Source: Paraburkholderia youngii
GTDB taxonomy: Bacteria; Pseudomonadota; Gammaproteobacteria; Burkholderiales; Burkholderiaceae
DNA length: 64,000 bases
Assembly: GCF_013366925.1 (NCBI RefSeq)
Contig: NZ_JAALDK010000001.1
Location: 744,001-808,000, forward strand
Direction: 5' to 3'
Below, in pieces: positions 1 to 64,000 of the stretch. Position numbers and translations under genes: made by a program. Under the pieces are notes generated by a model, which was not told the origin of the DNA, did not search any database, and saw only the letters and a program-made list of their open reading frames with translations. Numbering within the stretch: position 1 is the first letter of the stretch; each line of letters opens with the position of its first letter.

Positions 1-2
1 TC

Positions 3-1832
3 GCCCTTTCAGCGAATTTTCCTGGAATCGGCGAAGCGAAAGCGCGTCGCTTATGGGATTTCTTTGGCGATGAACTCGCAGATGTGCTTGGTCGAGGTGA
101 CCTGACCGCACTTTGTCAGGTGCTGACTGTGCGTGTTGCGCGGGGCCTCGTTGAAGCTTGGGCCGAACGAAAAGCGGAAGCTATGGTCGTCGAATTTCTC
201 GACACACATGGCTTCGAGCCTAACCTTGCAACTGCAGTCCGTCGGGCTTGGGGTAACGACGCTGCTCGGATGATGGAACTCAATCCCTATTACTTGCTCG
301 CGTTCACGTCGTGGGCTCCCGTAGACGCTGCGGCTGCCAAGTTGGGAGTCGCACATGATGACCCGCGGCGCCTGATTGGAGCTGTTGAATCGTGTCTCTA
401 CGACCGACTTTCCGATGGCCATACGATTACAGACGAAGCTACATTGATTCGATGCATCAATCGGCTTCTAGTCAGAGCGTGCGGCGGGCACGCACTCAAA
501 CTGGCTGTCGAGGAGGGAGCGGTTGTCGGCAGCGCGGAGGCAGGGTATCAGTCGATAGGCGCGGCGGCAATGGAACAAGCGGTAGTCGCAAGGATTCGGT
601 CGATGTTAGCCGGCGATTTGAGCTTTCTCGAAGAAATTGGCACGCGAACTCGTCAGCCTGATTTCATCGCCTCGGCCGTTGAACGCATTCAGGCGGTACA
701 CGGGTTCCGGCTGAGTGAAGAACAGATTGAAGCTGTGCGGCTTCCTTTCGAGTCACAATTCAGTATCCTCTGTGGCGGCGCTGGGGTAGGAAAGACTACA
801 GTGTTGGGCGCAATTGCGGACCTTGCGGTTGCGATGGGCTTCGACGTAATGCCAATGGCGCTCTCAGGCCGCGCGACGAAGCGTATTGAAGAGGGCTCTG
901 GTCACGCTGCGATGACCATTGCCCGATTCATTGCTGCCGTGTCGGTCGACCAGTTGAAACATCTAAGCTCCCGAGCGATTGTAATAGTCGATGAGGCCTC
1001 GATGTTGGACCTGCCCACAACCTATAGAATTCTCCGCTGTCTCTCTGACGGCGTTAGGGTACTCTTTGTAGGAGATCCAACTCAACTGCCGCCGATCGGT
1101 TTTGGGCTGGTATTCCACCGGCTCGTGAACAATCCCCGAGTCCCATTCGTTGAATTGTCTACGGTACTTCGGCAATCTGCCGTTACTGGAATTCCGAAAG
1201 TCGCTGAGGACGTGCGCCATCATCGACTGCCGTCTTTGGCGCCCTTTAGTGGGGTACAGCCTGGGGTCAGCTTTATTGAGTGTGGCCTTGACGAGATTGT
1301 GCAGCAGTTGCGGATCGTGGCAACTTGCTGGGAGGGCGAAGACTGGAGGATTCTTTCAGCTCTCAAGGTAGGGCGCGCAGGCGTGCGTGCGATCAATGAC
1401 GCATTTCACTTCGACCGGTGCTCGAGAGTTGAGCGTCAACCCAATTTCGAGGTCGGTGAGCCGGTAGTTCACCGTGTCAACGATTACACACGGTCTCTGA
1501 TGAACGGGTCTCTTGGGCAAGTTACCGCCAGAGATGAATTTGGAGGGACTGTAATTGATTTTGACGGGCAACAATTCACGTTTCGACCGGAGGAACTGCG
1601 CGGACGTATTGAGCTTGCGTATGCAATTAGTGTACACAAAGCTCAAGGCTCTCAATTCAAGCGCGTCGCCATAGCGATTCAGCAAAGCAGAGTGCTTGAC
1701 CACTCACTGGTTTACACCGCCTTAACTAGGGGCGTTGAGCAGGTAGTTTTTGTAGGTGCTCGCGCGCCTTTTGAGTCCGCAGTCTTAAATTCTGCTTTTG
1801 CGCAACGGCGGTCTGTAGCGTTCGATGTTTGA
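3..1832 (+). CDS. RecD2-like ATP-dependent DNA helicase, 5' end outside window
   Basis: Superfamily 1 helicase of the RecD2/TraA type. The frame is open to the left edge of the window, so the gene starts upstream; an internal GTG at 84 is not a credible start. The first in-window residues read as a helix-hairpin-helix (FPGIGEAKARRLWDFFG), as found before the motor domain in RecD2. The motor follows: Walker A GGAGVGKTT (about nt 774-800), Walker B VIVDEAS, motif III GDPTQLPP, and a C-terminal UvrD-like fold with the VHKAQGSQF and YTALTRG motifs. RecD2 proteins are 5'-3' helicases in DNA repair. It ends with TGA at 1832. No partner gene is visible, so its role here (repair or mobile-element function) is open. 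Confidence 0.85.
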   Translation, partial: ALSANFPGIGEAKARRLWDFFGDELADVLGRGDLTALCQVLTVRVARGLVEAWAERKAEAMVVEFLDTHGFEPNLATAVRRAWGNDAARMMELNPYYLLAFTSWAPVDAAAAKLGVAHDDPRRLIGAVESCLYDRLSDGHTITDEATLIRCINRLLVRACGGHALKLAVEEGAVVGSAEAGYQSIGAAAMEQAVVARIRSMLAGDLSFLEEIGTRTRQPDFIASAVERIQAVHGFRLSEEQIEAVRLPFESQFSILCGGAGVGKTTVLGAIADLAVAMGFDVMPMALSGRATKRIEEGSGHAAMTIARFIAAVSVDQLKHLSSRAIVIVDEASMLDLPTTYRILRCLSDGVRVLFVGDPTQLPPIGFGLVFHRLVNNPRVPFVELSTVLRQSAVTGIPKVAEDVRHHRLPSLAPFSGVQPGVSFIECGLDEIVQQLRIVATCWEGEDWRILSALKVGRAGVRAINDAFHFDRCSRVERQPNFEVGEPVVHRVNDYTRSLMNGSLGQVTARDEFGGTVIDFDGQQFTFRPEELRGRIELAYAISVHKAQGSQFKRVAIAIQQSRVLDHSLVYTALTRGVEQVVFVGARAPFESAVLNSAFAQRRSVAFDV

Positions 1833-2039
1833 CGGCTTTGCATCCCGAGTTCCCCTTTCTGTACTGTCATTGCAACCGCAAACGCCATAATGCTAACGCA
1901 GGGACTACGTCGTCAACGCCATTGGATTTTGCGGACGGCCGGTCTGTATGCCAGATGAACAAAAAAAGTCCCTATTGATTGGAATCACTATCGTAATAAG
2001 GCAAGCCGGCAACGCCGGCGCGTCAGGCTCAAGTGTGTG

Positions 2040-2099
2040 CAACTTGGGGACCGCCGATCGGCGGCTGTCCACACCCTTGCGGTGTGGGCAGCCAAGTTG
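2040..2099. other. Nested inverted-repeat structure in a 717-bp gene-free stretch
   Basis: Between the helicase stop (1832) and the next gene (stop at 2550) no credible coding region is seen. The stretch holds a compact nest of inverted repeats. An outer arm CAACTTGG (2040-2047) matches CCAAGTTG (2092-2099). The inner arm 2063-2075 pairs with 2081-2093 over 13 bp with one G-U pair and a 5-nt loop. A self-complementary CCGCCGATCGGCGG lies at 2051-2064. There is no T-run, so a simple intrinsic terminator is unlikely. It could be a structured RNA, a mobile-element end or a protein-binding site. Confidence 0.4.
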
Positions 2100-2549
2100 T
2101 GCACACGGGGAGAGGACGTCATCCTTTGATCTCGCGTTGGTTTTTTGGATTGGACTCCCAATAAAGCCAACCGTCGCCAGTGTGACGGCGACAGTTATAC
2201 CGTCTCTGCCTCAGCGCGACTGCCCTCCGAAGGCAGCCGGTTGAGATAGCCGTGGAAAGTGGTAAGCCCCTCGTTAATAAACTGAAGCGTCACGCCACGG
2301 CATCGTACTCGGGCCGTCCCGCGACACTGTGGCAGTGCGTTGTAGGGCTTGTACTAGTAGCGCGTCTGCTTCTAGGCGCGCTGCGGGTCTGCGGTCCTAC
2401 GGAGAGCACCAACTTTACGACCGCTTTCGTTCATGCAACTGGCGTTTTGACGACCGTATGTAAGTGAGACGGTCCCGTTCAAGCCCCGCGATGAAATCGA
2501 ACGTTGCGTCGCGCAGCGGAGCCTGCCTTCACGCGGCGGTTCTGTGCGG

Positions 2550-2900
2550 TTATCCGTTCCTTGCAGGCTTTCCCGCGAGATAGTCCAGTCCTTCGCGTAG
2601 GGCGCGCTTCGTGACGGTATCGCGATCCCTCGCCCACGAGTCCGGGTCCGCGCGCTCGTTGGAGGGGACAAGCGCCTTTTCTGCCGCCGTGATGGCAGCG
2701 CCGTACCAATCGACCAACAGGTACCCGATCGCGGTCGCCAAGTGTTCACCCTCCCAACGATCGGGCTCGCTTCCTTCTGCGTCAAGTTGATCAAGCGCCG
2801 CGCGAATGATCCGCTCAGCAAACGCCTTTTTGCCGTAGTTCGGCGCGGCTTGGAACTCGGCGTTACTTGGAAGAACCTTAAGCACTTCGTCGCGATTCAT
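2550..2900 (-). CDS. Small soluble protein of unknown function
   Basis: A 116-residue acidic protein with no signal peptide or membrane segment and no family I recognise. A strong ribosome site (GGAAGGAG) stands just upstream of the ATG at 2900, which supports real translation. It starts 21 bp after the restored stop codon (2922-2924) of the membrane-protein gene split by the IS element, so the two were probably one operon before the insertion. The insertion now separates it from its upstream promoter by about 1.2 kb. Confidence 0.6.
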   Translation of the reverse strand: MNRDEVLKVLPSNAEFQAAPNYGKKAFAERIIRAALDQLDAEGSEPDRWEGEHLATAIGYLLVDWYGAAITAAEKALVPSNERADPDSWARDRDTVTKRALREGLDYLAGKPARNG

Positions 2901-2921
2901 GGCTCGACTCCTTCCGAAAGG

Positions 2922-3052
2922 TCAACGCTTGTTGCCGCCAAGTTCGTTCATCGCGCGGGCGATTACGGCAGCGCGCAGCTCGTCTAACTGCTCAGTTCCG
3001 AGAATGCGACGCAACAGTGCAATCAGGTTGTAATGCGCGAGTTCAGAGTTAA
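2922..3052 (-). pseudogene. 3' fragment of membrane-protein gene split by the IS element
   Basis: Reading this fragment after the 5' part at 4234-4793, with the IS and one TTAA target copy removed, continues the same frame without a stop. It gives about 42 further residues, rich in Leu, Arg and Ala and ending in GGNKR, then TGA at 2924-2922. This shows the insertion happened inside a coding gene. The fragment has no start of its own. Confidence 0.75.
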
Positions 3053-4233
3053 GGAAGGTCTGCAAAAGTCCTGGCATTGAGATTCCGGTGAACTATCCTG
3101 GGATGAAGGGAGTGAGTTGAGGAGAGCCCAGATGACGCAACTTGGACTTGACCTGGATCTGACAACGAAGCGCACGCGTAAGCGAGAATTTCTCGATGAG
3201 ATGCGACGCGTTGTGCCTTGGTTGAAGCTCATTGCGCTGATCGAACCGCACTATCCGACTGGTAGGACTGGACGGCCGCCGTTCCCGATCGCGACGATGC
3301 TGCACATTCATTTCATGCAACAGTGGTTTGGTCTGTCCGATCCAGCGATGGAAGAAGCGTTATATGACGTGCCGCTGTATCGTGACTTCGCAGGACTTGA
3401 CGGCGGCATGACGCATTTGCCGGACGAGAGCACGATTCTGCGGTTTCGTCACCTTCTCGAAGCGCATGGACTGGCTGCGCAGATGCTCGCGCTGGTCAAT
3501 GAAATCCTGGTGGAGAAAGGCCTGATGCTCAAGACCGGGTCGGTTGTCGATGCCACGTTGATTCCGGCGCCCAGTTCGACGAAAAACAACTCCGGAACGC
3601 GCGATCCCGAGATGCGTCAGACGCAGAAAAGCGGTAACTGGTACTTCGGAATGAAAGCGCACATCGGCGTGGACGCTGAGTCCGGCCTGGTCCATACCGT
3701 TGTAGGCACGGCGGCCAACGTCCACGACATTACGGAGGCTCATGCGCTGTTGCACGGTCAAGAAACGGACGTGTACGCTGACGCGGGATATCAGGGGATC
3801 GAAAAGCGTTGCGAGACTGGCGCGGTGCGCTGGCACATCGCGATGAGACCAGGCAAGCGCAAAAAGCTGGATCTGAGTGATCGTTTGGACGCGATATACG
3901 ATCAGATCGAGCGGCTGAAGGCCGGCGTCCGCGCCAAGGTCGAACATCCGTTCCGCGTCCTCAAGCGGCAGTTTGCTTACACGAAGACCCGATATCGCGG
4001 TTTGATGAAGAACACAGCCCAGATCACGACGTTGTTTGCTCTGAGCAATCTATGGATGGCGCGTAGAGCTTTGCGCAAGGCTTGATAACCCAGGCGCCGT
4101 GTCTTGCGCCTCAGTAGCGGTGCACGGAGCGGCGTAAATCGCAGGCGCCTTAACGACTCAACAAATTCTCATCACCGTCACTGCGAAAAATATAGAAGGT
4201 CAGCGCTCGAAATGCGGGTTATGCAGACCTTCC
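3053..4233. mobile_element. IS5-family insertion sequence with 4-bp TTAA target duplication
   Basis: The element is 1,181 bp. Terminal inverted repeats are GGAAGGTCTGCAAAA (3053-3067) and TTATGCAGACCTTCC (4219-4233), 14 of 15 matching. Direct repeats TTAA flank it (3049-3052 and 4234-4237), a duplication typical of this family. It holds one transposase gene. Intact ends, an intact transposase and an exact target duplication point to a recent, possibly still mobile insertion. It interrupts a minus-strand gene whose frame is restored on removal. Confidence 0.9.
3132..4085 (+). CDS. IS5-family DDE transposase
   Basis: A 317-residue transposase. I chose the ATG at 3132 because AGGAGAG precedes it; an in-frame TTG at 3117 is less likely. 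The N-terminal half has the IS5-type region that reads GRPPFPIATMLHIHFMQQWF and continues toward ALYDVPLYRDFAGLD. Catalytic residues are visible: the first Asp in VVDATLIPAPSS, the second in YADAGYQG, and the Glu in AKVEHPFRVLKRQF. Length is normal for the family and no frameshift is needed. Confidence 0.93.
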   Translation: MTQLGLDLDLTTKRTRKREFLDEMRRVVPWLKLIALIEPHYPTGRTGRPPFPIATMLHIHFMQQWFGLSDPAMEEALYDVPLYRDFAGLDGGMTHLPDESTILRFRHLLEAHGLAAQMLALVNEILVEKGLMLKTGSVVDATLIPAPSSTKNNSGTRDPEMRQTQKSGNWYFGMKAHIGVDAESGLVHTVVGTAANVHDITEAHALLHGQETDVYADAGYQGIEKRCETGAVRWHIAMRPGKRKKLDLSDRLDAIYDQIERLKAGVRAKVEHPFRVLKRQFAYTKTRYRGLMKNTAQITTLFALSNLWMARRALRKA

Positions 4234-4793
4234 TTAACTTCCTTCCCGGCCCATTCCTTGTAGCCCATCACTTCGCACAAGCGCGTATACATTCGGTTTA
4301 TGTGCTCTCCGCGATCACTTGCGTTCGGATCGCCGATAGTTGACTGAACATACCCCGCACTCGCTCCGATGTCGCGTAATGCCTGTTCGAATCGCTCCAG
4401 CTTCTCGTCCGTGTCGGTTGTGATCCATATCGTCCACTTCCGTCTGAGTCTATACAAGGCCCCTGCGTCATCAAGGACTTTCTCCGTTGGCCCGCTCGTG
4501 ACAAGCGTGTCGAGCGCGTTGCGGAAGCCTTCGGCGTACTCTTCGCAGAATTGAACGTATTTATCGAAGGCGACATTCGCCATATGTGAGCCAGCGGAGT
4601 CCGTCGCCATCTTGATTCGTTCGCGGGCAGTTTGTGATCGTTGTTGCAGGATGGCTAAGCCGACGGCCACGCCTGCGCCGATCAAGCCGCCAACGAATGA
4701 CCATACCCCGCTGCTTATCCCGTCGCCAATCGCGGAGGAGGTCGCGCTGGCTGCCTGGATCGCGCTGGCTGCTATTGCCGGAGATAGCGTCAT
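4200..4793 (-). pseudogene. Single-pass membrane protein, 3' end replaced by IS insertion
   Basis: The 197-residue reading has a native N-terminal region with one hydrophobic segment (roughly residues 28-50, with GGLIGAGVAVGLAIL) and a long charged helical tail. The last 11 codons (4200-4233) come from the IS right end, so the present product is a truncated chimera. Native coding is 4234-4793 and continued into 2922-3052; the intact protein would have been about 230 residues. I do not recognise the family. Its former operon partner is the gene at 2550-2900. Confidence 0.65.
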
Positions 4794-4950
4794 TTTGTTC
4801 CCTTCGTAGTTGGCGTGGTTGCCGCGACATTTTACGGGGTCGCGGAAGGCGTAATTGGCTGCGCGGGGCAGTCCAATATCCGGGCGGGGGAGGCGAGAGG
4901 CGTACGCAGGACGGGGAGAGGGGCGAATGTGCGCTTCCGGAGGCGTAGGA

Positions 4951-4989
4951 CAAAAGAAAAGCCGCCCTACGGTTCGCGCCGTGGGCGGC
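4951..4989 (-). terminator. Rho-independent terminator, minus strand
   Basis: A GC-rich stem (4961-4972 with 4979-4989, one bulged T) is followed on the minus strand by a T-rich tract (complement of AAAAGAAAA, 4952-4960). It lies 145 bp beyond the stop of the exported protein at 5134 and would end that transcript before the next minus-strand gene. Confidence 0.65.
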
Positions 4990-5133
4990 CTTAACGCCCG
5001 TTACTCGTGGGCGAGTATAAGAGCAAAGCGGTTCCTATCGTCTCCGTCCGCTATGGCGAACGCGAGGACACTGGAGGGTCCTGCCGCAGCGCCGTCTCCT
5101 ACTCCTCGTCAGCGAAAGCCGCCAATGTGGCGT

Positions 5134-5589
5134 TCAGTTCAGCCCCTCTTTGCAGGTCGTCACCATAACGTCGCCAGACGCGCCGGAACCGGGCGTGGTT
5201 TCCGATAGGTCTGTTCCGGAACGGGGAGATTGCTGGGAGTAGATCAGCATGTGATTCGTGGCGACATAGGTCCACATTTCGGTAGCTTTCGGCTGTAGGA
5301 CAACCCAAGTCACCGACTCGTTCGTTACGTGGACTGTAATCGCAGGATCGCTTTCTGGAACGCCAGACGCGTCCGACATGCTGATCGTGGCTTGGGCTCC
5401 GCGCGGCTCGTCCGGCCATACGATGGTCGGATGGCTAGCAGCGAAACCGTTTGGACCGGACTGGGTTTTGCCGTGCGCGTCCACGCTGAACCTGATGCCG
5501 CTCAGTTCGCCGCACTCAAGAGTAAGCGTTTTCGCAGAAACTCCAGTGGCACCCACCGCCAAGGCCGCAGCTAGAAGACCTGCTTTCAT
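5134..5589 (-). CDS. Exported protein of unknown function
   Basis: 151 residues with a clear Sec signal peptide (Met-Lys start, Ala/Leu/Val core, likely cut near VSA-K at about residue 19). The mature part has Cys at about 26 and another near the C-terminus (TTCKEGLN), which could form a disulfide in the periplasm. GGGAG precedes the ATG at 5589. No family recognised. It stands alone between a terminator and a roughly 550-bp gap. Confidence 0.6.
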   Translation of the reverse strand: MKAGLLAAALAVGATGVSAKTLTLECGELSGIRFSVDAHGKTQSGPNGFAASHPTIVWPDEPRGAQATISMSDASGVPESDPAITVHVTNESVTWVVLQPKATEMWTYVATNHMLIYSQQSPRSGTDLSETTPGSGASGDVMVTTCKEGLN

Positions 5590-6090
5590 AAGACTCCCCG
5601 TTTTTTCCGATCATGATACTTCGGGGCCGCTACGAGGTACCCGATCAACCTAGAACGTGCCGCCGCGCCTGTTCCCAACTTCTCTCCTGGGCGGCCCACC
5701 GACCGGTCCTAGCGCCTCCTATCTCGCCTAAAGCACCACTCAGAACCGCCGCGAGGCGGGTGATTTACGTTTTCGCACTTATCTCCGCAAAACAGTAGCG
5801 CTCTTATCACGGCTAGCACGCGTATCCGCAGACCGAGCGTAAGCGTGGTAGCGGCGATCGCGGCGATCTGTCTTCGCTGCTGGAAAATGGGATCGGCTGA
5901 ATTCTGGCCAGTGCGGGACATGTCCCGTCGATAGCTCGCGCGACGTCGCGAACTCTTTCCCCTGTCGCACACGGTCGTCGGAGACCGTACCGGCGAACGG
6001 CTCACGACACTGTTCGCGATTTGAAAGGTTGGCACCAGGGTAAACACATATTTCACAGGCTCCCTGCCGCTCTAGAATAGGCGCGTTCGC

Positions 6091-6117
6091 AAATAGCAAT
6101 AACGCTTGTTATACATT
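6091..6117. promoter_or_regulatory. Candidate IclR-type operator upstream of mhaA
   Basis: AAATAGC - N10 - GTTATACATT, 22-48 bp before the mhaA start, fits the pattern seen at other promoters here (TATAnnGC-N10-G(C/T)nnATA). A smaller perfect palindrome, ATAAC-GCTT-GTTAT, lies inside at 6099-6112. The rest of the gap 5590-6138 shows no gene. IclR-family repressors commonly bind imperfect palindromes of this size; the assignment is inference. Confidence 0.5.
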
Positions 6118-6138
6118 AATTTTGGCTGGGAGACGCTG

Positions 6139-7821
6139 ATGCCGACCGACTATCAACAACTGCGGTTCGAATATCTTCGAGCTGCAGATCACGACGCTAA
6201 AAGCCAGGTAATCCATCCCGTTGTCGTAGTGGGCGCTGGACCAGTAGGGCTTGCGGCAGCAATTGACCTTGCGCAGCAAGGCGTTAAAACCGTACTCGTC
6301 GACAACGACGACACGCTGTCGAGCGGGTCGCGCGCTATCTGCTTTGCCAAACGGACGCTTGAAATCTTCGATCGTCTCGGTTGCGGTGATCGCATGGTGG
6401 AGAAGGGCGTGAGCTGGAATGTCGGCAAGGTGTTCCTTCAGGACGAGTTGATCTACACCTTCAACCTGCTTCCCGAAACCGGTCATGCACGACCAGCGTT
6501 TATCAACCTCCAGCAGTACTACGTCGAGGGCTACCTTGCCGAGCGTGCGACGCAACTCGATAACCTGCAAATGCGATGGAAAAGCAACGTTGTCGGTCTC
6601 ACGCAGCACGACGACCATGTCGAGTTGCAAGTCGAGACGCCGGACGGAACTTACGCGTTGAGCGCGCAGTACGTCATCGCCGCTGACGGGGCGCGTAGCC
6701 CGATGCGAAACATGCTTGGCCTGGACAGCAAAGGCCGCACATTCAAGGATCGCTTCCTGATCGCGGATGTGAAAATGAAGGCGTCTTTTCCCACCGAGCG
6801 CTGGTTCTGGTTCGATCCGCCTTTCCACCCCAATCAGTCCGTGCTTTTGCACCGTCAGCCGGACGATGTCTGGCGTATCGATTTTCAGCTTGGCTGGGAT
6901 GCGGACCCGGTTGCCGAGAAAGCGCCCGAGCGCGTGATCCCGCGTGTAAAGGCGCTGCTAGGCGAAGACGTCGAATTTGATCTCGAATGGGTCAGCGTCT
7001 ACACGTTCTCGTGCCTGCGCATGGATTCTTTCCGTCACGGGCGCATATTGTTTGCAGGCGATTCCGCGCATGGCGTGTCGCCGTTCGGCGCACGCGGAGC
7101 GAACAGTGGGGTGCAGGACTCGGACAACCTCGCCTGGAAACTCAAACTGGTCGTGAACGGGGATGCTCCGTCCGCTCTGCTGGACACCTACGCGTCAGAG
7201 CGCGAATACGCAGCAGACGAAAACATTCTCAATTCGACCCGTGCTACCGACTTCATCACGCCGAAAAGCGCGGTCTCGCATCTGTTTCGCGACGCAACAC
7301 TGAAGCTTGCAAAGGACTATCCGTTTGCGCGTCGCATCGTCAACAGCGGGAGACTGTCGGTTCCGGCCGTACTTTCCGGTTCGCCGCTGAATACGCCGGA
7401 TAAGGCCGACGACGCGTTCTCATGCGCGATGGTTCCGGGTGCCGTATGCGTCGATGCTCCGATCAAGCTCGACGGTAACGACGCCTGGTTCCTGAGTCAG
7501 ATTTCGGGCGGTCAGTTCGCCGGCATCTATTTTTGTGGTCTTGACGACGACATCGCCGCAACCACCGAACAACTCGCTGCGCTTGCGCATTTGCCAATAC
7601 CCGTAAAGCCGCTGATTGTGGCTCCCAAAGGTGCAGCCGCATGCGCAGCGGCTGATGCAGTCGTCGTCGAGGATGTGGAAGGGATTGTCTCGCACCGCTT
7701 TGATGCGCGGCCGGGCACCTTTTACCTGGTGCGTCCCGATCAGCACGTCTGCGCACGCTGGCGCGAACTTAACACCGATTCGATCTCCGCGGCGGTCAGC
7801 CGCGCAACCTGCAACGGATGA
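6139..7821 (+). CDS. mhaA: FAD-dependent 3-hydroxyphenylacetate 6-hydroxylase, large subunit
   Basis: A 560-residue class A flavoprotein monooxygenase. It likely converts 3-hydroxyphenylacetate to homogentisate using NAD(P)H and O2. Visible motifs are the FAD-binding VVVGAGPVGLAAAIDLAQQG (residues about 28-47), the DG motif IAADGARSP (about 180) and the GD motif FAGDSAHGVSPFGARGANSG (about 305). The ATG at 6139 is preceded by GGGAG; an in-frame TTG at 6106 lacks a site. It overlaps the next gene by ATGA. The substrate call rests on the neighbours: a small DUF2783 protein then hmgA-fahA-maiA, as in the Pseudomonas putida mhaAB system. A 4-hydroxyphenylacetate 1-hydroxylase would also yield homogentisate and cannot be excluded. 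Confidence 0.72.
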   Translation: MPTDYQQLRFEYLRAADHDAKSQVIHPVVVVGAGPVGLAAAIDLAQQGVKTVLVDNDDTLSSGSRAICFAKRTLEIFDRLGCGDRMVEKGVSWNVGKVFLQDELIYTFNLLPETGHARPAFINLQQYYVEGYLAERATQLDNLQMRWKSNVVGLTQHDDHVELQVETPDGTYALSAQYVIAADGARSPMRNMLGLDSKGRTFKDRFLIADVKMKASFPTERWFWFDPPFHPNQSVLLHRQPDDVWRIDFQLGWDADPVAEKAPERVIPRVKALLGEDVEFDLEWVSVYTFSCLRMDSFRHGRILFAGDSAHGVSPFGARGANSGVQDSDNLAWKLKLVVNGDAPSALLDTYASEREYAADENILNSTRATDFITPKSAVSHLFRDATLKLAKDYPFARRIVNSGRLSVPAVLSGSPLNTPDKADDAFSCAMVPGAVCVDAPIKLDGNDAWFLSQISGGQFAGIYFCGLDDDIAATTEQLAALAHLPIPVKPLIVAPKGAAACAAADAVVVEDVEGIVSHRFDARPGTFYLVRPDQHVCARWRELNTDSISAAVSRATCNG

Positions 7822-8054
7822 AGACCATGAGCCATCTGAACACCGAAATCAACATCGCGGACATGGACTCGTTCTACGAACACCTGATCGAGACACACAA
7901 CGGGCTGAGCGAGGCAGATAGCCAACTCATCAACGCCAAGCTGGTGCTCCTGCTCGCTAATCACATCGGCGACATGGACGTTCTCAAGGATGCGTTCGCA
8001 AAAGCTCGTGCGGGCATTTCCCCCGTGGCGCAGACATCCGCGCAGTCCCATTGA
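7818..8054 (+). CDS. mhaB: DUF2783-type small coupling protein of the hydroxylase
   Basis: A 78-residue helical, soluble protein (or 75 residues from the ATG at 7827). It overlaps the end of mhaA by 4 bp, which implies translational coupling. Size and position match MhaB, the small second component required with the flavoprotein MhaA in P. putida 3-hydroxyphenylacetate hydroxylase. It has no cofactor-binding motif, in line with a coupling or stabilising role. The residues around [20 protein letters not shown] form the most family-like stretch. Confidence 0.65.
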
Positions 8055-8083
8055 ATCGGTATTTGACGTTGAATGGAGTAATC

Positions 8084-9418
8084 ATGTCGGAAAACAGTCA
8101 CGGTCTGACACTCGCAGCAGGTTCACGCTATCAATCCGGATTCGGAAACGAGTTTGCTACCGAAGCCGTACCGGACGTCCTGCCAGTCGGCAGGAATTCC
8201 CCGCAGCGAGTTGCGAAAGGCTTATACGCGGAACAGATTTCGGGCACAGCATTTACGGCGCCGCGCGCGCATAACCGCCGTTCGTGGCTTTACCGGATTC
8301 GTCCGGCCGCGGTCCACCGTCCGTTTAAGCCTATTGAGAATGAGCGGCTGGTCGGCGACTTTTCGACGGTCCCCAAGACGCCACCGGATCAGCTTCGCTG
8401 GGATCCACTGCCGTTTGAAAGCGAACCTGTTGATTTCGTGGATTCGCTGGTGACGATGGCAGGCAATGGTTCGGCCGCATCTTCATCCGGTTGCGCGATT
8501 CACTTGTACGCGGCGACGCAGTCGATGAAGGACCGCTTTTTCTATTCGGCCGATGGCGAGTTGCTTATCGTTCCGCAGGAGGGGCGTCTGACGCTCGCAA
8601 CTGAACTCGGCGTGCTCGAGGTCGAGCCTTTTGAGATTGCCGTGGTTCCGCGTGGTGTGCGCTTTTCAGTCGAACTTCCAGATGGCCGTGCACGTGGCTA
8701 CGTTTGCGAGAATTTTGGCGCCTTGCTCGAACTGCCAGATCTGGGGCCGATCGGCTCGAACGGGCTGGCCAACCCCCGCGACTTCCTTACACCGGTCGCG
8801 GCATTCGAAGACCGCGAAGGCGACTTCGAACTTGTAGCGAAATTCGGTGGCAGCTTATGGCGGGCGGAGATCGACCATTCGCCGCTCGACGTCGTGGCCT
8901 GGCACGGAAACTACGCGCCGTACAAGTACGACCTGCGCCAATTCAATACGATTGGCTCAATCAGTTTCGACCATCCGGACCCATCTATTTTCCTGGTCCT
9001 GCAGTCACCGAGTGACACCGAAGGTGTGCATTCGCTCGACTTTGTGATCTTTCCTCCGCGTTGGCTTGTGGGCGAAGACACGTTCCGGCCGCCCTGGTTC
9101 CACCGGAATGTCGCAAGCGAGTTCATGGGCCTGATCCACGGGGCGTACGACGCGAAGGAAGAGGGTTTCGTACCGGGTGGCGCCAGCCTGCACAACTGCA
9201 TGTCCGGCCACGGCCCGGATGCGGAGACGTTTAACAAGGCTTCGAACAGTGACACCACGAAGCCTCACAAGGTGAGTGACACCATGGCCTTCATGTTCGA
9301 GACGCCCCTTGTCATTCGACCGACGCAGTTTGCACTGACGACGTCTCAACTTCAGGCGGAATATTTTCAGTGCTGGCAGGGGCTCAAAAACAATTTTGCG
9401 AAGGAAAATCAGTCATGA
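8084..9418 (+). CDS. hmgA: Homogentisate 1,2-dioxygenase (intact copy)
   Basis: A 444-residue non-haem Fe(II) dioxygenase that opens homogentisate to maleylacetoacetate in the cytoplasm. The length equals that of characterised enzymes. The iron ligands are visible as His340 and Glu346 in [14 protein letters not shown] and His376 in CMSGHGPD. Start: ATG at 8084 with GGAG upstream; a TTG at 8051 is in frame but unsupported. Its stop overlaps the fahA start (ATGA), so hmgA-fahA-maiA are translationally coupled. A second, divergent hmgA on the minus strand (20732-22141) is broken, which makes this the only full-length copy in the window. Confidence 0.96.
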
Positions 9419-10722
9419 ACGCAGCGAATGGCGGCAATTGGCAGCGCACCAACGATCCGAAGCTGAAAAGCTGGATCGAGTCGGCCAACGCTCCCGGCAG
9501 TGATTTTCCGATTCAGAATCTGCCGTTCGGTATCTTCAGCGACTCTTCGAACGCGTCTCGGCGTGTAGGTGTGGCAATCGGCGATTCGATCGTAGACCTC
9601 GACGTCCTCGCGAGAGAAGGCCTTGTTTCGTTCGACGCGCAATTGTTCGCGCAGGCTTCGCTCAACGCCTTCATAGCGACAGGGAAGGAACAATGGCGGG
9701 CCATTCGCGTGCGGCTTTCGGCGCTTCTTGACGCAAACAATCCGGAACTACGTGACAACGCTGCCATTCGGCAGAAGGCGTTGATTGCGCAGGCGGACGC
9801 ACGACTTCATCTTCCGGTAGACATTCCCGGCTATACCGACTTCTATTCGTCCAGGGAGCATGCAACAAACGTCGGATCCATGTTCCGTGATCCGAAGAAC
9901 GCTCTTATGCCGAATTGGCTTGAAATTCCCATCGGCTATAACGGACGCGCGTCGTCGGTGGTCGTGAGTGGCACGCCGGTAAGGCGCCCCAACGGGCAAA
10001 TCAAGTTGCCGGACTCCGAGCGCCCAATTTTCGGCGCGTGCCGCAAGCTGGATATCGAACTGGAGATGGGCTTCATTGTTGGCGCGGGGAGTGCCTTGGG
10101 AGACCCAATCTCGTGCGAGCGCGCGGAAGACCACATTTTCGGGTTGGTACTGCTCAACGACTGGAGTGCGCGCGATATCCAGCAGTGGGAGTACGTCCCG
10201 CTTGGTCCATTCAACTCGAAGGGCTTCGCCACGACGATCTCGCCATGGATCGTGACACTCGATGCACTTGAGCCGTTCCGTTGCCGGCAACCCGAGCAGT
10301 CCCCTCAGCCTTTGCCGTACCTGCAACATGCCGGTGAGCATGCGTTCGACATTCAGCTCGAAGTCGATCTGCGTACGCAGAGCGAATCCGAGGCGCAAAC
10401 AATATCGCGCACCAACTTCCGTCAAATGTACTGGACGATGGCGCAGCAGCTTGCGCATCACACCAGCGGTGGATGCAATGTGCGGGTTGGCGATCTCATG
10501 GGTTCGGGGACGATCAGCGGTGCGACGCCGGACTCATGTGGTTCGCTGCTCGAATCGACCTGGAATGGCCAGCGCCCGCTGCAACTGACTTCTGGGCAGC
10601 AGCGCGCCTTCATCGAAGATGGGGATGAACTGATTCTGCGGGGCTGGTGCCAAGGCGACGGCTACCGAGTCGGTTTCGGCGCCTGCGCGGGTCAAGTGCT
10701 GCCGGCACGAGAGGTAGTATGA
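9415..10722 (+). CDS. fahA: Fumarylacetoacetase, copy 1
   Basis: 435 residues. It hydrolyses fumarylacetoacetate to fumarate and acetoacetate, the last step of the homogentisate route. Family motifs seen: [17 protein letters not shown] and MFRDP near residue 160, [12 protein letters not shown], a Glu/Asp-rich metal site around LDIELEMGF and [15 protein letters not shown], and [11 protein letters not shown]. The ATG at 9415 overlaps the hmgA stop by 4 bp. Its own stop overlaps maiA in the same way. No lesion is seen. Confidence 0.95.
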
Positions 10723-11387
10723 GCGACCTGACGTTGCACGGATATTTTCGGAGTTCGGCGTCGTTTCGTGTGCGCATTGCACTGAACCTGAAAGGCATTC
10801 CGTACCATCAGGCGCCTGTGCATCTGGTGCGTAACGGCGGGGAGCAGTTGCTGGCGGCCTATCGCGCAATCAACCCGGATGGGCTGGTGCCGTCGCTCGT
10901 CTGCGACGACGGAGCGACAAGCACCGTGCTTACGCAGTCGCTCGCCATCATCGAGTATCTGGAAGAGCTTTACCCGACACCGGCCCTGCTGCCGCCGTCA
11001 TCGCTGGACCGGGCCTTCGTGCGATCAATCGCGCTCCAAATTGCCTGTGAGATTCATCCAATCGCCAATCTGCGCGTCCAGAAGTACCTTAGGAGCGAAG
11101 TTGGCGCATCGGAAGCGCAGAAGGAAGCATGGTACCGGCACTGGATCGATCTTGGCTTTGCGGCTCTCGAAACACGTTTCTCGTCGGATTCGCGCGTCGG
11201 TAGTTTTGTTTTCGGAGATAAGCCGAGCCTTGCGGATGTCTGTCTGGTTCCGCAGGTCTGGAACGCGCGCCGGTTCGAGATACCGTTGCATAGCTACCCG
11301 TCGATCGCTCGAATCGCGGATCATGCGATGACGCATCCGGCGTTTGCCGCAGCCGAGCCCAGTAAGCAGCCTGACGCGGACGCTTGA
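10719..11387 (+). CDS. maiA: Maleylacetoacetate isomerase, copy 1
   Basis: 222 residues, zeta-class glutathione transferase fold. It isomerises maleylacetoacetate to fumarylacetoacetate with glutathione. The N-terminal SSASFRVRIALN segment is the SSxSxRVRIAL glutathione-site motif of the family; the C-terminal all-helical domain includes LADVCLVPQVWNARRF. The start at 10719 overlaps the fahA stop (ATGA). It ends the operon 1 bp before the convergent stop of the IclR gene at 11389, so read-through between the two strands is likely. Confidence 0.94.
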   Translation: MSDLTLHGYFRSSASFRVRIALNLKGIPYHQAPVHLVRNGGEQLLAAYRAINPDGLVPSLVCDDGATSTVLTQSLAIIEYLEELYPTPALLPPSSLDRAFVRSIALQIACEIHPIANLRVQKYLRSEVGASEAQKEAWYRHWIDLGFAALETRFSSDSRVGSFVFGDKPSLADVCLVPQVWNARRFEIPLHSYPSIARIADHAMTHPAFAAAEPSKQPDADA

Positions 11388-11388
11388 G

Positions 11389-12225
11389 TCAGCCAGCAGG
11401 CGTAGCCGCGCCGCTTGCGCCGAAACGCCATGATAGCCGCTGCGTCGCTGCCAGCAGCGCGAGTCCGACCGGCCCTTGCGGGCCCGCATCGAAGCTGGCC
11501 GACGAGCCGATCACCGCAATGACTAGCGAGATCCCGCCGGTATGATCAAGAACCGGCGCGGCGACGGTGCCGACGCCGGGCACAGGCGCATCGAACGACT
11601 CATCGATGCCGTTCTCGCGGATCCGGTTCAAGCGCTCGCGGTACGCGCGCGAAAGCGGCTGTTCCGCTTGTGCACCTGCGAGTCTGATGGACTCGTGGCT
11701 TTGCCAGCGTTCCAGCGCATCTTCCTCCATGTGCGCCGCAAAAACGCGTCCAATCGACGTATTGACGAGCGACATGACCGTACCTATCCGCAGGCTGATA
11801 TGTTGCGGCCGTGCGGACTCCTCGAGACGGATGATTGTCGGACCAAGCGGACCCAGAGCGGCGGCGGCGACTGTCAGTTGCGTCGTCGCGGCGAGCGAGG
11901 CGATCTCCGGCTCGGCATCACGGGTAGGCGACATCCGTTGCAGCGCGACAAGTCCCAGTTCGAAGCCTAGCGGTCCCGCCGAAAAGCAGCCGTCTTCATC
12001 GCGTGAAAGCAGGCCGATTTTCTGCAGGCTCACGAGGTGCGGGAAAGCCTTGGCTGGCGGCATGCCCGCTGCCGCCGCAAGGTCGCGCAGGCCCAGCGGC
12101 TGGCTCGCTCCAGCAAGCGACACCAGAAGCTCACCGGTGCTCTCGAGCGCGCTAATGCCGCGTTGTGCCTTAACGTCCGAGCCGGCCGCGGCATCGTTTG
12201 CTGTGCTATTCGGTTCAGACTGCAT
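11389..12225 (-). CDS. IclR-family transcriptional regulator 1
   Basis: 278 residues: an N-terminal winged helix-turn-helix (about 22-85, with RGISALESTGELLVSL and the recognition region MPPAKAFPHLVSL) and a C-terminal GAF-like effector domain (from about 105, including IGTVMSLVNTSIGRVFAAHM). Such proteins bind small aromatic effectors; HmgR, the homogentisate-sensing repressor of hmg genes in P. putida, belongs to this family. The start overlaps the end of the upstream IclR gene by 11 bp, so the two form a transcription unit divergent from the MBL gene and convergent with mhaAB-hmgA-fahA-maiA. Confidence 0.9.
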   Translation of the reverse strand: MQSEPNSTANDAAAGSDVKAQRGISALESTGELLVSLAGASQPLGLRDLAAAAGMPPAKAFPHLVSLQKIGLLSRDEDGCFSAGPLGFELGLVALQRMSPTRDAEPEIASLAATTQLTVAAAALGPLGPTIIRLEESARPQHISLRIGTVMSLVNTSIGRVFAAHMEEDALERWQSHESIRLAGAQAEQPLSRAYRERLNRIRENGIDESFDAPVPGVGTVAAPVLDHTGGISLVIAVIGSSASFDAGPQGPVGLALLAATQRLSWRFGASGAATPAG

Positions 12226-13042
12226 GGGTCGACGTCCTGTCAGTCAAAGCTTCAGTGATGCGCTGGCAGATCTCGCGGAGTTTGGTCGCTATCGGACCTT
12301 GCCAGTCAGTATCCATCGCACCCGACGGGCCGATCACAGTCAGCGCGAGCTGCATGCTTCCGTGTGCGTCGAATACGGGCGCGCTCAGGCTGCTGATCCC
12401 TGGGCTTGGCACATCGACGCTGCGTGCCATCGCGCGTTTACGCTCTTCTTCGAGACTCTCAGTCTTCGCACCATCGGGCGACTCGACGTGATCGACGCCG
12501 ACGTTCAGTGGTGCGATTCCCTGATTTCGCATCATCGCCGCGAGCTCATCGGGCTTCAGGAATGCGCTGAAGATCCTGCCAGTAGAGGTCGAGCGCAGTG
12601 ACATCACGGTACCGATATGCAGGTTGACATGCAACGGGTAGGCGCCGCGCTCATAGCGCACGATCATCGGTCCTTGTGCACCGGCTACACACACTGCCAC
12701 GCTGAATCCGAGCTTCGCGGCGAGTTCGGTCGCGTAGGGCACTGCGACGCGGTAGGCCTCCTGCTGCTCGACGAACATGAGGCCGAGGCGCAGCGAAAGT
12801 GGACCGGGTTCATAGGACCCGGTCAACGCGTCGCGCTTTACGAGTCCGAGCCTGGTCAGGCTGACGAGATAGGTATGGGCCTGCGCGGTGGACAGTTCCG
12901 CAGCGTTAGCGAGTTCGCTTAAAGCCGCGGGCGCGCGTCGTTGTGCCAGAGCCTTAAGGATGCGTCCGGCGACCTCGACACTCTGGATACCTCGTTGTGA
13001 TCTCTCAGTTGCTTCTTTCAATTGTCCGATCCATTGTTGCAC
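12215..13042 (-). CDS. IclR-family transcriptional regulator 2
   Basis: 275 residues with the IclR layout: HTH domain (RGIQSVEVAGRILKALA, then AQAHTYLVSLTRLGLVKRD) and effector domain (IGTVMSLRSTSTGRIFSAF). I take the GTG at 13042 as start; no ATG fits and the Shine-Dalgarno is weak, so the start is uncertain. It is first in a two-regulator unit. The divergent intergenic space to the MBL gene holds the best palindrome in the window (13113-13140), a natural site for self- and neighbour control. Confidence 0.88.
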   Translation of the reverse strand: MQQWIGQLKEATERSQRGIQSVEVAGRILKALAQRRAPAALSELANAAELSTAQAHTYLVSLTRLGLVKRDALTGSYEPGPLSLRLGLMFVEQQEAYRVAVPYATELAAKLGFSVAVCVAGAQGPMIVRYERGAYPLHVNLHIGTVMSLRSTSTGRIFSAFLKPDELAAMMRNQGIAPLNVGVDHVESPDGAKTESLEEERKRAMARSVDVPSPGISSLSAPVFDAHGSMQLALTVIGPSGAMDTDWQGPIATKLREICQRITEALTDRTSTHAV

Positions 13043-13112
13043 GTCACCGTCGGACGCTCATGCTAGCGCATTGGGCCAGCGGCGCCCACAGCACCGGGGT
13101 TTTCCCGTATTT

Positions 13113-13140
13113 TACATATAGCAAATCGACTTGCTATTGA
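13113..13140. promoter_or_regulatory. Candidate IclR operator between IclR pair and MBL gene 1
   Basis: The perfect inverted repeat ATAGCAA-ATCGAC-TTGCTAT (13117-13136) is embedded in CATATAGC-N10-GCTATTG. It is the cleanest copy of the motif shared with other promoters of the window, and lies 57-85 bp upstream of the MBL start. The 155-bp divergent gap has no other clear structure. Confidence 0.6.
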
Positions 13141-13197
13141 CAAATTCTACCCGGGGCGAGACTATTCGTCATCCCCCGCCGATTTACGGAGACATAC

Positions 13198-14157
13198 ATG
13201 GCAAAAGCATTCGCATCCCAGGCTGACCTGGAAGTAAAAAAAGTCACGTGGACCCAGTTGTCCGAGAACGCGTACGCGTACACCGCGGAAGGCGATCCGA
13301 ATTCGGGCGTCATCATCGGTGACGATGGCGTGCTGATCGTCGACACCACCGCCACGCCTGCCATGGCGCAAGACCTGATCGCGAAGATCCGCAGCGTCAC
13401 CGACAAGCCGATCAAATACGTCGTGCTGTCGCACTATCACGCCGTGCGCGTGCTGGGCGCGTCGGCATACTTCAAGGAAGGTGCGCAGCAGGTGATCGCC
13501 AGTCGCGGCACCTACGAAATGATCGTCGAGCGCGGCGAAGCCGATATGAAGTCGGAGATCGAACGCTTCCCGCGCCTGTTTGCAGGCGTCGAAACAGTGC
13601 CCGGCCTGACGTGGCCGACGCTGGTGTTCGAAAAGGAAATGACGCTCTTTCTCGGCAAGCTCGAAGTGAAGATCGCGCATCTCGGCTCGGGGCATACCAA
13701 AGGAGACACAGTCGTCTGGTTGCCGTCGCAGAAGGTGCTGTTCTCCGGCGATCTGGTCGAATACGACGCGGCCTGTTATTGCGGCGATGCGCAGCTGGAA
13801 GAATGGCCGGCCACGCTCGAAGCGCTGCGCGCTCTGAATGCCGAGAAGCTCGTCCCAGGCCGTGGCCCCGCGCTGCTGTCGCCCGCGGAAGTGAACAAGG
13901 GTCTCGACTACACGAAAGACTTCGTTACGACGTTACTGCAGGCGGGCCGCGAAGCGGTGGCCGACAAACTCGATCTGAAGGGGTCGATGGCGCATACCCG
14001 CAAGTCGATGGACCCGAAGTTCGGCCATGTCTTCATTTATGAGCACTGCCTGCCGTTCGACGTATCGCGCGCTTATGACGAGGCAAGCGGCATCAAGCAT
14101 CCTCGTATCTGGACGGCGCAGCGCGACAAGGAAATGTGGGCCGCGTTGCAGGACTGA
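13198..14157 (+). CDS. MBL-fold metallohydrolase with altered metal motif, copy 1
   Basis: A 319-residue metallo-beta-lactamase-fold protein. The usual HxHxDH signature is changed to His79-Tyr-His81-Ala-Val83-Arg84, so the Asp and second His that hold metal 2 are absent. Other ligands remain: His166 in GSGHTKGD, Asp185 in FSGDLVEY and His283 in YEHCLPFDV. ACGGAGA precedes the ATG. A paralog with the same changes stands beside the second hmgA-fahA-maiA set (22214-23170), which ties the family to homogentisate catabolism. It could act as a mono-metal hydrolase (ester, thioester or lactone). The reaction is unknown. Confidence 0.75.
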   Translation: MAKAFASQADLEVKKVTWTQLSENAYAYTAEGDPNSGVIIGDDGVLIVDTTATPAMAQDLIAKIRSVTDKPIKYVVLSHYHAVRVLGASAYFKEGAQQVIASRGTYEMIVERGEADMKSEIERFPRLFAGVETVPGLTWPTLVFEKEMTLFLGKLEVKIAHLGSGHTKGDTVVWLPSQKVLFSGDLVEYDAACYCGDAQLEEWPATLEALRALNAEKLVPGRGPALLSPAEVNKGLDYTKDFVTTLLQAGREAVADKLDLKGSMAHTRKSMDPKFGHVFIYEHCLPFDVSRAYDEASGIKHPRIWTAQRDKEMWAALQD

Positions 14158-14176
14158 CTGTCCGGAGCCACTCATA

Positions 14177-14202
14177 AAGGTCCCGCTCGCGGGGCCTTTT
14201 TT
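14177..14202 (+). terminator. Rho-independent terminator after MBL gene 1
   Basis: The stem GGTCCCG/CGGGGCC with a short loop is followed by TTTTTT, 20 bp after the MBL stop. A classic intrinsic terminator, showing the MBL gene is monocistronic. Confidence 0.85.
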
Positions 14203-14322
14203 CATGTTTCATGTCATCAGGCGAGGGCGCGCGAGACACTGCCGGGCAACAGGCGATGCACTATCGACTCGACGCCGTCCTGAGAGACAATACATAAATC
14301 TCTCAACATCGATGCGGTTCCC

Positions 14323-15072
14323 GTGTTCTGCGCGGCCGCAGACGATCAGCAGATTCTCGACAGAGTAGCGCGGCGCATCATCCCGTTTCCCTATCTTTGC
14401 TGTGTCGTGTCGTTTTTGGCCTATCAGCATCCGCTTCGCACAGCCGCAGATGAAGCAGGACCCACGTTGAGGTCCAACTATTCTTCTCTGCTGAGTAGCT
14501 TGTGGGCGCTTTGGACCAGACATCGCGGACTTCGCTTGGATGTGCCTACCCAGCCCGCGTTGGCCATTACGCTCGGGGCCTTCTGGTCTTCCTTGTCTGT
14601 GGTCATTGGCACAGCTCCGTTTCGTCAAGGATCAGCGGTTGTTGGAATGTTCGGATTCGCGGGTGCTGCCGGTGCGCTCGCCGCGCCTATGTTTGGCGCG
14701 CTTGCTGACAGTTCCGGTCCGCTGCATGCTGTTCGGATCGACTGCACTCTGCTAATCGCTTCCTTTGCGACTCTGATTGTGGCTTCTCCGAGCCTCTGGA
14801 CGATTGGCATCTGTGCCGTCGTTTTCGACCTTGGAGTCATGGCAGCGTTGGTATCTCACCCGCCTGATCAAGCCTGGACGCGAGCGCGCAGCTGTCTCAA
14901 CGGCATGCTCATGACAGGCGCTGAGTATGGTATGGCGCTTGGTCCGGCGCTCGGCGGCACAGCACTGCAAATCCATGGGCGCGACGGTCTTTGGCCCGTG
15001 GGCGTACTGGCTGGTATCGTGCCATTGATCATTTCCTTCCTCGATCGTTTTAAAGGTGACACTCATGGCTAA
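14323..15072 (+). pseudogene. Chimeric remnant of two MFS transporters
   Basis: This open frame joins pieces of unrelated transporters. The first about 35 codons resemble the start of an ACS-type MFS protein (ILDRVARRIIPFPYLCCVV; compare the intact gene at 26733). From about 14466 the rest resembles the C-terminal half of a different MFS exporter (SLWALW, then GMFGFAGAAGALAAPMFGAL and about six membrane segments). The usual twelve-helix core is missing, so transport is unlikely. The 3' end overlaps the EthD gene by 8 bp. I read it as a deletion fusion, open only by chance. Confidence 0.6.
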
Positions 15073-16078
15073 TCTTGTCGAAGAAACCGTGCTTCGGCCG
15101 CCACATATCCAAACGCGTCAGGCAAGCGATGAGCCGCTGACAGCGCTTTTCTCGTTGCTGTCTCGTGCCGACAGCACGAGACTGGGCGACCGACGGCTGG
15201 GAAGCGGATTTACGCTGGATACTTCAGGCCGACCGAGCGCCGATCCTGCGGCGGAAGCCAAGAACCTCGCGTTCGAAAGTGATGCCAACGTTAATTTCGA
15301 ACACTGGAGCGAGTACTGGCGTAAAGTGCACGGCGTGCGATTCACGCACGTAGAGGAGGACAGTGACAAGAGTCTCGAGCGGCTGCTGCGTTATTCACAG
15401 TTGCACCGCTTTGCCGCGGGGCCCACGAATACGGATCAGCCGCCATATCGCGTACCGGTTGACTCGCACGGTGCCCTTTGGCCGACGATCATCGGCCACG
15501 TGGCGCCGTACAAACGGCCTTCGTGGGACGGCGTGGCCTTCCTCAATTTCGCCACTCCCGATGACATTCCGCTAGTGCTTGCCAACGAACGAATTAGAAC
15601 GAAGATCATTCCGGAAGACCGGGCAATGTTTCGTGATCTCGCTCCCGTGCTTGCGCGGCAGCATGTGATCATCCCGAGCCCGAATGGAGCGGAGGCGGTG
15701 ATTCTCGTGAAGCTGCACAGGCGCCGGACTAATGCAAGCCGGGCCGAGTTCCAACGTTGGTGGCGGGAAGAACATGCCGCGCTGGTGAGCGAGCAGGCGC
15801 GATTCGACGGTAGCGTCAAGCGGTACGTGCAGCTTCATAACGTTGGGCCGACTGAAGCAGACGCACCGTTTTATCACCCCGATGCTGTCAAGATCGATGG
15901 AATCGGACTGTACGGTTTCGACAATGTCGCTGCAGCGGAAGATTTCCTGCGAAGCGATGCCGGCCGCGCGGTCGCGAGCCACGAGTCCACGTTGATAGAC
16001 CCGGCGGCTTCCGAATTTTGGACGACGATCGTGATCCCCGTGGTCGAGAGGCTTCATGGCGAGATATCCACCCGGTAG
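15065..16078 (+). CDS. EthD-domain protein 1
   Basis: 337 residues. The C-terminal part carries a good EthD-type ferredoxin-like domain (KLHRRRTNASRAEFQRWWRE, then HAALV), a dimeric alpha/beta barrel fold found in ring-cleavage, lactone-isomerase and monooxygenase-accessory proteins. The N-terminal part (about residues 70-110) has a weaker copy around FEHWSEYWRKVHG, which makes a tandem two-domain protein as in the other EthD genes here. The ATG at 15065 follows AAAGGTGA; an upstream in-frame GTG (15056) is less likely. Function unknown; catabolic role inferred from context. Confidence 0.72.
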   Translation: MANLVEETVLRPPHIQTRQASDEPLTALFSLLSRADSTRLGDRRLGSGFTLDTSGRPSADPAAEAKNLAFESDANVNFEHWSEYWRKVHGVRFTHVEEDSDKSLERLLRYSQLHRFAAGPTNTDQPPYRVPVDSHGALWPTIIGHVAPYKRPSWDGVAFLNFATPDDIPLVLANERIRTKIIPEDRAMFRDLAPVLARQHVIIPSPNGAEAVILVKLHRRRTNASRAEFQRWWREEHAALVSEQARFDGSVKRYVQLHNVGPTEADAPFYHPDAVKIDGIGLYGFDNVAAAEDFLRSDAGRAVASHESTLIDPAASEFWTTIVIPVVERLHGEISTR

Positions 16079-16104
16079 TGCCGGGAAAAGCATCTGGTGC
16101 TGAA

Positions 16105-16280
16105 ATGGACAAGCTGCGTTCGATGCGAGTCTTTGTCCATGTCACAGAGGATGGCGGCTTCGCCCAGGCACGGAGAAACTCAACATCACTATGGGGTGCA
16201 GCCTCCACGGCAGTGTCGGCTTTGGAGACACATCGGCCGGCGCGAGTGCGCGGCGGTCCCGAAGCGTTACCCGATCTAAG
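16105..16280 (+). pseudogene. Decayed N-terminus of a LysR-family regulator
   Basis: The frame begins with a typical LysR start (MDKLRSMRVFVHVTEDGGFA) and then shows two apparent compensating single-base shifts around the helix-turn-helix. The segment resembling STAVSALETH survives. Past about 16240 the homology fades into stop-containing sequence, and no effector domain follows. 16280-16557 holds nothing I can support. Confidence 0.65.
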
Positions 16281-16557
16281 CAGTCGCACCTGCTTTCAAT
16301 TTCTGATGCAGCGATTGCCGAGGAATCGCTGGCTTTTTCGTGCGCGAAACGGCGAGGTGAGTCTCCGGCGGCCGAGTTCGTCCCTGCTGTTCAGTTTTCC
16401 AGCGGACCGGTCCTGGACCATTCGTGCTGGAGACCGAGAACGGCTTGAGCAGGCGAAGCGAGATCATTCGGAGGGGCACATGGGGAGCATGAAAGGGACT
16501 GCATTTTGATGCTGTTTCGGTGCGTCTGGCGCACGGTTCCCCATTTTGACGGAGGCT

Positions 16558-16595
16558 GCTGCTTGACCCGTTCGAGAAGGATCGGGTCAAGCAGC
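16558..16595 (-). terminator. Strong hairpin downstream of CocE-type hydrolase gene
   Basis: A perfect 13-bp inverted repeat (GCTGCTTGACCCG with CGGGTCAAGCAGC, 12-nt loop) begins 20 bp after the stop at 16615. No T-run follows on the minus strand, so it may protect the mRNA 3' end or act with Rho rather than as an intrinsic terminator. Confidence 0.45.
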
Positions 16596-16614
16596 GCAAG
16601 CGCTCAGATGCGGA

Positions 16615-18534
16615 CTAATCGTTGTCGCTCATGTCCTGACAAACTGCACCGTGTGAGCCGTCGTTATCGCCGCTCCAGTTCGGAACGCTGGTGTTGCCTT
16701 CTGACCTGAAGCAATTCGCCTTAAGCAACGGCAGATTCAACGAGGAAGGGCTGCCCGGACCGAAGTAGAGGGAGACTGTGCTCGACGTGAGCGAGACGAC
16801 CTGCGGATGGGTGGGGAAGCAGGCATCGGTGCCGAGCGACGGCGAGCACTGGGAATTCGCCGGCGGGGGAGTGGAAGCACCATTAGCACCTTGCGACGGG
16901 GTCTGCGTGGTGACAACCAGTCGAACTTTGCTTCCTTCTGGGATCGCGATGAACTTGGGCGATATGACAAAATCGTATCTGCGCAGTTCATTGGCAGGCA
17001 CGTAATGGTCGGCCACGTATTCGCCGTACGGCTTCACCGGAACTCCGTTCTTATCGATCCACGAACGGTTCGGATCGTTTTTCGAGAGACTGCCGAGCAC
17101 GGTGCCGGACGAGACTGGCGTCACCGTTCCATCTGCGGCCACCAGTTCGACGGTCGCAATCAGTTCCAGGTTCGGTGTGGTCGAAGATGCATAGAACGAA
17201 GCACTCATCGGGCCCGCGAGTGTGGCGCCTTTCTTGAGCACGGGGCTGTCGAACTGCAGAGAACTGCCGGTGCCGGGTTGCGCCCACAGGACGTCTGCTT
17301 TGCCGGAATGTTTCGGCACGGTTCGCGACAACTCGCCTTGCGCCGAAAGGAAATACTGCTTGTAGGAGGGCGCAACCGGATATGCTGACGTGCTTATCCA
17401 ATTGTTCGAGCCCAACTCGTGCACGTGAACCGGCTCAGTGGTGTCCGCCATCCTGGTCTTCTTGTCCTTGAGCCAGGTGTCGAACCATTCGAGAGTGATG
17501 TTGTTGGCGATATTCTGGCCGGTCGTCTGTTCCTCGAATTGGCAATGGCCTCCCTGGCTGATGATGATCTGATAGCGGCCGGTCGCCTTCTGGTTCGGGG
17601 TCATCGGACCATACAGATATTGCTTGCTATATGCGTTTTGCAGATACGCGTACATCGACATTGAACTTTCGGCGTAGATGTCCTGGTGGGTACTCCAGAT
17701 CAGCGCTGGGATGCCAAGCTCGACAAACTGACGCGCGTAATTGCCTGGGGTGCGGATTTGCCAGAACTCCCTGTCGTAGGCTCGCGGGCCGCCGGCCTCA
17801 ATCTCGTTCACCAGCGACTGGCCATAGGCGGTCGCTCCATGATCGTTACCCACAGCCGGGCCGAAAAATAGCGGGAATTGCGCGGTCTGCGTGGGAATAC
17901 CGCCGGCGAAGTAAGTCTCGCGATAGAACTCTGCGCCGGCGCAGAAGGGTGCGACCGCTTTGATTGGGGAATTGCGCCCCGCCGCGACGGCAGTGTAGAA
18001 CTGATTTAGCCCTGCCCACGAGCCGCCTTGCAAGCCAATCTTGCCGTTCGAATTCTGTAGTTTCGTGGCGGCCCATTGAACCAACTCCGCTCCATCTTTC
18101 GCGTCGCGCTCGCTGAAGAACGAAAAGTCGCCGCCCGAATTGCGTGTTCCCCGCACTGATGCGGTAACGAAGATGTAGCCGCGTTGCACGAAGTAGTCCC
18201 CAGCATTGGACGGCGTTCCCAGATACGGAGTTTGCGTGATCAGAACCGGAAACGGGCCTTTCGCGCGCGCACCGGTTTGCCAGTCGGTCGGGTACGACAC
18301 ATCTACCATCAGGACAGCACCATCGCTCATCGTCACAGGAATGCTCTTGTCGAGTGCGGTGCCGTAGGTCGCGTTGCCGGGCGTCCATACCCCGCCGGGA
18401 AACGGAGTGGCGGCGGTGGAGTCACACTGTTGTGCGTGCCCGCTTTCACAAGAAGCGAAGACAGGAATAGCCACGCTGCCCAGCAGAGCAGCCTGTGCTG
18501 CGGTAAGCAGCCATGCAAGTCTCGAACGTTTCAC
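16615..18534 (-). CDS. Exported CocE/NonD-type (S15) alpha/beta hydrolase
   Basis: 639 residues. A Sec signal peptide (residues 1 to about 28, ending near VFA-SCE) sends it to the periplasm. The alpha/beta-hydrolase core has nucleophile Ser172 in LQGGSWAGLNQF, a likely acid Asp285 in STHQDIYAES and His330 in ISQGGHCQFEE, followed by the C-terminal jelly-roll domain of the CocE/X-Pro dipeptidyl peptidase family. Relatives cleave acyl esters (cocaine esterase) or peptides. It is monocistronic, facing away from the remnants to its left. In a ring-catabolism island, hydrolysis of an ester substrate before uptake is a reasonable inference. Confidence 0.82.
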   Translation of the reverse strand: MKRSRLAWLLTAAQAALLGSVAIPVFASCESGHAQQCDSTAATPFPGGVWTPGNATYGTALDKSIPVTMSDGAVLMVDVSYPTDWQTGARAKGPFPVLITQTPYLGTPSNAGDYFVQRGYIFVTASVRGTRNSGGDFSFFSERDAKDGAELVQWAATKLQNSNGKIGLQGGSWAGLNQFYTAVAAGRNSPIKAVAPFCAGAEFYRETYFAGGIPTQTAQFPLFFGPAVGNDHGATAYGQSLVNEIEAGGPRAYDREFWQIRTPGNYARQFVELGIPALIWSTHQDIYAESSMSMYAYLQNAYSKQYLYGPMTPNQKATGRYQIIISQGGHCQFEEQTTGQNIANNITLEWFDTWLKDKKTRMADTTEPVHVHELGSNNWISTSAYPVAPSYKQYFLSAQGELSRTVPKHSGKADVLWAQPGTGSSLQFDSPVLKKGATLAGPMSASFYASSTTPNLELIATVELVAADGTVTPVSSGTVLGSLSKNDPNRSWIDKNGVPVKPYGEYVADHYVPANELRRYDFVISPKFIAIPEGSKVRLVVTTQTPSQGANGASTPPPANSQCSPSLGTDACFPTHPQVVSLTSSTVSLYFGPGSPSSLNLPLLKANCFRSEGNTSVPNWSGDNDGSHGAVCQDMSDND

Positions 18535-18720
18535 TTTTGTCCCCTTCCGGTGTCTGGCGAGATTGAGTCGGGGCGCATTTCTGTACGCCCGATCCGAAGT
18601 TCACCTAAATTAATCCCAGCGTGGACTGAAATTAGATATAGGAGAATATATTTGGCCTCATTTAACCAGGAAGTGGGATCGGGACAAACCCGTGCTGTGC
18701 CTCACCGGGACGTTTGCAAG

Positions 18721-19368
18721 TCAGTCCTCCGAATCCGGCTGATTGGCTGGGTCGGCTTGCATGAACGGTGCCAGCGCCATGGCGTTGCGTGCAAGACGTT
18801 CAATTGTCGGGTACGGATCTAGCGGAATCGCAAAGCGTTTCGCATTCCAGACTTGCGGAACGAGACAGATGTCGGCGAGGGTGGGCGCATCGCCGAACAC
18901 GAAGCCGCCGACCCGGTGCTCCTGCGCAAGGCGCGCTTCCAGGGAGCTAAAGCCGACGTCGATCCAGTGCTTGTACCATGCAGCTTTCTGCTCGTCCGAG
19001 ATTCCGATCTGGTCTTTCAGATAGCGCAGAACACGCAGGTTGTTGACTGGATGTATTTCGCATGCGACCTGCAGCGCGACTGCACGCACGTATGCGCGAT
19101 CGGCCGGATCCGTTGGCAATAACGGGGGCGTAGGATGCAATTCGTCCAGGTACTCGATGATCGCTAACGACTGCGTCAGCACGTTCGGTGCGTCAACGAG
19201 CGCAGGGACGATCCCGTCGGGATTTATCTTGCGATATGCGTCGTGTAAATGCTGACCGCCATCCTTTAGTAGATGGATGGCTTCGTATTCGAAAGGAAGC
19301 TTCTTCAACGCAAGCGCGATACGGACGCGATAGGACGCCGAACTGCGAAAGTAGCTGTATAGCTTCAT
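18721..19368 (-). CDS. maiA: Maleylacetoacetate isomerase, copy 2
   Basis: 215 residues, zeta-class glutathione transferase. The SSASYRVRIALA glutathione-site motif and LADICLVPQVWNAKRF are clear. The ATG at 19368 overlaps the stop of fahA copy 2 (ATGA). It is a divergent paralog of the copy at 10719, not a recent duplicate. The region 18535-18720 between its stop and the CocE start holds no gene. Confidence 0.93.
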   Translation of the reverse strand: MKLYSYFRSSASYRVRIALALKKLPFEYEAIHLLKDGGQHLHDAYRKINPDGIVPALVDAPNVLTQSLAIIEYLDELHPTPPLLPTDPADRAYVRAVALQVACEIHPVNNLRVLRYLKDQIGISDEQKAAWYKHWIDVGFSSLEARLAQEHRVGGFVFGDAPTLADICLVPQVWNAKRFAIPLDPYPTIERLARNAMALAPFMQADPANQPDSED

Positions 19369-20735
19369 TGGCTCTCCGTCGAGGGCAGCGCGGGCAAGAT
19401 CTGGCCGACGCACGAACCAAAGCCGATCCGATAGCCGTCTCCTTGGCACCACCCGAGCAAGGTTAGCTCGTCGCCGTCTTCGATGAACGACCGGACTTCG
19501 CCGTTACCGACATCGAGCGGCTTCTGTCCGTTCCAGGTCAGTTCGAGAAAACTGCCGAAGGTCCCGATGTCGCCGGATACGGCATCAGACTCCGGCCCGC
19601 TGATCGTGCCCGAACCCATCAGATCGCCGACGCGGGTATTACAGCCGCCGGATGTGTGGTGCGCCAGCTGCTGCGCCATAGACCAGTACATGTGTTTGAA
19701 GTTGGTGCGAGCAATTGTTTTGGCGACGTCTGCGTGTTGCGGCTTGAGTCGCACTTCCAGTTCCAGATCGACGCCCGCGCGGTGCGCACCACGCAAATAA
19801 GCAAGCGGCTGCGGGTCTTGAGTCGGCTGCTCGACGCGAAATGGTGACAGTGCGTCCAAGGTCACAACCCATGGCGAGATGGTCGTGGCGAAACCTTTCG
19901 AATTGAATGGTCCAAGCGGCTGATATTCCCACTGCTGAATGTCGCGCGCACTCCAGTCGTTCAGCAGGACCATACCGAAGATGTGCTCGTCGGCCGCCTT
20001 CGCGTCGATCGGAGAGCCTAGAGCATTGCCAATTCCGACGAAAAATCCGGTTTCCAGTTCGATGTCCAGCTTGCAGCACGGCCCGTATGTGGGGCGCGCG
20101 TCGTTAGGGCCTTTACGCTGACCGTTCGGCCGGCGAACCGGTGTTCCGCTGACCACGACCGACGACGCGCGACCGTTGTAGCCGATTGGAATCTCGAGCC
20201 AGTTCGGCATCAGGGCGTTGCGGGGATCCCTGAACATCGAACCGACGTTCGTTGCGTGCTCGCGCGACGAATAGAAGTCTGTGTAGCCGGGGATTTCGAA
20301 TGGCAGATGCATTTGCGCATCGGCTTGCTTAACCATCGCGCGCGCGCGCAATCCGGCATCGGCGCGCAGCGTCGCAACGTCAGCCGACAAGAGCGAAGAC
20401 AACTGGCTGCGGATGCTCGACCATACGAGGCGGCCCATCGACACGAAATCGTTAAGCCGTTTCTGCCGGAACACGCTTTTCGGATTGCCATCGTCGTCGA
20501 CTGCCGCGTAGGGAATCGTAATTACCCGGGCTGCTTCGAGCGCAGCGAGGTCGACGATCCAGTCGCCGATCGCGACACCAACTCGCGGGGAATTGCCGCC
20601 CGTCGAAAAGACGCCGAACGGAAGATTCTGGATCGGGAAATCGGTTTTTCCGTCGTTAGCTGATTCGACCCAGCTTTTCAGATCCGCGCGTGTGGTCTGT
20701 GAAACGACATCGCCGGGTTCGATAGTAGCGCTCAT
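19365..20735 (-). CDS. fahA: Fumarylacetoacetase, copy 2
   Basis: 456 residues, about 20 longer than copy 1, mainly in a loop near residue 85 and at the C-terminus. Family motifs are intact ([57 protein letters not shown]). The ATG at 20735 overlaps the stop of the broken hmgA (ATGA). The frame stays open upstream into hmgA, but that extension is an off-frame reading of hmgA. Translation that depended on coupling to hmgA may be lowered by the amber codon there. Confidence 0.93.
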
Positions 20736-22141
20736 GACTTTACTTCCGGATTGAATTGGTTCTTGAGTCCCTGCCAGCACTCGAAGTATTCGTTTTGTAG
20801 TTGCGATGTTTCTAGTGCGAACCGGGTCGGCTTGATGAGGGTGCGGGTCTCGAACATGAAAGCCATGGTGGCGTCGACCTTGACCGGTTTGGACGTATCG
20901 GCGGCGGATGCCTTTTCGAACGTGTCCGCGTCCGGACCATGACCTGACATGCAGTTGTGCAGACTTGCACCGCCCGGAACGAAGCCTTCCGCTTTCGCGT
21001 CGTACTCGCCATGAATCAGGCCCATGAATTCGCTTGCGACATTGCGATGGAACCATGGAGGGCGAAATGTATCCTCTCCGGTCAGCCAGCGCGGCGGAAA
21101 TATAACGAAATCGATCGTGTCGACGCCCGGAGTGTCGCTGACTGACTGCAAGACCAAAAAGATCGATGGGTCCGGATGATCGAAGCTGATCGAACCGATC
21201 GTGTTGAATAGACGAAGGTCGTACTTGTACGGCGCGTAGTTTCCATGCCACGCAACGACGTCGAGCGGCGAATGATCGATGTCCGCGCGCCACAAGTGTC
21301 CGTTCATCTTTGCGACTAGCTCGAAGCTACCTTCGCGTACTTCGTAGGCGGCGAGTGGCGTCAGAAAATCGCGCGGATTGGCCAAGCCGTTTGATCCGAT
21401 CGGGCCGAGATCGGGCAGGCGAAATAATGCGCCGAAGTTCTCACAGATGTAGCCGCGTGCGTGGCCGTCCGGTAGTTCGACTCGAAAGCGCACGCCGCGA
21501 GGAATGACGGCGACCTCTTGCGGGCTGAGTTCGAGGAGTCCGAGCTCCGTGGCGATGCTGAGTCTGCCGTCCTGGGGAACGATCAGCAGTTCACCATCGG
21601 CGCTGTAGAAGAAGCGGTCCGACATCGAGCGGTTCGCCGCGTAAAGATGAATCGCGCAGCCGTTCATCGACTCTGCGGAACCATTGCCTGCCATTGTCAC
21701 CATGCCGTCGACGAAATCCGTCGGGTTAGCAGGATAGGGCAGCGGGTCCCAGCGGAGCTGGTTCGGCGGTGTCGGTGGCACGTTGGAAAAGTCGCTGAGA
21801 AGGCGGCTATTTTCAACTTGCGTGAATGGCCGGTGGACCGCGGCCGGCCGCACCCGGTACAGCCAGGACCGGCGGTTATGCGAGCGCGGTGCCGTGAACG
21901 CAGTACCGGATAGTTGTTCGGCATAGAGCCCATAAGGTGCTCGCTACGGCGAATTGCGGCCAATCGGAAGTCCGCCGGCGAGCGCCTCGGTCGCGAATTC
22001 GCTGCCGAATCCAGACTGATATCCGGGAGGGTGCGCTGAATGTGCAGAGTCCCGCGGAGCGCGCTTCAGCAGGGGGTTGCGTAATGAGCCCTGGTCCGCC
22101 GGCTCGAATCGGGCAGTGGCTTCCTGCGCGGTGGGTTTCAC
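20732..22141 (-). pseudogene. hmgA: Homogentisate 1,2-dioxygenase copy 2, interrupted by in-frame TAG
   Basis: A 469-codon homogentisate dioxygenase frame starting at GTG 22141 (AAGGAG upstream). Codon 66 is TAG (minus strand, 21946-21944), where copy 1 has CAG in the motif GRNSPQ. The frame continues unchanged after it: [20 protein letters not shown] follows, then the complete catalytic half with [14 protein letters not shown] and CMSGHGPD. No frameshift is needed. Only a 373-residue restart lacking the N-terminal barrel strands could be made. This is a young nonsense mutation, or a sequencing error. The intact copy 1 would relieve selection. Confidence 0.85.
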
Positions 22142-22213
22142 TATTTGTCTCCTTGCTGGATTGCCTTAAACGGGGCCGGCTCGGCGTGACCGGTCCGGCC
22201 CACGAACGGAGTG

Positions 22214-23170
22214 TCAGCCCTCGAGCGTCTCCCACATTTCCTTGTCGCGCTGAGCCGTCCAGATACGCGGGTCGGGATATTGCGTTGCCTCATCGTGTGC
22301 GCGCGTTACATCGAAGGGCATGCAGTGATCAAAAATCACCCAGTCGCCAAATTTCGGTTTCAACGTGGCGTAGGCTTCCTTATAGATGGCGTTCAGATCC
22401 TTTCCGTCGCTCGCACCCGACTTGACCTTGGTGTATAGCTCGCTGATGAACGCTCGGGTTCCCGCCAGTCCGTCGGCGACTTCTTGCGGCGTTTTCAGTG
22501 CAGCGCCGCGACCGGGCACCAGTTTTTCCGGCTTGAGCGCGGCAATCGCATCGAGGGTCGCGGGCCAGTCCTGGAAGTAGGCGTCTCCCGCATACGGCGT
22601 AGCGCCGTATTCAACGAGGTCACCCGACAGCAGCACCTTGTCTTGCGGGAGCCAGACGACGGTATCGCCTTTTGTATGGCCACGGCCGAGTTGAAGAATC
22701 TGCACTTCCAGCTTGCCCATCCACAGGGTCATTTTTTTCTGGAAGGTCAGCGTCGGCCACGTCAGCCCGGGCACCGATTCGACAGCATTGAAGAGGCGGG
22801 GAAAGCGCTCGATTTCGCTCTTCATGTCCTGCTCACCGCGCTCGACGATGAGATCGTAGGTGTCCTGACTGGCGATGATCTGCTCGGCGTTGTACGCCGA
22901 GGCGCCGAGTACGCGCACCGCGTGATAGTGCGTGAGCAGGACGTACTTGATCGGCTTGTCAGTGACTTCTCGGATGCGGCGAATCACGTCCTGGGCCATA
23001 ACTGGCGTGGCTTGCGTATCCGCAACGAGCACAGCGTCGTCGCCAATGATGATGCCGGTGTTCGGGTCGCCTTCCGCCGTGTACGCGTACGCGTGCTCGG
23101 AAAGCTGCTCGAAAGTGACCTTCTTTTCTTCGGTGTCTGCGTGCGATGCGAATTTCTTTACTGACGTCAT
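22214..23170 (-). CDS. MBL-fold metallohydrolase with altered metal motif, copy 2
   Basis: 318 residues, a clear paralog of the protein at 13198. It shares the altered HYHAVR motif in place of HxHxDH and keeps the later ligands (GRGHTKGD, LLSGDLVEY, FDHCMPFDV). The C-termini also agree (IWTAQRDKEMW). It is first in the minus-strand set MBL-hmgA-fahA-maiA, with a 72-bp gap to hmgA that holds a GC-rich inverted repeat (around 22170-22200) without a T-run. A motif-type operator lies 70-96 bp upstream. Its reaction is unknown; recurrence next to hmgA-fahA-maiA suggests a repair or hydrolytic side step of that route. Confidence 0.75.
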   Translation of the reverse strand: MTSVKKFASHADTEEKKVTFEQLSEHAYAYTAEGDPNTGIIIGDDAVLVADTQATPVMAQDVIRRIREVTDKPIKYVLLTHYHAVRVLGASAYNAEQIIASQDTYDLIVERGEQDMKSEIERFPRLFNAVESVPGLTWPTLTFQKKMTLWMGKLEVQILQLGRGHTKGDTVVWLPQDKVLLSGDLVEYGATPYAGDAYFQDWPATLDAIAALKPEKLVPGRGAALKTPQEVADGLAGTRAFISELYTKVKSGASDGKDLNAIYKEAYATLKPKFGDWVIFDHCMPFDVTRAHDEATQYPDPRIWTAQRDKEMWETLEG

Positions 23171-23239
23171 GGCAAAAACCTCGGTAACGGTTGTTCATCG
23201 AATGCGTGCGCGGGTGCACACGCGACAGTGTTTAAATTA

Positions 23240-23266
23240 TATATTAGCGAATTGAATCGCATATAG
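23240..23266. promoter_or_regulatory. Candidate IclR operator upstream of MBL gene 2
   Basis: TATATTAGC - N10 - GCATATAG has the same half-sites and spacing as the site before MBL gene 1. It sits 70-96 bp before the ATG at 23170, where a repressor could cover the promoter. Nothing else is seen in the remaining gap to 23473. Confidence 0.55.
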
Positions 23267-23472
23267 ACAATTCCCCGTATGCGCCGGGTAGTGCGAGGAC
23301 GGGGTGCCAAGCGGATGAATTGCATGCCGCGGCGCGCGCGGAGACACGCGAACCGTGGTCGGCGTTCGCGTGGTCAGCAAAGGGGAAGGTAGGGACAGAC
23401 GGCGCAGCCGCTATGGGGACCGCGGCTGCGACGGATCAAGCGGGCGTCCCGACGGACAACCCGGAAGGGGTA

Positions 23473-24330
23473 TCAGTGGCCGGTTACAGGGCCTGAATAG
23501 CCGAGCCGATATGACAGCTCGGCTGCGGTCTGGCGAAGCGTTTTCGCGAGTTCGCCGTCCCATCGAACGTCGAACGTGCCGGCCGGTCCGACCAACGTGA
23601 GCGCCAGCGCGATGGTGCCGTTAAAGAGAAAGACGGGCGCCGCGATCGCGTTGACCCCCGGCAAGGGCTTGCCGGACGTGCGCGTCATTCCAACGTCGCG
23701 AATCTTGGCGTATTCGCGGAAAAGCAACTGCTTGTCCGCCGCTTTGAGCGAGGTCGCACCGCTGAGGCGCATCCCTTCGTCAGTCAGCGCCTTGAGGACC
23801 ATTTGCTCCGGCATGTACGCGCCAAAGAGCCTGCCGGTCGCCGTGTTGACCAACGACATGATGGTCCCGACCCGAAGCGTCAGGTGCAGCGGATACGAAG
23901 GGTCTTCCTGCCTGACGACTACCGGCCCGTTCGGACCCCACGTAGTCAGGAAGACGCTTTGGCCAGTTCTCGATGCCAACGCGAGCACGTCCGATTCCGC
24001 CTCTCGCAGCGGGTTCAGACGTTGCAACCCGTACAGTCCCAGCCGCAACGCGAGCGAGCCAGGCGCATAATCGCCTGAGGGTTCGACTCGCTGAACCAGC
24101 TGCAGCTTGATCAGACTGACTAGATAAGGGAAAAGCTTCGCAGGCGCCATGCCAGTCACACGCGCGATTTCCTTCAGCGGCATTGGCGTGTCCGACTGCG
24201 TGAGTGCGGAAAGAATCTCACTGCCCACCTCGACGGATTGAATCCCCCGTTGTGCCTTTTCTGTGCTTTCGGTGTCCATGCTGAGTTCAGATGAAGCTCG
24301 ATTGGTGTGGGAAATGTCGCGAGGGCTCAC
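23473..24330 (-). CDS. IclR-family transcriptional regulator 3
   Basis: 285 residues from GTG 24330, or 268 from ATG 24279; neither start has a strong ribosome site. HTH domain: RGIQSVEVGSEILSAL, then PAKLFPYLVSLIKLQLVQR. Effector domain: VGTIMSLVNTATGRLFGAYM. It resembles regulators 1 and 6 most in its HTH (an xxKxxPYLVS pattern). It is divergent from the IclR gene at 24382 with only 51-102 bp between starts, so both probably share one operator region (AATCAGC-N10-TACATTC at 24341-24364 is a weak match). Confidence 0.88.
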   Translation of the reverse strand: MSPRDISHTNRASSELSMDTESTEKAQRGIQSVEVGSEILSALTQSDTPMPLKEIARVTGMAPAKLFPYLVSLIKLQLVQRVEPSGDYAPGSLALRLGLYGLQRLNPLREAESDVLALASRTGQSVFLTTWGPNGPVVVRQEDPSYPLHLTLRVGTIMSLVNTATGRLFGAYMPEQMVLKALTDEGMRLSGATSLKAADKQLLFREYAKIRDVGMTRTSGKPLPGVNAIAAPVFLFNGTIALALTLVGPAGTFDVRWDGELAKTLRQTAAELSYRLGYSGPVTGH

Positions 24331-24381
24331 GACCCGGTAAAATCAGCAAATCTTACGTACATTCGTGCGGCAGGGGAATGG

Positions 24382-25215
24382 ATGGTAACCAGGCAGCAGT
24401 CAGATGAAAATCCGGACAAAGACGAATCCGGCGCCCGGAGGGAGCAGCGCGGTATCCAGAGCATGGAGGTCGGCGGACGCTTTCTCCAGTACCTCGCGGC
24501 AGCCGGCGAGCCGGTGACACTCGCCGAACTCAGTGCTCGGAGCGGGATTCCAGCGAATCAGGTCTTCACCTATATGGTCAGCTTGCTGCGGACCGGGCTC
24601 GTCAAGCGCGACCCTGTAACGGGTCGTTTCGAGCCCGGGCCCCTGTCGCTTCGCTTGGGACTGCATGCGTTACGCATGGTGCCCGAAGTGCGTAACGCGA
24701 TGCGGCCGGCCGTCGACTTGGCGACCCGCGTCGAACAGAGTGTGCTGCTTGCGACCTGGGGCGACCGCGGCCCCTCGGTGCTGCAAAGCATCGAGCCCGC
24801 CGTGTCTCTGCACGCAGGCGTCCACGTCGGCACGGTGATGTCCCTCGCCCACTCGACGACCGGACGCGTTTTCGCGGCATACAAGAAGGATCCCAAGGTC
24901 GAGGAACTGCTTAAAGCCGATCTCGGTTCGCAGACGCCAGAGGGCGAACACCTGACGCGGGCGCAATTCGACGCCATCCGGGCCGATATAAGAAAGCGCG
25001 GACTGGCCCGTGGCGAAGGATTGCCGATTCCGGGCGTCAACAGCATCAGTGCACCGGTTTTCGACGGCAACGGCGACATCGTTCTCGTGCTTACGCTCTT
25101 TGGCGTGGCCGGCAATTTCGATGTTGCATTGCGCGGGCCGCTTTGTACCAGCCTGCTCGAGACGACCAGGCTTCTTACTGAAAGAAACGCCGGCCCCACC
25201 GTGCAACCGGTTTAG
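24382..25215 (+). CDS. IclR-family transcriptional regulator 4
   Basis: 277 residues from the ATG at 24382, which has AGGGG upstream; a longer in-frame reading from 24307 is unlikely because it runs across the divergent promoter. HTH: RGIQSMEVGGRFLQYLA, then ANQVFTYMVSLLRTGLVKRD. Effector domain: VGTVMSLAHSTTGRVFAAY. The NQVFTYMVSL(V/L)RTGLV helix is shared with regulator 5 (30931), which marks these two as a subgroup probably reading the same DNA. It converges on an MFS gene 20 bp away. Confidence 0.9.
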   Translation: MVTRQQSDENPDKDESGARREQRGIQSMEVGGRFLQYLAAAGEPVTLAELSARSGIPANQVFTYMVSLLRTGLVKRDPVTGRFEPGPLSLRLGLHALRMVPEVRNAMRPAVDLATRVEQSVLLATWGDRGPSVLQSIEPAVSLHAGVHVGTVMSLAHSTTGRVFAAYKKDPKVEELLKADLGSQTPEGEHLTRAQFDAIRADIRKRGLARGEGLPIPGVNSISAPVFDGNGDIVLVLTLFGVAGNFDVALRGPLCTSLLETTRLLTERNAGPTVQPV

Positions 25216-25235
25216 CGGACGCCGTGGGCGCCGGC

Positions 25236-26411
25236 TCAGGTCAGACCTAACCGTGCGCTTTTGCGAGATATCAGCCATGAGAAGGCGGCCGCGATCGCGA
25301 GCAGGCCAGCGGCGCTGCCCGCAAAAACCGGCGGCGCAGTGAACCGGTCGATCAGCCAGGCCGCGCAGAATACGCCGAGCGACTGGCCGAAAAACAGGAA
25401 GCACGAAAACAGCGAAACCGCAGTGCCGCGCATGTTGGGCGCCATCTGAGTCGCGTGCGTCTGTAGCGTGTTGTGCAACGCGTAAAAGCCGAACCCCGCC
25501 AGAAAACATGCAGGCAACGCGAGCCACCAGTTGGTGAGCAATGCGAGAGTGCCATAGGCGATGGCGAGGCAGACACCTCCCAGCCGCGCAAGGTTGACCT
25601 CGCCGAGGCGTCTTACCAGCAGGCGCGCGCCCCTGCTGTAGCTCAGGCCGCCAATACCATACATTGCAACAATCCCGCCGGCCTTGGACATGGCGATATC
25701 AAAAGCGGTGTGCAAATAGATGGGAATGAAGGACAGAGCGCTGAATGCGAACGCACCTTCGATGAAAGTCACCAGCAGCACGGTCCTGGCCCAAGGAATC
25801 GAGAGTACCTCGAGCGCCCGATGAGCGGAACGGGACGGGGGCTGATGGGCGGCGTGTTGCCCCCCTGAGTCAGACCCTTCGCGCAAAACCAGCAAACCCG
25901 CTACCAGGCAAACGGCCGCGAGCGCGGCAAAGGGGGCGCGCCAGTTGAACGCGTCCGCAAGCAGTGCGCCAAACCACTGCCCTGCGACCATGCCGAACAC
26001 TGTCGCGCCTAGGAGTCTGGCGAGAATTTCCTGACGACGCTCGTAGGCGACCGTGTCGCCGATCCACGCCATCGTCAGAGGGACGATACCCGCGGCGGCT
26101 GCCCCCGACAGTACTCGGGCCGCAACCAGCTGGCCCATGGTCCCGGAAAGCGCTGCTCCAAGGTTGCCCACCGTGCATGCAAGCGTCGCAATCGCGATGA
26201 CGCGCGTCTTTCCGAATCTGTCGCCCAAAGGTCCGAACACCAGCTGCATCACGCCGTAGGCCAAGGCGAACGCGGAGATTGATTGGGCGGCGTGCCCCAT
26301 AGCCACTGCGAATGTTGTCTGCACGGCAGGCACCAGAGAATCGCAGACTCTCATGGAAGCCATGCTGGCAAAGCAACATGTGCTTAACAGCCACAAAACT
26401 TGCCTGGACAC
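25236..26411 (-). CDS. MFS transporter (drug/metabolite antiporter type)
   Basis: 391 residues with about 12 membrane helices. The motif A-like GPLGDRFGKTR (loop 2-3) is a clear MFS signature. The GTG at 26411 follows GGGAGAG. The N-terminal ten-helix layout resembles DHA1-type exporters (YbcL/AraJ-like). It is divergent from the ACS-family gene at 26733. The 320-bp gap has one full motif-type site and a half-site (GCGTATATATAAC, 26473-26485) on this gene's side. Substrate unknown; export of a toxic pathway intermediate is one possibility. Confidence 0.82.
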   Translation of the reverse strand: MSRQVLWLLSTCCFASMASMRVCDSLVPAVQTTFAVAMGHAAQSISAFALAYGVMQLVFGPLGDRFGKTRVIAIATLACTVGNLGAALSGTMGQLVAARVLSGAAAAGIVPLTMAWIGDTVAYERRQEILARLLGATVFGMVAGQWFGALLADAFNWRAPFAALAAVCLVAGLLVLREGSDSGGQHAAHQPPSRSAHRALEVLSIPWARTVLLVTFIEGAFAFSALSFIPIYLHTAFDIAMSKAGGIVAMYGIGGLSYSRGARLLVRRLGEVNLARLGGVCLAIAYGTLALLTNWWLALPACFLAGFGFYALHNTLQTHATQMAPNMRGTAVSLFSCFLFFGQSLGVFCAAWLIDRFTAPPVFAGSAAGLLAIAAAFSWLISRKSARLGLT

Positions 26412-26590
26412 TCGCTCTCCCGCTCCGGCCTGGAAATATGATGCTGGGTTTTATAAAGTAATGAATGCGTTTGCGTATATATAACAAGCTAAACACACGC
26501 TCAGGTTTGCGTAACAGGGGTTAACCCCAAGTGTGTCCCGCCGAGCGGCGTCCAAGGCCTGCAAATGACGAATAGGTACAAACCTGAATT

Positions 26591-26620
26591 ATATATATGC
26601 GAATGATGAAGCTAATATGT
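26591..26620. promoter_or_regulatory. Candidate IclR operator between divergent MFS genes
   Basis: ATATATATGC - N10 - GCTAATATGT, with outer AATT on the left. It lies 113-142 bp before the ACS transporter start. The AT-rich half-sites and 10-bp spacing match the MBL sites. A half-site at 26473-26485 (GCGTATATATAAC) serves the minus-strand side. Confidence 0.55.
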
Positions 26621-26732
26621 AACTCAGGAGGGTTGTCGTGCGTTCGCGCCGCTGCCTTCTTTCCTCTGTAGGGCGAAGTCCGCGTGACTCGCGACGGCGT
26701 CGACAGGCAAGACCACAGCACTGGAGCATCTG

Positions 26733-28076
26733 ATGACAACGCGAAGTTCCGCTTACGCGGTTCCGGCATCCGCGAACGAGATTCACACGGAGACGACGGA
26801 AGATAGTCTTTTCCGCAAAGTCACGCTGCGAATCATTCCGTTTCTGTTCTTCTGCTACGTAATCGCGATCCTGGACCGCAATAACATCGGCTTCGCGCAA
26901 CTGCAGATGAAGCACGACCTTTCGTTGACGGACGCCGCATACAGCCTTGGCGCGGTGTTCTTCTTCATCGGTTACGTGCTGTTCGAGGTGCCCAGCAACA
27001 TGCTGTTGCACAAGTTCGGCGCGAGAAAGACGTTCGCTCGAATCATGGTGCTTTGGGGGATGGCGTCAGTGCTGATGGTCGCGGTATCGACGACCACGCA
27101 GTTCTATGTGCTGCGTTTCCTGCTCGGCGTGTTCGAAGCAGGTTTCTTTCCTGGTATCGTCTTTTACCTGACTTTCTGGTTCCCGGCGCGGCGTCGCGCG
27201 GGCGCGCTGTCGATCTTTTACGCTGGCGTCGCGGTGGCGGGCGTGCTGGGCGGGCTGGTTTCTGGTTCGATCATGCGCGGCATGGATGGCATGCACGGTA
27301 TCCATGGCTGGCAGTGGATGCTGGCCATCGAAGGTGCACCGGCGGTGTTGCTGGGTGTCATCGCTTACTTCTATCTGCAAGACAATCCGTCTGCGGCATC
27401 GTGGCTGAGTCCGCGCGAGAAAGCACAGATCAGCGAAGCGCTCGCCCGGGACGCGAAGCCGACCGAACACGGACACTCGCTGCTGGCGGCGCTCGGCAAT
27501 CGTTATGTCTATCTGTTTGCGTTCGTCTATTTCTGCCTGACCTCCGGCATTCTCCTATTGCTGTTCTGGATGCCGTCGATGATCAAGGGGTTCGGCGTCA
27601 CCGACATCGTGCAAATCAGCCTTTATTCGGCCATCCCTAACGCGATTGGTGCGCTCGGGGTGATTTTGATCGCGCGCAACTCGGATCGTCGCAACGAGCG
27701 CAAGTGGCATTTCGTGATTTGCGCGGCGGGCGCGGCAGCAGCGCTCGCATTGCTGACTTCGCATGGCATCGGCTTCGCCGGTTCGATGGCCTTTTTGACT
27801 GCCGCAACCGTCCTCATTTACGCGGCTCATCCGATCTTCTGGTCCGTGCCTGCCACGTTCTTCCGTGGGCCCAACGCAGCAGCGAGCATCGCGCTCGTCA
27901 GCAGTATCGGGGTGTCGAGCGGCACCATCACACCGTACCTGATTGGCCTCATCAAGACTTACACCGGCAGCATGAGTTATGCGTTCTACTTCATCGCGGT
28001 CCTGCTCGTGCTCGCGTGCGTTGCGATGGCGCATGCCCTGCGGCACGAGCGCGCCGAAAGGGCGAGGACTGCATAA
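26733..28076 (+). CDS. MFS transporter, anion:cation symporter (ACS) family
   Basis: 447 residues, 12 helices. The N-terminus (RIIPFLFFCYVIAILDRNNI, then GFAQLQM) and FFFIGYVLFEVPSNMLLHKF are hallmarks of the ACS family, whose members take up organic anions such as phthalate, tartrate, glucarate and hydroxyphenylacetate (HpaX). The ATG at 26733 follows GGAG. An intrinsic terminator stands 20 bp after the stop, so it is monocistronic. An aromatic or alicyclic acid substrate is inferred from family and neighbourhood. Confidence 0.9.
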   Translation: MTTRSSAYAVPASANEIHTETTEDSLFRKVTLRIIPFLFFCYVIAILDRNNIGFAQLQMKHDLSLTDAAYSLGAVFFFIGYVLFEVPSNMLLHKFGARKTFARIMVLWGMASVLMVAVSTTTQFYVLRFLLGVFEAGFFPGIVFYLTFWFPARRRAGALSIFYAGVAVAGVLGGLVSGSIMRGMDGMHGIHGWQWMLAIEGAPAVLLGVIAYFYLQDNPSAASWLSPREKAQISEALARDAKPTEHGHSLLAALGNRYVYLFAFVYFCLTSGILLLLFWMPSMIKGFGVTDIVQISLYSAIPNAIGALGVILIARNSDRRNERKWHFVICAAGAAAALALLTSHGIGFAGSMAFLTAATVLIYAAHPIFWSVPATFFRGPNAAASIALVSSIGVSSGTITPYLIGLIKTYTGSMSYAFYFIAVLLVLACVAMAHALRHERAERARTA

Positions 28077-28094
28077 CCAGCTTGACCGGGGAAC

Positions 28095-28126
28095 AGGGGC
28101 GCTAGAAGTTGAAGCGCCCTTTTTTG
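28095..28126 (+). terminator. Rho-independent terminator after ACS transporter
   Basis: The perfect stem GGGCGCT/AGCGCCC (28097-28103 and 28113-28119) is followed directly by TTTTTTT. Confidence 0.9.
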
Positions 28127-28214
28127 TCTTATGCAGGTTAGTAACGGCAACAGTGGATTCTTGACGAACTCATGCGTGGCTGGCGGCGTTGCACCGCCAG
28201 CCATCGCAGCGGGT

Positions 28215-28868
28215 CTATCTTATGACCAGCGGATCGATCAGGAGAGCGGCTGCCCGCGTCGAAATCTGACCGATCTTTTGCGCGAAGGCACCGTCAGGCC
28301 TAAATGCGTCATGCGCTTGCGCGACGTTCCCGAACCACAGGCTCGCGAGGACAGTTGGCGTAACGGGCTCGGCCCATAGTCGCTCGCGTTTTGCGGTTTT
28401 CTGGGTCCAGTCGAACGAAAGTGCGGCGGCCTCGCGCTGAGCCAGGTTTGCGCCAACGACCGCTTGCCTGAAGTCGGCTCGCGATACGCTGTCGCGCATC
28501 GTCGCAGCGACGATCACCTTCACGCCTGCATGGGCGGTCGGCTCATCTTCGTGCTCCACCACGCAAAGCGTCCATCCGCGTAAAAAGTTCGGTTCATCAT
28601 TCGGGATGTGCTCGCTGCCAACGCTGGAGCGCTGCGCTTCGTCCATCACCGCGTCGCTTTCGAAGCAAAGCTCCACGACGCCGTCGATGTCGTAGTGACC
28701 CGAATCGTCTGAAAACTGCCAAAGCGTTTTATCGACCCGATTCTGCGTGTAGCTGCTGATGCCGTTCATGCATAGCGCGAGTTGCGCGTGACAGCCCGAC
28801 CAATAGGCGCGGAAGTCGCTAACGGAAGAGCCTTGCTTGCGGGACAGCAGCGTCATTCGCTTGATCAT
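28215..28868 (-). CDS. EthD-domain protein 2 (tandem repeat)
   Basis: 217 residues. The ATG at 28868 has AGGAGA 7 bp upstream; further in-frame ATGs (28985) lie beyond the promoter region. The first half has the EthD pattern KRMTLLSRKQGSSVSDFRAY, then W..CHAQLAL; the second half (from about residue 115, VKVIVAATMRDSVSRADFRQ) is a diverged repeat. Each half should form a ferredoxin-like unit, giving an intramolecular barrel. It is divergent from the FAD dehydrogenase at 29049 and shares its control region, so the two likely act in one pathway. Reaction unknown. Confidence 0.78.
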   Translation of the reverse strand: MIKRMTLLSRKQGSSVSDFRAYWSGCHAQLALCMNGISSYTQNRVDKTLWQFSDDSGHYDIDGVVELCFESDAVMDEAQRSSVGSEHIPNDEPNFLRGWTLCVVEHEDEPTAHAGVKVIVAATMRDSVSRADFRQAVVGANLAQREAAALSFDWTQKTAKRERLWAEPVTPTVLASLWFGNVAQAHDAFRPDGAFAQKIGQISTRAAALLIDPLVIR

Positions 28869-28924
28869 TTCGTCTCCTAAAAAAAGATGTTCGATGACTT
28901 CGTCGTTGCCCAATCCTAGGGATT

Positions 28925-28954
28925 GTACGGACGCAAATTGCTCTGCGTATGTAT
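28925..28954. promoter_or_regulatory. Candidate IclR operator between EthD 2 and FAD dehydrogenase 1
   Basis: GTACGGACGC - N10 - GCGTATGTAT; 7 of 10 half-site positions are complementary and the 10-bp spacing is kept. It sits in the 180-bp divergent gap, 57 bp from the EthD start and 95 bp from the dehydrogenase start. Confidence 0.45.
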
Positions 28955-29048
28955 AATTTAAGCGTATCATGTATTCATGGCCCAATGAATTGGGATTGAC
29001 GATGAGAACGCGCTGTTGCAGCGCGTTCTCGGACGACGGAGACGCATA

Positions 29049-30827
29049 ATGAAGGCAGAGAGCGATTACAGCTGTGATGTTCTTGTTATCGGTTCGGGAT
29101 GCTCAGGAATGTCGGCGGCGATTACCGCCGCGCACGAAGGCCTGAAGGTACTAGTCATCGAAAAGGAACCGAAGTTTGGTGGATCGACCGCCCGCTCCGG
29201 CGGCTGGCTGTGGATTCCCAATACGTCGCTGGCGAAGGTCCAGGGCATCTACGAGACGGAGGGCGCGGCGCGCACCTATCTTCAGCACGAGGCCGGGGAT
29301 AGCTTCGACGGCCCCCGAGTCGATGCCTTTATCGAGCACGGTCCTCAGGCGGTTGATTTCTTTACCGCGAAAACGGCCGTTCGCTTCGACATGCCGCTCG
29401 TATTTCCGGACTACCATGCAGAAGCGCCGGGCGGGACGCAAGGCGGACGTTCGATGGTGACTCGCCCATTCGACGGCAGGGAACTTGGCCCGGCCATCAA
29501 GGACCTCGCGCCCGCGCTGCCCGAGCTGACGGTGTTCGGCATGATGCTCGGCTCCGGGAAAGAGATCGTTCACTTCATGCGCGTGACGAAGTCCGTCAAG
29601 TCGGCCTGGTACGTGACCAAGCGTTTGTCCCGTCACTTTGCCGACGTGCTCAAGCATGGCCGGGGCATGACGCTCACGAACGGCAACGCGCTGGCGGGCC
29701 GACTCGCCAAGTCGTTGTTCGACCTGAACGTCCCGTTGTGGCTGAACACGAAAGCGCTGAGCCTGACCACGACGAATGGACGCGTCACGGGCGCGGTGCT
29801 CGATCGGGAGGGCACAAAGATCAACGTCACGGCGAAGCGAGCGGTAGTGCTCGCGAGCGGAGGCTTCCCGTACGATATCGAGCGACGCAAGCAACTGTTC
29901 CCGCACGCCCCGACCGGCAACGAACATTTCTCGCCGTCCCCGACCGGCAATACGGGCGACGGCCTGCGTATGGCGGAAACCGTCGGCGGCCGCGTGACAA
30001 CGACGTTGCCTAACGCCGCAGCGTGGGTTCCTGTATCGACGTTGACACGCAAGGACGGCACGACCGGCATCATGCCGCACTTCATCGACCGCGCGAAACC
30101 GGGGGTCATCTCGGTCTTGCGCGACGGTAAGCGCTTCACGAACGAAGGCAATTCGTATCACGACTTCGTTCAGGCGCTGGTTAAGGCTACCCCGCCGGGC
30201 GAAGAAATCACGGCGCACCTCATATGTGATCACAAGACGCTGCGCACCTATGGGCTGGGTAGCGTTGCGCCATTTCCGATGCCGATCGGACGTTATTTGC
30301 GGGTCGGTTATCTGACCAAGGGTGCGTCGCTCGAGGAACTGGCCGGGAAAATTGGCGTTAATGCGCTGAACCTGAGAGAAACGGTCCGGACCTACAACAC
30401 AGAAGCCAGGCTTGGTCGCGACCCTGTATTCGGAAAAGGCAGCAAGGCATACAACCGATATCAAGGAGATGCGTTGCATGCGCCGAATCCATGTATCGCG
30501 CCGATCGAGCGGGGTCCGTTCTACGCGCTCAAGATCCGAATCGGCGACATCGGAACTTTCGCTGGCCTGAAGACCGATCAATCATGTCGCGTACTGGACA
30601 GCAGCAATTCGCCGATCACCGGTTTGTTCGCCGTGGGCAACGACGCGTGCAGCATCATGGGCGGCAACTATCCGGGGGCAGGCATTACGCTCGGACCGGC
30701 TCTGACGTTCGGCTTCATCGCCGGGAAAGCAATTGCTTCAGGTGTCAACGTCTCCGAATACGGTACCCCCGCGGGGAATGCAATCACGAATAGCAAGCTC
30801 ACGATGGTCTCCCAACAGGCGAGCTAA
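29049..30827 (+). CDS. KstD-like FAD-dependent dehydrogenase 1
   Basis: 592 residues of the fumarate reductase/3-ketosteroid delta1-dehydrogenase flavoprotein family. FAD site: VLVIGSGCSGMSAAITAAHE (about residues 11-30) and GGSTARSGGWLWIPN. C-terminal FAD/substrate segment near residue 537: GGNYPGAGITLGPALTFGF. The Tyr-Pro-Gly-x-Gly there matches the Tyr487/Gly491 pair of Rhodococcus KstD1, and NEGNSYHDFV may hold the Tyr318 equivalent. Such enzymes remove hydrogens next to a ketone on alicyclic rings. Start: ATG 29049 with GGAGA. A terminator follows. A close paralog is at 54412. The substrate is unknown; a steroid is not required. Confidence 0.85.
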   Translation: MKAESDYSCDVLVIGSGCSGMSAAITAAHEGLKVLVIEKEPKFGGSTARSGGWLWIPNTSLAKVQGIYETEGAARTYLQHEAGDSFDGPRVDAFIEHGPQAVDFFTAKTAVRFDMPLVFPDYHAEAPGGTQGGRSMVTRPFDGRELGPAIKDLAPALPELTVFGMMLGSGKEIVHFMRVTKSVKSAWYVTKRLSRHFADVLKHGRGMTLTNGNALAGRLAKSLFDLNVPLWLNTKALSLTTTNGRVTGAVLDREGTKINVTAKRAVVLASGGFPYDIERRKQLFPHAPTGNEHFSPSPTGNTGDGLRMAETVGGRVTTTLPNAAAWVPVSTLTRKDGTTGIMPHFIDRAKPGVISVLRDGKRFTNEGNSYHDFVQALVKATPPGEEITAHLICDHKTLRTYGLGSVAPFPMPIGRYLRVGYLTKGASLEELAGKIGVNALNLRETVRTYNTEARLGRDPVFGKGSKAYNRYQGDALHAPNPCIAPIERGPFYALKIRIGDIGTFAGLKTDQSCRVLDSSNSPITGLFAVGNDACSIMGGNYPGAGITLGPALTFGFIAGKAIASGVNVSEYGTPAGNAITNSKLTMVSQQAS

Positions 30828-30851
30828 CGCTGTTCCGGTATCCATCTGTCT

Positions 30852-30896
30852 GCCGCGGTGGCTGCGCTGTTGAACCGCGTAGCCACCGCGGCTTTT
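30852..30896 (+). terminator. Strong terminator after FAD dehydrogenase 1
   Basis: A perfect 12-bp stem GCCGCGGTGGCT/AGCCACCGCGGC (30852-30863 and 30881-30892) with a 17-nt loop, followed by TTTT. Confidence 0.8.
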
Positions 30897-30930
30897 CGTT
30901 CGGCCGGTATCAGATCGGGCAAGGATCACG

Positions 30931-31776
30931 ATGGCGACGAATCCTGTACTTGAAAACGGCGTGCCGAGGACTGGGAAGCCACAGCGCGGCATCCACGCAA
31001 TGGAGGTCGGCGGTGCGCTGCTGCAAACGATTGCCAACGCCGGCCGGCCCGTCTCGATGCTGGATCTGAGCGTCGCCGCTAACCTGCCGTTGAATCAGGT
31101 GTTCACATATATGGTTAGTCTGGTGCGTACAGGCCTCGTGAGAAAAGATGCGACCACGCACTGCTTCGAGCCTGGACCGCTCGCGCTTCGGCTGGGTTTG
31201 ACCGCGCTGCGGCAGGTTTCCCCGCTTCAGGAGTCGCTAACCCAAGTGAAACAACTCGTGGTCAGCGAACGCCACGCGGTATTCGTTGCTATATGGACCG
31301 ATCATGGGCCGACAGTGATCCAGTACGACGGCCCCGACATGTATCTTCATGTTGGCCTGCATGTCGGGTCCGTGATGTCGGTAGCACACAGCAGTACGGG
31401 ACGGCTCTTTTCCGCATTTCTGCCGAGACAATCGACGCGGCCTATGCTGTTGCGGGAACTGGGCGCGTCGGAAGACGGCATCCAGGAACTCGAACTCGAT
31501 GCCATCCTGGCCGACGTGAGGCGCCAGGGTGTGTCGCGCACCTACGGCTTGCCGATTCCTGAGGTCGACAGTCTGAGCGCCCCGATTTTCGATGCGACAG
31601 GCGCCATCATCCTTGCGGTGACGGTGTTCGGCTCGTCGAGCAGCGTCGACACCTCCGATTACGGCAAGGTGAGAGATCGACTGCTGGAATTTTCGCGCAG
31701 ACTGTCCAGAAGCGGGCCACGCGATAAGGCACCCTTGGCGATTTCGACAGATAGCGCCGAGAGCTGCCGCTATTAG
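30931..31776 (+). CDS. IclR-family transcriptional regulator 5
   Basis: 281 residues: HTH with RGIHAMEVGGALLQTIA, then NQVFTYMVSLVRTGLVRKD, and an effector domain with VGSVMSVAHSSTGRLFSAF. Its recognition helix is nearly that of regulator 4, so the two could compete for the same operators. It lies 100 bp after the FAD dehydrogenase but behind a strong terminator, so it probably has its own promoter. An IS5-type element has landed 50 bp after its stop. Confidence 0.9.
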   Translation: MATNPVLENGVPRTGKPQRGIHAMEVGGALLQTIANAGRPVSMLDLSVAANLPLNQVFTYMVSLVRTGLVRKDATTHCFEPGPLALRLGLTALRQVSPLQESLTQVKQLVVSERHAVFVAIWTDHGPTVIQYDGPDMYLHVGLHVGSVMSVAHSSTGRLFSAFLPRQSTRPMLLRELGASEDGIQELELDAILADVRRQGVSRTYGLPIPEVDSLSAPIFDATGAIILAVTVFGSSSSVDTSDYGKVRDRLLEFSRRLSRSGPRDKAPLAISTDSAESCRY

Positions 31777-31830
31777 TCGAGGCGCGCAGCGCTTGCATGG
31801 AAACGGCGGCGGTCAACAGTCCTCGCCTAG

Positions 31831-33183
31831 CAGGCTGTTGAAAAAGCGCCCCGTCATGACGACCGAAGCTATGTTCAGGAGACTTGCGCGTGCGATATTG
31901 CGCTGAATTAACGGTTCACCGCGCGATCTGCGCGGGGCAGGCGCACGCATGCGGCTCGTCTGGCGCGCAGTCTTCGCGCATTGGCGGCTCATCGCGTCGC
32001 TCCTCGCGGCACCATCCCTGGCATTCGGGCCATGCGGGTCAGATTGCTCGCAACCATCGTCAGCTTGAAGTGCTGGTCGACGCGCTTGAGGCCGCGATAG
32101 ACCGTCTGCCGGATCCGCCCGATGGTTTTGCCCCAGCCGAAATGCTCTTCGATTCGTTTGCGGATGATCTGGCTAGTCCGGTAGCCCGCATGCCGCGAAG
32201 TGCGACCGTCGATGGCGCTGCCGCCCCAACGCTCATCGTTGCGCGCGACATGCGGTGTCACGTTGCGAGCGCGGCAATCGTTCACGAAGTCACGGGTGTC
32301 ATACGCCTTGTCGGCGCCAACTGTCTTCGCATGAGTACCGGCACGCAATCGAGCAATTGCAATGCGCTGGCCCGCTCGGCAAAAACCATCTGCGTGACTA
32401 ACCACGGCGCCGACCACCAGCCCCGAGCGATTCTCCATCAGGATGTGCCCGTGGTAGCACAGGATGGCCGGGCTCTTGTGGCTCTTCTTGAACAATCGCG
32501 CCTCCGGATCAGTAGTCGACTCGTGCGTGGCATTGCTACGTCGCTCGCCTTTCCAGTCGGTGTCGGCGTTGCGGCCACCGCCGGCTGGCGGACCATCGTC
32601 CGGGCCGTCCTTGCGGCGGAAGCTTTTGTGACTGGCCCACGCCTGAATCAGCGTGCCGTCCACCGAGAAATGCTCTCTCGACAGCAAGCCCCGCTTGTCC
32701 GCCGTGCTCATGACTTCGGTGAAGAACGCTTCCACGACTTCATGCTCCAGAAGCCGGTCGCGGTTCTTCGAGAACACCGAGTGGTCCCACACGGCGTCCT
32801 CAATCGCCAGCCCGACAAACCAGCGGAACAGCAGGTTGTAGCGCATCTGCTCCATCAGCATGCGCTCGCTGCGTACGGAGTAGAACACCTGCAACAGCAG
32901 CGCCCGCATCAGCTTCTCAGGCGCAATCGAGGCACGACCGGTGTCCGCGTAGATGACGCTGAACAGCCCGTTGAGCCGTTTCAACGCATCATTCACCAGC
33001 AACCGGATCGGTCGCAACGGGTGATCTGCCGGGACGAAGTCCTCGAGCTTGACCGTCGTGAACAGGGGTTCCTGCATCTCGTCCATTCCGCGCATCGCAT
33101 CCGCTGCCAAAGATCATGAACACGATATCCATAACGCCCGTCCTTCAAACCCCGTTTACACGGGATCCAAATTCAACAGCCTG
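31831..33183. mobile_element. IS5-family insertion sequence with CTAG target duplication
   Basis: 1,353 bp. Terminal inverted repeats CAGGCTGTTGAA (31831-31842 and, reversed, 33172-33183) are perfect over 12 bp. CTAG stands on both sides (31827-31830 and 33184-33187), consistent with a 4-bp target duplication. It holds one minus-strand transposase. It is a different IS5 subgroup from the element at 3053. It sits between genes and breaks nothing visible. Confidence 0.85.
31989..33110 (-). CDS. IS5-family transposase (second subgroup)
   Basis: 373 residues from TTG 33110, or from the ATG at 33095 five codons in. The N-terminal region has LFTTVKLEDFVPADHPLRPI and FYSVRSERMLMEQMRYNLLF. The DDE triad is visible: Asp in HFSVDGTLIQAW, Asp in VGADKAYDTRDF and Glu in KRIEEHFGWGKTIGRIR. 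The reading is intact and fills most of the element, so the IS may be active. Confidence 0.92.
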   Translation of the reverse strand: MAADAMRGMDEMQEPLFTTVKLEDFVPADHPLRPIRLLVNDALKRLNGLFSVIYADTGRASIAPEKLMRALLLQVFYSVRSERMLMEQMRYNLLFRWFVGLAIEDAVWDHSVFSKNRDRLLEHEVVEAFFTEVMSTADKRGLLSREHFSVDGTLIQAWASHKSFRRKDGPDDGPPAGGGRNADTDWKGERRSNATHESTTDPEARLFKKSHKSPAILCYHGHILMENRSGLVVGAVVSHADGFCRAGQRIAIARLRAGTHAKTVGADKAYDTRDFVNDCRARNVTPHVARNDERWGGSAIDGRTSRHAGYRTSQIIRKRIEEHFGWGKTIGRIRQTVYRGLKRVDQHFKLTMVASNLTRMARMPGMVPRGATR

Positions 33184-33248
33184 CTAGGGTTATTCAGGGC
33201 GGGCAGCGCCGGCGGCGTTCGCCTCGCGCGGACGCCGCCGCAGACCGT

Positions 33249-34025
33249 TCAGATAGCGAGGAAACCGCCGTCGACCGCGAGTGTGACGCCCGTCACGTAG
33301 CGCGACATGTCAGACGCGAGGAAGATCGTCGGACCGATAAGGTCTTCCGTCTGCCCCACGCGACCCATCGGAATGCGCGACATGAAAGCCGCCAGGCGCG
33401 TTGGATCTTCACGGGTCGCGGCCGTCATCGGAGTTTCGATGACCCCCGGTGCCAGCGCATTGACGCGTACCCCAAAAGGGGCGAGTTCAGCGGCGAGTGA
33501 CTGGGTGAACATCTTGACTGCTCCTTTCGACGGAGAGTAGCCGAGGCTTGCGCCTTGGCCAGCATAAGCGGCGATCGAAGCCACATTGATGATCACGCCT
33601 TTCGTCGCCTTGATCACACCGAGAAAGGCATGCGTCACGTTGAAGGTGCCCTGGACGTTCACATCCATGACCTTCTTCCAGTTCTTCGCGGCATCAGGGC
33701 TCGAAGTGTTCTCGCGAATGATGATGCCGGCATTGTTGACAAGAAGATCGACCTGACCCACTTCGCTTTGCACTTTATCGGCAAGCGTATGGCACGCGTC
33801 GGCATCCGTCACATCGAGGGGGAAGGCCCACGCGTCGCCGCCTGCTTCACTGATCAGCCCCGCGGTTTCCTGAACGTGCTCAAAGGCGATATCGCTGACG
33901 ATGACTTTCGCTCCGGCCTGCGCGAGACCGACGGCGAGCGCGCGGCCATTGCCTTGCCCGGCGCCGGTGACGAGCGCAAAGCGTCCGTCGAGCAGGCGAG
34001 GCGCTACGGATTGGGGAAACGACAT
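33249..34025 (-). CDS. Short-chain dehydrogenase/reductase, KstD-module type 1
   Basis: 258 residues, classical SDR: cofactor motif TGAGQGNGRA (about residues 19-28), structural NNAG, and the active site Ser (VASIAAY) with Tyr-x-x-x-Lys in GYSPSKGAVK. It ends with the family tail VTLAVDGGF. The ATG at 34025 follows AAGGAC. It is closely similar to the SDR at 56259, which sits directly behind the second KstD-like dehydrogenase. This one probably works with the dehydrogenase at 29049 although an IclR gene and an IS lie between. A keto/hydroxyl conversion on a ring substrate is inferred. Confidence 0.85.
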   Translation of the reverse strand: MSFPQSVAPRLLDGRFALVTGAGQGNGRALAVGLAQAGAKVIVSDIAFEHVQETAGLISEAGGDAWAFPLDVTDADACHTLADKVQSEVGQVDLLVNNAGIIIRENTSSPDAAKNWKKVMDVNVQGTFNVTHAFLGVIKATKGVIINVASIAAYAGQGASLGYSPSKGAVKMFTQSLAAELAPFGVRVNALAPGVIETPMTAATREDPTRLAAFMSRIPMGRVGQTEDLIGPTIFLASDMSRYVTGVTLAVDGGFLAI

Positions 34026-34081
34026 GACTTGTCCTTGTTCGTGAATGGGTGGCCGTGTGGCCGTGGATAAATCGGCAGCTT

Positions 34082-34107
34082 TGCACATATACATGTGTTA
34101 TTGCATC
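34082..34107. promoter_or_regulatory. Candidate operator upstream of SDR 1
   Basis: On the minus strand it reads GATGC - N10 - GTATATGTGC. Its core (GCAATAAC) equals the core of the mhaA site at 6096-6103. It also contains CACAT-ATAC-ATGTG. It lies 57-82 bp before the SDR start. Confidence 0.42.
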
Positions 34108-34218
34108 GGTGTAATTACTCACGCAATGGTTGGCCCGCCGCCAGGAGGGGCGAACAGTCTCCCGATGCTCCGCTTTCCGCAGGTGACAGGCCTTTTTCGG
34201 CTGACTCAGGGATTGCAC

Positions 34219-34248
34219 CTACGCAAAAGCAATGGCATATATATAATT
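34219..34248. promoter_or_regulatory. Candidate operator upstream of the ABC importer operon
   Basis: CTACGC - N10 - GCATATATATAATT. The right half-site is strong and the left one partial; the 10-bp spacing is kept. It is about 250 bp before the binding-protein start at 34497. The 34249-34496 leader shows no coding region. Confidence 0.42.
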
Positions 34249-34496
34249 GAGGCCGTAGTATCTCATCTACAGAGCGGTCGTGTCGGAACTCGCAAAGGCA
34301 CGAGACAAGAGCAATCCCTGATACATAGAAGACCTCGCGATCGATGCGTCGTCCTCTACATGGAGTCGGTCGCTTATCTGGCATTTATCCGGCGTAGTAA
34401 ATCAGTTGCTCATGTGGCAACGGGGACTTTAGCCGCACCACAAGGACGGGGTCGTGCGACCACCGTCGCGTTCAGTAGAAACAGTATGGAGACACC

Positions 34497-35693
34497 ATGA
34501 AAGTGATTCGCATCGTCGCAGCAATACTCGGAACGTTGACGCTCGCTACTGCCGTGTCGGCGGCAAGCGCGGAGGAGATCAAGGTTGGTTTCAACGGAGA
34601 CCTGTCGGCCTCGCCGTCCGCACAAAGCGGCCAGGCCGCGGTGCTAGGCATGCAGGCCGCGATCGACGATGTCAACGCGGCCGGCGGCGTTCTCGGCAAG
34701 AAGCTCACGCTCGTACAGCGCGACGACGTATCGGCGCCCCCAAAGTCGATCCAGAATATGACAGACCTGATCGACAACGAAGGAGTGGTTGCCGTGTTCG
34801 GGCCGACCAATTCGGGAAATGCGATGGCGTGGAAACATATCGTGGATCAGAAGAAGATTCCGGTCATCGATAACGTTTCTTCCGGAACGGACATCACCAA
34901 GCCGATGAGTCCGGGCGCGGACAACTACATGTTCCGGGTGTCGATGGTGGACCGCGAACAGGTCGCTGCGCTAGTGGCGTACGTGAAGAAGTCCAACGAC
35001 ATCAAAAAGGTCGGCTTCATGTCCGAGACGACTGGCTACGGTCAAGGTGGCCTGCGCGACTTGAACGCGATCGCGGCGGTGCAAGGCATCAAGCCGGTGG
35101 ACACCGAACAGTTCGGTGTCGGCGATACGGACATGACGTCACAGCTGAACAAGCTGAAGGCAGCCGGCGCAGACACGGTGATTATCTGGGCGCAAGGCAC
35201 GCCGATCGCTCAGGTGATGCGTAGCATGGAGAAGATCAACTACTATCCGCGCACGCTCAGTTCGTGGGCTGCGGACAACATTACGTTCTACGATGCCGCC
35301 GGCAAGACGCTTGCGGAAAAGCCGCTATTCCTTCGGACGGTCAGTGAAAACCGAACCCCCGCCCAGGACAAGCTGTTTGCACGGGTCGGTTCGAAACTCA
35401 AAGCGCCCAGTTCGTTTTCCTTCGCACTGCACGGTTATGACTCGGTTCTTGTGCTCGTACAAGCGATCAAGCAGGCGAACAGCACGGACGGTGCAAAGGT
35501 TCGCGCAGCGCTGGAAGACCTGAATTCGCCGGTTCAGGGCCTGCTGAAGACCTACAACAAGCCCTTCAGCAAGGCGAATCATGAGGCGCTGACGGCCAAA
35601 GACCTTGTGTGGGTGCACTGGAAGGACGGCAAGCTGCTTCCGTACACCGACCAGATGACAACGTCGCTTACCGCGGCCGACTACAAGCAGTAA
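34497..35693 (+). CDS. ABC transporter periplasmic binding protein, Liv type
   Basis: 398 residues: Sec signal peptide (cut near SAASA-EE, about residue 24), then a two-lobe Leu/Ile/Val-type receptor fold with the usual opening EIKVGFNGDLSASPSAQSGQ. The family also binds aromatic acids (benzoate, hydroxycinnamates). GGAG precedes the ATG. It is first gene of an operon with LivH-, LivM-LivG- and LivF-type proteins and an EthD protein, so the ligand is probably a catabolic substrate rather than an amino acid. Confidence 0.9.
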   Translation: MKVIRIVAAILGTLTLATAVSAASAEEIKVGFNGDLSASPSAQSGQAAVLGMQAAIDDVNAAGGVLGKKLTLVQRDDVSAPPKSIQNMTDLIDNEGVVAVFGPTNSGNAMAWKHIVDQKKIPVIDNVSSGTDITKPMSPGADNYMFRVSMVDREQVAALVAYVKKSNDIKKVGFMSETTGYGQGGLRDLNAIAAVQGIKPVDTEQFGVGDTDMTSQLNKLKAAGADTVIIWAQGTPIAQVMRSMEKINYYPRTLSSWAADNITFYDAAGKTLAEKPLFLRTVSENRTPAQDKLFARVGSKLKAPSSFSFALHGYDSVLVLVQAIKQANSTDGAKVRAALEDLNSPVQGLLKTYNKPFSKANHEALTAKDLVWVHWKDGKLLPYTDQMTTSLTAADYKQ

Positions 35694-35748
35694 CTTCCCT
35701 TTCTATCGCGACGGCGCCTTCGCGACGCCGTCACCGCGGAGAACAGAC

Positions 35749-36672
35749 ATGATGGAAGCGATTTTCCAGGCGTTGATCAGTGGCCTTGCAGTGGGAGGAG
35801 CATATGCGCTGGTCGCGCTTGGCTTCAGTATCACTTTCACCACGACAAAAACGCTCAACTTCTCCCACGGGGAGTTTGTTTCGTCGGGGGCCTTCATTGG
35901 GATGAGCGCGATGTTGCTGCTGCTCGGCAAGCCCATCACAGCGACGACTTTCGGGGGGCAAGTGCCCGGTGCCACGGCCCAGTTGCTAGCACTTGTCGCA
36001 GCACTCGTCGTCATGGGAGCGCTGGGCTGGTTGCTGTACATCCTCGGCGTGCGGCCGTTTGCGAAACAACCAGGTATGGCGTGGGTAATGAGCACGCTTG
36101 GCTTCGGGGTCGTACTCGACAGCATCGGCCTCGCAATCTGGGGCCCCAAACCGGTGGTCGTACCGTCACCGCTCGGCGACTCTGTGGTCCAAATCTTCGG
36201 AATCGGCGTTCGCCCGCAGGAACTGATGCTGCTCGCCGTCGCAGTCGTCGTGATGATCGTGTTCGACTTCGTGATGCGAAAGACGATGATCGGCAAAGTG
36301 ATGCGCGCGGTGGCCGCCAACGGCAACGTCGCGAATCTGATGGGAATCAACACGAACGCAGTGATGATTGGGGCGTTCGTCGTGAGCTCCGCGCTCGCCG
36401 GCCTGTCCGGATTCCTGCTTGCGCCGATTACACAGGCGTCGTTGTTTATGGGTCTTGCCATCGGATTGAAGGGCTTCTCGGGCGCGATGATCGGTGGCTT
36501 GAGTAATCCTCGCGGATGCGTGATTGGCGGCTTTGCGCTCGGCGTATTCGAATCGACGGTGAATTTGTGGCAAGCGCAGTGGCGGGAGATTGCGGTGTTC
36601 GCGGTCGTGATTCTCGTGCTGTCGTTCAAGCCTACAGGTCTCTTCGGCAGCCGACTGGTGGAGAAGGTATGA
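35749..36672 (+). CDS. ABC importer permease, LivH type
   Basis: 307 residues with about eight membrane helices. It opens with the LivH pattern ISGLAVGGAYALVALGFSIT and has a GLSGFLLAPITQ segment near the EAA-like cytoplasmic loop. GGAG lies before the ATG at 35749. Its stop overlaps the next gene (ATGA). It forms the channel together with the LivM domain of the fused protein downstream. Confidence 0.9.
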   Translation: MMEAIFQALISGLAVGGAYALVALGFSITFTTTKTLNFSHGEFVSSGAFIGMSAMLLLLGKPITATTFGGQVPGATAQLLALVAALVVMGALGWLLYILGVRPFAKQPGMAWVMSTLGFGVVLDSIGLAIWGPKPVVVPSPLGDSVVQIFGIGVRPQELMLLAVAVVVMIVFDFVMRKTMIGKVMRAVAANGNVANLMGINTNAVMIGAFVVSSALAGLSGFLLAPITQASLFMGLAIGLKGFSGAMIGGLSNPRGCVIGGFALGVFESTVNLWQAQWREIAVFAVVILVLSFKPTGLFGSRLVEKV

Positions 36673-38447
36673 GCAAGTACTCCCATTTTCTGGGCGTCGT
36701 CGCGGCCGCAGTGGTGGTTTGCGCGGCAGCGCTGGCGGTCAGAAACGACTACTACCTGCACATCGCGTTCATGATGTGTGTCTACTATTTGTGTGCCGCC
36801 GGCATGAACGTTTTGGTCGGCTTCGCCGGCCAGAAGTCACTGGGGCAGGCAGGACTCTTCGGAGCGGGAGCGTACGCGGTTGCGCTGCTCACGTCGCAGA
36901 CCGGAATCAACCCGTGGCTCGCGATGGCGCTGGCGACAGCGATCGCCGGAATCTGCGGGGTTTTGATCGCGTTACCTTCGTTGCGGGTGAAGGGGCCGTA
37001 CTTGGCCATGGTCACGCTCGCGTTCGGGATCGTCGTCGAACGCCTCGTGAGCGACTGGACGGAGGTTTTCGGCGGAGCGCAGGGCATCTATGGAATTCGT
37101 AGCCCGGAAATCGGCGGGCAGCCTATGTTGCTTTCGCAGTGGGTTTGCGTCGGTGTGGTGTTTTGCGCGATCACCCATCTGCTGTTGCGGAATCTGTTGA
37201 GCGGCCGCTTTGGCCGCGCGTTCCTGTCGCTGCAGGCCGATGAGATCGCATCGGCGTCGGTCGGCGTGCGCGTCTATCGCGGCAAGGTGATCGCATTTGT
37301 CATTGCTGCCGTAACCTGCGGACTCGCGGGCGCGATGGTCGCCCAGCAGAACCAGTACATCAACTCGGATTTTGTGTCGTTCCAGCTGTCGGTCTTCATC
37401 CTGTTGCTCGTGCTATTCGGCGGGGCAGGAACGAAGCTCGGTCCCGTCGTTGGAGCCATCGTTTTGACGTTGCTGGATGCGCTGCTCGCGCGCTGGCCGT
37501 CCGTTCAACATACGCTGTACGGACTGCTACTGCTGTTCGCGCTTTACGCGATGCCCGGCGGGGTTGTAGGTACGCTGGCGAAGTGGTTTGGCAGCAAGAA
37601 GGCCCAGTCCGTGGACGAGCTTCACACGGGCGGCCACGTGATGACCCTCATGCGTAGCGCGCGCACAGGCGGCGGCGACCTGCTCAGCGTGACGAAGCTC
37701 TCCAAGTCGTATGGCGGCGTGAGGCCTGCACAAGATGTTTCGTTCACTATCAAGAAGGGCCACATCCATGCGCTGATTGGTCCGAACGGGGCCGGCAAGA
37801 GCACGATGATCAATATGGTGACCGGTATCGTGCGGCCGGACACCGGTTCAATCCGCTTCAACGGAAAGGAGATCGGCGGCAGTCCTGTTCATGCGATCTG
37901 CTGTCTCGGCATGGGCCGCACTTTCCAGAACTTGCGTCTCTTTTCAGATCTGTCGGTTCTCGACAATGTGATGTTGGGCCGTCATAGCCGCATGAAGAAT
38001 GGTCTGCTCGCGTCGCTGTTCGCCACTCCTCGGGCACGCCGCGAAGAGGAGATAACGCGCCAGCGCGCGCTTGAGTTGCTGGATCTTGTGGACCTCGGTC
38101 ATCTTGCGAGCAGGCCGGCCGGCAGTCTGGCCTACGGCTTGCAGCGGCGAGTGGAGCTTGCCCGCGCACTCGCGACCGAGCCGAAACTGCTGCTGCTCGA
38201 CGAGCCCGCTGCCGGTCTCAATCCGCAAGAGACGACTGAGCTCGGTCAGCTACTGCTTCGCATCGGCAAGTACGGCGTCAGCATCCTGATGGTCGAGCAT
38301 CACATGGATCTCGTGATGTCCATCTCCGATCACGTAATCGTGCTCGACTATGGGGTCAAGATCGCAGAAGGCAAGCCTGTTGACGTCCAGGCCAATCCGC
38401 GCGTGATCGAGGCATACCTCGGCGTCGACGAGGCCGAAGCAGCGTGA
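36669..38447 (+). CDS. Fused LivM permease and LivG ATPase
   Basis: 592 residues that join two usual subunits. Residues 1 to about 300 are a LivM-type permease (MNVLVGFAGQKSLGQAGLFG, then LPSLRVKGPYLAMVTLAFGI). A linker of about 40 residues follows, then a LivG-type ATPase: Walker A GPNGAGKST (about 373), a signature region LAYGLQRRVELARAL and Walker B LLLLDEPAAGLNP. The signature lacks the usual SGGQ core. The ATG at 36669 overlaps the LivH stop. LivM-LivG fusions occur in aromatic-acid importers of this family, and fix subunit ratio at one to one. Confidence 0.92.
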   Translation: MSKYSHFLGVVAAAVVVCAAALAVRNDYYLHIAFMMCVYYLCAAGMNVLVGFAGQKSLGQAGLFGAGAYAVALLTSQTGINPWLAMALATAIAGICGVLIALPSLRVKGPYLAMVTLAFGIVVERLVSDWTEVFGGAQGIYGIRSPEIGGQPMLLSQWVCVGVVFCAITHLLLRNLLSGRFGRAFLSLQADEIASASVGVRVYRGKVIAFVIAAVTCGLAGAMVAQQNQYINSDFVSFQLSVFILLLVLFGGAGTKLGPVVGAIVLTLLDALLARWPSVQHTLYGLLLLFALYAMPGGVVGTLAKWFGSKKAQSVDELHTGGHVMTLMRSARTGGGDLLSVTKLSKSYGGVRPAQDVSFTIKKGHIHALIGPNGAGKSTMINMVTGIVRPDTGSIRFNGKEIGGSPVHAICCLGMGRTFQNLRLFSDLSVLDNVMLGRHSRMKNGLLASLFATPRARREEEITRQRALELLDLVDLGHLASRPAGSLAYGLQRRVELARALATEPKLLLLDEPAAGLNPQETTELGQLLLRIGKYGVSILMVEHHMDLVMSISDHVIVLDYGVKIAEGKPVDVQANPRVIEAYLGVDEAEAA

Positions 38448-38461
38448 TGAAAGGAGGCGGT

Positions 38462-39172
38462 ATGTTGAAAGTCGACTCAGTCAAAGTGTCCTACGGCGCA
38501 ATCGAAGCGGTGAAAGGCGTGAGCCTTGAAGTGCGCGAAGGCGAGGTTGTGACAATCATCGGCGCGAACGGCGCGGGCAAGAGCAGCCTGCTCAAGAGCA
38601 TTGCCGGTTTGCAATCGGTCTCGTCTGGCCGAATCAGCGTGGGCGGCAGGGACTGCACGCAGTTGCCGGCGCATATGCGGTTGGGCTTGGGCATTGCGCT
38701 GTCGCCCGAAGGTCGGGGCGTCTTTCCCGACCAGACCGTCAGGGAGAACTTGCTGCTCGGCGCGTATTCGCGCAAGCAGACGGCAACCGCAACGGAGGCC
38801 GCAATCGAACGTGAGTTCGACCGCTTTCCGCGCCTTCGCGAGCGGCAGAACCAATTGTCGGGAACGCTATCCGGCGGCGAGCAGCAGATGCTCGCGATCT
38901 CGCGCGCGTTGATGAGTCAGCCTCGCCTGCTTCTCTTGGACGAGCCGTCGCTTGGACTCGCTCCATTGGTCATACGCGACATTTTTCAGGCGATTCGCAG
39001 CCTCCGCGAGGACGGACTGACGATTCTGCTCGTCGAGCAGATGGCAAAGCAAGCGCTTGGCGTCGCAGACCGCGCGTATGTACTCGAGGTGGGCAATATC
39101 ACATTGGAGGGTTCCGGATGCGATCTACTCCACGACCCGAAGGTCAAGGCTGCCTATCTTGGCGCCCATTGA
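38462..39172 (+). CDS. ABC importer ATPase, LivF type
   Basis: 236 residues with Walker A GANGAGKSS (about 34-42), signature LSGGEQQMLAISRAL, Walker B LLLLDEPSLGLAP and a switch His replaced by Gln (LLVEQMAKQAL), as in most LivF proteins. I choose the ATG at 38462 behind AAAGGAGG; the earlier ATG at 38447 overlaps the previous stop and would add five residues. It completes the heterodimeric ATPase of the importer. Confidence 0.92.
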   Translation: MLKVDSVKVSYGAIEAVKGVSLEVREGEVVTIIGANGAGKSSLLKSIAGLQSVSSGRISVGGRDCTQLPAHMRLGLGIALSPEGRGVFPDQTVRENLLLGAYSRKQTATATEAAIEREFDRFPRLRERQNQLSGTLSGGEQQMLAISRALMSQPRLLLLDEPSLGLAPLVIRDIFQAIRSLREDGLTILLVEQMAKQALGVADRAYVLEVGNITLEGSGCDLLHDPKVKAAYLGAH

Positions 39173-39215
39173 ATGCGCTGATCACATGGATTGATGTCAG
39201 AAAACTGGAGGATCG

Positions 39216-39905
39216 ATGAACATCGTGAGGATGGGATTGATAGCGAAGAAGCCCGAATGGTCGGGCGACGAATTCCGCAAGCATTGGCTCGGCCATCATG
39301 GGCCGCTGGTGAGAAATGCCCCAGGGCTCAGTCAGTATAGGCAGAACCATATCGTGGACCGCGTCCAACGCGGTATCGACTTTACGCGAGACCCCTTGGA
39401 GTATGACGGTTTCTCCCAACTCTGGATTGCCGACGCGCAAAAGCCGTTCGGCGAAGGCGAGTTGCCGCAGAAGATCATTGCCGACGAAAACTACTTTCTG
39501 GGTCGGCTCAACATTCTGACGGTCAAGCAGACGACTGTCGTAGATGTGCCGTCGGACGAACAGCGCGCTCGGCTGAAAAAACGCATGTCGTTGATTCGTC
39601 GCCGCCCCGACCTGTCGGAACAGGAGTTCCTGAACGAGTGGCGAGTTCACGCGGAGTTGGTTCGTGAGATGCCGGGCGTCAAGGGTTATCGGCAGAACGC
39701 AGTGATCCAGCGAGAAGTACAGAAGGGAACAGCTTGCGCGTATAACGAATTGCCAATCGACGGTGTAGTGGAGTTCTGGTTTGAAAGCACCGACACCCTG
39801 CAGGAGGCTTTCGCTTCCGCGGCTGGCGTGAAAACCATGGATCACGCGAAGACGTTCCTTGCGGGCATTACCGCGTTCCTGGTCGAGGAACATCGCATCA
39901 TCTGA
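39216..39905 (+). CDS. EthD-domain protein 3 (tandem repeat)
   Basis: 229 residues, two EthD-like units: the first with LIAKKPEWSGDEFRKHWLG and HHGPLV, the second with MSLIRRRPDLSEQEFLNEWR and HAELV. GGAGG precedes the ATG at 39216, 43 bp after livF, so it is probably the last gene of the importer operon. Linkage with an uptake system argues for an early catabolic step, for example isomerisation or ring hydration, on the imported compound. Reaction unknown. Confidence 0.85.
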   Translation: MNIVRMGLIAKKPEWSGDEFRKHWLGHHGPLVRNAPGLSQYRQNHIVDRVQRGIDFTRDPLEYDGFSQLWIADAQKPFGEGELPQKIIADENYFLGRLNILTVKQTTVVDVPSDEQRARLKKRMSLIRRRPDLSEQEFLNEWRVHAELVREMPGVKGYRQNAVIQREVQKGTACAYNELPIDGVVEFWFESTDTLQEAFASAAGVKTMDHAKTFLAGITAFLVEEHRII

Positions 39906-41397
39906 TCGTGCAGACGTTCAAGATACAGATGTCGCGGGGCGGAGTTGATGAGGGGCCGTCGCGACTATCTGATTTCATGAAGCTGGTTATCCCATCAGTC
40001 ATGAAACGCTGAGTAAAAGTTATTCAAATAATTCATATACGCAGTAAAGGAGATCCTATGAAGCGACTGTCCGTGTGTTGCGCGCTGTTTGCACTTCCAG
40101 TAATTGCCAACGCACAAAGTAGCGTTACTCTGTATGGCGTTCTCGATGAAGGGCTGATGTACACCAGCAACGTTGCCGGAGGGAAGAAGGTTTCGCTGGA
40201 CTCATTGTCGGGTCTCTTTGGCAGCCGATGGGGTTTTACCGGCGTCGAGGACCTGGGCGGTAATCTTCAGGCCATCTTCACGCTGGAATCGGGTGTGAAC
40301 CTGAATAACGGTCAATTTGGGCAAGGGGGGACGGCGTTCGGGCGTCAAGCCTTCGTTGGACTGAAGAGCGCACAATTTGGTTCGCTGACGTTCGGCCGCC
40401 AATATGACATGGTGTTCTATTTCCCAGAGCCTCTGACAGCGGGTAGCCTGGTAGGTGGTCCCGTTGGGATGCATCCGGGTGACGTTGATAATGCGGCAAA
40501 TACGGTGCGATTGAATAACGCAGTCCGCTATATGAGCCCAGTCCGCGGAGGATTTTCCTTTGGTGGTGAATATAGCCTCGGTGGTGTGGCAGGGAACTTT
40601 ACCGCGAACAGCGGTTATTCGGTTGGCGCCGGCTATTCCGGTGGGCCTCTGAAGGTCGGGGCGGCATTTGAATACTTCAAGAATCCAACGGCGACCCCCG
40701 GTAATGGGTTCTTCACGGCATACGCCAACGGCGCATCTCCACTCGCATATTCATTGAATAAGGCCTATGTGCCAGCGCAGGCATACCAGGTGGCGATCGT
40801 TGCTGCAAACTATGCAGTGGGGGCCGCGACTTTCGCAGCGTCGTACTCGAACGTGCAGTATGCAAATCTTGGAGCCGCATTCCACAACGGTACGGCAATA
40901 TTCAACAACGTCGACGTTGGCGTCTCATATCAGTTCACCCCTGCCTTCACTACTGGGATTGCATACGACTACCTGACGTCAAATGGTGTGACTACTGCAA
41001 GCGGTACGACGGTGGGGAAACAGCACTATCATCAAGTCTCTCTCGTGTCGGATTACCTTCTCTCAAAAAGGACGGATGTGTATGTCGGCGCCGGATGGCA
41101 ACACGCGTCGGGTACCTCGTCGCTCGGTACACCGGCGGTAGCCAATATCGATAATCTGGGCGATTCTTCCAACCATCAGCAGCTGTTGTTCCGATTGGGG
41201 ATGCGGCACAGGTTCTAAGGGTCCCTTTCTGGCGCATTGCTATGACGCGTGCCGGCGGGCACTCGCCGCGCACGGATCACCAATTCTTCGCCGCCCCGCA
41301 TCGTCGGTCGATAGAGCAAAAACGCCTGACCGGCGGTTCTCTTTGTAGCTCACACGTTGACCAGCGCCTGCGAAGCCTGAGCGCCGTAGAGCGCAAA
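39905..41397 (+). repeat. Direct repeat copy A carrying the porin
   Basis: About 1.49 kb alignable with 58562-60052. The core (from about 39992 to 41345) is nearly identical; the outer flanks are more diverged. It includes the porin, its leader and about 180 bp downstream. The two copies are in the same orientation with 18,658 bp between equivalent bases. Confidence 0.9.
40058..41218 (+). CDS. Outer-membrane porin, copy A
   Basis: 386-residue 16-stranded general porin of the betaproteobacterial OmpC/Bcsp type: signal peptide (cut at ANA-QSS, residue 20), the opening SSVTLYGVLDEGLMYTSNVA, the loop-3 type GRQYDMVFYF region and the C-terminal Phe (MRHRF) needed for assembly. AAAGGAGA precedes the ATG. 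The protein is identical to copy B at 58716, while the genes differ by about six third-position changes. A half-site (ATATACGC) lies just before the start. It would let small acids into the periplasm for the ABC importer just upstream. Confidence 0.93.
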   Translation: MKRLSVCCALFALPVIANAQSSVTLYGVLDEGLMYTSNVAGGKKVSLDSLSGLFGSRWGFTGVEDLGGNLQAIFTLESGVNLNNGQFGQGGTAFGRQAFVGLKSAQFGSLTFGRQYDMVFYFPEPLTAGSLVGGPVGMHPGDVDNAANTVRLNNAVRYMSPVRGGFSFGGEYSLGGVAGNFTANSGYSVGAGYSGGPLKVGAAFEYFKNPTATPGNGFFTAYANGASPLAYSLNKAYVPAQAYQVAIVAANYAVGAATFAASYSNVQYANLGAAFHNGTAIFNNVDVGVSYQFTPAFTTGIAYDYLTSNGVTTASGTTVGKQHYHQVSLVSDYLLSKRTDVYVGAGWQHASGTSSLGTPAVANIDNLGDSSNHQQLLFRLGMRHRF

Positions 41398-41419
41398 GGC
41401 GATGCCGGGTTGGTAAAGG

Positions 41420-42529
41420 TTAGGTTGAAGTGCTGTGGTCGAAGACCGGGTAATCCGTGTAGCCTTTGGGGCCGCCACCATAGAAATTTGATCGATCGAT
41501 AGGCGCCAGCGCGAGGCCGTTGGCTAGCCGCTGGACGAGATCAGGGTTCGAAATGAACGGCCTGCCGAATGCGATGAGGTCCGCCACCCCGGAACTGATC
41601 ATTTGATCCCCCCTATGCAGGTCGAAGCCGCCCGCAAGAACGATAGTTCCCGGATAAAGGTCGCGCCACTTGCGCAGAAAGTTTGCACTGAGCGCCGGTG
41701 GGCCGAACGGGTGCTGATCGTTCAAATGCACATACGCGAGCTTGCGAGCCGCCAGCTGCGCCGCGAGCGTCAGCCACGTCTCCTTTTCGCCCGCGTAGGC
41801 CTGCATGTCGTGGATCCGGCCAAACGGAGACAGGCGCAACCCCGTCTTCGCGGCGCCGATTGCGTCGGCTACCGCGTCGATGGTTTCGAGGACAAAGCGC
41901 AAGCGGTTCTCGATCCTGACGCCACCGTAACGATCAACTCTGGTGTTAAGGGCACCATTCAGGAATTGCTCGAGTAGATATCCATTCGCGCCGTGGATCT
42001 CTACGCCGTCGAAGCCCGCTGCAATCGCATTGGTTGCGGCGCGAACGAAGTCCTTGACGACGCGGGAGATCTCGAACGTCGTGAGTGCTCGCGGGCGGCT
42101 TACATGCACCGTTGCCGGCGATCCGGCGGCGTCATACGCGCGGGCCGTGCTGCCGACTGCTGGCCGGTCGACCGAAGAAACTGGACTTTCCGCGTTGGTC
42201 TGCAGAGTCGTGTGCGATATCCGTCCAACGTGCCAAAGTTGAATGAAGATGCGGCCGCCTTCCTCATGCACAGCGCGCGTGACCTTCGCCCATCCTTCGA
42301 CCTGTTCGGGGGTATGAATACCCGGCGTCAACAGGTATCCACGTCCTTCAACGGAAATCTGCGAGCCTTCCGTAACGATCAATCCTGCGCCAGCGCGCTG
42401 CCGGTAATAAAGAGCGGTTTCGCTGTCAGCGACACCGTTCGCCGCACGCGAGCGCGTCATGGGCGCCATGACCACGCGATTGCGGAGACTCAGCCCTGAC
42501 AGATCGTAACCGTCGAAAAGTCTGCTCAT
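41420..42529 (-). CDS. Old Yellow Enzyme-type NADH:flavin oxidoreductase
   Basis: 369 residues, FMN-binding TIM barrel of the NemA/OYE class. Visible: RNRVVMAPMTRSRA near the N-terminus, FIQLWHVGRISH, VEIHGANGYLLEQFLNGALN and the phosphate-binding AFGRPFISNPDLV. Such enzymes reduce activated C=C bonds of enones, nitro-esters and maleimides. The ATG at 42529 is preferred because the family begins with MSRLFDGYDLSGLSLRNRVV; the ribosome site is weak. It lies 82 bp after the LLM gene on the same strand, likely one operon controlled by the divergent LysR at 43690. Confidence 0.9.
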   Translation of the reverse strand: MSRLFDGYDLSGLSLRNRVVMAPMTRSRAANGVADSETALYYRQRAGAGLIVTEGSQISVEGRGYLLTPGIHTPEQVEGWAKVTRAVHEEGGRIFIQLWHVGRISHTTLQTNAESPVSSVDRPAVGSTARAYDAAGSPATVHVSRPRALTTFEISRVVKDFVRAATNAIAAGFDGVEIHGANGYLLEQFLNGALNTRVDRYGGVRIENRLRFVLETIDAVADAIGAAKTGLRLSPFGRIHDMQAYAGEKETWLTLAAQLAARKLAYVHLNDQHPFGPPALSANFLRKWRDLYPGTIVLAGGFDLHRGDQMISSGVADLIAFGRPFISNPDLVQRLANGLALAPIDRSNFYGGGPKGYTDYPVFDHSTST

Positions 42530-42611
42530 GGTTGTTCGCCTGGAGTGAGGTATCTGACGCGCAACGCCAACGCGGATCGCACCGCTGTCGCGTACATCGC
42601 TGCGCCTGTGT

Positions 42612-43601
42612 TCAGTGAGAAGGGAAGTGGGGAAGAACTTCACTAGCGAGTTCGTCCATCAGCTCCGCATAGGGGCGCCGGCTGACCTTCGGATTGAGTG
42701 CGATGTGGTTGACGCCTGCGGCCTGCGCATCGCGAAGGAAGTAGGCGAGGCTTCTGCTGCCTGCGCGAAAGCCGCCTCGCGTCCGGATGAGCGGCTCATC
42801 GCGATCTTCAACCAGGTCGAGAAAGCCACCGATGCCGAGCGGCTTGAATCGTTCCTCGCCGCAAGACTCGCTCACCTGATCGCGCCATTGCTTGGCGAAC
42901 GCGGGGAGTTGCTGCGGCACCGGCGAAGAGCCGATGAAGCCATCCATGTGCTCTGCGATGTATGCGAGGCTCTGTTGGGCACGACCGACGGCAATCGTCG
43001 GCAGCGCGCCGAAGGCTGGCTTGGGAATCAGCTCATGGGTTCCGCTAGAACTGCCGAAACGCGCCGAGGAAAAGCGGGGAAAATCTTTTTCGATGACGGT
43101 CTTGAAGACCTCGAAGGCGTCGCGAAAGCGCTCGCCGCGGGTGTCGAAATCAATACCGAACAATGGGTATTCGGCGGGACGGTCTCCCGAAGACAGGCCA
43201 ATCACGACCCGCCCACCCGAAAGCTGGTCGATCGACGCGACCTGCTTGGCAAGGATCATAGGCTCCCGCATGGGCAGAACGATCCCGGCCGTTCCCAGCG
43301 CGATGCGGCGCGTGAACGCCGCAAGGTAGGCCATGTACGGGATAGGGTCGAAGATCTGCGCCACGTCGCCGTATTGTGGGTCGTAGAAGGGCACGTCGCG
43401 CATCCAGAGCGCGGCGAACCCGAGTTCGTCTGCCTTTTGTGCCATCGCGACGTGGTCCCGCATCATCGGTGCGGGACGGTGAGGATGGGTTTCCAGCGGC
43501 AGGATCAGCCCAACGGTCAGCTTGCCGGGGGAGAAAAGCCGGGCATAGGCCGGCTGCGCAGCAAGTGCGCCGCTTAAGTCATGTTCCGTCAACGCATTCA
43601 T
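42612..43601 (-). CDS. LLM-class flavin-dependent oxidoreductase
   Basis: 329 residues of the luciferase-like monooxygenase fold (LTVGLILPLETHPHRPAPMM, then ELGFAALWMRDVPFYDP and LSGGRVVIGLSSGDRPAEY). Members use reduced flavin and O2 for oxygenation, or F420. GGAG precedes the ATG at 43601. It is divergent from a LysR gene 88 bp away. Together with the OYE it resembles a LysR-controlled electrophile or enone response unit; a tie to the ring pathway is not evident. Confidence 0.85.
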   Translation of the reverse strand: MNALTEHDLSGALAAQPAYARLFSPGKLTVGLILPLETHPHRPAPMMRDHVAMAQKADELGFAALWMRDVPFYDPQYGDVAQIFDPIPYMAYLAAFTRRIALGTAGIVLPMREPMILAKQVASIDQLSGGRVVIGLSSGDRPAEYPLFGIDFDTRGERFRDAFEVFKTVIEKDFPRFSSARFGSSSGTHELIPKPAFGALPTIAVGRAQQSLAYIAEHMDGFIGSSPVPQQLPAFAKQWRDQVSESCGEERFKPLGIGGFLDLVEDRDEPLIRTRGGFRAGSRSLAYFLRDAQAAGVNHIALNPKVSRRPYAELMDELASEVLPHFPSH

Positions 43602-43689
43602 GGTGTTCTCCAGTTACTTAATTGTAGATTTCATTCAACTAAGCTATTAAGCACTTAGAATTCCATTGACTTCATCCTATGGTTCTAAA

Positions 43690-44610
43690 ATGACGCTCAA
43701 AGATCGGTTTTCTGGTTTCAATGAATTCGTCCTTTCGGCGCAAGAGGGTAGCTTCACGGCGGCCGGCGCCAGGCTGGGACTGACCAGCAGCGCGGTGGGC
43801 AAAGCGGTTACGCGACTTGAAAGACGGCTGGCCACCAAGCTGGTACACCGCACCACGCGTCGCCTGACACTGACCAGCGAGGGCGAGGCATACCTTGCAA
43901 GCTGCCTGCGCGTGCTCAACGACCTTGAGGAAACTGAGAGTTATCTCACCACGGGGCGGCAGGAGCCGGTGGGCAAGGTCAGACTGGAATTGCCGGCGAC
44001 GTTCGGCCGCCGACACGTTTTGCCGGCATTGCTCGAACTCTCGAATCGCCATCCGCGTCTCGACCTTTCCGCGAACTTCAGCGAACGGCGCGCCGACCTG
44101 ATTGCAGAGGGCGTCGACGTGGCGGTTCGCATCGGAGAGCTCAGGGATGATTCCGATATCGCTGCGCGCAGGCTGGGCGAACAGCGATTGATCATCTGTG
44201 CGGCCAGCAGCTACCTCCAGCTGCACGGGGTACCGCAGACGAGAGAGGATCTGCTGAATCATGATTGCATCGTCGGTCTACGGAGAAGCGAACCTGCGCA
44301 ATGGCTGCTGAAGAATTTGCAGGACACTTTTGAGCCGACGGCAGTCAGGGTACGGTACGAGTTGGGCGACGGCGAGGCAATGCTGAATACTGCACTAGCT
44401 GGATGCGGACTTGCTCAGCTGCCAACCTGGCTTGTCGGCGAGCATTTGCGCAGCGGCGCGCTGGTTCAAGTATTGCAGCCGTGGTCTGGCGGCGAAATGC
44501 CAGTACACGTTATCTGGCCACGAACGAAATATATCCAGCCGCGGATTCGTGTGGTTATCGACGAGCTCGTGCGCCTGTCAGATCAACCGGGCTCCGGCTT
44601 CCGAGCTTGA
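43690..44610 (+). CDS. LysR-family regulator, CrgA-like
   Basis: 306 residues: HTH (FVLSAQEGSFTAAGARLGLT, then SSAVGKAVTRLERRL) and the periplasmic-binding-type effector domain. The CrgA/AaeR subgroup pattern (LVHRTTRRLTLTSEGEAYL) fits regulators of aldehyde or quinone responses. I choose the ATG at 43690 over a TTG at 43666. The divergent layout with LLM-OYE (88 bp gap) makes these its likely targets. Confidence 0.9.
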   Translation: MTLKDRFSGFNEFVLSAQEGSFTAAGARLGLTSSAVGKAVTRLERRLATKLVHRTTRRLTLTSEGEAYLASCLRVLNDLEETESYLTTGRQEPVGKVRLELPATFGRRHVLPALLELSNRHPRLDLSANFSERRADLIAEGVDVAVRIGELRDDSDIAARRLGEQRLIICAASSYLQLHGVPQTREDLLNHDCIVGLRRSEPAQWLLKNLQDTFEPTAVRVRYELGDGEAMLNTALAGCGLAQLPTWLVGEHLRSGALVQVLQPWSGGEMPVHVIWPRTKYIQPRIRVVIDELVRLSDQPGSGFRA

Positions 44611-44647
44611 GATAGCGACGCGTGATTGCCCCGACCGCACGCTGTTA

Positions 44648-45559
44648 TCAGGGGAAAATGACGTCTGGAATGGCACGCTCAAGTTGCTCGGCTCGCTCGT
44701 ACACAGCCTGCATGAACCGGCTTGCATTATGGGATGGCGGGGCAAAGCGTGAATAGACGAAGTTTGCTGTCAGTTCGATCTTTTCACGCAGCGGTCGAAT
44801 GGCGAGCGAACTCCCGGTAGTCGCGAAGTTATCGACGATGGTCACGCCCAATCCACCTTCGACGAGGGCCAGCGCCTGGTCTGAGCGCATTACGTCAATG
44901 GTTGACTTGAGGTCGACGCCTGCCTGCTGGCAAGCCTGCGCGATGACGGTTCCGAACGGGATGTCGCGCTTGAACAGCACGATCGGCTCAGTGACCAGAT
45001 CGGCGAGCGATATGCTCTCGCGCGCTGCGAGCCTGTGATGATTGGGCATTGCGCAGACCATATGCCCGTACATGAACGGCACGTTGTGGAGATGCTCGTG
45101 CGCGACCGGCATCGCGGAGATGGCGACCTCGGCCTCTTTGCTGAGCAGTTCCATCGGCATGTCGGCCATCAGCGTCGTCTTCCAGCTAACCGTCAAGTCC
45201 GGCAGTTCTTTCTTAAGTTCGACCAACGCAGGCGCGACAACGCTCATCGCAAGAGACGCGCTGCACGACACCCGCAGCAGGCTCGCGGGCCCGAGTGCAA
45301 GTGCATGCGCGAAATCATCGACACGCATGGCCGCCTGATAGACATGCTCGACTTCCCGGAAAAGCGAATGTGCTTCCGCGGTCGGTACGAGCCGGCCTTT
45401 GGTGCGCTCGAATAGCCGCAAGCCGAGTGTCGTCTCGATATGCGATACCAGCTTGCTGACGGCTGGCTGAGAGACGAACAGGAGCTTGGAAGCCGAGTTG
45501 ATCGACCCTGTAAGCATCACAGCGCGAAACACTTCCATGTGCCGAAGCTTGAAGCGCAT
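44648..45559 (-). CDS. LysR-family regulator of the adjacent SDR operon
   Basis: 303 residues. HTH: LRHMEVFRAVMLTGSINSAS, then KLLFVSQPAVSKLVSHIE; effector domain with RLVPTAEAHSLFREVEHVYQ. It converges with the LysR at 43690 (37 bp between stops) and is divergent from the SDR gene at 45678 with a 118-bp gap, the usual position for a regulator of that operon. Its closest family types (NocR/OccR-like) respond to small organic acids or amino acids. Confidence 0.9.
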   Translation of the reverse strand: MRFKLRHMEVFRAVMLTGSINSASKLLFVSQPAVSKLVSHIETTLGLRLFERTKGRLVPTAEAHSLFREVEHVYQAAMRVDDFAHALALGPASLLRVSCSASLAMSVVAPALVELKKELPDLTVSWKTTLMADMPMELLSKEAEVAISAMPVAHEHLHNVPFMYGHMVCAMPNHHRLAARESISLADLVTEPIVLFKRDIPFGTVIAQACQQAGVDLKSTIDVMRSDQALALVEGGLGVTIVDNFATTGSSLAIRPLREKIELTANFVYSRFAPPSHNASRFMQAVYERAEQLERAIPDVIFP

Positions 45560-45677
45560 CGGGTTTTCCCCAAATTAACCGAACGTTATAGGGTAAACGA
45601 ACTTCAGCATACGACAAAGTTCCGCTTTCTCCGTAGCATCGCGTCAAACCATCTGATTGAGCTTGGAGACGAGGAAC

Positions 45678-46421
45678 ATGAACCAACTTGACTTGCACGA
45701 TCGCGTCTGCGTGATCACTGGAGGCTCGGGCGCTATCGGCTATTCGATCGCCGAGCGGTTTGTAGCGTCGGGCGCGAAAGTCTCGCTGTGGGATATCGAC
45801 GGCGAGGCCGCTCAGGCAGCCGCCGAAAAGGTGGGTGCCGTGTCGTCGGCACAGGTCAACGTGTCCGATGCCGCGAGTATCGCGCACGCGGCCAAAGACG
45901 TGTACGAACGGTTGGGATCGATCGACGTGCTGATTAACGCGGCGGGCATTAACGGACCGATCGGCCCGGTCGACACCTATCCAATCGACGGTTGGCGGCA
46001 GGTGATCGAAGTCAATCTCACCGGCGTTTTCCTGTGCTGTCGCGAAGTGTTGCCGTATCTGCGTCGTGCGCGCCATGCACGCATCGTGAATCTGTCCTCG
46101 GTTGGCGGAAAGGAAGGCAACCCGAATCAAGGTGCGTATGGCGCCTCGAAAGCGGGGGTGATTGCACTGACCAAGTCGCTAGGAAAGGAACTGGCGAATA
46201 CCGATATCCGTGTGAATTGCGTGACGCCGGCCGCGATCGAATCGGAGATGCTGCGCAATATGACGGACGACGCGCGCAACTTCGTGCTCGCAAAGATTCC
46301 GCTTGGACGCGCGGGCCGACCGGACGAAGTTGCGTCGATGGTCGCGTGGCTCGCGACCGAGGACTGCTCGTTCTCGACCGGCGCCGCGTTCGATCTGACC
46401 GGCGGCCGCGCCACGTATTGA
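45678..46421 (+). CDS. Short-chain dehydrogenase/reductase
   Basis: 247 residues. Cofactor motif TGGSGAIGYSIAERF, then an Asp at the end of strand 2 (LWDIDGE) that favours NAD(H). Active site: Ser in VNLSSVGGKEG and Tyr-x-x-x-Lys in GAYGASKAGV. The ATG at 45678 has GAGGA upstream. It is first of a three-gene unit with a TIM-barrel protein (17 bp apart) and an MHS transporter. This layout suits oxidation of a polyol or hydroxy acid. Confidence 0.88.
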   Translation: MNQLDLHDRVCVITGGSGAIGYSIAERFVASGAKVSLWDIDGEAAQAAAEKVGAVSSAQVNVSDAASIAHAAKDVYERLGSIDVLINAAGINGPIGPVDTYPIDGWRQVIEVNLTGVFLCCREVLPYLRRARHARIVNLSSVGGKEGNPNQGAYGASKAGVIALTKSLGKELANTDIRVNCVTPAAIESEMLRNMTDDARNFVLAKIPLGRAGRPDEVASMVAWLATEDCSFSTGAAFDLTGGRATY

Positions 46422-46438
46422 CGGGCTGGCGCGTGCTC

Positions 46439-47236
46439 ATGAACCCCATTTCTCTTTCTCATCTCACGGTGCTGGATGTCGGCCCGCCTCATCTGATCGA
46501 ACTCGCGGCGCAAGCGGGTTTCCGCGCCGTAGGCCTTCGCCTGTGTGCGCCGATGCGCGGCGGCATCGCTTATCCATTGCGTGCAGGGTCGCCTGAGTTG
46601 CGCGAGACGCGGCGCCTGATGACGGAGCACGATGTCGTCGTGTCCGACATCGAGGTCGTGCGCATCGCAGCCGATACACGCCCCGGCGACTACGTGGCCA
46701 CGTTCGAAGCGGGCGCCGAACTCGGCGCGCGACGCGTCTGTATCAACATCGACGATGCCGAGCGTGCGCGTGTGATCGACCGCCTGGGCGCGTTGTGCGA
46801 TCTGGCGAGTCCGTTTGGCCTGGCGCTCGACGTCGAGTTCATGATCTGGCGACCCGTCGCGCGGCTCGCAGATGCGGTGAGCGTCGTCAGCGAAGTCGGC
46901 CGGCGCAACGCCTTTGTGCTCATCGATGCGCTACATCTGATTCGCTCCGGCGGCACGGTTGCCGAGGTCGCGGCGGTTGATTCCGCGGTGATCGGCAGCG
47001 TGCAGCTTTGCGATGCACCCCTTGCTTCTCCGCCGTCCTCGGGCATCGTCGATGAAGCCCGCGGCAACCGGTTGTTGCCGGGCGAGGGCGAGTTGCCTTT
47101 GCGCGAACTGTTAGCGGCGGTTCCGAAAGACGTGGCGCTAGCTGCGGAAGTGCCGCTAGCTCGCGAGACGAATCTCGCGCAGCGCGCACGCCTCGTAAGG
47201 CAGAGCATGGAGAACTTGTTCGCAGACAGACCGTAA
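46439..47236 (+). CDS. Sugar-phosphate isomerase/epimerase-like TIM-barrel protein
   Basis: 265 residues of the AP-endonuclease-2/xylose-isomerase-like TIM-barrel family: the opening LSHLTVLDVGPPHLIELAAQ, metal-ligand candidates Glu in LDVEFMIWRP and Asp/His in LIDALHLIRSG, then LPGEGELPLRELL. Relatives include epimerases, inosose dehydratase and 3-dehydroshikimate dehydratase. The ATG at 46439 lies 17 bp after the SDR. The reaction is unknown; with SDR and transporter it may process an imported cyclic polyol such as a quinate- or inositol-like compound. Confidence 0.78.
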   Translation: MNPISLSHLTVLDVGPPHLIELAAQAGFRAVGLRLCAPMRGGIAYPLRAGSPELRETRRLMTEHDVVVSDIEVVRIAADTRPGDYVATFEAGAELGARRVCINIDDAERARVIDRLGALCDLASPFGLALDVEFMIWRPVARLADAVSVVSEVGRRNAFVLIDALHLIRSGGTVAEVAAVDSAVIGSVQLCDAPLASPPSSGIVDEARGNRLLPGEGELPLRELLAAVPKDVALAAEVPLARETNLAQRARLVRQSMENLFADRP

Positions 47237-47274
47237 CGGCGAGCTGAAAACCCACATAAATACTGGAGACGGAA

Positions 47275-49065
47275 ATGACGACCAATACCCTGCAAAATAG
47301 CGCCACACCGGCGCTCGTACCCGAGGAGCGCCGAAAGCACGCCAGAAAGGCGGCGATTGCCGGATGGATCGGCAGCGCACTCGAATACTACGACTTCTTC
47401 ATTTACGGCACGGTCGCCGCGCTGGTTTTTCCTCGCATCTTTTTTCCGCCCGGTGACATCGCAGCGGCGACGCTCGCGTCGATGGCCACCTTCGGGGTCG
47501 CCTATGCGGCGCGTCCACTGGGCTCGTTCCTGATGGGCCACTATGGGGATCGCGTCGGCAGAAAGGTGGTGATGGTCGGCACCTTGCTGCTGATGGGGCT
47601 CTCGACGTTTCTCGTCGGCTGCTTGCCGAGCTTTCACAGCGCGGGAATCCTCGCGCCGACGCTACTCGTCGTGCTGCGCATCCTGCAAGGCATTTCTGCA
47701 GCCGGCGAGCAGGCCGGTGCGAATTCGATGTCGTTTGAACATGCGCCGGCGCACCGTCGAGGCTACTACACGAGTTGGACGCTGAGCGGAACCCAAGGCG
47801 GCCAGGTGCTCGCGCCAGCCATCGTGCTGCCGCTTGCCGCCCTGCTGCCCGACGATCAGTTGTTGTCGTGGGGCTGGCGTGTACCTTTCTGGCTAAGCGC
47901 ACTCGTCGTAATCGTCGGCTTCATCGTGCGTTCGCGGCTCGAAGAAACGCCGGCTTTCCAGAGCGAAGCGTCGCACGGCGAAGTGCCCCGCGCGCCGCTC
48001 AGAACACTGCTCAGCGGGTATCGCAAAGAACTGCTTCAGGTGTTCTTCGCGGCACTGATTGCATCGATCGGCACGACTTTCGCGGTGTTTTCGTTGTCGT
48101 TCTCGCGCACGCTCACCCAGCACGTCAGTACCTCAACGATGTTGTGGACAGCCGTCATCGCAAATCTGATTGCTGTATTCACGATTCCGTTCTGGGCCAC
48201 GTCGAGTTGGACGCTGAGCGGAACCCAAGGCGGCCAGGTGCTCGCGCCAGCCATCGTGCTGCCGCTTGCCGCCCTGCTGCCCGACGATCAGTTGTTGTCG
48301 TGGGGCTGGCGTGTACCTTTCTGGCTAAGCGCACTCGTCGTAATCGTCGGCTTCATCGTGCGTTCGCGGCTCGAAGAAACGCCGGCTTTCCAGAGCGAAG
48401 CGTCGCACGGCGAAGTGCCCCGCGCGCCGCTCAGAACACTGCTCAGCGGGTATCGCAAAGAACTGCTTCAGGTGTTCTTCGCGGCACTGATTGCATCGAT
48501 CGGCACGACTTTCGCGGTGTTTTCGTTGTCGTTCTCGCGCACGCTCACCCAGCACGTCAGTACCTCAACGATGTTGTGGACAGCCGTCATCGCAAATCTG
48601 ATTGCTGTATTCACGATTCCGTTCTGGGCCACGTTATCGGATCGGATCGGACGTCGGCCGGTGTTCATCACGGGCAACGTATTGTGCGCGATCGGCGCGG
48701 CCTTCTTTTTGTGGTCGATCTCGACTGGCAGTGATGCGTTGGTTCTGGTGACAGGCGTGTTTCTCGGCGGCATCGTGTACAGCATCACCAATGCCGTCTG
48801 GCCCGCGACATATGCCGAGCGTTTCCCGACGCAGGTACGCCTTTCGGGAATGGCGATCGGAACACAGTTCGGCTTCGCGGTTGCCGGATTCGCGCCGCTG
48901 ATCGAGACGGCGTTGATCGGCAAATTCGGCACGGCACCTTGGGTGATGCCGGCTGCCTTCGCGGCGTTGGTGTGTCTCGTGTCGGCCGTCTCCATCTATT
49001 CGATGAGAGAAACTTACAACGTTCCGCTGGAGCAACTGGGGCGCAACGACGTTCGCGATCGCTGA
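47275..49065 (+). CDS. MHS-family MFS transporter with duplicated internal four-helix block
   Basis: 596 residues, whereas metabolite:H+ symporters are about 430-460. The N-terminus is typical (AGWIGSALEYYDFFIYGTVA, then GVAYAARPLGSFLMGHYGDR and GRK). Residues about 166-309 are repeated exactly, in frame, as about 310-453. The repeat unit contains roughly four membrane helices, so 16 instead of 12 are predicted and the topology of the rest would be preserved. The C-terminal half (SDRIGRRPVFITGN) is normal. The transporter may be non-functional or altered. GGAG stands before the ATG at 47275. The substrate may match the SDR/TIM-barrel operon. Confidence 0.85.
   Translation: MTTNTLQNSATPALVPEERRKHARKAAIAGWIGSALEYYDFFIYGTVAALVFPRIFFPPGDIAAATLASMATFGVAYAARPLGSFLMGHYGDRVGRKVVMVGTLLLMGLSTFLVGCLPSFHSAGILAPTLLVVLRILQGISAAGEQAGANSMSFEHAPAHRRGYYTSWTLSGTQGGQVLAPAIVLPLAALLPDDQLLSWGWRVPFWLSALVVIVGFIVRSRLEETPAFQSEASHGEVPRAPLRTLLSGYRKELLQVFFAALIASIGTTFAVFSLSFSRTLTQHVSTSTMLWTAVIANLIAVFTIPFWATSSWTLSGTQGGQVLAPAIVLPLAALLPDDQLLSWGWRVPFWLSALVVIVGFIVRSRLEETPAFQSEASHGEVPRAPLRTLLSGYRKELLQVFFAALIASIGTTFAVFSLSFSRTLTQHVSTSTMLWTAVIANLIAVFTIPFWATLSDRIGRRPVFITGNVLCAIGAAFFLWSISTGSDALVLVTGVFLGGIVYSITNAVWPATYAERFPTQVRLSGMAIGTQFGFAVAGFAPLIETALIGKFGTAPWVMPAAFAALVCLVSAVSIYSMRETYNVPLEQLGRNDVRDR
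47771..48634 (+). repeat. Perfect 2 x 432-bp tandem duplication inside the MHS gene
   Basis: 47771-48202 and 48203-48634 read base for base the same. The unit is 144 codons, so the frame is kept. There is no divergence, which means a very recent event or an assembly artefact. No IS end or repeat of note flanks the junction. Confidence 0.95.
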
Positions 49066-49089
49066 TTGCGTGATCCTTGAGGCTCGTAG

Positions 49090-49525
49090 CTACCGCACGA
49101 CGGGCTCACACACGACCAGATCGCCAGCCAACTTCGTAGCTACAGCAGAGACCGCTTGTCGGATACGCTCGATCTTAACGATCACAATGCCGCGCGAGTT
49201 CCGCGCGGCCATTGCAATGGCAAGCGACTCTAGGGCGAGCGCCTCCTTTACCATCGTCACTTTTCCGTCGGCATCTGCGGTGGTTCCCCGCACGATGGCG
49301 ACGTCGACCGGAAAGGTTTTGTACAGAAGACAGTCAACGCCGTTCAGCGATATCGAGCGGACCAGGTCCTCAGTGGCTCTCGCATTGAGCTTGCCGCCTG
49401 CGTTGCGCGGGGCGACAAGCGTATCAGGCCCGACGATGGACAGGCGACCCGGTCGGTTAGCGGCAATATCTCGAAACAATTGGGAGATCACACCTTGCGG
49501 AAGGTTATAAGCCTCGATCAGCCCT
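49090..49525 (-). pseudogene. Internal fragment of a YdiF-type CoA-transferase
   Basis: About 140 codons match the middle of acetate/propionate-type CoA-transferases (about 520 residues in full): [19 protein letters not shown], then [18 protein letters not shown], the [19 protein letters not shown] region and [18 protein letters not shown]. Upstream of about 49525 a stop closes the frame, and the fragment ends at 49090, before the catalytic Glu domain. The start and the second half are absent, so it is a remnant. 49526-49710 shows no gene. Confidence 0.75.
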
Positions 49526-49710
49526 CAACGGACAAACGTTGAAGACTGGGAACGCTCAGTGTCCGCCGGTCACGCGTCGCACCAAACCCTTGGGAGCAAA
49601 GTGATTCAGGCCTCGACTGGCGCTATCGCCTTGACTACCCGCATACATCAACGTGAGATCTTGCGGTGCTTGCCCGAGACACACCTATCGAACTGCGGGC
49701 ACCTTATCCG

Positions 49711-50880
49711 TTACTCGCTTTGCAACTTCCACTTGCCATCGACGATCTCCACGATCACGCGGGCGCGATTGTCGAGTCCGTTGTGGTCGGTTAATGTTGT
49801 ATTCATGATGCCGTGCGACATCGGCAGATCCTTGATGTTCTCAAGCGCCTCGCGCAGTGCCTCGCGGAATGCCTCGGTGCCCGGTTGCGCTGACTTGAGC
49901 GCCACGGGAATTGCACGCTCGAGCATCTGCCCGGCGTCCCAGGCGTGACCACCGAACGTGGCCACCGAACCAGAGCCGAAGGCCTTCTCGTACGCAGTTT
50001 TATAAGCAAGGGCCGACTTTTTGACTTGATTCGAATCGGGCAACTGATCGGCGACAAGGATCGGGCCCGCAGGAAGCAATTCGCCTTCGCAGTCCTTGCC
50101 GCACACGCGCAGGAAATCGTTGTTCGCGACGCCGTGCGTTTGATATATCTTTCCCTTATAACCGCGGTCTCTGAGCGTGGTTGCGGGTAGGGCGGAAGGA
50201 GTTCCGGAGCCTGCGATCAAGACGGCATCCGGGTTCGCCGACATCAGCTTGAGCGCTTGGCCGGTGACCGACGAATCGATGCGATTGTAGCGCTCGGTAG
50301 CAATGACCTTGAGATTGTATTTCGCCGCCGCGGCATCGAATCCCTTGAGCCAACTGTCGCCGTAGGCGTCCATAAAGCCAATGAAGCCGACCGTCTTAAC
50401 GCCATGCTTTTGCATGTAACTGGCGATCGCTTCCGCCATCAGGCTGTCATTCTGCGGTGTCTTGAATGCCCAGCGGCGCTTCGCGTCCATTGGTTCGACG
50501 ATGGCTGCCGAAGCTGCGAGCGAGATCATCGGGGTCTTGCCTTGCGCGACCACGTCGAGCATGGCGAGCGAGTTCGGCGTCACTGACGAACCGATGATAG
50601 CGTCCACATGGTCTTCGTCGATCAGCTTATGCGTGTTCTGCACGGCCTTGCTAGTATCTGAAGCGTCGTCGAGCACGATGTATTGCACGCTTTTGCCGCC
50701 GATCTCCTTAGGCAAAAGCGCGACCGTGTTCTTCTCAGGAATGCCAAGCGACGCGGCGGGCCCGGTCGTCGATAGCGTCACGCCGATCTTCACCTGCGCG
50801 GCGGCTAAGTTCGTCGTGGTCAGCAACGCTGTTGCAAGTCCCGCGCTAATTGCGCTCACAACCCACTTCGTAGTTTTCAA
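49711..50880 (-). CDS. Orphan ABC periplasmic binding protein, Liv type
   Basis: 389 residues with a signal peptide (TTKWVVSAISAGLATALLTT, cut after LAAA) and the receptor opening QVKIGVTLSTTGPAASLGIP. The start is a TTG at 50880 with GGAG at 7 bp; no ATG fits the signal peptide. An internal Cys pair (RVCGKDCEGEL) is characteristic of the BugT-like aromatic-acid receptors in this family. No permease or ATPase gene adjoins, so it must use a distant partner or the importer at 34497-39172. Confidence 0.88.
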   Translation of the reverse strand: MKTTKWVVSAISAGLATALLTTTNLAAAQVKIGVTLSTTGPAASLGIPEKNTVALLPKEIGGKSVQYIVLDDASDTSKAVQNTHKLIDEDHVDAIIGSSVTPNSLAMLDVVAQGKTPMISLAASAAIVEPMDAKRRWAFKTPQNDSLMAEAIASYMQKHGVKTVGFIGFMDAYGDSWLKGFDAAAAKYNLKVIATERYNRIDSSVTGQALKLMSANPDAVLIAGSGTPSALPATTLRDRGYKGKIYQTHGVANNDFLRVCGKDCEGELLPAGPILVADQLPDSNQVKKSALAYKTAYEKAFGSGSVATFGGHAWDAGQMLERAIPVALKSAQPGTEAFREALREALENIKDLPMSHGIMNTTLTDHNGLDNRARVIVEIVDGKWKLQSE

Positions 50881-51407
50881 TTTGCGTCTCCAAATCGCGC
50901 TTATTGTTGTCTGTTCGACCTTGTCAACGATATTTGCAATGTTGCCGCGCCGGGACCGCACACCAGATATCGAGGATCTCGTCGTTGTCGCCTTCCTACC
51001 GACTTTGAAGTTACGTTGTTTCCCACGCGCCCTGCCTGCGACGCGGAAACAGGTAAGGATAACCACCAGTCGCCGATGTTGTAGACACCGAACGGAGACA
51101 AGCACCATTCCAGCGGGTCGACATTACGCCTGAACCGCAGCAAATGTAATCGGGTTAACCATCGCCAAACAAAATTGTTAATGACAAAATTCACGGCGTA
51201 TGATTGCATTGGAAGTCGAGCCTGTTCGAGGAAGTCGCTACCGCGCTGATTTGCGTCTGCGAAGTTGCCGACGGGCTTAACCCACGAGAGATGTTGATGA
51301 AAACCGGACTCGCCGCGACCTGGCGATATGGCTTCGACTGCGCGGCGGAAAGGATTTCGTGAAGAAGGGCTGAGTTGGTTTGAAACTACAACTATATGGA
51401 GAAAGAC

Positions 51408-53027
51408 ATGCGAGTGAGGAGCATTAGAGGCCAGTGGAAGGGTCTTGCACTTGCCATCGGAGCCAGTATGGTTCTGTTCCAACTGAGCGCCTGCGGTGGT
51501 GGTGGCAATTCGATACAGGCCCCAGCGCCGCAATCTACAGGGTCTAGCGGACCTACCGTGGCGGAATTGACGGCTAAGTGCCAGGCTTTGACTGGCCAGG
51601 TGATTGCCGGGGTCACGGTCACCGCAACTACTCGCATCGAGCCAGTGGCGGGTATCAGCACCGCAGGGATTTGTAAAGTATCTGGCACCAGAGCGCCATT
51701 CCTCGACATTGAAGTAGACGTGCCAGACAATTGGTCTGGAAGGTACTTTCAAAACGGAGGCGGCGGCTTCGATGGAACCATCTACTCTGCGTATACGTAT
51801 AACTCTTCCAAGGCTATCAGCGCGATTACCCCAATCATCACGAAGTATGGTGCTGCCTATGCAGCGTCGAATGGTGGAAATCGTGCCGCAGTGCCTGCGC
51901 AAGCTGCACCAGCTGTTTGGCTGACAGGTACGTCACAGGCGCAGGCCTCGATTACCGACTACGCCTATTTGTCGATCGGCACGACAACGACGTTTGCCAA
52001 GGCTGTTGTTAGCGCGCTCTACGGAAAAGCACCGACAAAATCTTATTTTAATGGTTGTTCCAATGGAGGACGCGAAGGCTATATTGCAGCTCAACGGTGG
52101 CCGGATCAATTCGACGGTATCGTGGCGGGATGCGAAACCGAAGACATGGCTGGACAAACGGCGAAATGGCTTCAAATCGGTGGAACCGCCGGGACTCCCG
52201 CCGCGCTGACGAATGCGCAATACACTGCGGCGTATCAGGCCGCAGTAGCATCGTGCGATTCGCAAGATGGGGTTGCCGACGGATATCTGACGAATGCAGC
52301 AGCTTGTCACTTCAGCCCAGCGCTTTTGCAGTGCGGACTGTCTACTGCGAACCCGAATCCTACGCTTTGTCTTTCTGCGGCACAGGTGGCTACCTTGCAA
52401 GAGTACATGGCACCGATGACTCTCTCGAACGGTACCGTCATCTACGATGGGTTTAACTGGTCGGACTTTTCCGAGTTTGGCGGAGCTTTCGGGTCGCTGG
52501 GAGGGGTCTACGCATTCCTGGCAACGGGGGATCAATCTTGGCTGACGCCCGCAAAGCAGGCAACATTTAATCCGGACACCGATTACGGCACTATCGGTTT
52601 GGGCCTGAGTCAGCTTGGCATTGACAATGATCTGCAGTCGATCGCGCAATTCGTTGCTTCGGGTAAGAAACTCATCTCCTGGCACGACAATGGAGATAAC
52701 CTGTTGTCACCCAATGAGCATCAAAGGAATGATGCAAAAATGACCGCCATCGCTCAAAGCATGGGATTGGCGGATCCAACGACTAACACCCGGCTTTTCC
52801 TCGTTCCCGCAAATATGCATGGCGCAGGACAGGACGTCACGCAGATCGATTGGCCGGGTGCGATCATAAACTGGGTCGAACAGGGGCAGGCGCCTACGCA
52901 GTTGACCTACACCTTCCCAACAAGTGCGACCGCGTCGCGCAGTTTGCCGGTCTGCCTGTACCCGAAAGCACCGCATTACAACGGCAGTGGTGATATAACT
53001 TCCGCCAGTAACTACACCTGCATGTGA
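51408..53027 (+). CDS. Tannase/feruloyl-esterase family lipoprotein
   Basis: 539 residues from the ATG at 51408 (GGAGAAAG upstream). It carries a lipoprotein signal with lipobox LSAC (Cys at about 29), so it is membrane-anchored. The tannase-fold nucleophile is in NGCSNGGREGYIAAQRWPD (Ser about 218), the Asp in SWHDNGDNLLSP, the His in PANMHGAGQD. Characterised relatives have a CS-D-HC motif with a disulfide between the two Cys; here the Cys after His is replaced by Gly. Family members cleave gallate, ferulate and other aryl esters, or MHET. Codon use is more A/T-rich than in the neighbours, suggesting separate acquisition. 50881-51407 upstream holds no other gene. Confidence 0.87.
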   Translation: MRVRSIRGQWKGLALAIGASMVLFQLSACGGGGNSIQAPAPQSTGSSGPTVAELTAKCQALTGQVIAGVTVTATTRIEPVAGISTAGICKVSGTRAPFLDIEVDVPDNWSGRYFQNGGGGFDGTIYSAYTYNSSKAISAITPIITKYGAAYAASNGGNRAAVPAQAAPAVWLTGTSQAQASITDYAYLSIGTTTTFAKAVVSALYGKAPTKSYFNGCSNGGREGYIAAQRWPDQFDGIVAGCETEDMAGQTAKWLQIGGTAGTPAALTNAQYTAAYQAAVASCDSQDGVADGYLTNAAACHFSPALLQCGLSTANPNPTLCLSAAQVATLQEYMAPMTLSNGTVIYDGFNWSDFSEFGGAFGSLGGVYAFLATGDQSWLTPAKQATFNPDTDYGTIGLGLSQLGIDNDLQSIAQFVASGKKLISWHDNGDNLLSPNEHQRNDAKMTAIAQSMGLADPTTNTRLFLVPANMHGAGQDVTQIDWPGAIINWVEQGQAPTQLTYTFPTSATASRSLPVCLYPKAPHYNGSGDITSASNYTCM

Positions 53028-53447
53028 TGCCAATACTTCGTTTAGCTAAAAGCCGAAACTAGGCCACTGGCAATTGGCGAGACCGCGGGAGGGAACTGCG
53101 ACCGCGAAGATGGACGGTTTGCTTGGAGCCGTGAGGGCTGGGTTCTGCACATCACTGAACTCAGCCCATTCATCGGAGGTCGATACGTTTGACGTAGGAA
53201 TGGAAACGCAGGCGGATGCCACCTCGAAAGGTTTGCTGAAAGCAAATATCAGGTACTGCCAGCCCCGATCGCGATGAAAGCCGCCGATACTCGCCCGCGT
53301 TTTTGGGGGCTAGTTCTCAGGCGTTTAATGTGCGCCGGTCTTGGGAATGACCTGCAGCCGCATTCGACACTTGGCCGCATCAAAGATGCAGATCCGCCGC
53401 TGGACGCTGCCGCGAAAGGTTACCCCCTGAATTGCCGCGAGCCGGAT
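53028..53447. other. Gene-free stretch
   Basis: 420 bp between the tannase-family gene and the convergent IclR gene. I see no coding region, clear hairpin with T-run, or repeat. Confidence 0.5.
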
Positions 53448-54248
53448 CTAGTACGCTCCCCGATATCCCAGTCGTCTGGATATGGTCTCAGCGCAGGTGC
53501 GCACGGCTCGAGCCACCGGGCTGTCCCAATCCGAGTCGACTATCCCCGTGGGTCCAATAATCGTAATGGCCAATGCGATGTTGCTGGAGTAGTCAAATAC
53601 TGGGGCTGAGAAAGAAACGAGACCCGGCGTCGGATGGTTGACGCCGCGCGACAGTTTGCGTCTTTTTGTTTCCTCGATCAACTCTTCGACCACGGCAGCG
53701 TCGAGCGGATGCGCGATATCGGGACCTAGCCGCTTACGATCGTCAACCAGCAGTTTTTCAACGAAGGGGCGTGGCAAGAAGGCCGAGAAGACGCGACCCG
53801 TTGCCGTGTCGACGAGCGACATCACCGTTCCGGTCCGGATGTTTGTGTGGACCGGATAGGCCGAGTCAGCCAGACGGACAATGACTGGACCCATGTTGCC
53901 CCAGACGGAGAGCGCAACGCTATGTGTCGTCTCTTCAGCCAGCACTTCAGCGAATGGCGAAGCCTCGCGAACCGGATTTAACGTTTGCAGGCTGGTCAAC
54001 CCCAACTGGATCGCCATCGGGCCAAGCTGGTAATGGCCGGTAGTCGGATCCTGCGATACGAGTCCGATCTTTCCGAAACTGACCAGATACGGGTGGATTT
54101 TCCCAGAAGGCATGTTTACGGCCTTTACCAGGTCGCGCAGGGCCATAGGACGGGGCTCAGAGGCGAAAACCTTGAGAATTTGACCGCCCACTTCAATGGA
54201 CTGGATGCCACGGCGCTCCCGGTCCGGTTGAGATACGGATTGATCCAC
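53448..54248 (-). CDS. IclR-family transcriptional regulator 6
   Basis: 266 residues. HTH: RGIQSIEVGGQILKVFA, then SGKIHPYLVSFGKIGLVSQD; effector domain: TGTVMSLVDTATGRVFSAFL. Divergent from the second KstD-like dehydrogenase at 54412 with a 163-bp gap that holds a motif-type site, so it very likely controls that dehydrogenase and the SDR behind it. Confidence 0.9.
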   Translation of the reverse strand: MDQSVSQPDRERRGIQSIEVGGQILKVFASEPRPMALRDLVKAVNMPSGKIHPYLVSFGKIGLVSQDPTTGHYQLGPMAIQLGLTSLQTLNPVREASPFAEVLAEETTHSVALSVWGNMGPVIVRLADSAYPVHTNIRTGTVMSLVDTATGRVFSAFLPRPFVEKLLVDDRKRLGPDIAHPLDAAVVEELIEETKRRKLSRGVNHPTPGLVSFSAPVFDYSSNIALAITIIGPTGIVDSDWDSPVARAVRTCAETISRRLGYRGAY

Positions 54249-54281
54249 TTCTGGTTCCTGTTACGGGAGATGATGCCCTCA

Positions 54282-54304
54282 GTATAGCAATAGATATGGT
54301 CTAG
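54282..54304. promoter_or_regulatory. Candidate IclR operator between regulator 6 and FAD dehydrogenase 2
   Basis: GTATAGC - N10 - GTCTAG; the left half-site is good, the right partial. The core begins AATA, as in the mhaA site. It lies 34 bp from the IclR start and about 108 bp from the dehydrogenase start. Confidence 0.42.
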
Positions 54305-54411
54305 CGTGCTTGCGCATGGTTAACACCTAGTTCAAATTTAGCGCGCTAGTATTAATCTAGTGTTCATCCATGGCGAATCGGTTCGCCATAAGGTAATGAA
54401 CGGAGGGATTC

Positions 54412-56163
54412 ATGGCAGCAGGACATGTGCAAGAGTGCGACGTACTTGTCGTCGGCTCGGGCGTCGCCGGAATGTCGGCGGCGATAACGGCGGCAAGCCG
54501 TGGGTTGAAGGTGATCTTGACCGAAAAGGCCAGCTACTATGGCGGGACGACCGCTCGGTCGGGCGGGTGGCTGTGGGTTCCCGGCACCCATTTGGCCAAA
54601 GCCTATGGACATAACGAAGAGCCAGACCAGGCGCTCACCTATATCAGGGATCAAGCTGGCCCCAATTTCGACGAGGCGCGCGTTCGCTCGTTCTTGACCA
54701 ATGGTCCGAAGGCCGTCGAGTTTTTCATGGCGAAGACGGCCGTGCAGTTCGATATGCCGCTGACGTTCCCCGATTACCACGCAGAAGCGCCTGGTGCGGC
54801 ACAGGGAGGCCGCTCCTTTGTGACGCGCCCGTACGACGCACGCGAGCTCGGACCACTGCTCAAGACGCTTGGACCGGTGCTGCCGGAACTGACCGTCTTT
54901 GGTGTCACAATCGGATCGGGCAAGGACATTATCCATTTCATGCGCGTTACGCGCTCAGTCCAGTCGGCGTGGTATGTGACCAAGCGTCTGGCCAAGCACT
55001 TCGCAGAAGTACGGCGTTATGGTCGCGGCATGACGTTAACCAATGGCAATGCGCTTGCCGCCCGTCTGGCCAAGTCCGCTGCCGATCTCGGCGTGGCACT
55101 TTGGCTGTCCGCGCCGGCTGTCGATCTGACGCGTGATGGCGAACGGGTAACTGGCGCGGTCATCGAACGCGGCGGTGAAAAGGTAACGGTCAAGGCGCGA
55201 TGTGGTGTTGTACTCGCGAGTGGCGGCTTCCCGCATAACGTCGAACGCCTGAAGCGTACTTATCCCCATATCAAGGCCGGGCAGAAGCACTTCTCGCCCA
55301 CCCCACAAACCAACGTGGGCGACGGCGCGGCCATGGCGGAAAAGGTCGGCGGCATTTTCGACGACACCTTGCCGAACGCCGCAGCGTGGACGCCGATGTC
55401 GCTGGTGCCTCGCAAAGATGGCTCGACGGGCATCTTCCCGCACTTCATCGATCGTGCGAAGCCGGGCGTTATCGCGGTCGATCAGGATGGTCGACGCTTT
55501 ACGAACGAGGCGAACTCGTACCACGACGTGGTGCAAGCGATGATCAAAGCTTCTGAAGGCAAATCCGAGGCAGCATGCTGGCTGGTGGCAGATCATCGCG
55601 CCATCCGCCGCTACGGTCTTGGCTTTGTCAAACCCTTCCCGCTGCCGCTTGGTAGCCATCTGCGCAACGGGTATCTCAAGAAGGGCGCGAGCATTGCCGA
55701 TCTCGCAGCGCAGATTAATGTCAACGCGGCGGTACTGGAGGGCACGATTCGCCAGTACAACGACGGCGCGCAGTTTGGCCGCGATCCGCAATTCGGCCGG
55801 GGCAGCAAGGCCTATAACCGCTATCAGGGCGATGCACTGCACGGACCCAATCCGTGCGTTGAACCCCTGAAGACGGGACCTTTCTACGCGATCAAGCTCG
55901 TGCCGGGCGATCTCGGTTCGTTCATGGGTATCAAGACCAACGAGCATGGGCAAGTACTTGCATCGCAGGGCTCGCCGATTCCAGGCCTGTATGCAGCGGG
56001 CAACGACGCCGCGAGCATCATGGGTGGTGAATACAACGGCGCTGGTATCACCCTCGGCCCCGGCTTGACGTTTGGCTACGTAGCGGCCAATCACATTGCC
56101 GATGCAAGCGCCGGTCATCTCGACAATGCTGCAATCAAAGGGCGCGTGGCTTTGGTCCAGTGA
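54412..56163 (+). CDS. KstD-like FAD-dependent dehydrogenase 2
   Basis: 583 residues, close paralog of the enzyme at 29049. FAD site VLVVGSGVAGMSAAITAASR and GGTTARSGGWLWVPG; NEANSYHDVV with a candidate catalytic Tyr; C-terminal GGEYNGAGITLGPGLTFGY (about 535-553). Here Asn replaces the Pro of the Tyr-Pro-Gly-x-Gly motif in copy 1, which may signal another substrate or position of desaturation. GGAGG precedes the ATG. The SDR gene follows in the same direction. Two such dehydrogenases in one island would fit two successive dehydrogenations of an oxo-cyclohexane ring. Confidence 0.86.
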   Translation: MAAGHVQECDVLVVGSGVAGMSAAITAASRGLKVILTEKASYYGGTTARSGGWLWVPGTHLAKAYGHNEEPDQALTYIRDQAGPNFDEARVRSFLTNGPKAVEFFMAKTAVQFDMPLTFPDYHAEAPGAAQGGRSFVTRPYDARELGPLLKTLGPVLPELTVFGVTIGSGKDIIHFMRVTRSVQSAWYVTKRLAKHFAEVRRYGRGMTLTNGNALAARLAKSAADLGVALWLSAPAVDLTRDGERVTGAVIERGGEKVTVKARCGVVLASGGFPHNVERLKRTYPHIKAGQKHFSPTPQTNVGDGAAMAEKVGGIFDDTLPNAAAWTPMSLVPRKDGSTGIFPHFIDRAKPGVIAVDQDGRRFTNEANSYHDVVQAMIKASEGKSEAACWLVADHRAIRRYGLGFVKPFPLPLGSHLRNGYLKKGASIADLAAQINVNAAVLEGTIRQYNDGAQFGRDPQFGRGSKAYNRYQGDALHGPNPCVEPLKTGPFYAIKLVPGDLGSFMGIKTNEHGQVLASQGSPIPGLYAAGNDAASIMGGEYNGAGITLGPGLTFGYVAANHIADASAGHLDNAAIKGRVALVQ

Positions 56164-56258
56164 GAGCAGGCCACGAGCATAAGCGCGGCACCGCGCATGT
56201 GTTCGTGGTCTGCCAAAGATTTGCAGCCTTGTTCAAACACCACCGCATGAGATTACCT

Positions 56259-57020
56259 ATGACTATTCCGAACCTCTTGAGCAACAAAAAGGCGTTCATC
56301 ACCGGCGCAGGACAGGGCAACGGCCGCGCCATCGCCATCGGTATGGCGGAAGCTGGCGCGCTCGTTGTCGTGACCGACATGAATGCCGATAATGCGCGTC
56401 AGACCGCGGAACAGATTATGGAGAAAGGCGGTCAAGCCCGACATTATCCGCTTGACGTCACTGACCTTGAGCAATGCCACGCCACGGCAGCAAAGGTCGA
56501 CGGCGAGTTGGGAGCCATTGACATCCTGGTGAACAATGCTGGCATCATCATCCGGGATGGCATCGATAGTCCGAATGCCGCGCAAAATCTCCAGCAGGTC
56601 ATGAAGGTCAATCATGAGGGAACCTTCAACGTCACTTATGCATTTCTGAGCGCACTGCGCAAGACTGCCGGCAGTATCGTAAACGTGGCATCGATTGCGT
56701 CGTTCTCGGGGCAGCCGAACACGCTCGGTTACTCGCCCTCCAAGGGGGCCGTGAAGATGCTGACGCAGTCGCTGGCTGTTGACCTTGCCAACGACGGGAT
56801 ACGCGTCAACGCCATTGCCCCCGGCGTGATCGAGACGCCGATGACTGTATCGACGCGCGCCAATGCGGACAAGCTCGAACGCTTTCTGACGCGCATTCCT
56901 ATGCATCGTGTGGGCAAGCCGGAAGAGCTGGTTGGCGCAGTTCTATTTCTGGCTTCTTCCATGTCGACCTATGTGACAGGTACGACTTTGCCTGTTGATG
57001 GCGGATACCTCGCCATGTAA
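56259..57020 (+). CDS. Short-chain dehydrogenase/reductase, KstD-module type 2
   Basis: 253 residues. Cofactor motif TGAGQGNGRAIAIGMAEAG, NNAGIIIRDG, Ser in VASIASFSG and Tyr-x-x-x-Lys in GYSPSKGAVK. It shares long stretches with the SDR at 33249. I choose the ATG at 56259 because the family start follows; an ATG at 56247 is also possible. It is 95 bp downstream of the dehydrogenase, in one unit. It probably interconverts a ring hydroxyl and the ketone needed by the dehydrogenase. Confidence 0.87.
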   Translation: MTIPNLLSNKKAFITGAGQGNGRAIAIGMAEAGALVVVTDMNADNARQTAEQIMEKGGQARHYPLDVTDLEQCHATAAKVDGELGAIDILVNNAGIIIRDGIDSPNAAQNLQQVMKVNHEGTFNVTYAFLSALRKTAGSIVNVASIASFSGQPNTLGYSPSKGAVKMLTQSLAVDLANDGIRVNAIAPGVIETPMTVSTRANADKLERFLTRIPMHRVGKPEELVGAVLFLASSMSTYVTGTTLPVDGGYLAM

Positions 57021-57025
57021 GTAGA

Positions 57026-57044
57026 CCCCCGAAAGGGGGATCTT
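57026..57044 (+). terminator. Possible weak terminator after SDR 2
   Basis: The CCCCC-GAAA-GGGGG hairpin lies just after the SDR stop, followed by a mixed ATCTTGC tract rather than a clean T-run. It may only slow transcription. Confidence 0.4.
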
Positions 57045-57212
57045 GCATGCTTCTAATGATTAGTATTACCAATCAATGTTTCTTGGAGAGATCGGCTCTT
57101 GAATCCGTGAATTTGAAGTCACGCAACGCGCGTGTGAATGTGATGTTCTATTTTGAAAATAAGCATTTAGGAATGTTCTCTGGCAATTCAGCGGGCATTC
57201 AGGAGACAACTG

Positions 57213-58562
57213 ATGAAAAGCGGAGTTCGTACGATCGACGTCAAGGCATTCATCGATGCTGAGCGTTTTTCCCTGTGTCAGTGGCTGATTCTTATCCTTT
57301 GTTTTTGCATCGTGACTGCCGATGGTTACGATACCGCAGCGATTGGCTTCATTGCACCCGCATTGACCCATGCATGGGGCATTGATAAATCTGAACTAGG
57401 CATCGTGATGAGCGCTGCCCTCGTCGGCCTCGGGTTGGGATCGGTTTTCGCCGGACCGATTGCCGACCGAATCGGGCGCAAGAGCGTTCTTGTAGTGTCC
57501 GTCGCGTCCTTTGGCATCTGGAGTTTGATTGCTGCAAGCTCGCACACCGTTGGTTCACTGACGATCTTTCGCTTCCTGACTGGCTTGGGGCTTGGTGCGG
57601 CGATGCCGAATACCGTGGCACTTATGTCCGAATACGCTCCTGAGCGTTTGCGTTCGATGGCCGTGAACGTCATGTACTGCGGATTTTCAGTGGGCCTGAT
57701 CGCAGGGGGTACGGCTTCCGCATGGCTAATTCCGCACGCTGGCTGGCAAAGCGTACTGGTACTCGGCGGCGTCCTGCCGCTTGTGCTTGCGCTGGTCCTC
57801 ATTGCACTTCTGCCCGAATCGGTCCAGTTTCTCGTGGTTCGTAGCGGTACGCATGAAAAGATCGCGCGGATTCTGAAACGAATTTCACCGCATGCCAACC
57901 TGGACCGTTGCACTTTCGTCGCTCCCGTAGTTTCGTCGACGAAAAGTGGTCGCCGGTTTGCGTTAGCGTTGATTCTGTCGAAGGCCTATCGTCTGCCCAC
58001 GATCATGCTCTGGATTGCCTATTTCACGGGTCTGATTGTGTACTACCTGATGACGAACTGGATGCCGACCTTATTCCGCGATCTTGGCTTCAGTACGGAG
58101 CATGCGATGTTGATCTCGTCGTTGTTCCCGTTAGGCGGGTTGCTTGGAAATCCGGTTACCGGTTGGCTGATGGATCGCGTCAACGCAAACCGTACGATCG
58201 TGGTTTCCTATGTGCTGGTCGCTGTGCTTGTGGCGCTAGTCGGACACAGTGTCGGCAGTGAGACAACTCTCGGCGCGCTCATATTCCTTTGCGGAGCACT
58301 GGCGACGAGTGCGGCTACATCGCTGTCATCTTACGCGGCACAAATCTATCCGACCGAAGGCCGTTCTACGGGCGTGGCCTGGATGCAGGGCGTTGGCCGA
58401 CTCGGAGGCGTTGCAGGCTCCTTCGCAGGCGCTGCAATGCTGGGTTTGGGTTGGCACTTTGGTGATGTGTTCACGATGCTGGCGGTGCCAGCCCTTATTT
58501 CTGCTCTGGCGACGTTTTCAATCGGTCAAAGAAAGGCTGCTTCACTGGCTCTCCAGGCGTAG
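57213..58562 (+). CDS. MFS transporter, aromatic acid:H+ symporter (AAHS) family
   Basis: 449 residues, 12 helices. AAHS marks: the N-terminal DGYDTAAIGFIAPAL motif with the Asp pair region needed in PcaK-type carriers, GPIADRIGRKSVL in loop 2-3 and a symmetric SDR/GWLMDRV motif in loop 8-9. AGGAGA precedes the ATG at 57213. It follows the FAD dehydrogenase-SDR pair and precedes a porin, making an uptake-plus-oxidation set. The substrate is probably a carboxylated ring compound. Confidence 0.9.
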   Translation: MKSGVRTIDVKAFIDAERFSLCQWLILILCFCIVTADGYDTAAIGFIAPALTHAWGIDKSELGIVMSAALVGLGLGSVFAGPIADRIGRKSVLVVSVASFGIWSLIAASSHTVGSLTIFRFLTGLGLGAAMPNTVALMSEYAPERLRSMAVNVMYCGFSVGLIAGGTASAWLIPHAGWQSVLVLGGVLPLVLALVLIALLPESVQFLVVRSGTHEKIARILKRISPHANLDRCTFVAPVVSSTKSGRRFALALILSKAYRLPTIMLWIAYFTGLIVYYLMTNWMPTLFRDLGFSTEHAMLISSLFPLGGLLGNPVTGWLMDRVNANRTIVVSYVLVAVLVALVGHSVGSETTLGALIFLCGALATSAATSLSSYAAQIYPTEGRSTGVAWMQGVGRLGGVAGSFAGAAMLGLGWHFGDVFTMLAVPALISALATFSIGQRKAASLALQA

Positions 58563-60052
58563 TCAGCAGACGTTCAAGCTATTCAGATGTCGCGCGTTCG
58601 AGGTCGCGAGGAGGCGTCGCGGCTATCTGGTTTCGTGAAGGTGGTGAACCCATCAGTCATGAAACGCTGAGTAAAAGTTATTCAAATAATTCATATATGT
58701 AGTAAAGGAGATACTATGAAGCGGCTGTCCGTGTGTTGCGCGCTGTTTGCACTTCCAGTAATTGCCAACGCACAAAGTAGCGTTACTCTGTATGGCGTTC
58801 TCGATGAAGGGCTGATGTACACCAGCAACGTTGCCGGAGGGAAGAAGGTTTCGCTGGACTCATTGTCGGGTCTCTTTGGCAGCCGATGGGGTTTTACTGG
58901 CGTCGAGGACCTGGGCGGTAATCTTCAGGCCATCTTCACGCTGGAATCGGGTGTGAACCTGAATAACGGTCAATTTGGGCAAGGGGGGACGGCGTTCGGG
59001 CGTCAAGCCTTCGTCGGACTGAAGAGCGCACAATTTGGTTCGCTGACGTTCGGCCGCCAATATGACATGGTGTTCTATTTCCCAGAGCCTCTGACAGCGG
59101 GTAGCCTGGTAGGTGGTCCCGTTGGGATGCATCCGGGTGACGTTGATAATGCGGCAAATACGGTGCGATTGAATAACGCAGTCCGCTATATGAGCCCGGT
59201 CCGCGGAGGATTTTCCTTTGGTGGTGAATATAGCCTCGGTGGTGTGGCAGGGAACTTTACCGCGAACAGCGGTTATTCGGTTGGCGCCGGCTATTCCGGT
59301 GGGCCTCTGAAGGTCGGGGCGGCATTTGAATACTTCAAGAATCCAACGGCGACCCCCGGTAATGGGTTCTTCACGGCATACGCCAACGGCGCATCTCCAC
59401 TCGCATATTCATTGAATAAGGCCTATGTGCCAGCGCAGGCATACCAGGTGGCGATCGTTGCTGCAAACTATGCAGTGGGGGCCGCGACTTTCGCAGCGTC
59501 GTACTCGAACGTGCAGTATGCAAATCTTGGAGCCGCATTCCACAACGGTACGGCCATATTCAACAACGTCGACGTTGGCGTCTCATATCAGTTCACCCCT
59601 GCCTTCACTACTGGGATTGCATACGACTACCTGACGTCAAATGGTGTGACTACTGCAAGCGGTACGACGGTGGGGAAACAGCACTATCATCAAGTCTCTC
59701 TCGTGTCGGATTACCTTCTCTCAAAAAGGACGGATGTGTATGTCGGCGCCGGATGGCAACACGCGTCGGGTACCTCGTCGCTCGGTACGCCGGCGGTAGC
59801 CAATATCGATAATCTGGGCGATTCTTCCAACCATCAGCAGCTGTTGTTCCGATTGGGGATGCGGCACAGGTTCTAAGGGTCCCTTTCTGGCGCATTGCTA
59901 TGACGCGTGCCGGCGGGCACTCGCCGCGCACGGGTCACCAATTCTTCGCCGCCCGACACCGTCGGTCGATAGAGCAAAAAAAGCCTGACCGGCGGTTCTC
60001 TTTATAACTCACACGTTGACCAGCTTCCGCGAAGCCCGAGCGCCGTAGAGCC
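58562..60052 (+). repeat. Direct repeat copy B carrying the porin
   Basis: Partner of 39905-41397, same orientation. Homology stops near 60052, where IS3-related sequence begins. The core leader, porin and downstream 110 bp are nearly identical to copy A. Confidence 0.9.
58716..59876 (+). CDS. Outer-membrane porin, copy B
   Basis: 386 residues, identical in protein to copy A at 40058; the DNA differs at about six third-codon positions. Signal peptide, 16-strand barrel features and terminal Phe are as in copy A. AAAGGAGA precedes the ATG. It follows the AAHS transporter by 153 bp, whereas copy A follows the ABC operon, so the same porin serves two uptake modules. Confidence 0.93.
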   Translation: MKRLSVCCALFALPVIANAQSSVTLYGVLDEGLMYTSNVAGGKKVSLDSLSGLFGSRWGFTGVEDLGGNLQAIFTLESGVNLNNGQFGQGGTAFGRQAFVGLKSAQFGSLTFGRQYDMVFYFPEPLTAGSLVGGPVGMHPGDVDNAANTVRLNNAVRYMSPVRGGFSFGGEYSLGGVAGNFTANSGYSVGAGYSGGPLKVGAAFEYFKNPTATPGNGFFTAYANGASPLAYSLNKAYVPAQAYQVAIVAANYAVGAATFAASYSNVQYANLGAAFHNGTAIFNNVDVGVSYQFTPAFTTGIAYDYLTSNGVTTASGTTVGKQHYHQVSLVSDYLLSKRTDVYVGAGWQHASGTSSLGTPAVANIDNLGDSSNHQQLLFRLGMRHRF

Positions 60053-60153
60053 TACGGAGTTGGAGCAGCCTCCTCAAACGTTGGACACGTCACCCACTTA
60101 CAACAACGGGTAAGCATACGATTGTGTTTTGGACTAACAGCGAGCAAGAAGTG

Positions 60154-60483
60154 ATGGAAGCGTTGACGGGACTCAGGCGCCGGCGGCGGTGGTTGGTAGA
60201 AGATAAAGTCGCGATGGTCAGGGAGACCTTTGAGCCGGACAAGACGGTCTCGACGGTGGCGCACCTGCACGGTGTGAATCCGACTCAGTTGTTCCGTTGG
60301 CGCAAGCTATATCAGGATGGCAGCCTCTCGACGGTGAGCGCCGGTGAGGAGGTCGTGCCGGCCTCCGAGTTCGCTGACGCACTCAAGCAAATCAAGGAGC
60401 TGCAACGGCTGCTGGGCAAGAAGACGATGGAGGCGGAAATCTTGCGCGAAGCGGCCGAATGCGCACGGCGAGGCAACCGATGA
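60154..60483 (+). CDS. IS3-family (IS2-like) OrfA
   Basis: 109 residues from ATG 60154 (an in-frame GTG at 60124 would add ten). It has the HTH of IS2-type OrfA ([20 protein letters not shown], then [14 protein letters not shown]) and a C-terminal leucine-zipper-like helix ([20 protein letters not shown]). OrfB downstream is broken, so it cannot transpose alone. It begins right after the porin repeat copy B. Confidence 0.8.
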
Positions 60484-60820
60484 CGCCGGGATGGTCGGAA
60501 AAATCCGGCGCGCCATCGCCGACTTGCCGAGCTGGGGCTGCCGGCGCCTCTGGGGCGGGCTGCGAAGCGAGCGGAGAGAGCCAGGGCGCGGCTCCCGTCA
60601 ACGTCAAGCGGGCCTATCGCGTCATGCGCGAACACGGCTTGCTGGTCGAGCGCAGGCCCATGGCGTCGGGCTCGCAGAGGCGGCGTGACGGCAAGGTCGC
60701 CGTGACGAGGCGCAATCAACGCTGACGTTCTGACGGCTTCGAGTTTCGTTGCGACAGCGGCGAACCGCTGCGCGTGACATTTGCGTTGGACTGTGCGAAT
60801 CGTCGTAAAGACCGTGCAGG
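60484..60820 (+). pseudogene. Broken IS3-family OrfB (integrase) fragment
   Basis: Pieces of an IS2-type OrfB occur in different frames: LPSWGCRRLWGGLRSER, then APVNVKRAYRVMREHGLLVE after a frameshift near 60590, then [20 protein letters not shown] after further disruption near 60730. The DDE core beyond this is missing. The stretch from 60820 to 61129 carries no recognisable gene. Confidence 0.75.
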
Positions 60821-61129
60821 CGCCGTCCGCGATAAGCGTTGCCCAAGGCATAACGTTGCGTGTTGGTGGGACGTGGGCCGCTGACTCAGCGGCAACTACT
60901 GAGAATACTGGAGCGGTGGCCCGGCAGCGCGATGCAACTGGCCGGCGAAGCAGATTTTATTCTTTGCAACTCGAGTCCAAACAAACGGCGCTGTTCAATC
61001 AAATTCTAAGCCGATTTCTTCTGCAAGTAAGAAGACGGCTATGTGTTGGGAAAAAATGCAATGGCGGCTTGTGCGAGGCGGCTATTGCGTATTTATCGTT
61101 CTCGCAAAAATTACTACCATGGAATAAGG

Positions 61130-61873
61130 ATGACGAAACGAATTGCAGTAGTGACGGGTGGCATGGGCGGCTTGGGAGAAGCGATCAGTGCGAAGCTACA
61201 TGACGCGGGTTATGCAGTAGTAGTCACGCACTCGCCAAGCAACAGCGGTGCAACTGATTGGCTGGCAAACATGGAAAGTCGGGGCCGTAGTTTCCGCGCG
61301 TATCCGGTCGACGTGGCCGACTACGATTCGTGCCAGCACTGCGCCGCCAAGATAAAGTTCGAAGTCGGCCCGGTCGATATTCTGGTGAATAATGCTGGAA
61401 TTACCGAGGACATGACGCTGCGCAAAATGGACAAGGTCAACTGGGACGCGGTCATCCGCACCAATCTGGATTCTGTATTCAACATGACGAAGCCGCTGTG
61501 CGAGGAGATGGTTGCACGGGGTTGGGGACGCATCGTCAACATTTCATCCGTAAATGGCTCGAAAGGCTCCATCGGCCAGACCAACTACGCGGCAGCCAAG
61601 GCCGGCATGCACGGCTTCACGAAATCGCTCGCGCTCGAAGTCGCGCGTAAAGGAGTGACCGTGAACACCGTTTCGCCGGGCTATCTCGCGACGAAGATGG
61701 TCACGGCGATTCCACAGGAGATCCTAGATACAAAGATCCTCCCACATATTCCCGTCGGGCGTCTGGGCAAGCCCGAGGAAGTGGCGGCGCTCGTGCTTTA
61801 CCTCTGCTCGGACGATGCCAGCTTCGTGACTGGTTCCAATATCGCTATCAACGGCGGGCAGCACATGCACTGA
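61130..61873 (+). CDS. phaB: Acetoacetyl-CoA reductase-type SDR
   Basis: 247 residues, NADPH-type SDR closely following the PhaB pattern: RIAVVTGGMGGLGEAISAKL, NNAGITEDMTLRKMDKVNWD, then the block RIVNISSVNGSKGSIGQTNY (Tyr with Lys four residues on), VTVNTVSPGYLATKMV and the tail NGGQHMH. PhaB reduces acetoacetyl-CoA to (R)-3-hydroxybutyryl-CoA for PHA storage. No phaA or phaC adjoins. Acetoacetate from the homogentisate route could feed it after CoA activation; this is inference. The ATG at 61130 has only a weak site (AATAAGG). Confidence 0.82.
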   Translation: MTKRIAVVTGGMGGLGEAISAKLHDAGYAVVVTHSPSNSGATDWLANMESRGRSFRAYPVDVADYDSCQHCAAKIKFEVGPVDILVNNAGITEDMTLRKMDKVNWDAVIRTNLDSVFNMTKPLCEEMVARGWGRIVNISSVNGSKGSIGQTNYAAAKAGMHGFTKSLALEVARKGVTVNTVSPGYLATKMVTAIPQEILDTKILPHIPVGRLGKPEEVAALVLYLCSDDASFVTGSNIAINGGQHMH

Positions 61874-62097
61874 ACGTGACAGGAGTCGCACGCCACAGTG
61901 CGCAGTCACACCGCATGTACCGCAACGAACCATTCGCGCAGTTCAGCCGCGCATCTATGAGCGGAATGTGCCATGAGTGCAGGCCGGTGGCGCCGCCGGC
62001 AGAATTCGTTGCTGAGGGTTTCCCAACCTCGGGTGTGCAAAATGAGGGGTTGGGTTTTATACTTAAGGCGTCTCCTCCATTTCTCCAAATGGATTCA

Positions 62098-62126
62098 AGC
62101 CCGCTTCGTGCGGGCTCTTTCTTTTT
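62098..62126 (+). terminator. Rho-independent terminator downstream of phaB-like gene
   Basis: Stem AGCCCGC/GCGGGCT with a 5-nt loop, followed by CTTTCTTTTTG. It lies 225 bp after the stop. Confidence 0.85.
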
Positions 62127-62218
62127 GTCTGCGCGGTGGCGACGCGGGTTCGCCTCATGACTCATCGGATGACTTTCGAGGAGCCGCGTCGCCAATCTTT
62201 AATACTTGATCCAGCCCC

Positions 62219-62725
62219 TTGATGGGAAGATTCCATGGCGATGAACTTACGTTGACGGCGAAGCGCAGGGTGTGCTCCACAGCACATCTTGGCTCGGGCG
62301 GAGCGTATTCGAGTTCGGCGTGCGGAAGTGCAACTCGGAGTCGCATGAGCGAGCTTCTTGCGGAAGACTTCATGCCCTTGAGGCCACAAGCGCGTACATC
62401 GACAATTGACAGCGCCCGCTGGCGGCGTCCCGTCCCGCGATGCGCTTTGTTGAACCGCGAACGGAAGTACAACAGCTTCTGGCCGCACTGCACCGGGCAC
62501 GCGAAGGGCTGGTCACCGAATGCACGGCTATCATCAACCGGAACCACGGCATCCTGCTTGAGTTCGGCATCGTTGTTCCTCTGTCCACAGCCACGCTCCG
62601 CCGGCCGCCCGACGTGCTCGCTATGCACGACGTGCCGCCTCGGCTGGTCCAGTTGATCCACCGGCTCCATGCTCACTTTCGTTACCCCGAACAGCAGGTT
62701 GACGAGATCGAACGGGAGCAGTCAA
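62219..62725 (+). pseudogene. Decayed IS110-family transposase
   Basis: Three frames carry parts of an IS110 transposase: ACGSATRSR (compare the EACGSAHHWAR block), a stop-containing GHKRVHRQ segment, and the long piece starting MRFVEPRTEVQQLLAALHRA with INRNHGILLEFGIVVPLS. Several stops and shifts make it non-functional. 62726-62992 holds nothing I can support. Confidence 0.7.
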
Positions 62726-62992
62726 CTATAGGTGTCGACAGAGGTATCTAATGTAGTGACGGTCGATTAAACGCCGTGGTCAGTGTTGTGCGGACTGAAA
62801 AGTAGCGGATGAAAACGCCGTTCCACGTGCGGCTGGTCTGTGCCATCTGTTACGAAAATCTTCCGGCGATCACCAGACGCAGCACCGTTCCCGAGCACTG
62901 ACCGGTAGCGGCATCCGGATGACATTGTGTTGGACGGCATATCCCAGGAAGAAGACCGGCAATGTTGTACACTCGCCTCCAGCCAAAGCCTG

Positions 62993-63370
62993 CTAACGAT
63001 GCCGCTTGCCCGCTTTATGGCCGCCTGTTGCCGGCAGTCTTTTGCATAGGTCTCTGACCAGACTGCCAACCCATGCACGATCGTCGTTGCTCAGCCGTTC
63101 CAGTTGTTCGGCAATTTCAATGCTAACGTCGACTGCCCGGCCGGAGCCTCGCTGCAGCAGCGTGGAGACCGGAACCCCATATAGCTCTGCCAGCTGAAGA
63201 AGGCGGGGAACAGTTGGCCAGTTCGCGCCACGTTCGAAGCGACTGACTGTTTCGACAAAAACACCCAGATGCTCTGCTACCTGCTCCTGCGTCAGCCCGG
63301 CATCGGCTCTGGCTGCCGCCAGCGCGCGTCCCAGAAGTTTTGCGGTTATCTGCTCATCAACAGCAGTCAA
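62993..63370 (-). CDS. XRE-family transcriptional regulator
   Basis: 125 residues. Cro/C1-type HTH at about 15-70: ALAAARADAGLTQEQVAEHL, then VETVSRFERGANWP and LLQLAELYGVPVSTLL. The remaining 50 residues are charged helix. The start is probably TTG at 63370; no ATG lies in frame. It is divergent from the 63516 gene with a 145-bp gap, the usual layout for a regulator of its neighbour. Confidence 0.82.
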   Translation of the reverse strand: MTAVDEQITAKLLGRALAAARADAGLTQEQVAEHLGVFVETVSRFERGANWPTVPRLLQLAELYGVPVSTLLQRGSGRAVDVSIEIAEQLERLSNDDRAWVGSLVRDLCKRLPATGGHKAGKRHR

Positions 63371-63515
63371 GGGTCACCATTTCATGTTGTCTGTTAACGT
63401 GGAATGGTCTCTGTAACGGGGGTTTCTGGTAACATCGCTTTATATTGGTAGTCAACATAAAATGCTGACTGTGCTGGCTTTATCCAGTGGATCTTGTGTC
63501 ACCTGAGGAAAAGAG

Positions 63516-63965
63516 ATGTTGTTTACCGACGCGAACTGGGCCGAAGCGAGTGCTTCGCGAAGAGCGATTGCGAAGCCGTATCAGCCTTGGCGCTGTGTAG
63601 GCTGGACGGACGAGGAGGTCTGTTTCTGGGTATTTCCCGAGCGCGGAACGAATCAGTCGGACGATCTGCCTGACGGGTTACTGGTCGTCGGCCCAGAGGT
63701 GCTGCTTGATGTAATCGCGCAAATGCCGGCAGATACCTTTTCGGTCTATGTGCTGCAACCGGGCTCGCAAGGTCGTGCGGCCGGGCTAAGAAGGCTGTTG
63801 GGGCTGTATAGTCAGACCGCCATTTCCGCCACAGCGCTTGACTATTGGTACAGGACAGAAGAAGGCGATCTATATCCGTGTTCTCGCCTGCAATCGTATA
63901 TGCCAAACGACGCACCGCTTAATCTTGCGTTTGAGTCGGAGGTGCGAGACCTCAGTGTCGTCTAG
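63516..63965 (+). CDS. Protein of unknown function next to XRE regulator
   Basis: 149 residues, rich in Trp and acidic residues, no signal peptide or membrane helix. AGGAAAAGAG precedes the ATG at 63516. I do not recognise the family. The pairing with a divergent XRE regulator resembles accessory-region modules, but no toxin motif is visible. Confidence 0.6.
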   Translation: MLFTDANWAEASASRRAIAKPYQPWRCVGWTDEEVCFWVFPERGTNQSDDLPDGLLVVGPEVLLDVIAQMPADTFSVYVLQPGSQGRAAGLRRLLGLYSQTAISATALDYWYRTEEGDLYPCSRLQSYMPNDAPLNLAFESEVRDLSVV

Positions 63966-64000
63966 TCGCAGGAATCGTTCGTGGCGCGTGATCCAACTGG

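Follow-up and report, generated by a model that had tools for sequence, protein, structure and literature searches.

In the genome of Paraburkholderia youngii, two KstD-like desaturases (KstDa and KstDb) and two short-chain dehydrogenases (SDRa and SDRb) lie near two sets of homogentisate genes, within a stretch of 64,000 nucleotides that was analysed as a whole and is called the window here (contig NZ_JAALDK010000001.1, positions 744,001 to 808,000). Which ring compound would these enzymes act on, and would their product enter homogentisate cleavage? A sequence-only reading had proposed that both modules together dehydrogenate an oxo-cyclohexylacetate twice and thereby deliver hydroxyphenylacetate to MhaAB. 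Our comparison with other genomes suggests, with a probability of about one half, that KstDa and SDRa belong to an aromatising entry cassette which would import an oxygenated alicyclic acid, desaturate it and hand the product to homogentisate-type cleavage.

Table 1. Features of the window, with the basis of each assignment.
Feature	Position	Strand	Basis
mhaA-like FAD monooxygenase	6106..7821	+	PRK08132 above cut-off
mhaB-like small protein, DUF2783	7818..8054	+	Pfam
hmgA1, intact homogentisate dioxygenase	8051..9418	+	TIGR01015, 677 bits
fah1	9370..10722	+	TIGR01266, 617 bits; PDB fumarylacetoacetases
maiA1	10647..11387	+	TIGR01262, 272 vs 171 bits
mbl1, MBL-fold hydrolase	13198..14157	+	Pfam; in tree, groups with MBLs of mhaA loci
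maiA2, maleylacetoacetate isomerase-like GST	18721..19452	-	Pfam GST; 56% identical to maiA1
fah2, fumarylacetoacetase	19365..20777	-	TIGR01266, 581 bits (cut-off 375)
hmgA2, homogentisate dioxygenase	20732..21853	-	TIGR01015, 557 bits (cut-off 511)
mbl2, MBL-fold hydrolase	22214..23170	-	Pfam; PDB relative 8d2z, 438 bits; conservation
IclR regulator of conserved block	23473..24330	-	Pfam; synteny
IclR regulator of conserved block	24307..25215	+	Pfam; synteny
MFS carrier of conserved block	25236..26411	-	Pfam; synteny
MFS carrier of conserved block	26733..28076	+	Pfam; synteny
ethD28, EthD-domain protein	28215..28985	-	Pfam EthD; synteny
KstDa, KstD/ChcC-like FAD desaturase (592 aa)	29049..30827	+	Pfam, NCBIfam, PDB, catalytic residues
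IclR regulator after KstDa	30931..31776	+	Pfam; synteny
transposase gene between IclR and SDRa	31989..33110	-	Pfam DUF772, DDE_Tnp_1
SDRa, short-chain dehydrogenase	33249..34094	-	Pfam; accompanies KstDa in 15/20 loci
LIV-type ABC importer, binding protein	34497..35693	+	Pfam Peripla_BP_6
LIV permease	35749..36672	+	Pfam BPD_transp_2
LIV permease-ATPase fusion	36516..38447	+	Pfam
LIV ATPase	38444..39172	+	Pfam
ethD39, EthD protein kept with KstDa	39216..39905	+	Pfam EthD; distant MmlI match; 9/20 KstDa loci vs 0/20 controls
IclR, divergent from KstDb	53448..54248	-	Pfam; same layout in L043, L169
KstDb, sister-lineage desaturase (583 aa)	54412..56163	+	Pfam, NCBIfam, PDB, tree
SDRb	56160..57020	+	Pfam; start 56259 equally possible
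MFS carrier kept with KstDb-SDRb	57213..58562	+	Pfam; 68% and 66% in L043, L169

The paralogous pairs are real, with identities of 62.9% over 563 amino acids for KstDa and KstDb and of 58.5% for SDRa and SDRb, and FAD_binding_2 is covered end to end in both desaturases. Catalytic positions were taken from an alignment of KstDa with structure 4c3x, whose chain numbers we assume to be the native numbers plus 20; three tyrosines do land on tyrosines with this offset. Counterparts of KstD1 residues Tyr119, Tyr318, Tyr487 and Gly491 are Y122, Y370, Y541 and G545 in KstDa, and KstDb has the same four. The Tyr/Tyr/Tyr/Gly set, whose catalytic roles are given in the passages of PMC5348764 on KstD1, was present in each of the 34 KstD-clade rows displayed, which include 10 of the 69 Bradyrhizobium-type loci. 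All 34 rows also have a tryptophan, Trp53 in KstDa, at the site of KstD1 Ser52, as do some proteins of other clades, and with this residue the pocket should be narrower.

Among the models that name a reaction, ChcC2 (NF053677) scored highest, with 574.8 and 574.9 bits for the window KstDs and 571-600 bits for six further clade members, below the cut-off of 900. ChcC1 (NF053676; cut-off 1000) gave only 336 and 325 bits, so that both window enzymes score far better with the second-step desaturase ChcC2; no ChcC1/ChcC2-like pair was seen. Scores for the steroid KstD equivalogs were 455/468 bits for PRK12844 (cut-off 789), 444/450 for PRK07843 (cut-off 788) and 383/373 for PRK12845 (cut-off 793). 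The suggested likeness to oxo-cyclohexane desaturases thus holds as a ranking (575 bits against 373-468), with all of these scores below cut-off. The PRK06134 subfamily model (NF004789; cut-off 747) was passed with 776.8 and 753.8 bits, and this model itself states no function.

It is conceivable that KstDa and KstDb are delta-1-dehydrogenases of steroids or other polycyclic compounds that share their neighbourhood by chance: their closest PDB relative by sequence is the 3-oxosteroid 1-dehydrogenase 7p18 (350 and 294 bits), and the catalytic residues match KstD1. However, every KstD equivalog cut-off was missed, no other steroid gene was noticed among the window families scanned, the tryptophan stands where the R. 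ruber KstDs, according to the passages of PMC5348764 on them, have glycine or alanine, and the conserved partners are an importer and ring-cleavage genes of small acids. We consider this explanation improbable, and steroid catabolism was rejected.

The gene order around KstDa points to homogentisate-type cleavage. Positions 19365-39905 of the window are kept in two near-identical records (L041 and L046) in the order fah-hmgA-mbl2-IclR-IclR-MFS-MFS-EthD-KstDa-IclR-SDRa-LIV-EthD39; maiA is present in the L041 block, and the L046 stretch begins inside fah. In L050, maiA-fah-hmgA-mbl2 immediately adjoins KstDa. KstDa and SDRa do not form one operon in the window, as they lie on opposite strands with an IclR gene and a transposase gene, presumably IS5-like by its domains, in between; the IclR gene and SDRa, which flank the transposase gene, are both open. 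ORFs at 31884 and 34045 were discarded on the basis of Pfam and codon scores.

Locus counts rest on tblastn, because gene calling by codon scores misassigned the strand of several ORFs in high-GC loci. In 20 Burkholderiales loci of the KstDa clade outside the window, the partners were SDR (15), LIV permease (13), EthD39 (9), MBL (8), FAH (5), OYE (4), HmgA (3) and VOC (2), near-copies counted. None of these partners occurred in 20 control loci, of which 18 encode a KstD-like protein from another clade (at least 38%) and two encode more distant FAD_binding_2 proteins. FAH together with HmgA or VOC was confined to five of the 20 loci, as judged from the fetched stretches, and was found in none of the six Achromobacter loci among them and in none of 69 further genome loci. 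The MBL was present in nine of nine genomes with a KstD-clade protein (E ≤ 1e-215), compared with 65 of the 399 genomes of the order, and 18 of 18 genomes tested, chosen from 80 genome-contig loci, had it as well. Identity to mbl2 was 94-97% in the KstDa loci of Burkholderia, Caballeronia and Pararobbsia and 69-80% in four other loci. HmgA exceeded its cut-off in five of the nine genomes and VOC occurred in four; G171 had neither, and G160 had only a weak HmgA-like match. Other partners are not universal: relatives of SDRa and of EthD39 were found in 13 and 9 of 17 KstD-clade genomes, and G351 has both without an adjoining KstD.

From these data, a partnership of KstDa/SDRa with homogentisate-type cleavage genes appears fairly well supported, and the tie of a KstD-SDR module to such genes, proposed before, stands for KstDa/SDRa by way of the second homogentisate set on the minus strand (18721-23170). 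The mhaAB operon, which had been named as the link, was rejected as a conserved partner. EthD proteins are indeed present (at 15056, 28215 and 39216). The proposed ring-acid transporters had to be corrected to a LIV ABC importer kept with KstDa and an MFS carrier kept with KstDb.

Two further operons show the cassette in compact form, each beside an IclR gene: KstD-SDR-MBL-VOC-FAH-EthD in G050 (L044) and KstD-SDR-MBL-EthD-VOC-FAH in G258 (L166). Both include MBL and FAH but no HmgA. With VOCs of mhaA loci, the G050 VOC shares 67-72% identity, and KstD-linked MBLs stand in several places among mhaA-linked ones in the MBL tree, which forces at least three changes; the same parts thus seem to have been reused. 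A search for an operator palindrome common to KstD and mhaA promoters yielded scattered palindromes but no shared one, and a shared IclR operator was dropped. Among fetched MBL-mhaA clusters, seven with VOC lack hmgA genome-wide and six with hmgA lack VOC. VOC as a plain replacement of HmgA was discarded, since nine of 399 genomes had both against 7.3 expected, with the pair about 1.5 kb apart in G328.

Could the product nevertheless be 3-hydroxyphenylacetate, formed by aromatisation of oxo-cyclohexylacetate and then converted to homogentisate by MhaAB, which would be one form of the aromatising reading with another entry point? The first set of the window, mhaAB-hmgA-fah-maiA, lies 18 kb from KstDa (mhaA is 14 kb from mbl2); its mhaA is so named for its position ahead of DUF2783-hmgA and from PMC3053370, which in its section on P. 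putida U ascribes the conversion of 3-hydroxyphenylacetate to homogentisate to MhaAB. This set passes the equivalog cut-offs of TIGR01015, TIGR01266 and TIGR01262, and the second those of the first two. MhaA of at least 54% identity was found somewhere in 14 of 17 KstD-clade genomes tested, Achromobacter and Bradyrhizobium included, and G050, G258, G175 and G384 own mhaA elsewhere in the genome. In four tested genomes, two each of Achromobacter and Bradyrhizobium, mhaA-MBL-hmgA forms a separate operon elsewhere, with which a 3-hydroxyphenylacetate product fits equally well. Against this entry point, mhaA occurred in none of eight KstD+MBL loci outside the window (one of nine with the window included), compared with 23 of 33 other fetched MBL loci, that is, those without an adjoining KstD from 69 MBL places. 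In Pararobbsia silviterrae, a single contig carries MBL2, KstDa, SDRa, LIV, EthD39 and a MaiA-like GST over some 30 kb, and nothing MhaA-like was matched in the genome at E ≤ 1e-80. G171 and G209 possess nothing closer than paralogues at 40%, and no monooxygenase stands between KstD-SDR and VOC-FAH in the G050 and G258 operons. The claim that the product is the MhaAB substrate is therefore weakened, and we regard this route as rather doubtful.

Since KstD-SDR occupies the place of MhaAB in sister operons, we lean towards a product at the level of homogentisate. Tentatively, KstD-SDR(-EthD) might be a monooxygenase-free gateway: a natural C2-acid whose six-ring bears two oxygens from the start, or the lactone of this acid, would be oxidised and desaturated directly to homogentisate, with the module replacing MhaAB in the same MBL/ring-cleavage/FAH operon.

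Aromatisation might also be bypassed altogether, if KstD and SDR formed a cyclic 1,3-diketone whose C-C bond is hydrolysed by MBL- or FAH-type hydrolases. FAH's own substrate is a 1,3-diketone acid, and MBL and FAH occur without HmgA in G050 and G258. Yet the three FAHs tested score above the fumarylacetoacetase cut-off (496-617 against 375 bits), hmgA lies alongside KstDa in L041, L046 and L050, and the MBL is also found with the aromatic hydroxylase MhaA, so we think such a pathway unlikely.

KstDb-SDRb forms an old sister lineage that goes with an MFS carrier of its own. In its two other loci (L043 and L169), SDR alone of the partners sought was present, together with IclR and MFS, and no homogentisate partner was seen; the proposal that both modules act together is not supported by this. 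KstDb-SDRb probably performs the same chemistry on another substrate.

In the aromatising cassette, the LIV-type importer would take up an oxygenated alicyclic acid and SDRa would oxidise a ring alcohol to the ketone. KstDa, to judge from its residues, would strip two hydrogens beside the ketone by the KstD mechanism, and the resulting dienone would become a phenol or hydroquinone. As each cassette contains a single desaturase, either the starting acid would already be a cyclohexenone or the enzyme would act on it twice. EthD39 and the MBL-fold hydrolase may act along the way; HmgA, or a route through the VOC protein, would open the product, and fumarylacetoacetase (and MaiA) would split it as for homogentisate. 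Besides the limited spread of FAH with HmgA or VOC, the separate mhaA-MBL-hmgA operons, the partners that are not universal and the lack of a shared operator palindrome, two points weigh against this explanation, namely an in-frame TAG near the start of hmgA2 that cuts off the 5' part of the gene, and the presence of mhaA in the window itself.

Known systems share parts of this scheme. The chc cluster of Sinomonas cyclohexanicum, as outlined in a passage of PMC9795900 that cites Yamamoto 2021, converts cyclohexanecarboxylate to 4-hydroxybenzoate by a P450, a dehydrogenase and two desaturases, and, as proposed here, combines a ring alcohol dehydrogenase with a KstD-like desaturase that acts beside a ring ketone. 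In contrast, the partners here are homogentisate-type genes, no P450 turned up among the window genes that were scanned with Pfam, and no ChcC1-like partner was seen in the cassette. The mhaAB-hmgABC route of P. putida U and P. xenovorans LB400, in the part of PMC3053370 that treats it, shares HmgA, fumarylacetoacetase and MaiA, and the MBL is common to the cassette and many mhaA operons; the cassette, however, has KstD-SDR-EthD where MhaAB would be. In agreement with the earlier statement, no described island with the full gene set was found in the open-licence literature.

The mixed content of the window is thus resolved into a conserved unit of KstDa and hmgA and an mhaAB unit next to it. 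It is already known that KstD-like desaturases aromatise cyclohexanecarboxylate to 4-hydroxybenzoate. If the present reading is true, a cassette feeding the homogentisate branch would be an added peripheral route, part of the PRK06134 group would be given a function, and the existence in soil of a so far unrecognised class of alicyclic C2-acids would be indicated.

The two KstD-like flavoproteins of the window (G000:C1:744001-808000, part of a 9.49-Mb genome), KstDa and KstDb, share 62.9% identity and the two short-chain dehydrogenases (SDRs) 58.5%, so that the paralogous pairs noticed in the sequence-only reading are real. KstDb and SDRb adjoin on the same strand, and KstDa and SDRa face each other, separated by a transposase gene and one for an IclR regulator. 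Curated cut-offs are exceeded by HmgA and FAH in each of the two homogentisate gene sets and by MaiA in set 1. An in-frame TAG interrupts hmgA2, with HmgA sequence still recognisable ahead of it; the other two copies, hmgA1 and one elsewhere on the same contig, are both open. A second mhaA-MBL pair of this genome lies on C2 (L184). The shikimate-transporter-like MFS gene contains an exact, in-frame 432-bp tandem duplication (47771-48202 and 48203-48634), either a recent event or an assembly artefact. The proteins encoded by the two porin genes are 100% identical over 386 aa; the DNA is 96-100% identical per 100 bases and the likeness stops near the gene ends.

Features of the window
Feature	Position	Strand	Description
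Set 1	6106-11387		mhaA-mhaB-hmgA1-fah1-maiA1, with mbl1
mbl1	13198-14157		MBL-fold protein
Set 2	18721-23170	minus	maiA2-fah2-hmgA2-mbl2
hmgA2	20732-21853	minus	interrupted by in-frame TAG
mbl2	22214-23170	minus	MBL-fold protein
KstDa	29049-30827		KstD-like flavoprotein
SDRa	33249-34094	minus	SDR
Porin	40058-41218		
MFS	47275-49065		shikimate-transporter-like
KstDb	54412-56163		KstD-like flavoprotein
SDRb	56160-57020		SDR
Porin	58716-59876		

The only model passed by both KstDs was PRK06134 (777 and 754; cut-off 747), a subfamily model without stated function. Neither reached the equivalog cut-off of ChcC2 (4-oxocyclohex-2-ene-1-carboxylate 5-dehydrogenase; 575 of 900 needed), the top reaction-naming model, of ChcC1 (336 and 325 of 1000) or of three steroid KstD models (373-468 of 788-793), and the closest solved structure by sequence was for both 7p18, a 3-oxosteroid 1-dehydrogenase. 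The four catalytic residues of KstD1, whose roles are described in PMC5348764, are conserved in 34/34 clade rows of the tree alignment and are intact in KstDa and KstDb. At the site of KstD1 Ser52, which is Gly or Ala in the R. ruber KstDs of a table in PMC5348764, all 34 rows have Trp, a residue also present in some other-clade proteins and one that may make the pocket smaller. In the chc route, as described in PMC9795900, two desaturases act one after the other, whereas the cassettes here contain a single desaturase apiece, which scores with ChcC2, the model for the second step, and thus the substrate would be a cyclohexenone or KstD would turn over twice. We infer aromatisation by the KstDa-SDRa cassette, its substrate class and its entry point, and found no description of such a route in open-licence literature.

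Relatives of KstDa were taken from 80 genome loci, three plasmids and whole genomes; the nearest named ones are from Paraburkholderia, Burkholderia, Caballeronia and Pararobbsia. In a tree of 58 rows, including 10 of 69 Bradyrhizobium-type loci, KstDa grouped with proteins from Achromobacter, from Bradyrhizobium and from other Burkholderiales; KstDb (3 rows, 100/100) formed a branch of its own within the same clade (34 rows, 100/99). The KstDa-SDRa pair is partnered clade-specifically with the branched-chain-type (LIV) importer, the EthD protein EthD39 (39216-39905) and MBL: 20 Burkholderiales KstDa-clade loci outside the window, which are not independent (six Achromobacter, near-copies L041/L046, L048 and L050 on one contig), contained SDR (15), LIV permease (13), EthD39 (9), MBL (8), FAH (5), OYE (4), HmgA (3) and VOC (2), and 20 control loci contained none of these. 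Another 69 genome loci, almost all from Bradyrhizobium, had IclR in 65 cases and SDR in 9, and no other tested family recurred. SDRa relatives were present in 13/17 and EthD39 in 9/17 KstD-clade genomes tested; both were absent from 14/15 tested MBL genomes lacking a KstD-clade hit, the exception (G351) having both with no KstD beside either. The KstDa locus L066, with 71% identity, resembles those of Bradyrhizobium; its record, entitled Frankia sp. RB7, is probably mislabelled or contaminated.

The proposed link to homogentisate cleavage is supported for KstDa-SDRa: fumarylacetoacetase occurs with HmgA or VOC in five loci outside the window. It was not seen in the two other loci of the KstDb lineage (L043, L169), which keep IclR-KstDb-SDRb-MFS and showed none of the remaining partners sought. 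L041 and L046 share the order fah-hmgA-mbl2-IclR-IclR-MFS-MFS-EthD-KstDa-IclR-SDRa-LIV-EthD39, which window 19365-39905 matches except for the transposase (window only) and a porin (L041/L046 only); maiA is also visible in L041, and the L046 stretch starts within fah. In L050, maiA-fah-hmgA-mbl2 immediately adjoins KstDa. Compact operons occur in G050 (KstD-SDR-MBL-VOC-FAH-EthD; FAH scoring 496 against the fumarylacetoacetase cut-off of 375) and G258 (KstD-SDR-MBL-EthD-VOC-FAH). MBL was present in 9/9 genomes with a KstD-clade match (E<=1e-215; G171 and G209 share one genus and G348 carries the KstDb type), compared with 65/399 genomes of the order (hypergeometric 3e-7, own genome excluded), and in 18/18 genomes tested among those behind fetched genome-contig loci. 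It adjoins KstD in 3/8 KstD-clade genomes besides our own (G050, G258, G384). HmgA over cut-off was found in 5/9 (65/399 in the order) and VOC in 4/9 (43/399); G171 had neither.

The MBL-fold protein (solved relative 8d2z) often accompanies mhaA, including in the genomes of Achromobacter and Bradyrhizobium that were tested. A VOC (glyoxalase-like) protein of 178 aa (L044:13738-14274; PDB relative 9u42) has a His/Glu/His/Glu motif resembling that of glyoxalase I. VOC clusters with MBL and mhaA in seven genomes (G175, G221, G298, G422, G072, G142, G333), in four together with fah, and hmgA had no match in these genomes; VOC is possibly another means of ring opening. Counting against this, nine of 399 genomes have both VOC and HmgA, adjoining in G328. 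Shortly after mhaA, L175 (G160) and L191 (G099) encode a protein that resembles HmgA but is highly diverged, matching TIGR01015 with 92-93 bits.

The suggestion that the cassette yields the substrate of the 3-hydroxyphenylacetate hydroxylase MhaAB fared less well. Entry at 3-hydroxyphenylacetate is possible, since 14/17 KstD-clade genomes tested own MhaA somewhere. However, mhaA occurred in 23/33 fetched MBL loci without KstD and in 0/8 KstD+MBL loci outside the window (Fisher 5e-4), or in 1/9 with the window, where it lies 14 kb from mbl2 (Fisher 0.002); the KstD-linked MBLs are not monophyletic (at least three changes forced on the tree). Pararobbsia (G436) carries on one contig mbl2 and KstDa and, about 14 kb on, SDRa, LIV, EthD39 and a MaiA-like GST. 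It has two HmgA genes elsewhere, and nothing like MhaA matched at E<=1e-80. KstD-SDR therefore looks like an alternative to MhaAB that supplies the same parts.
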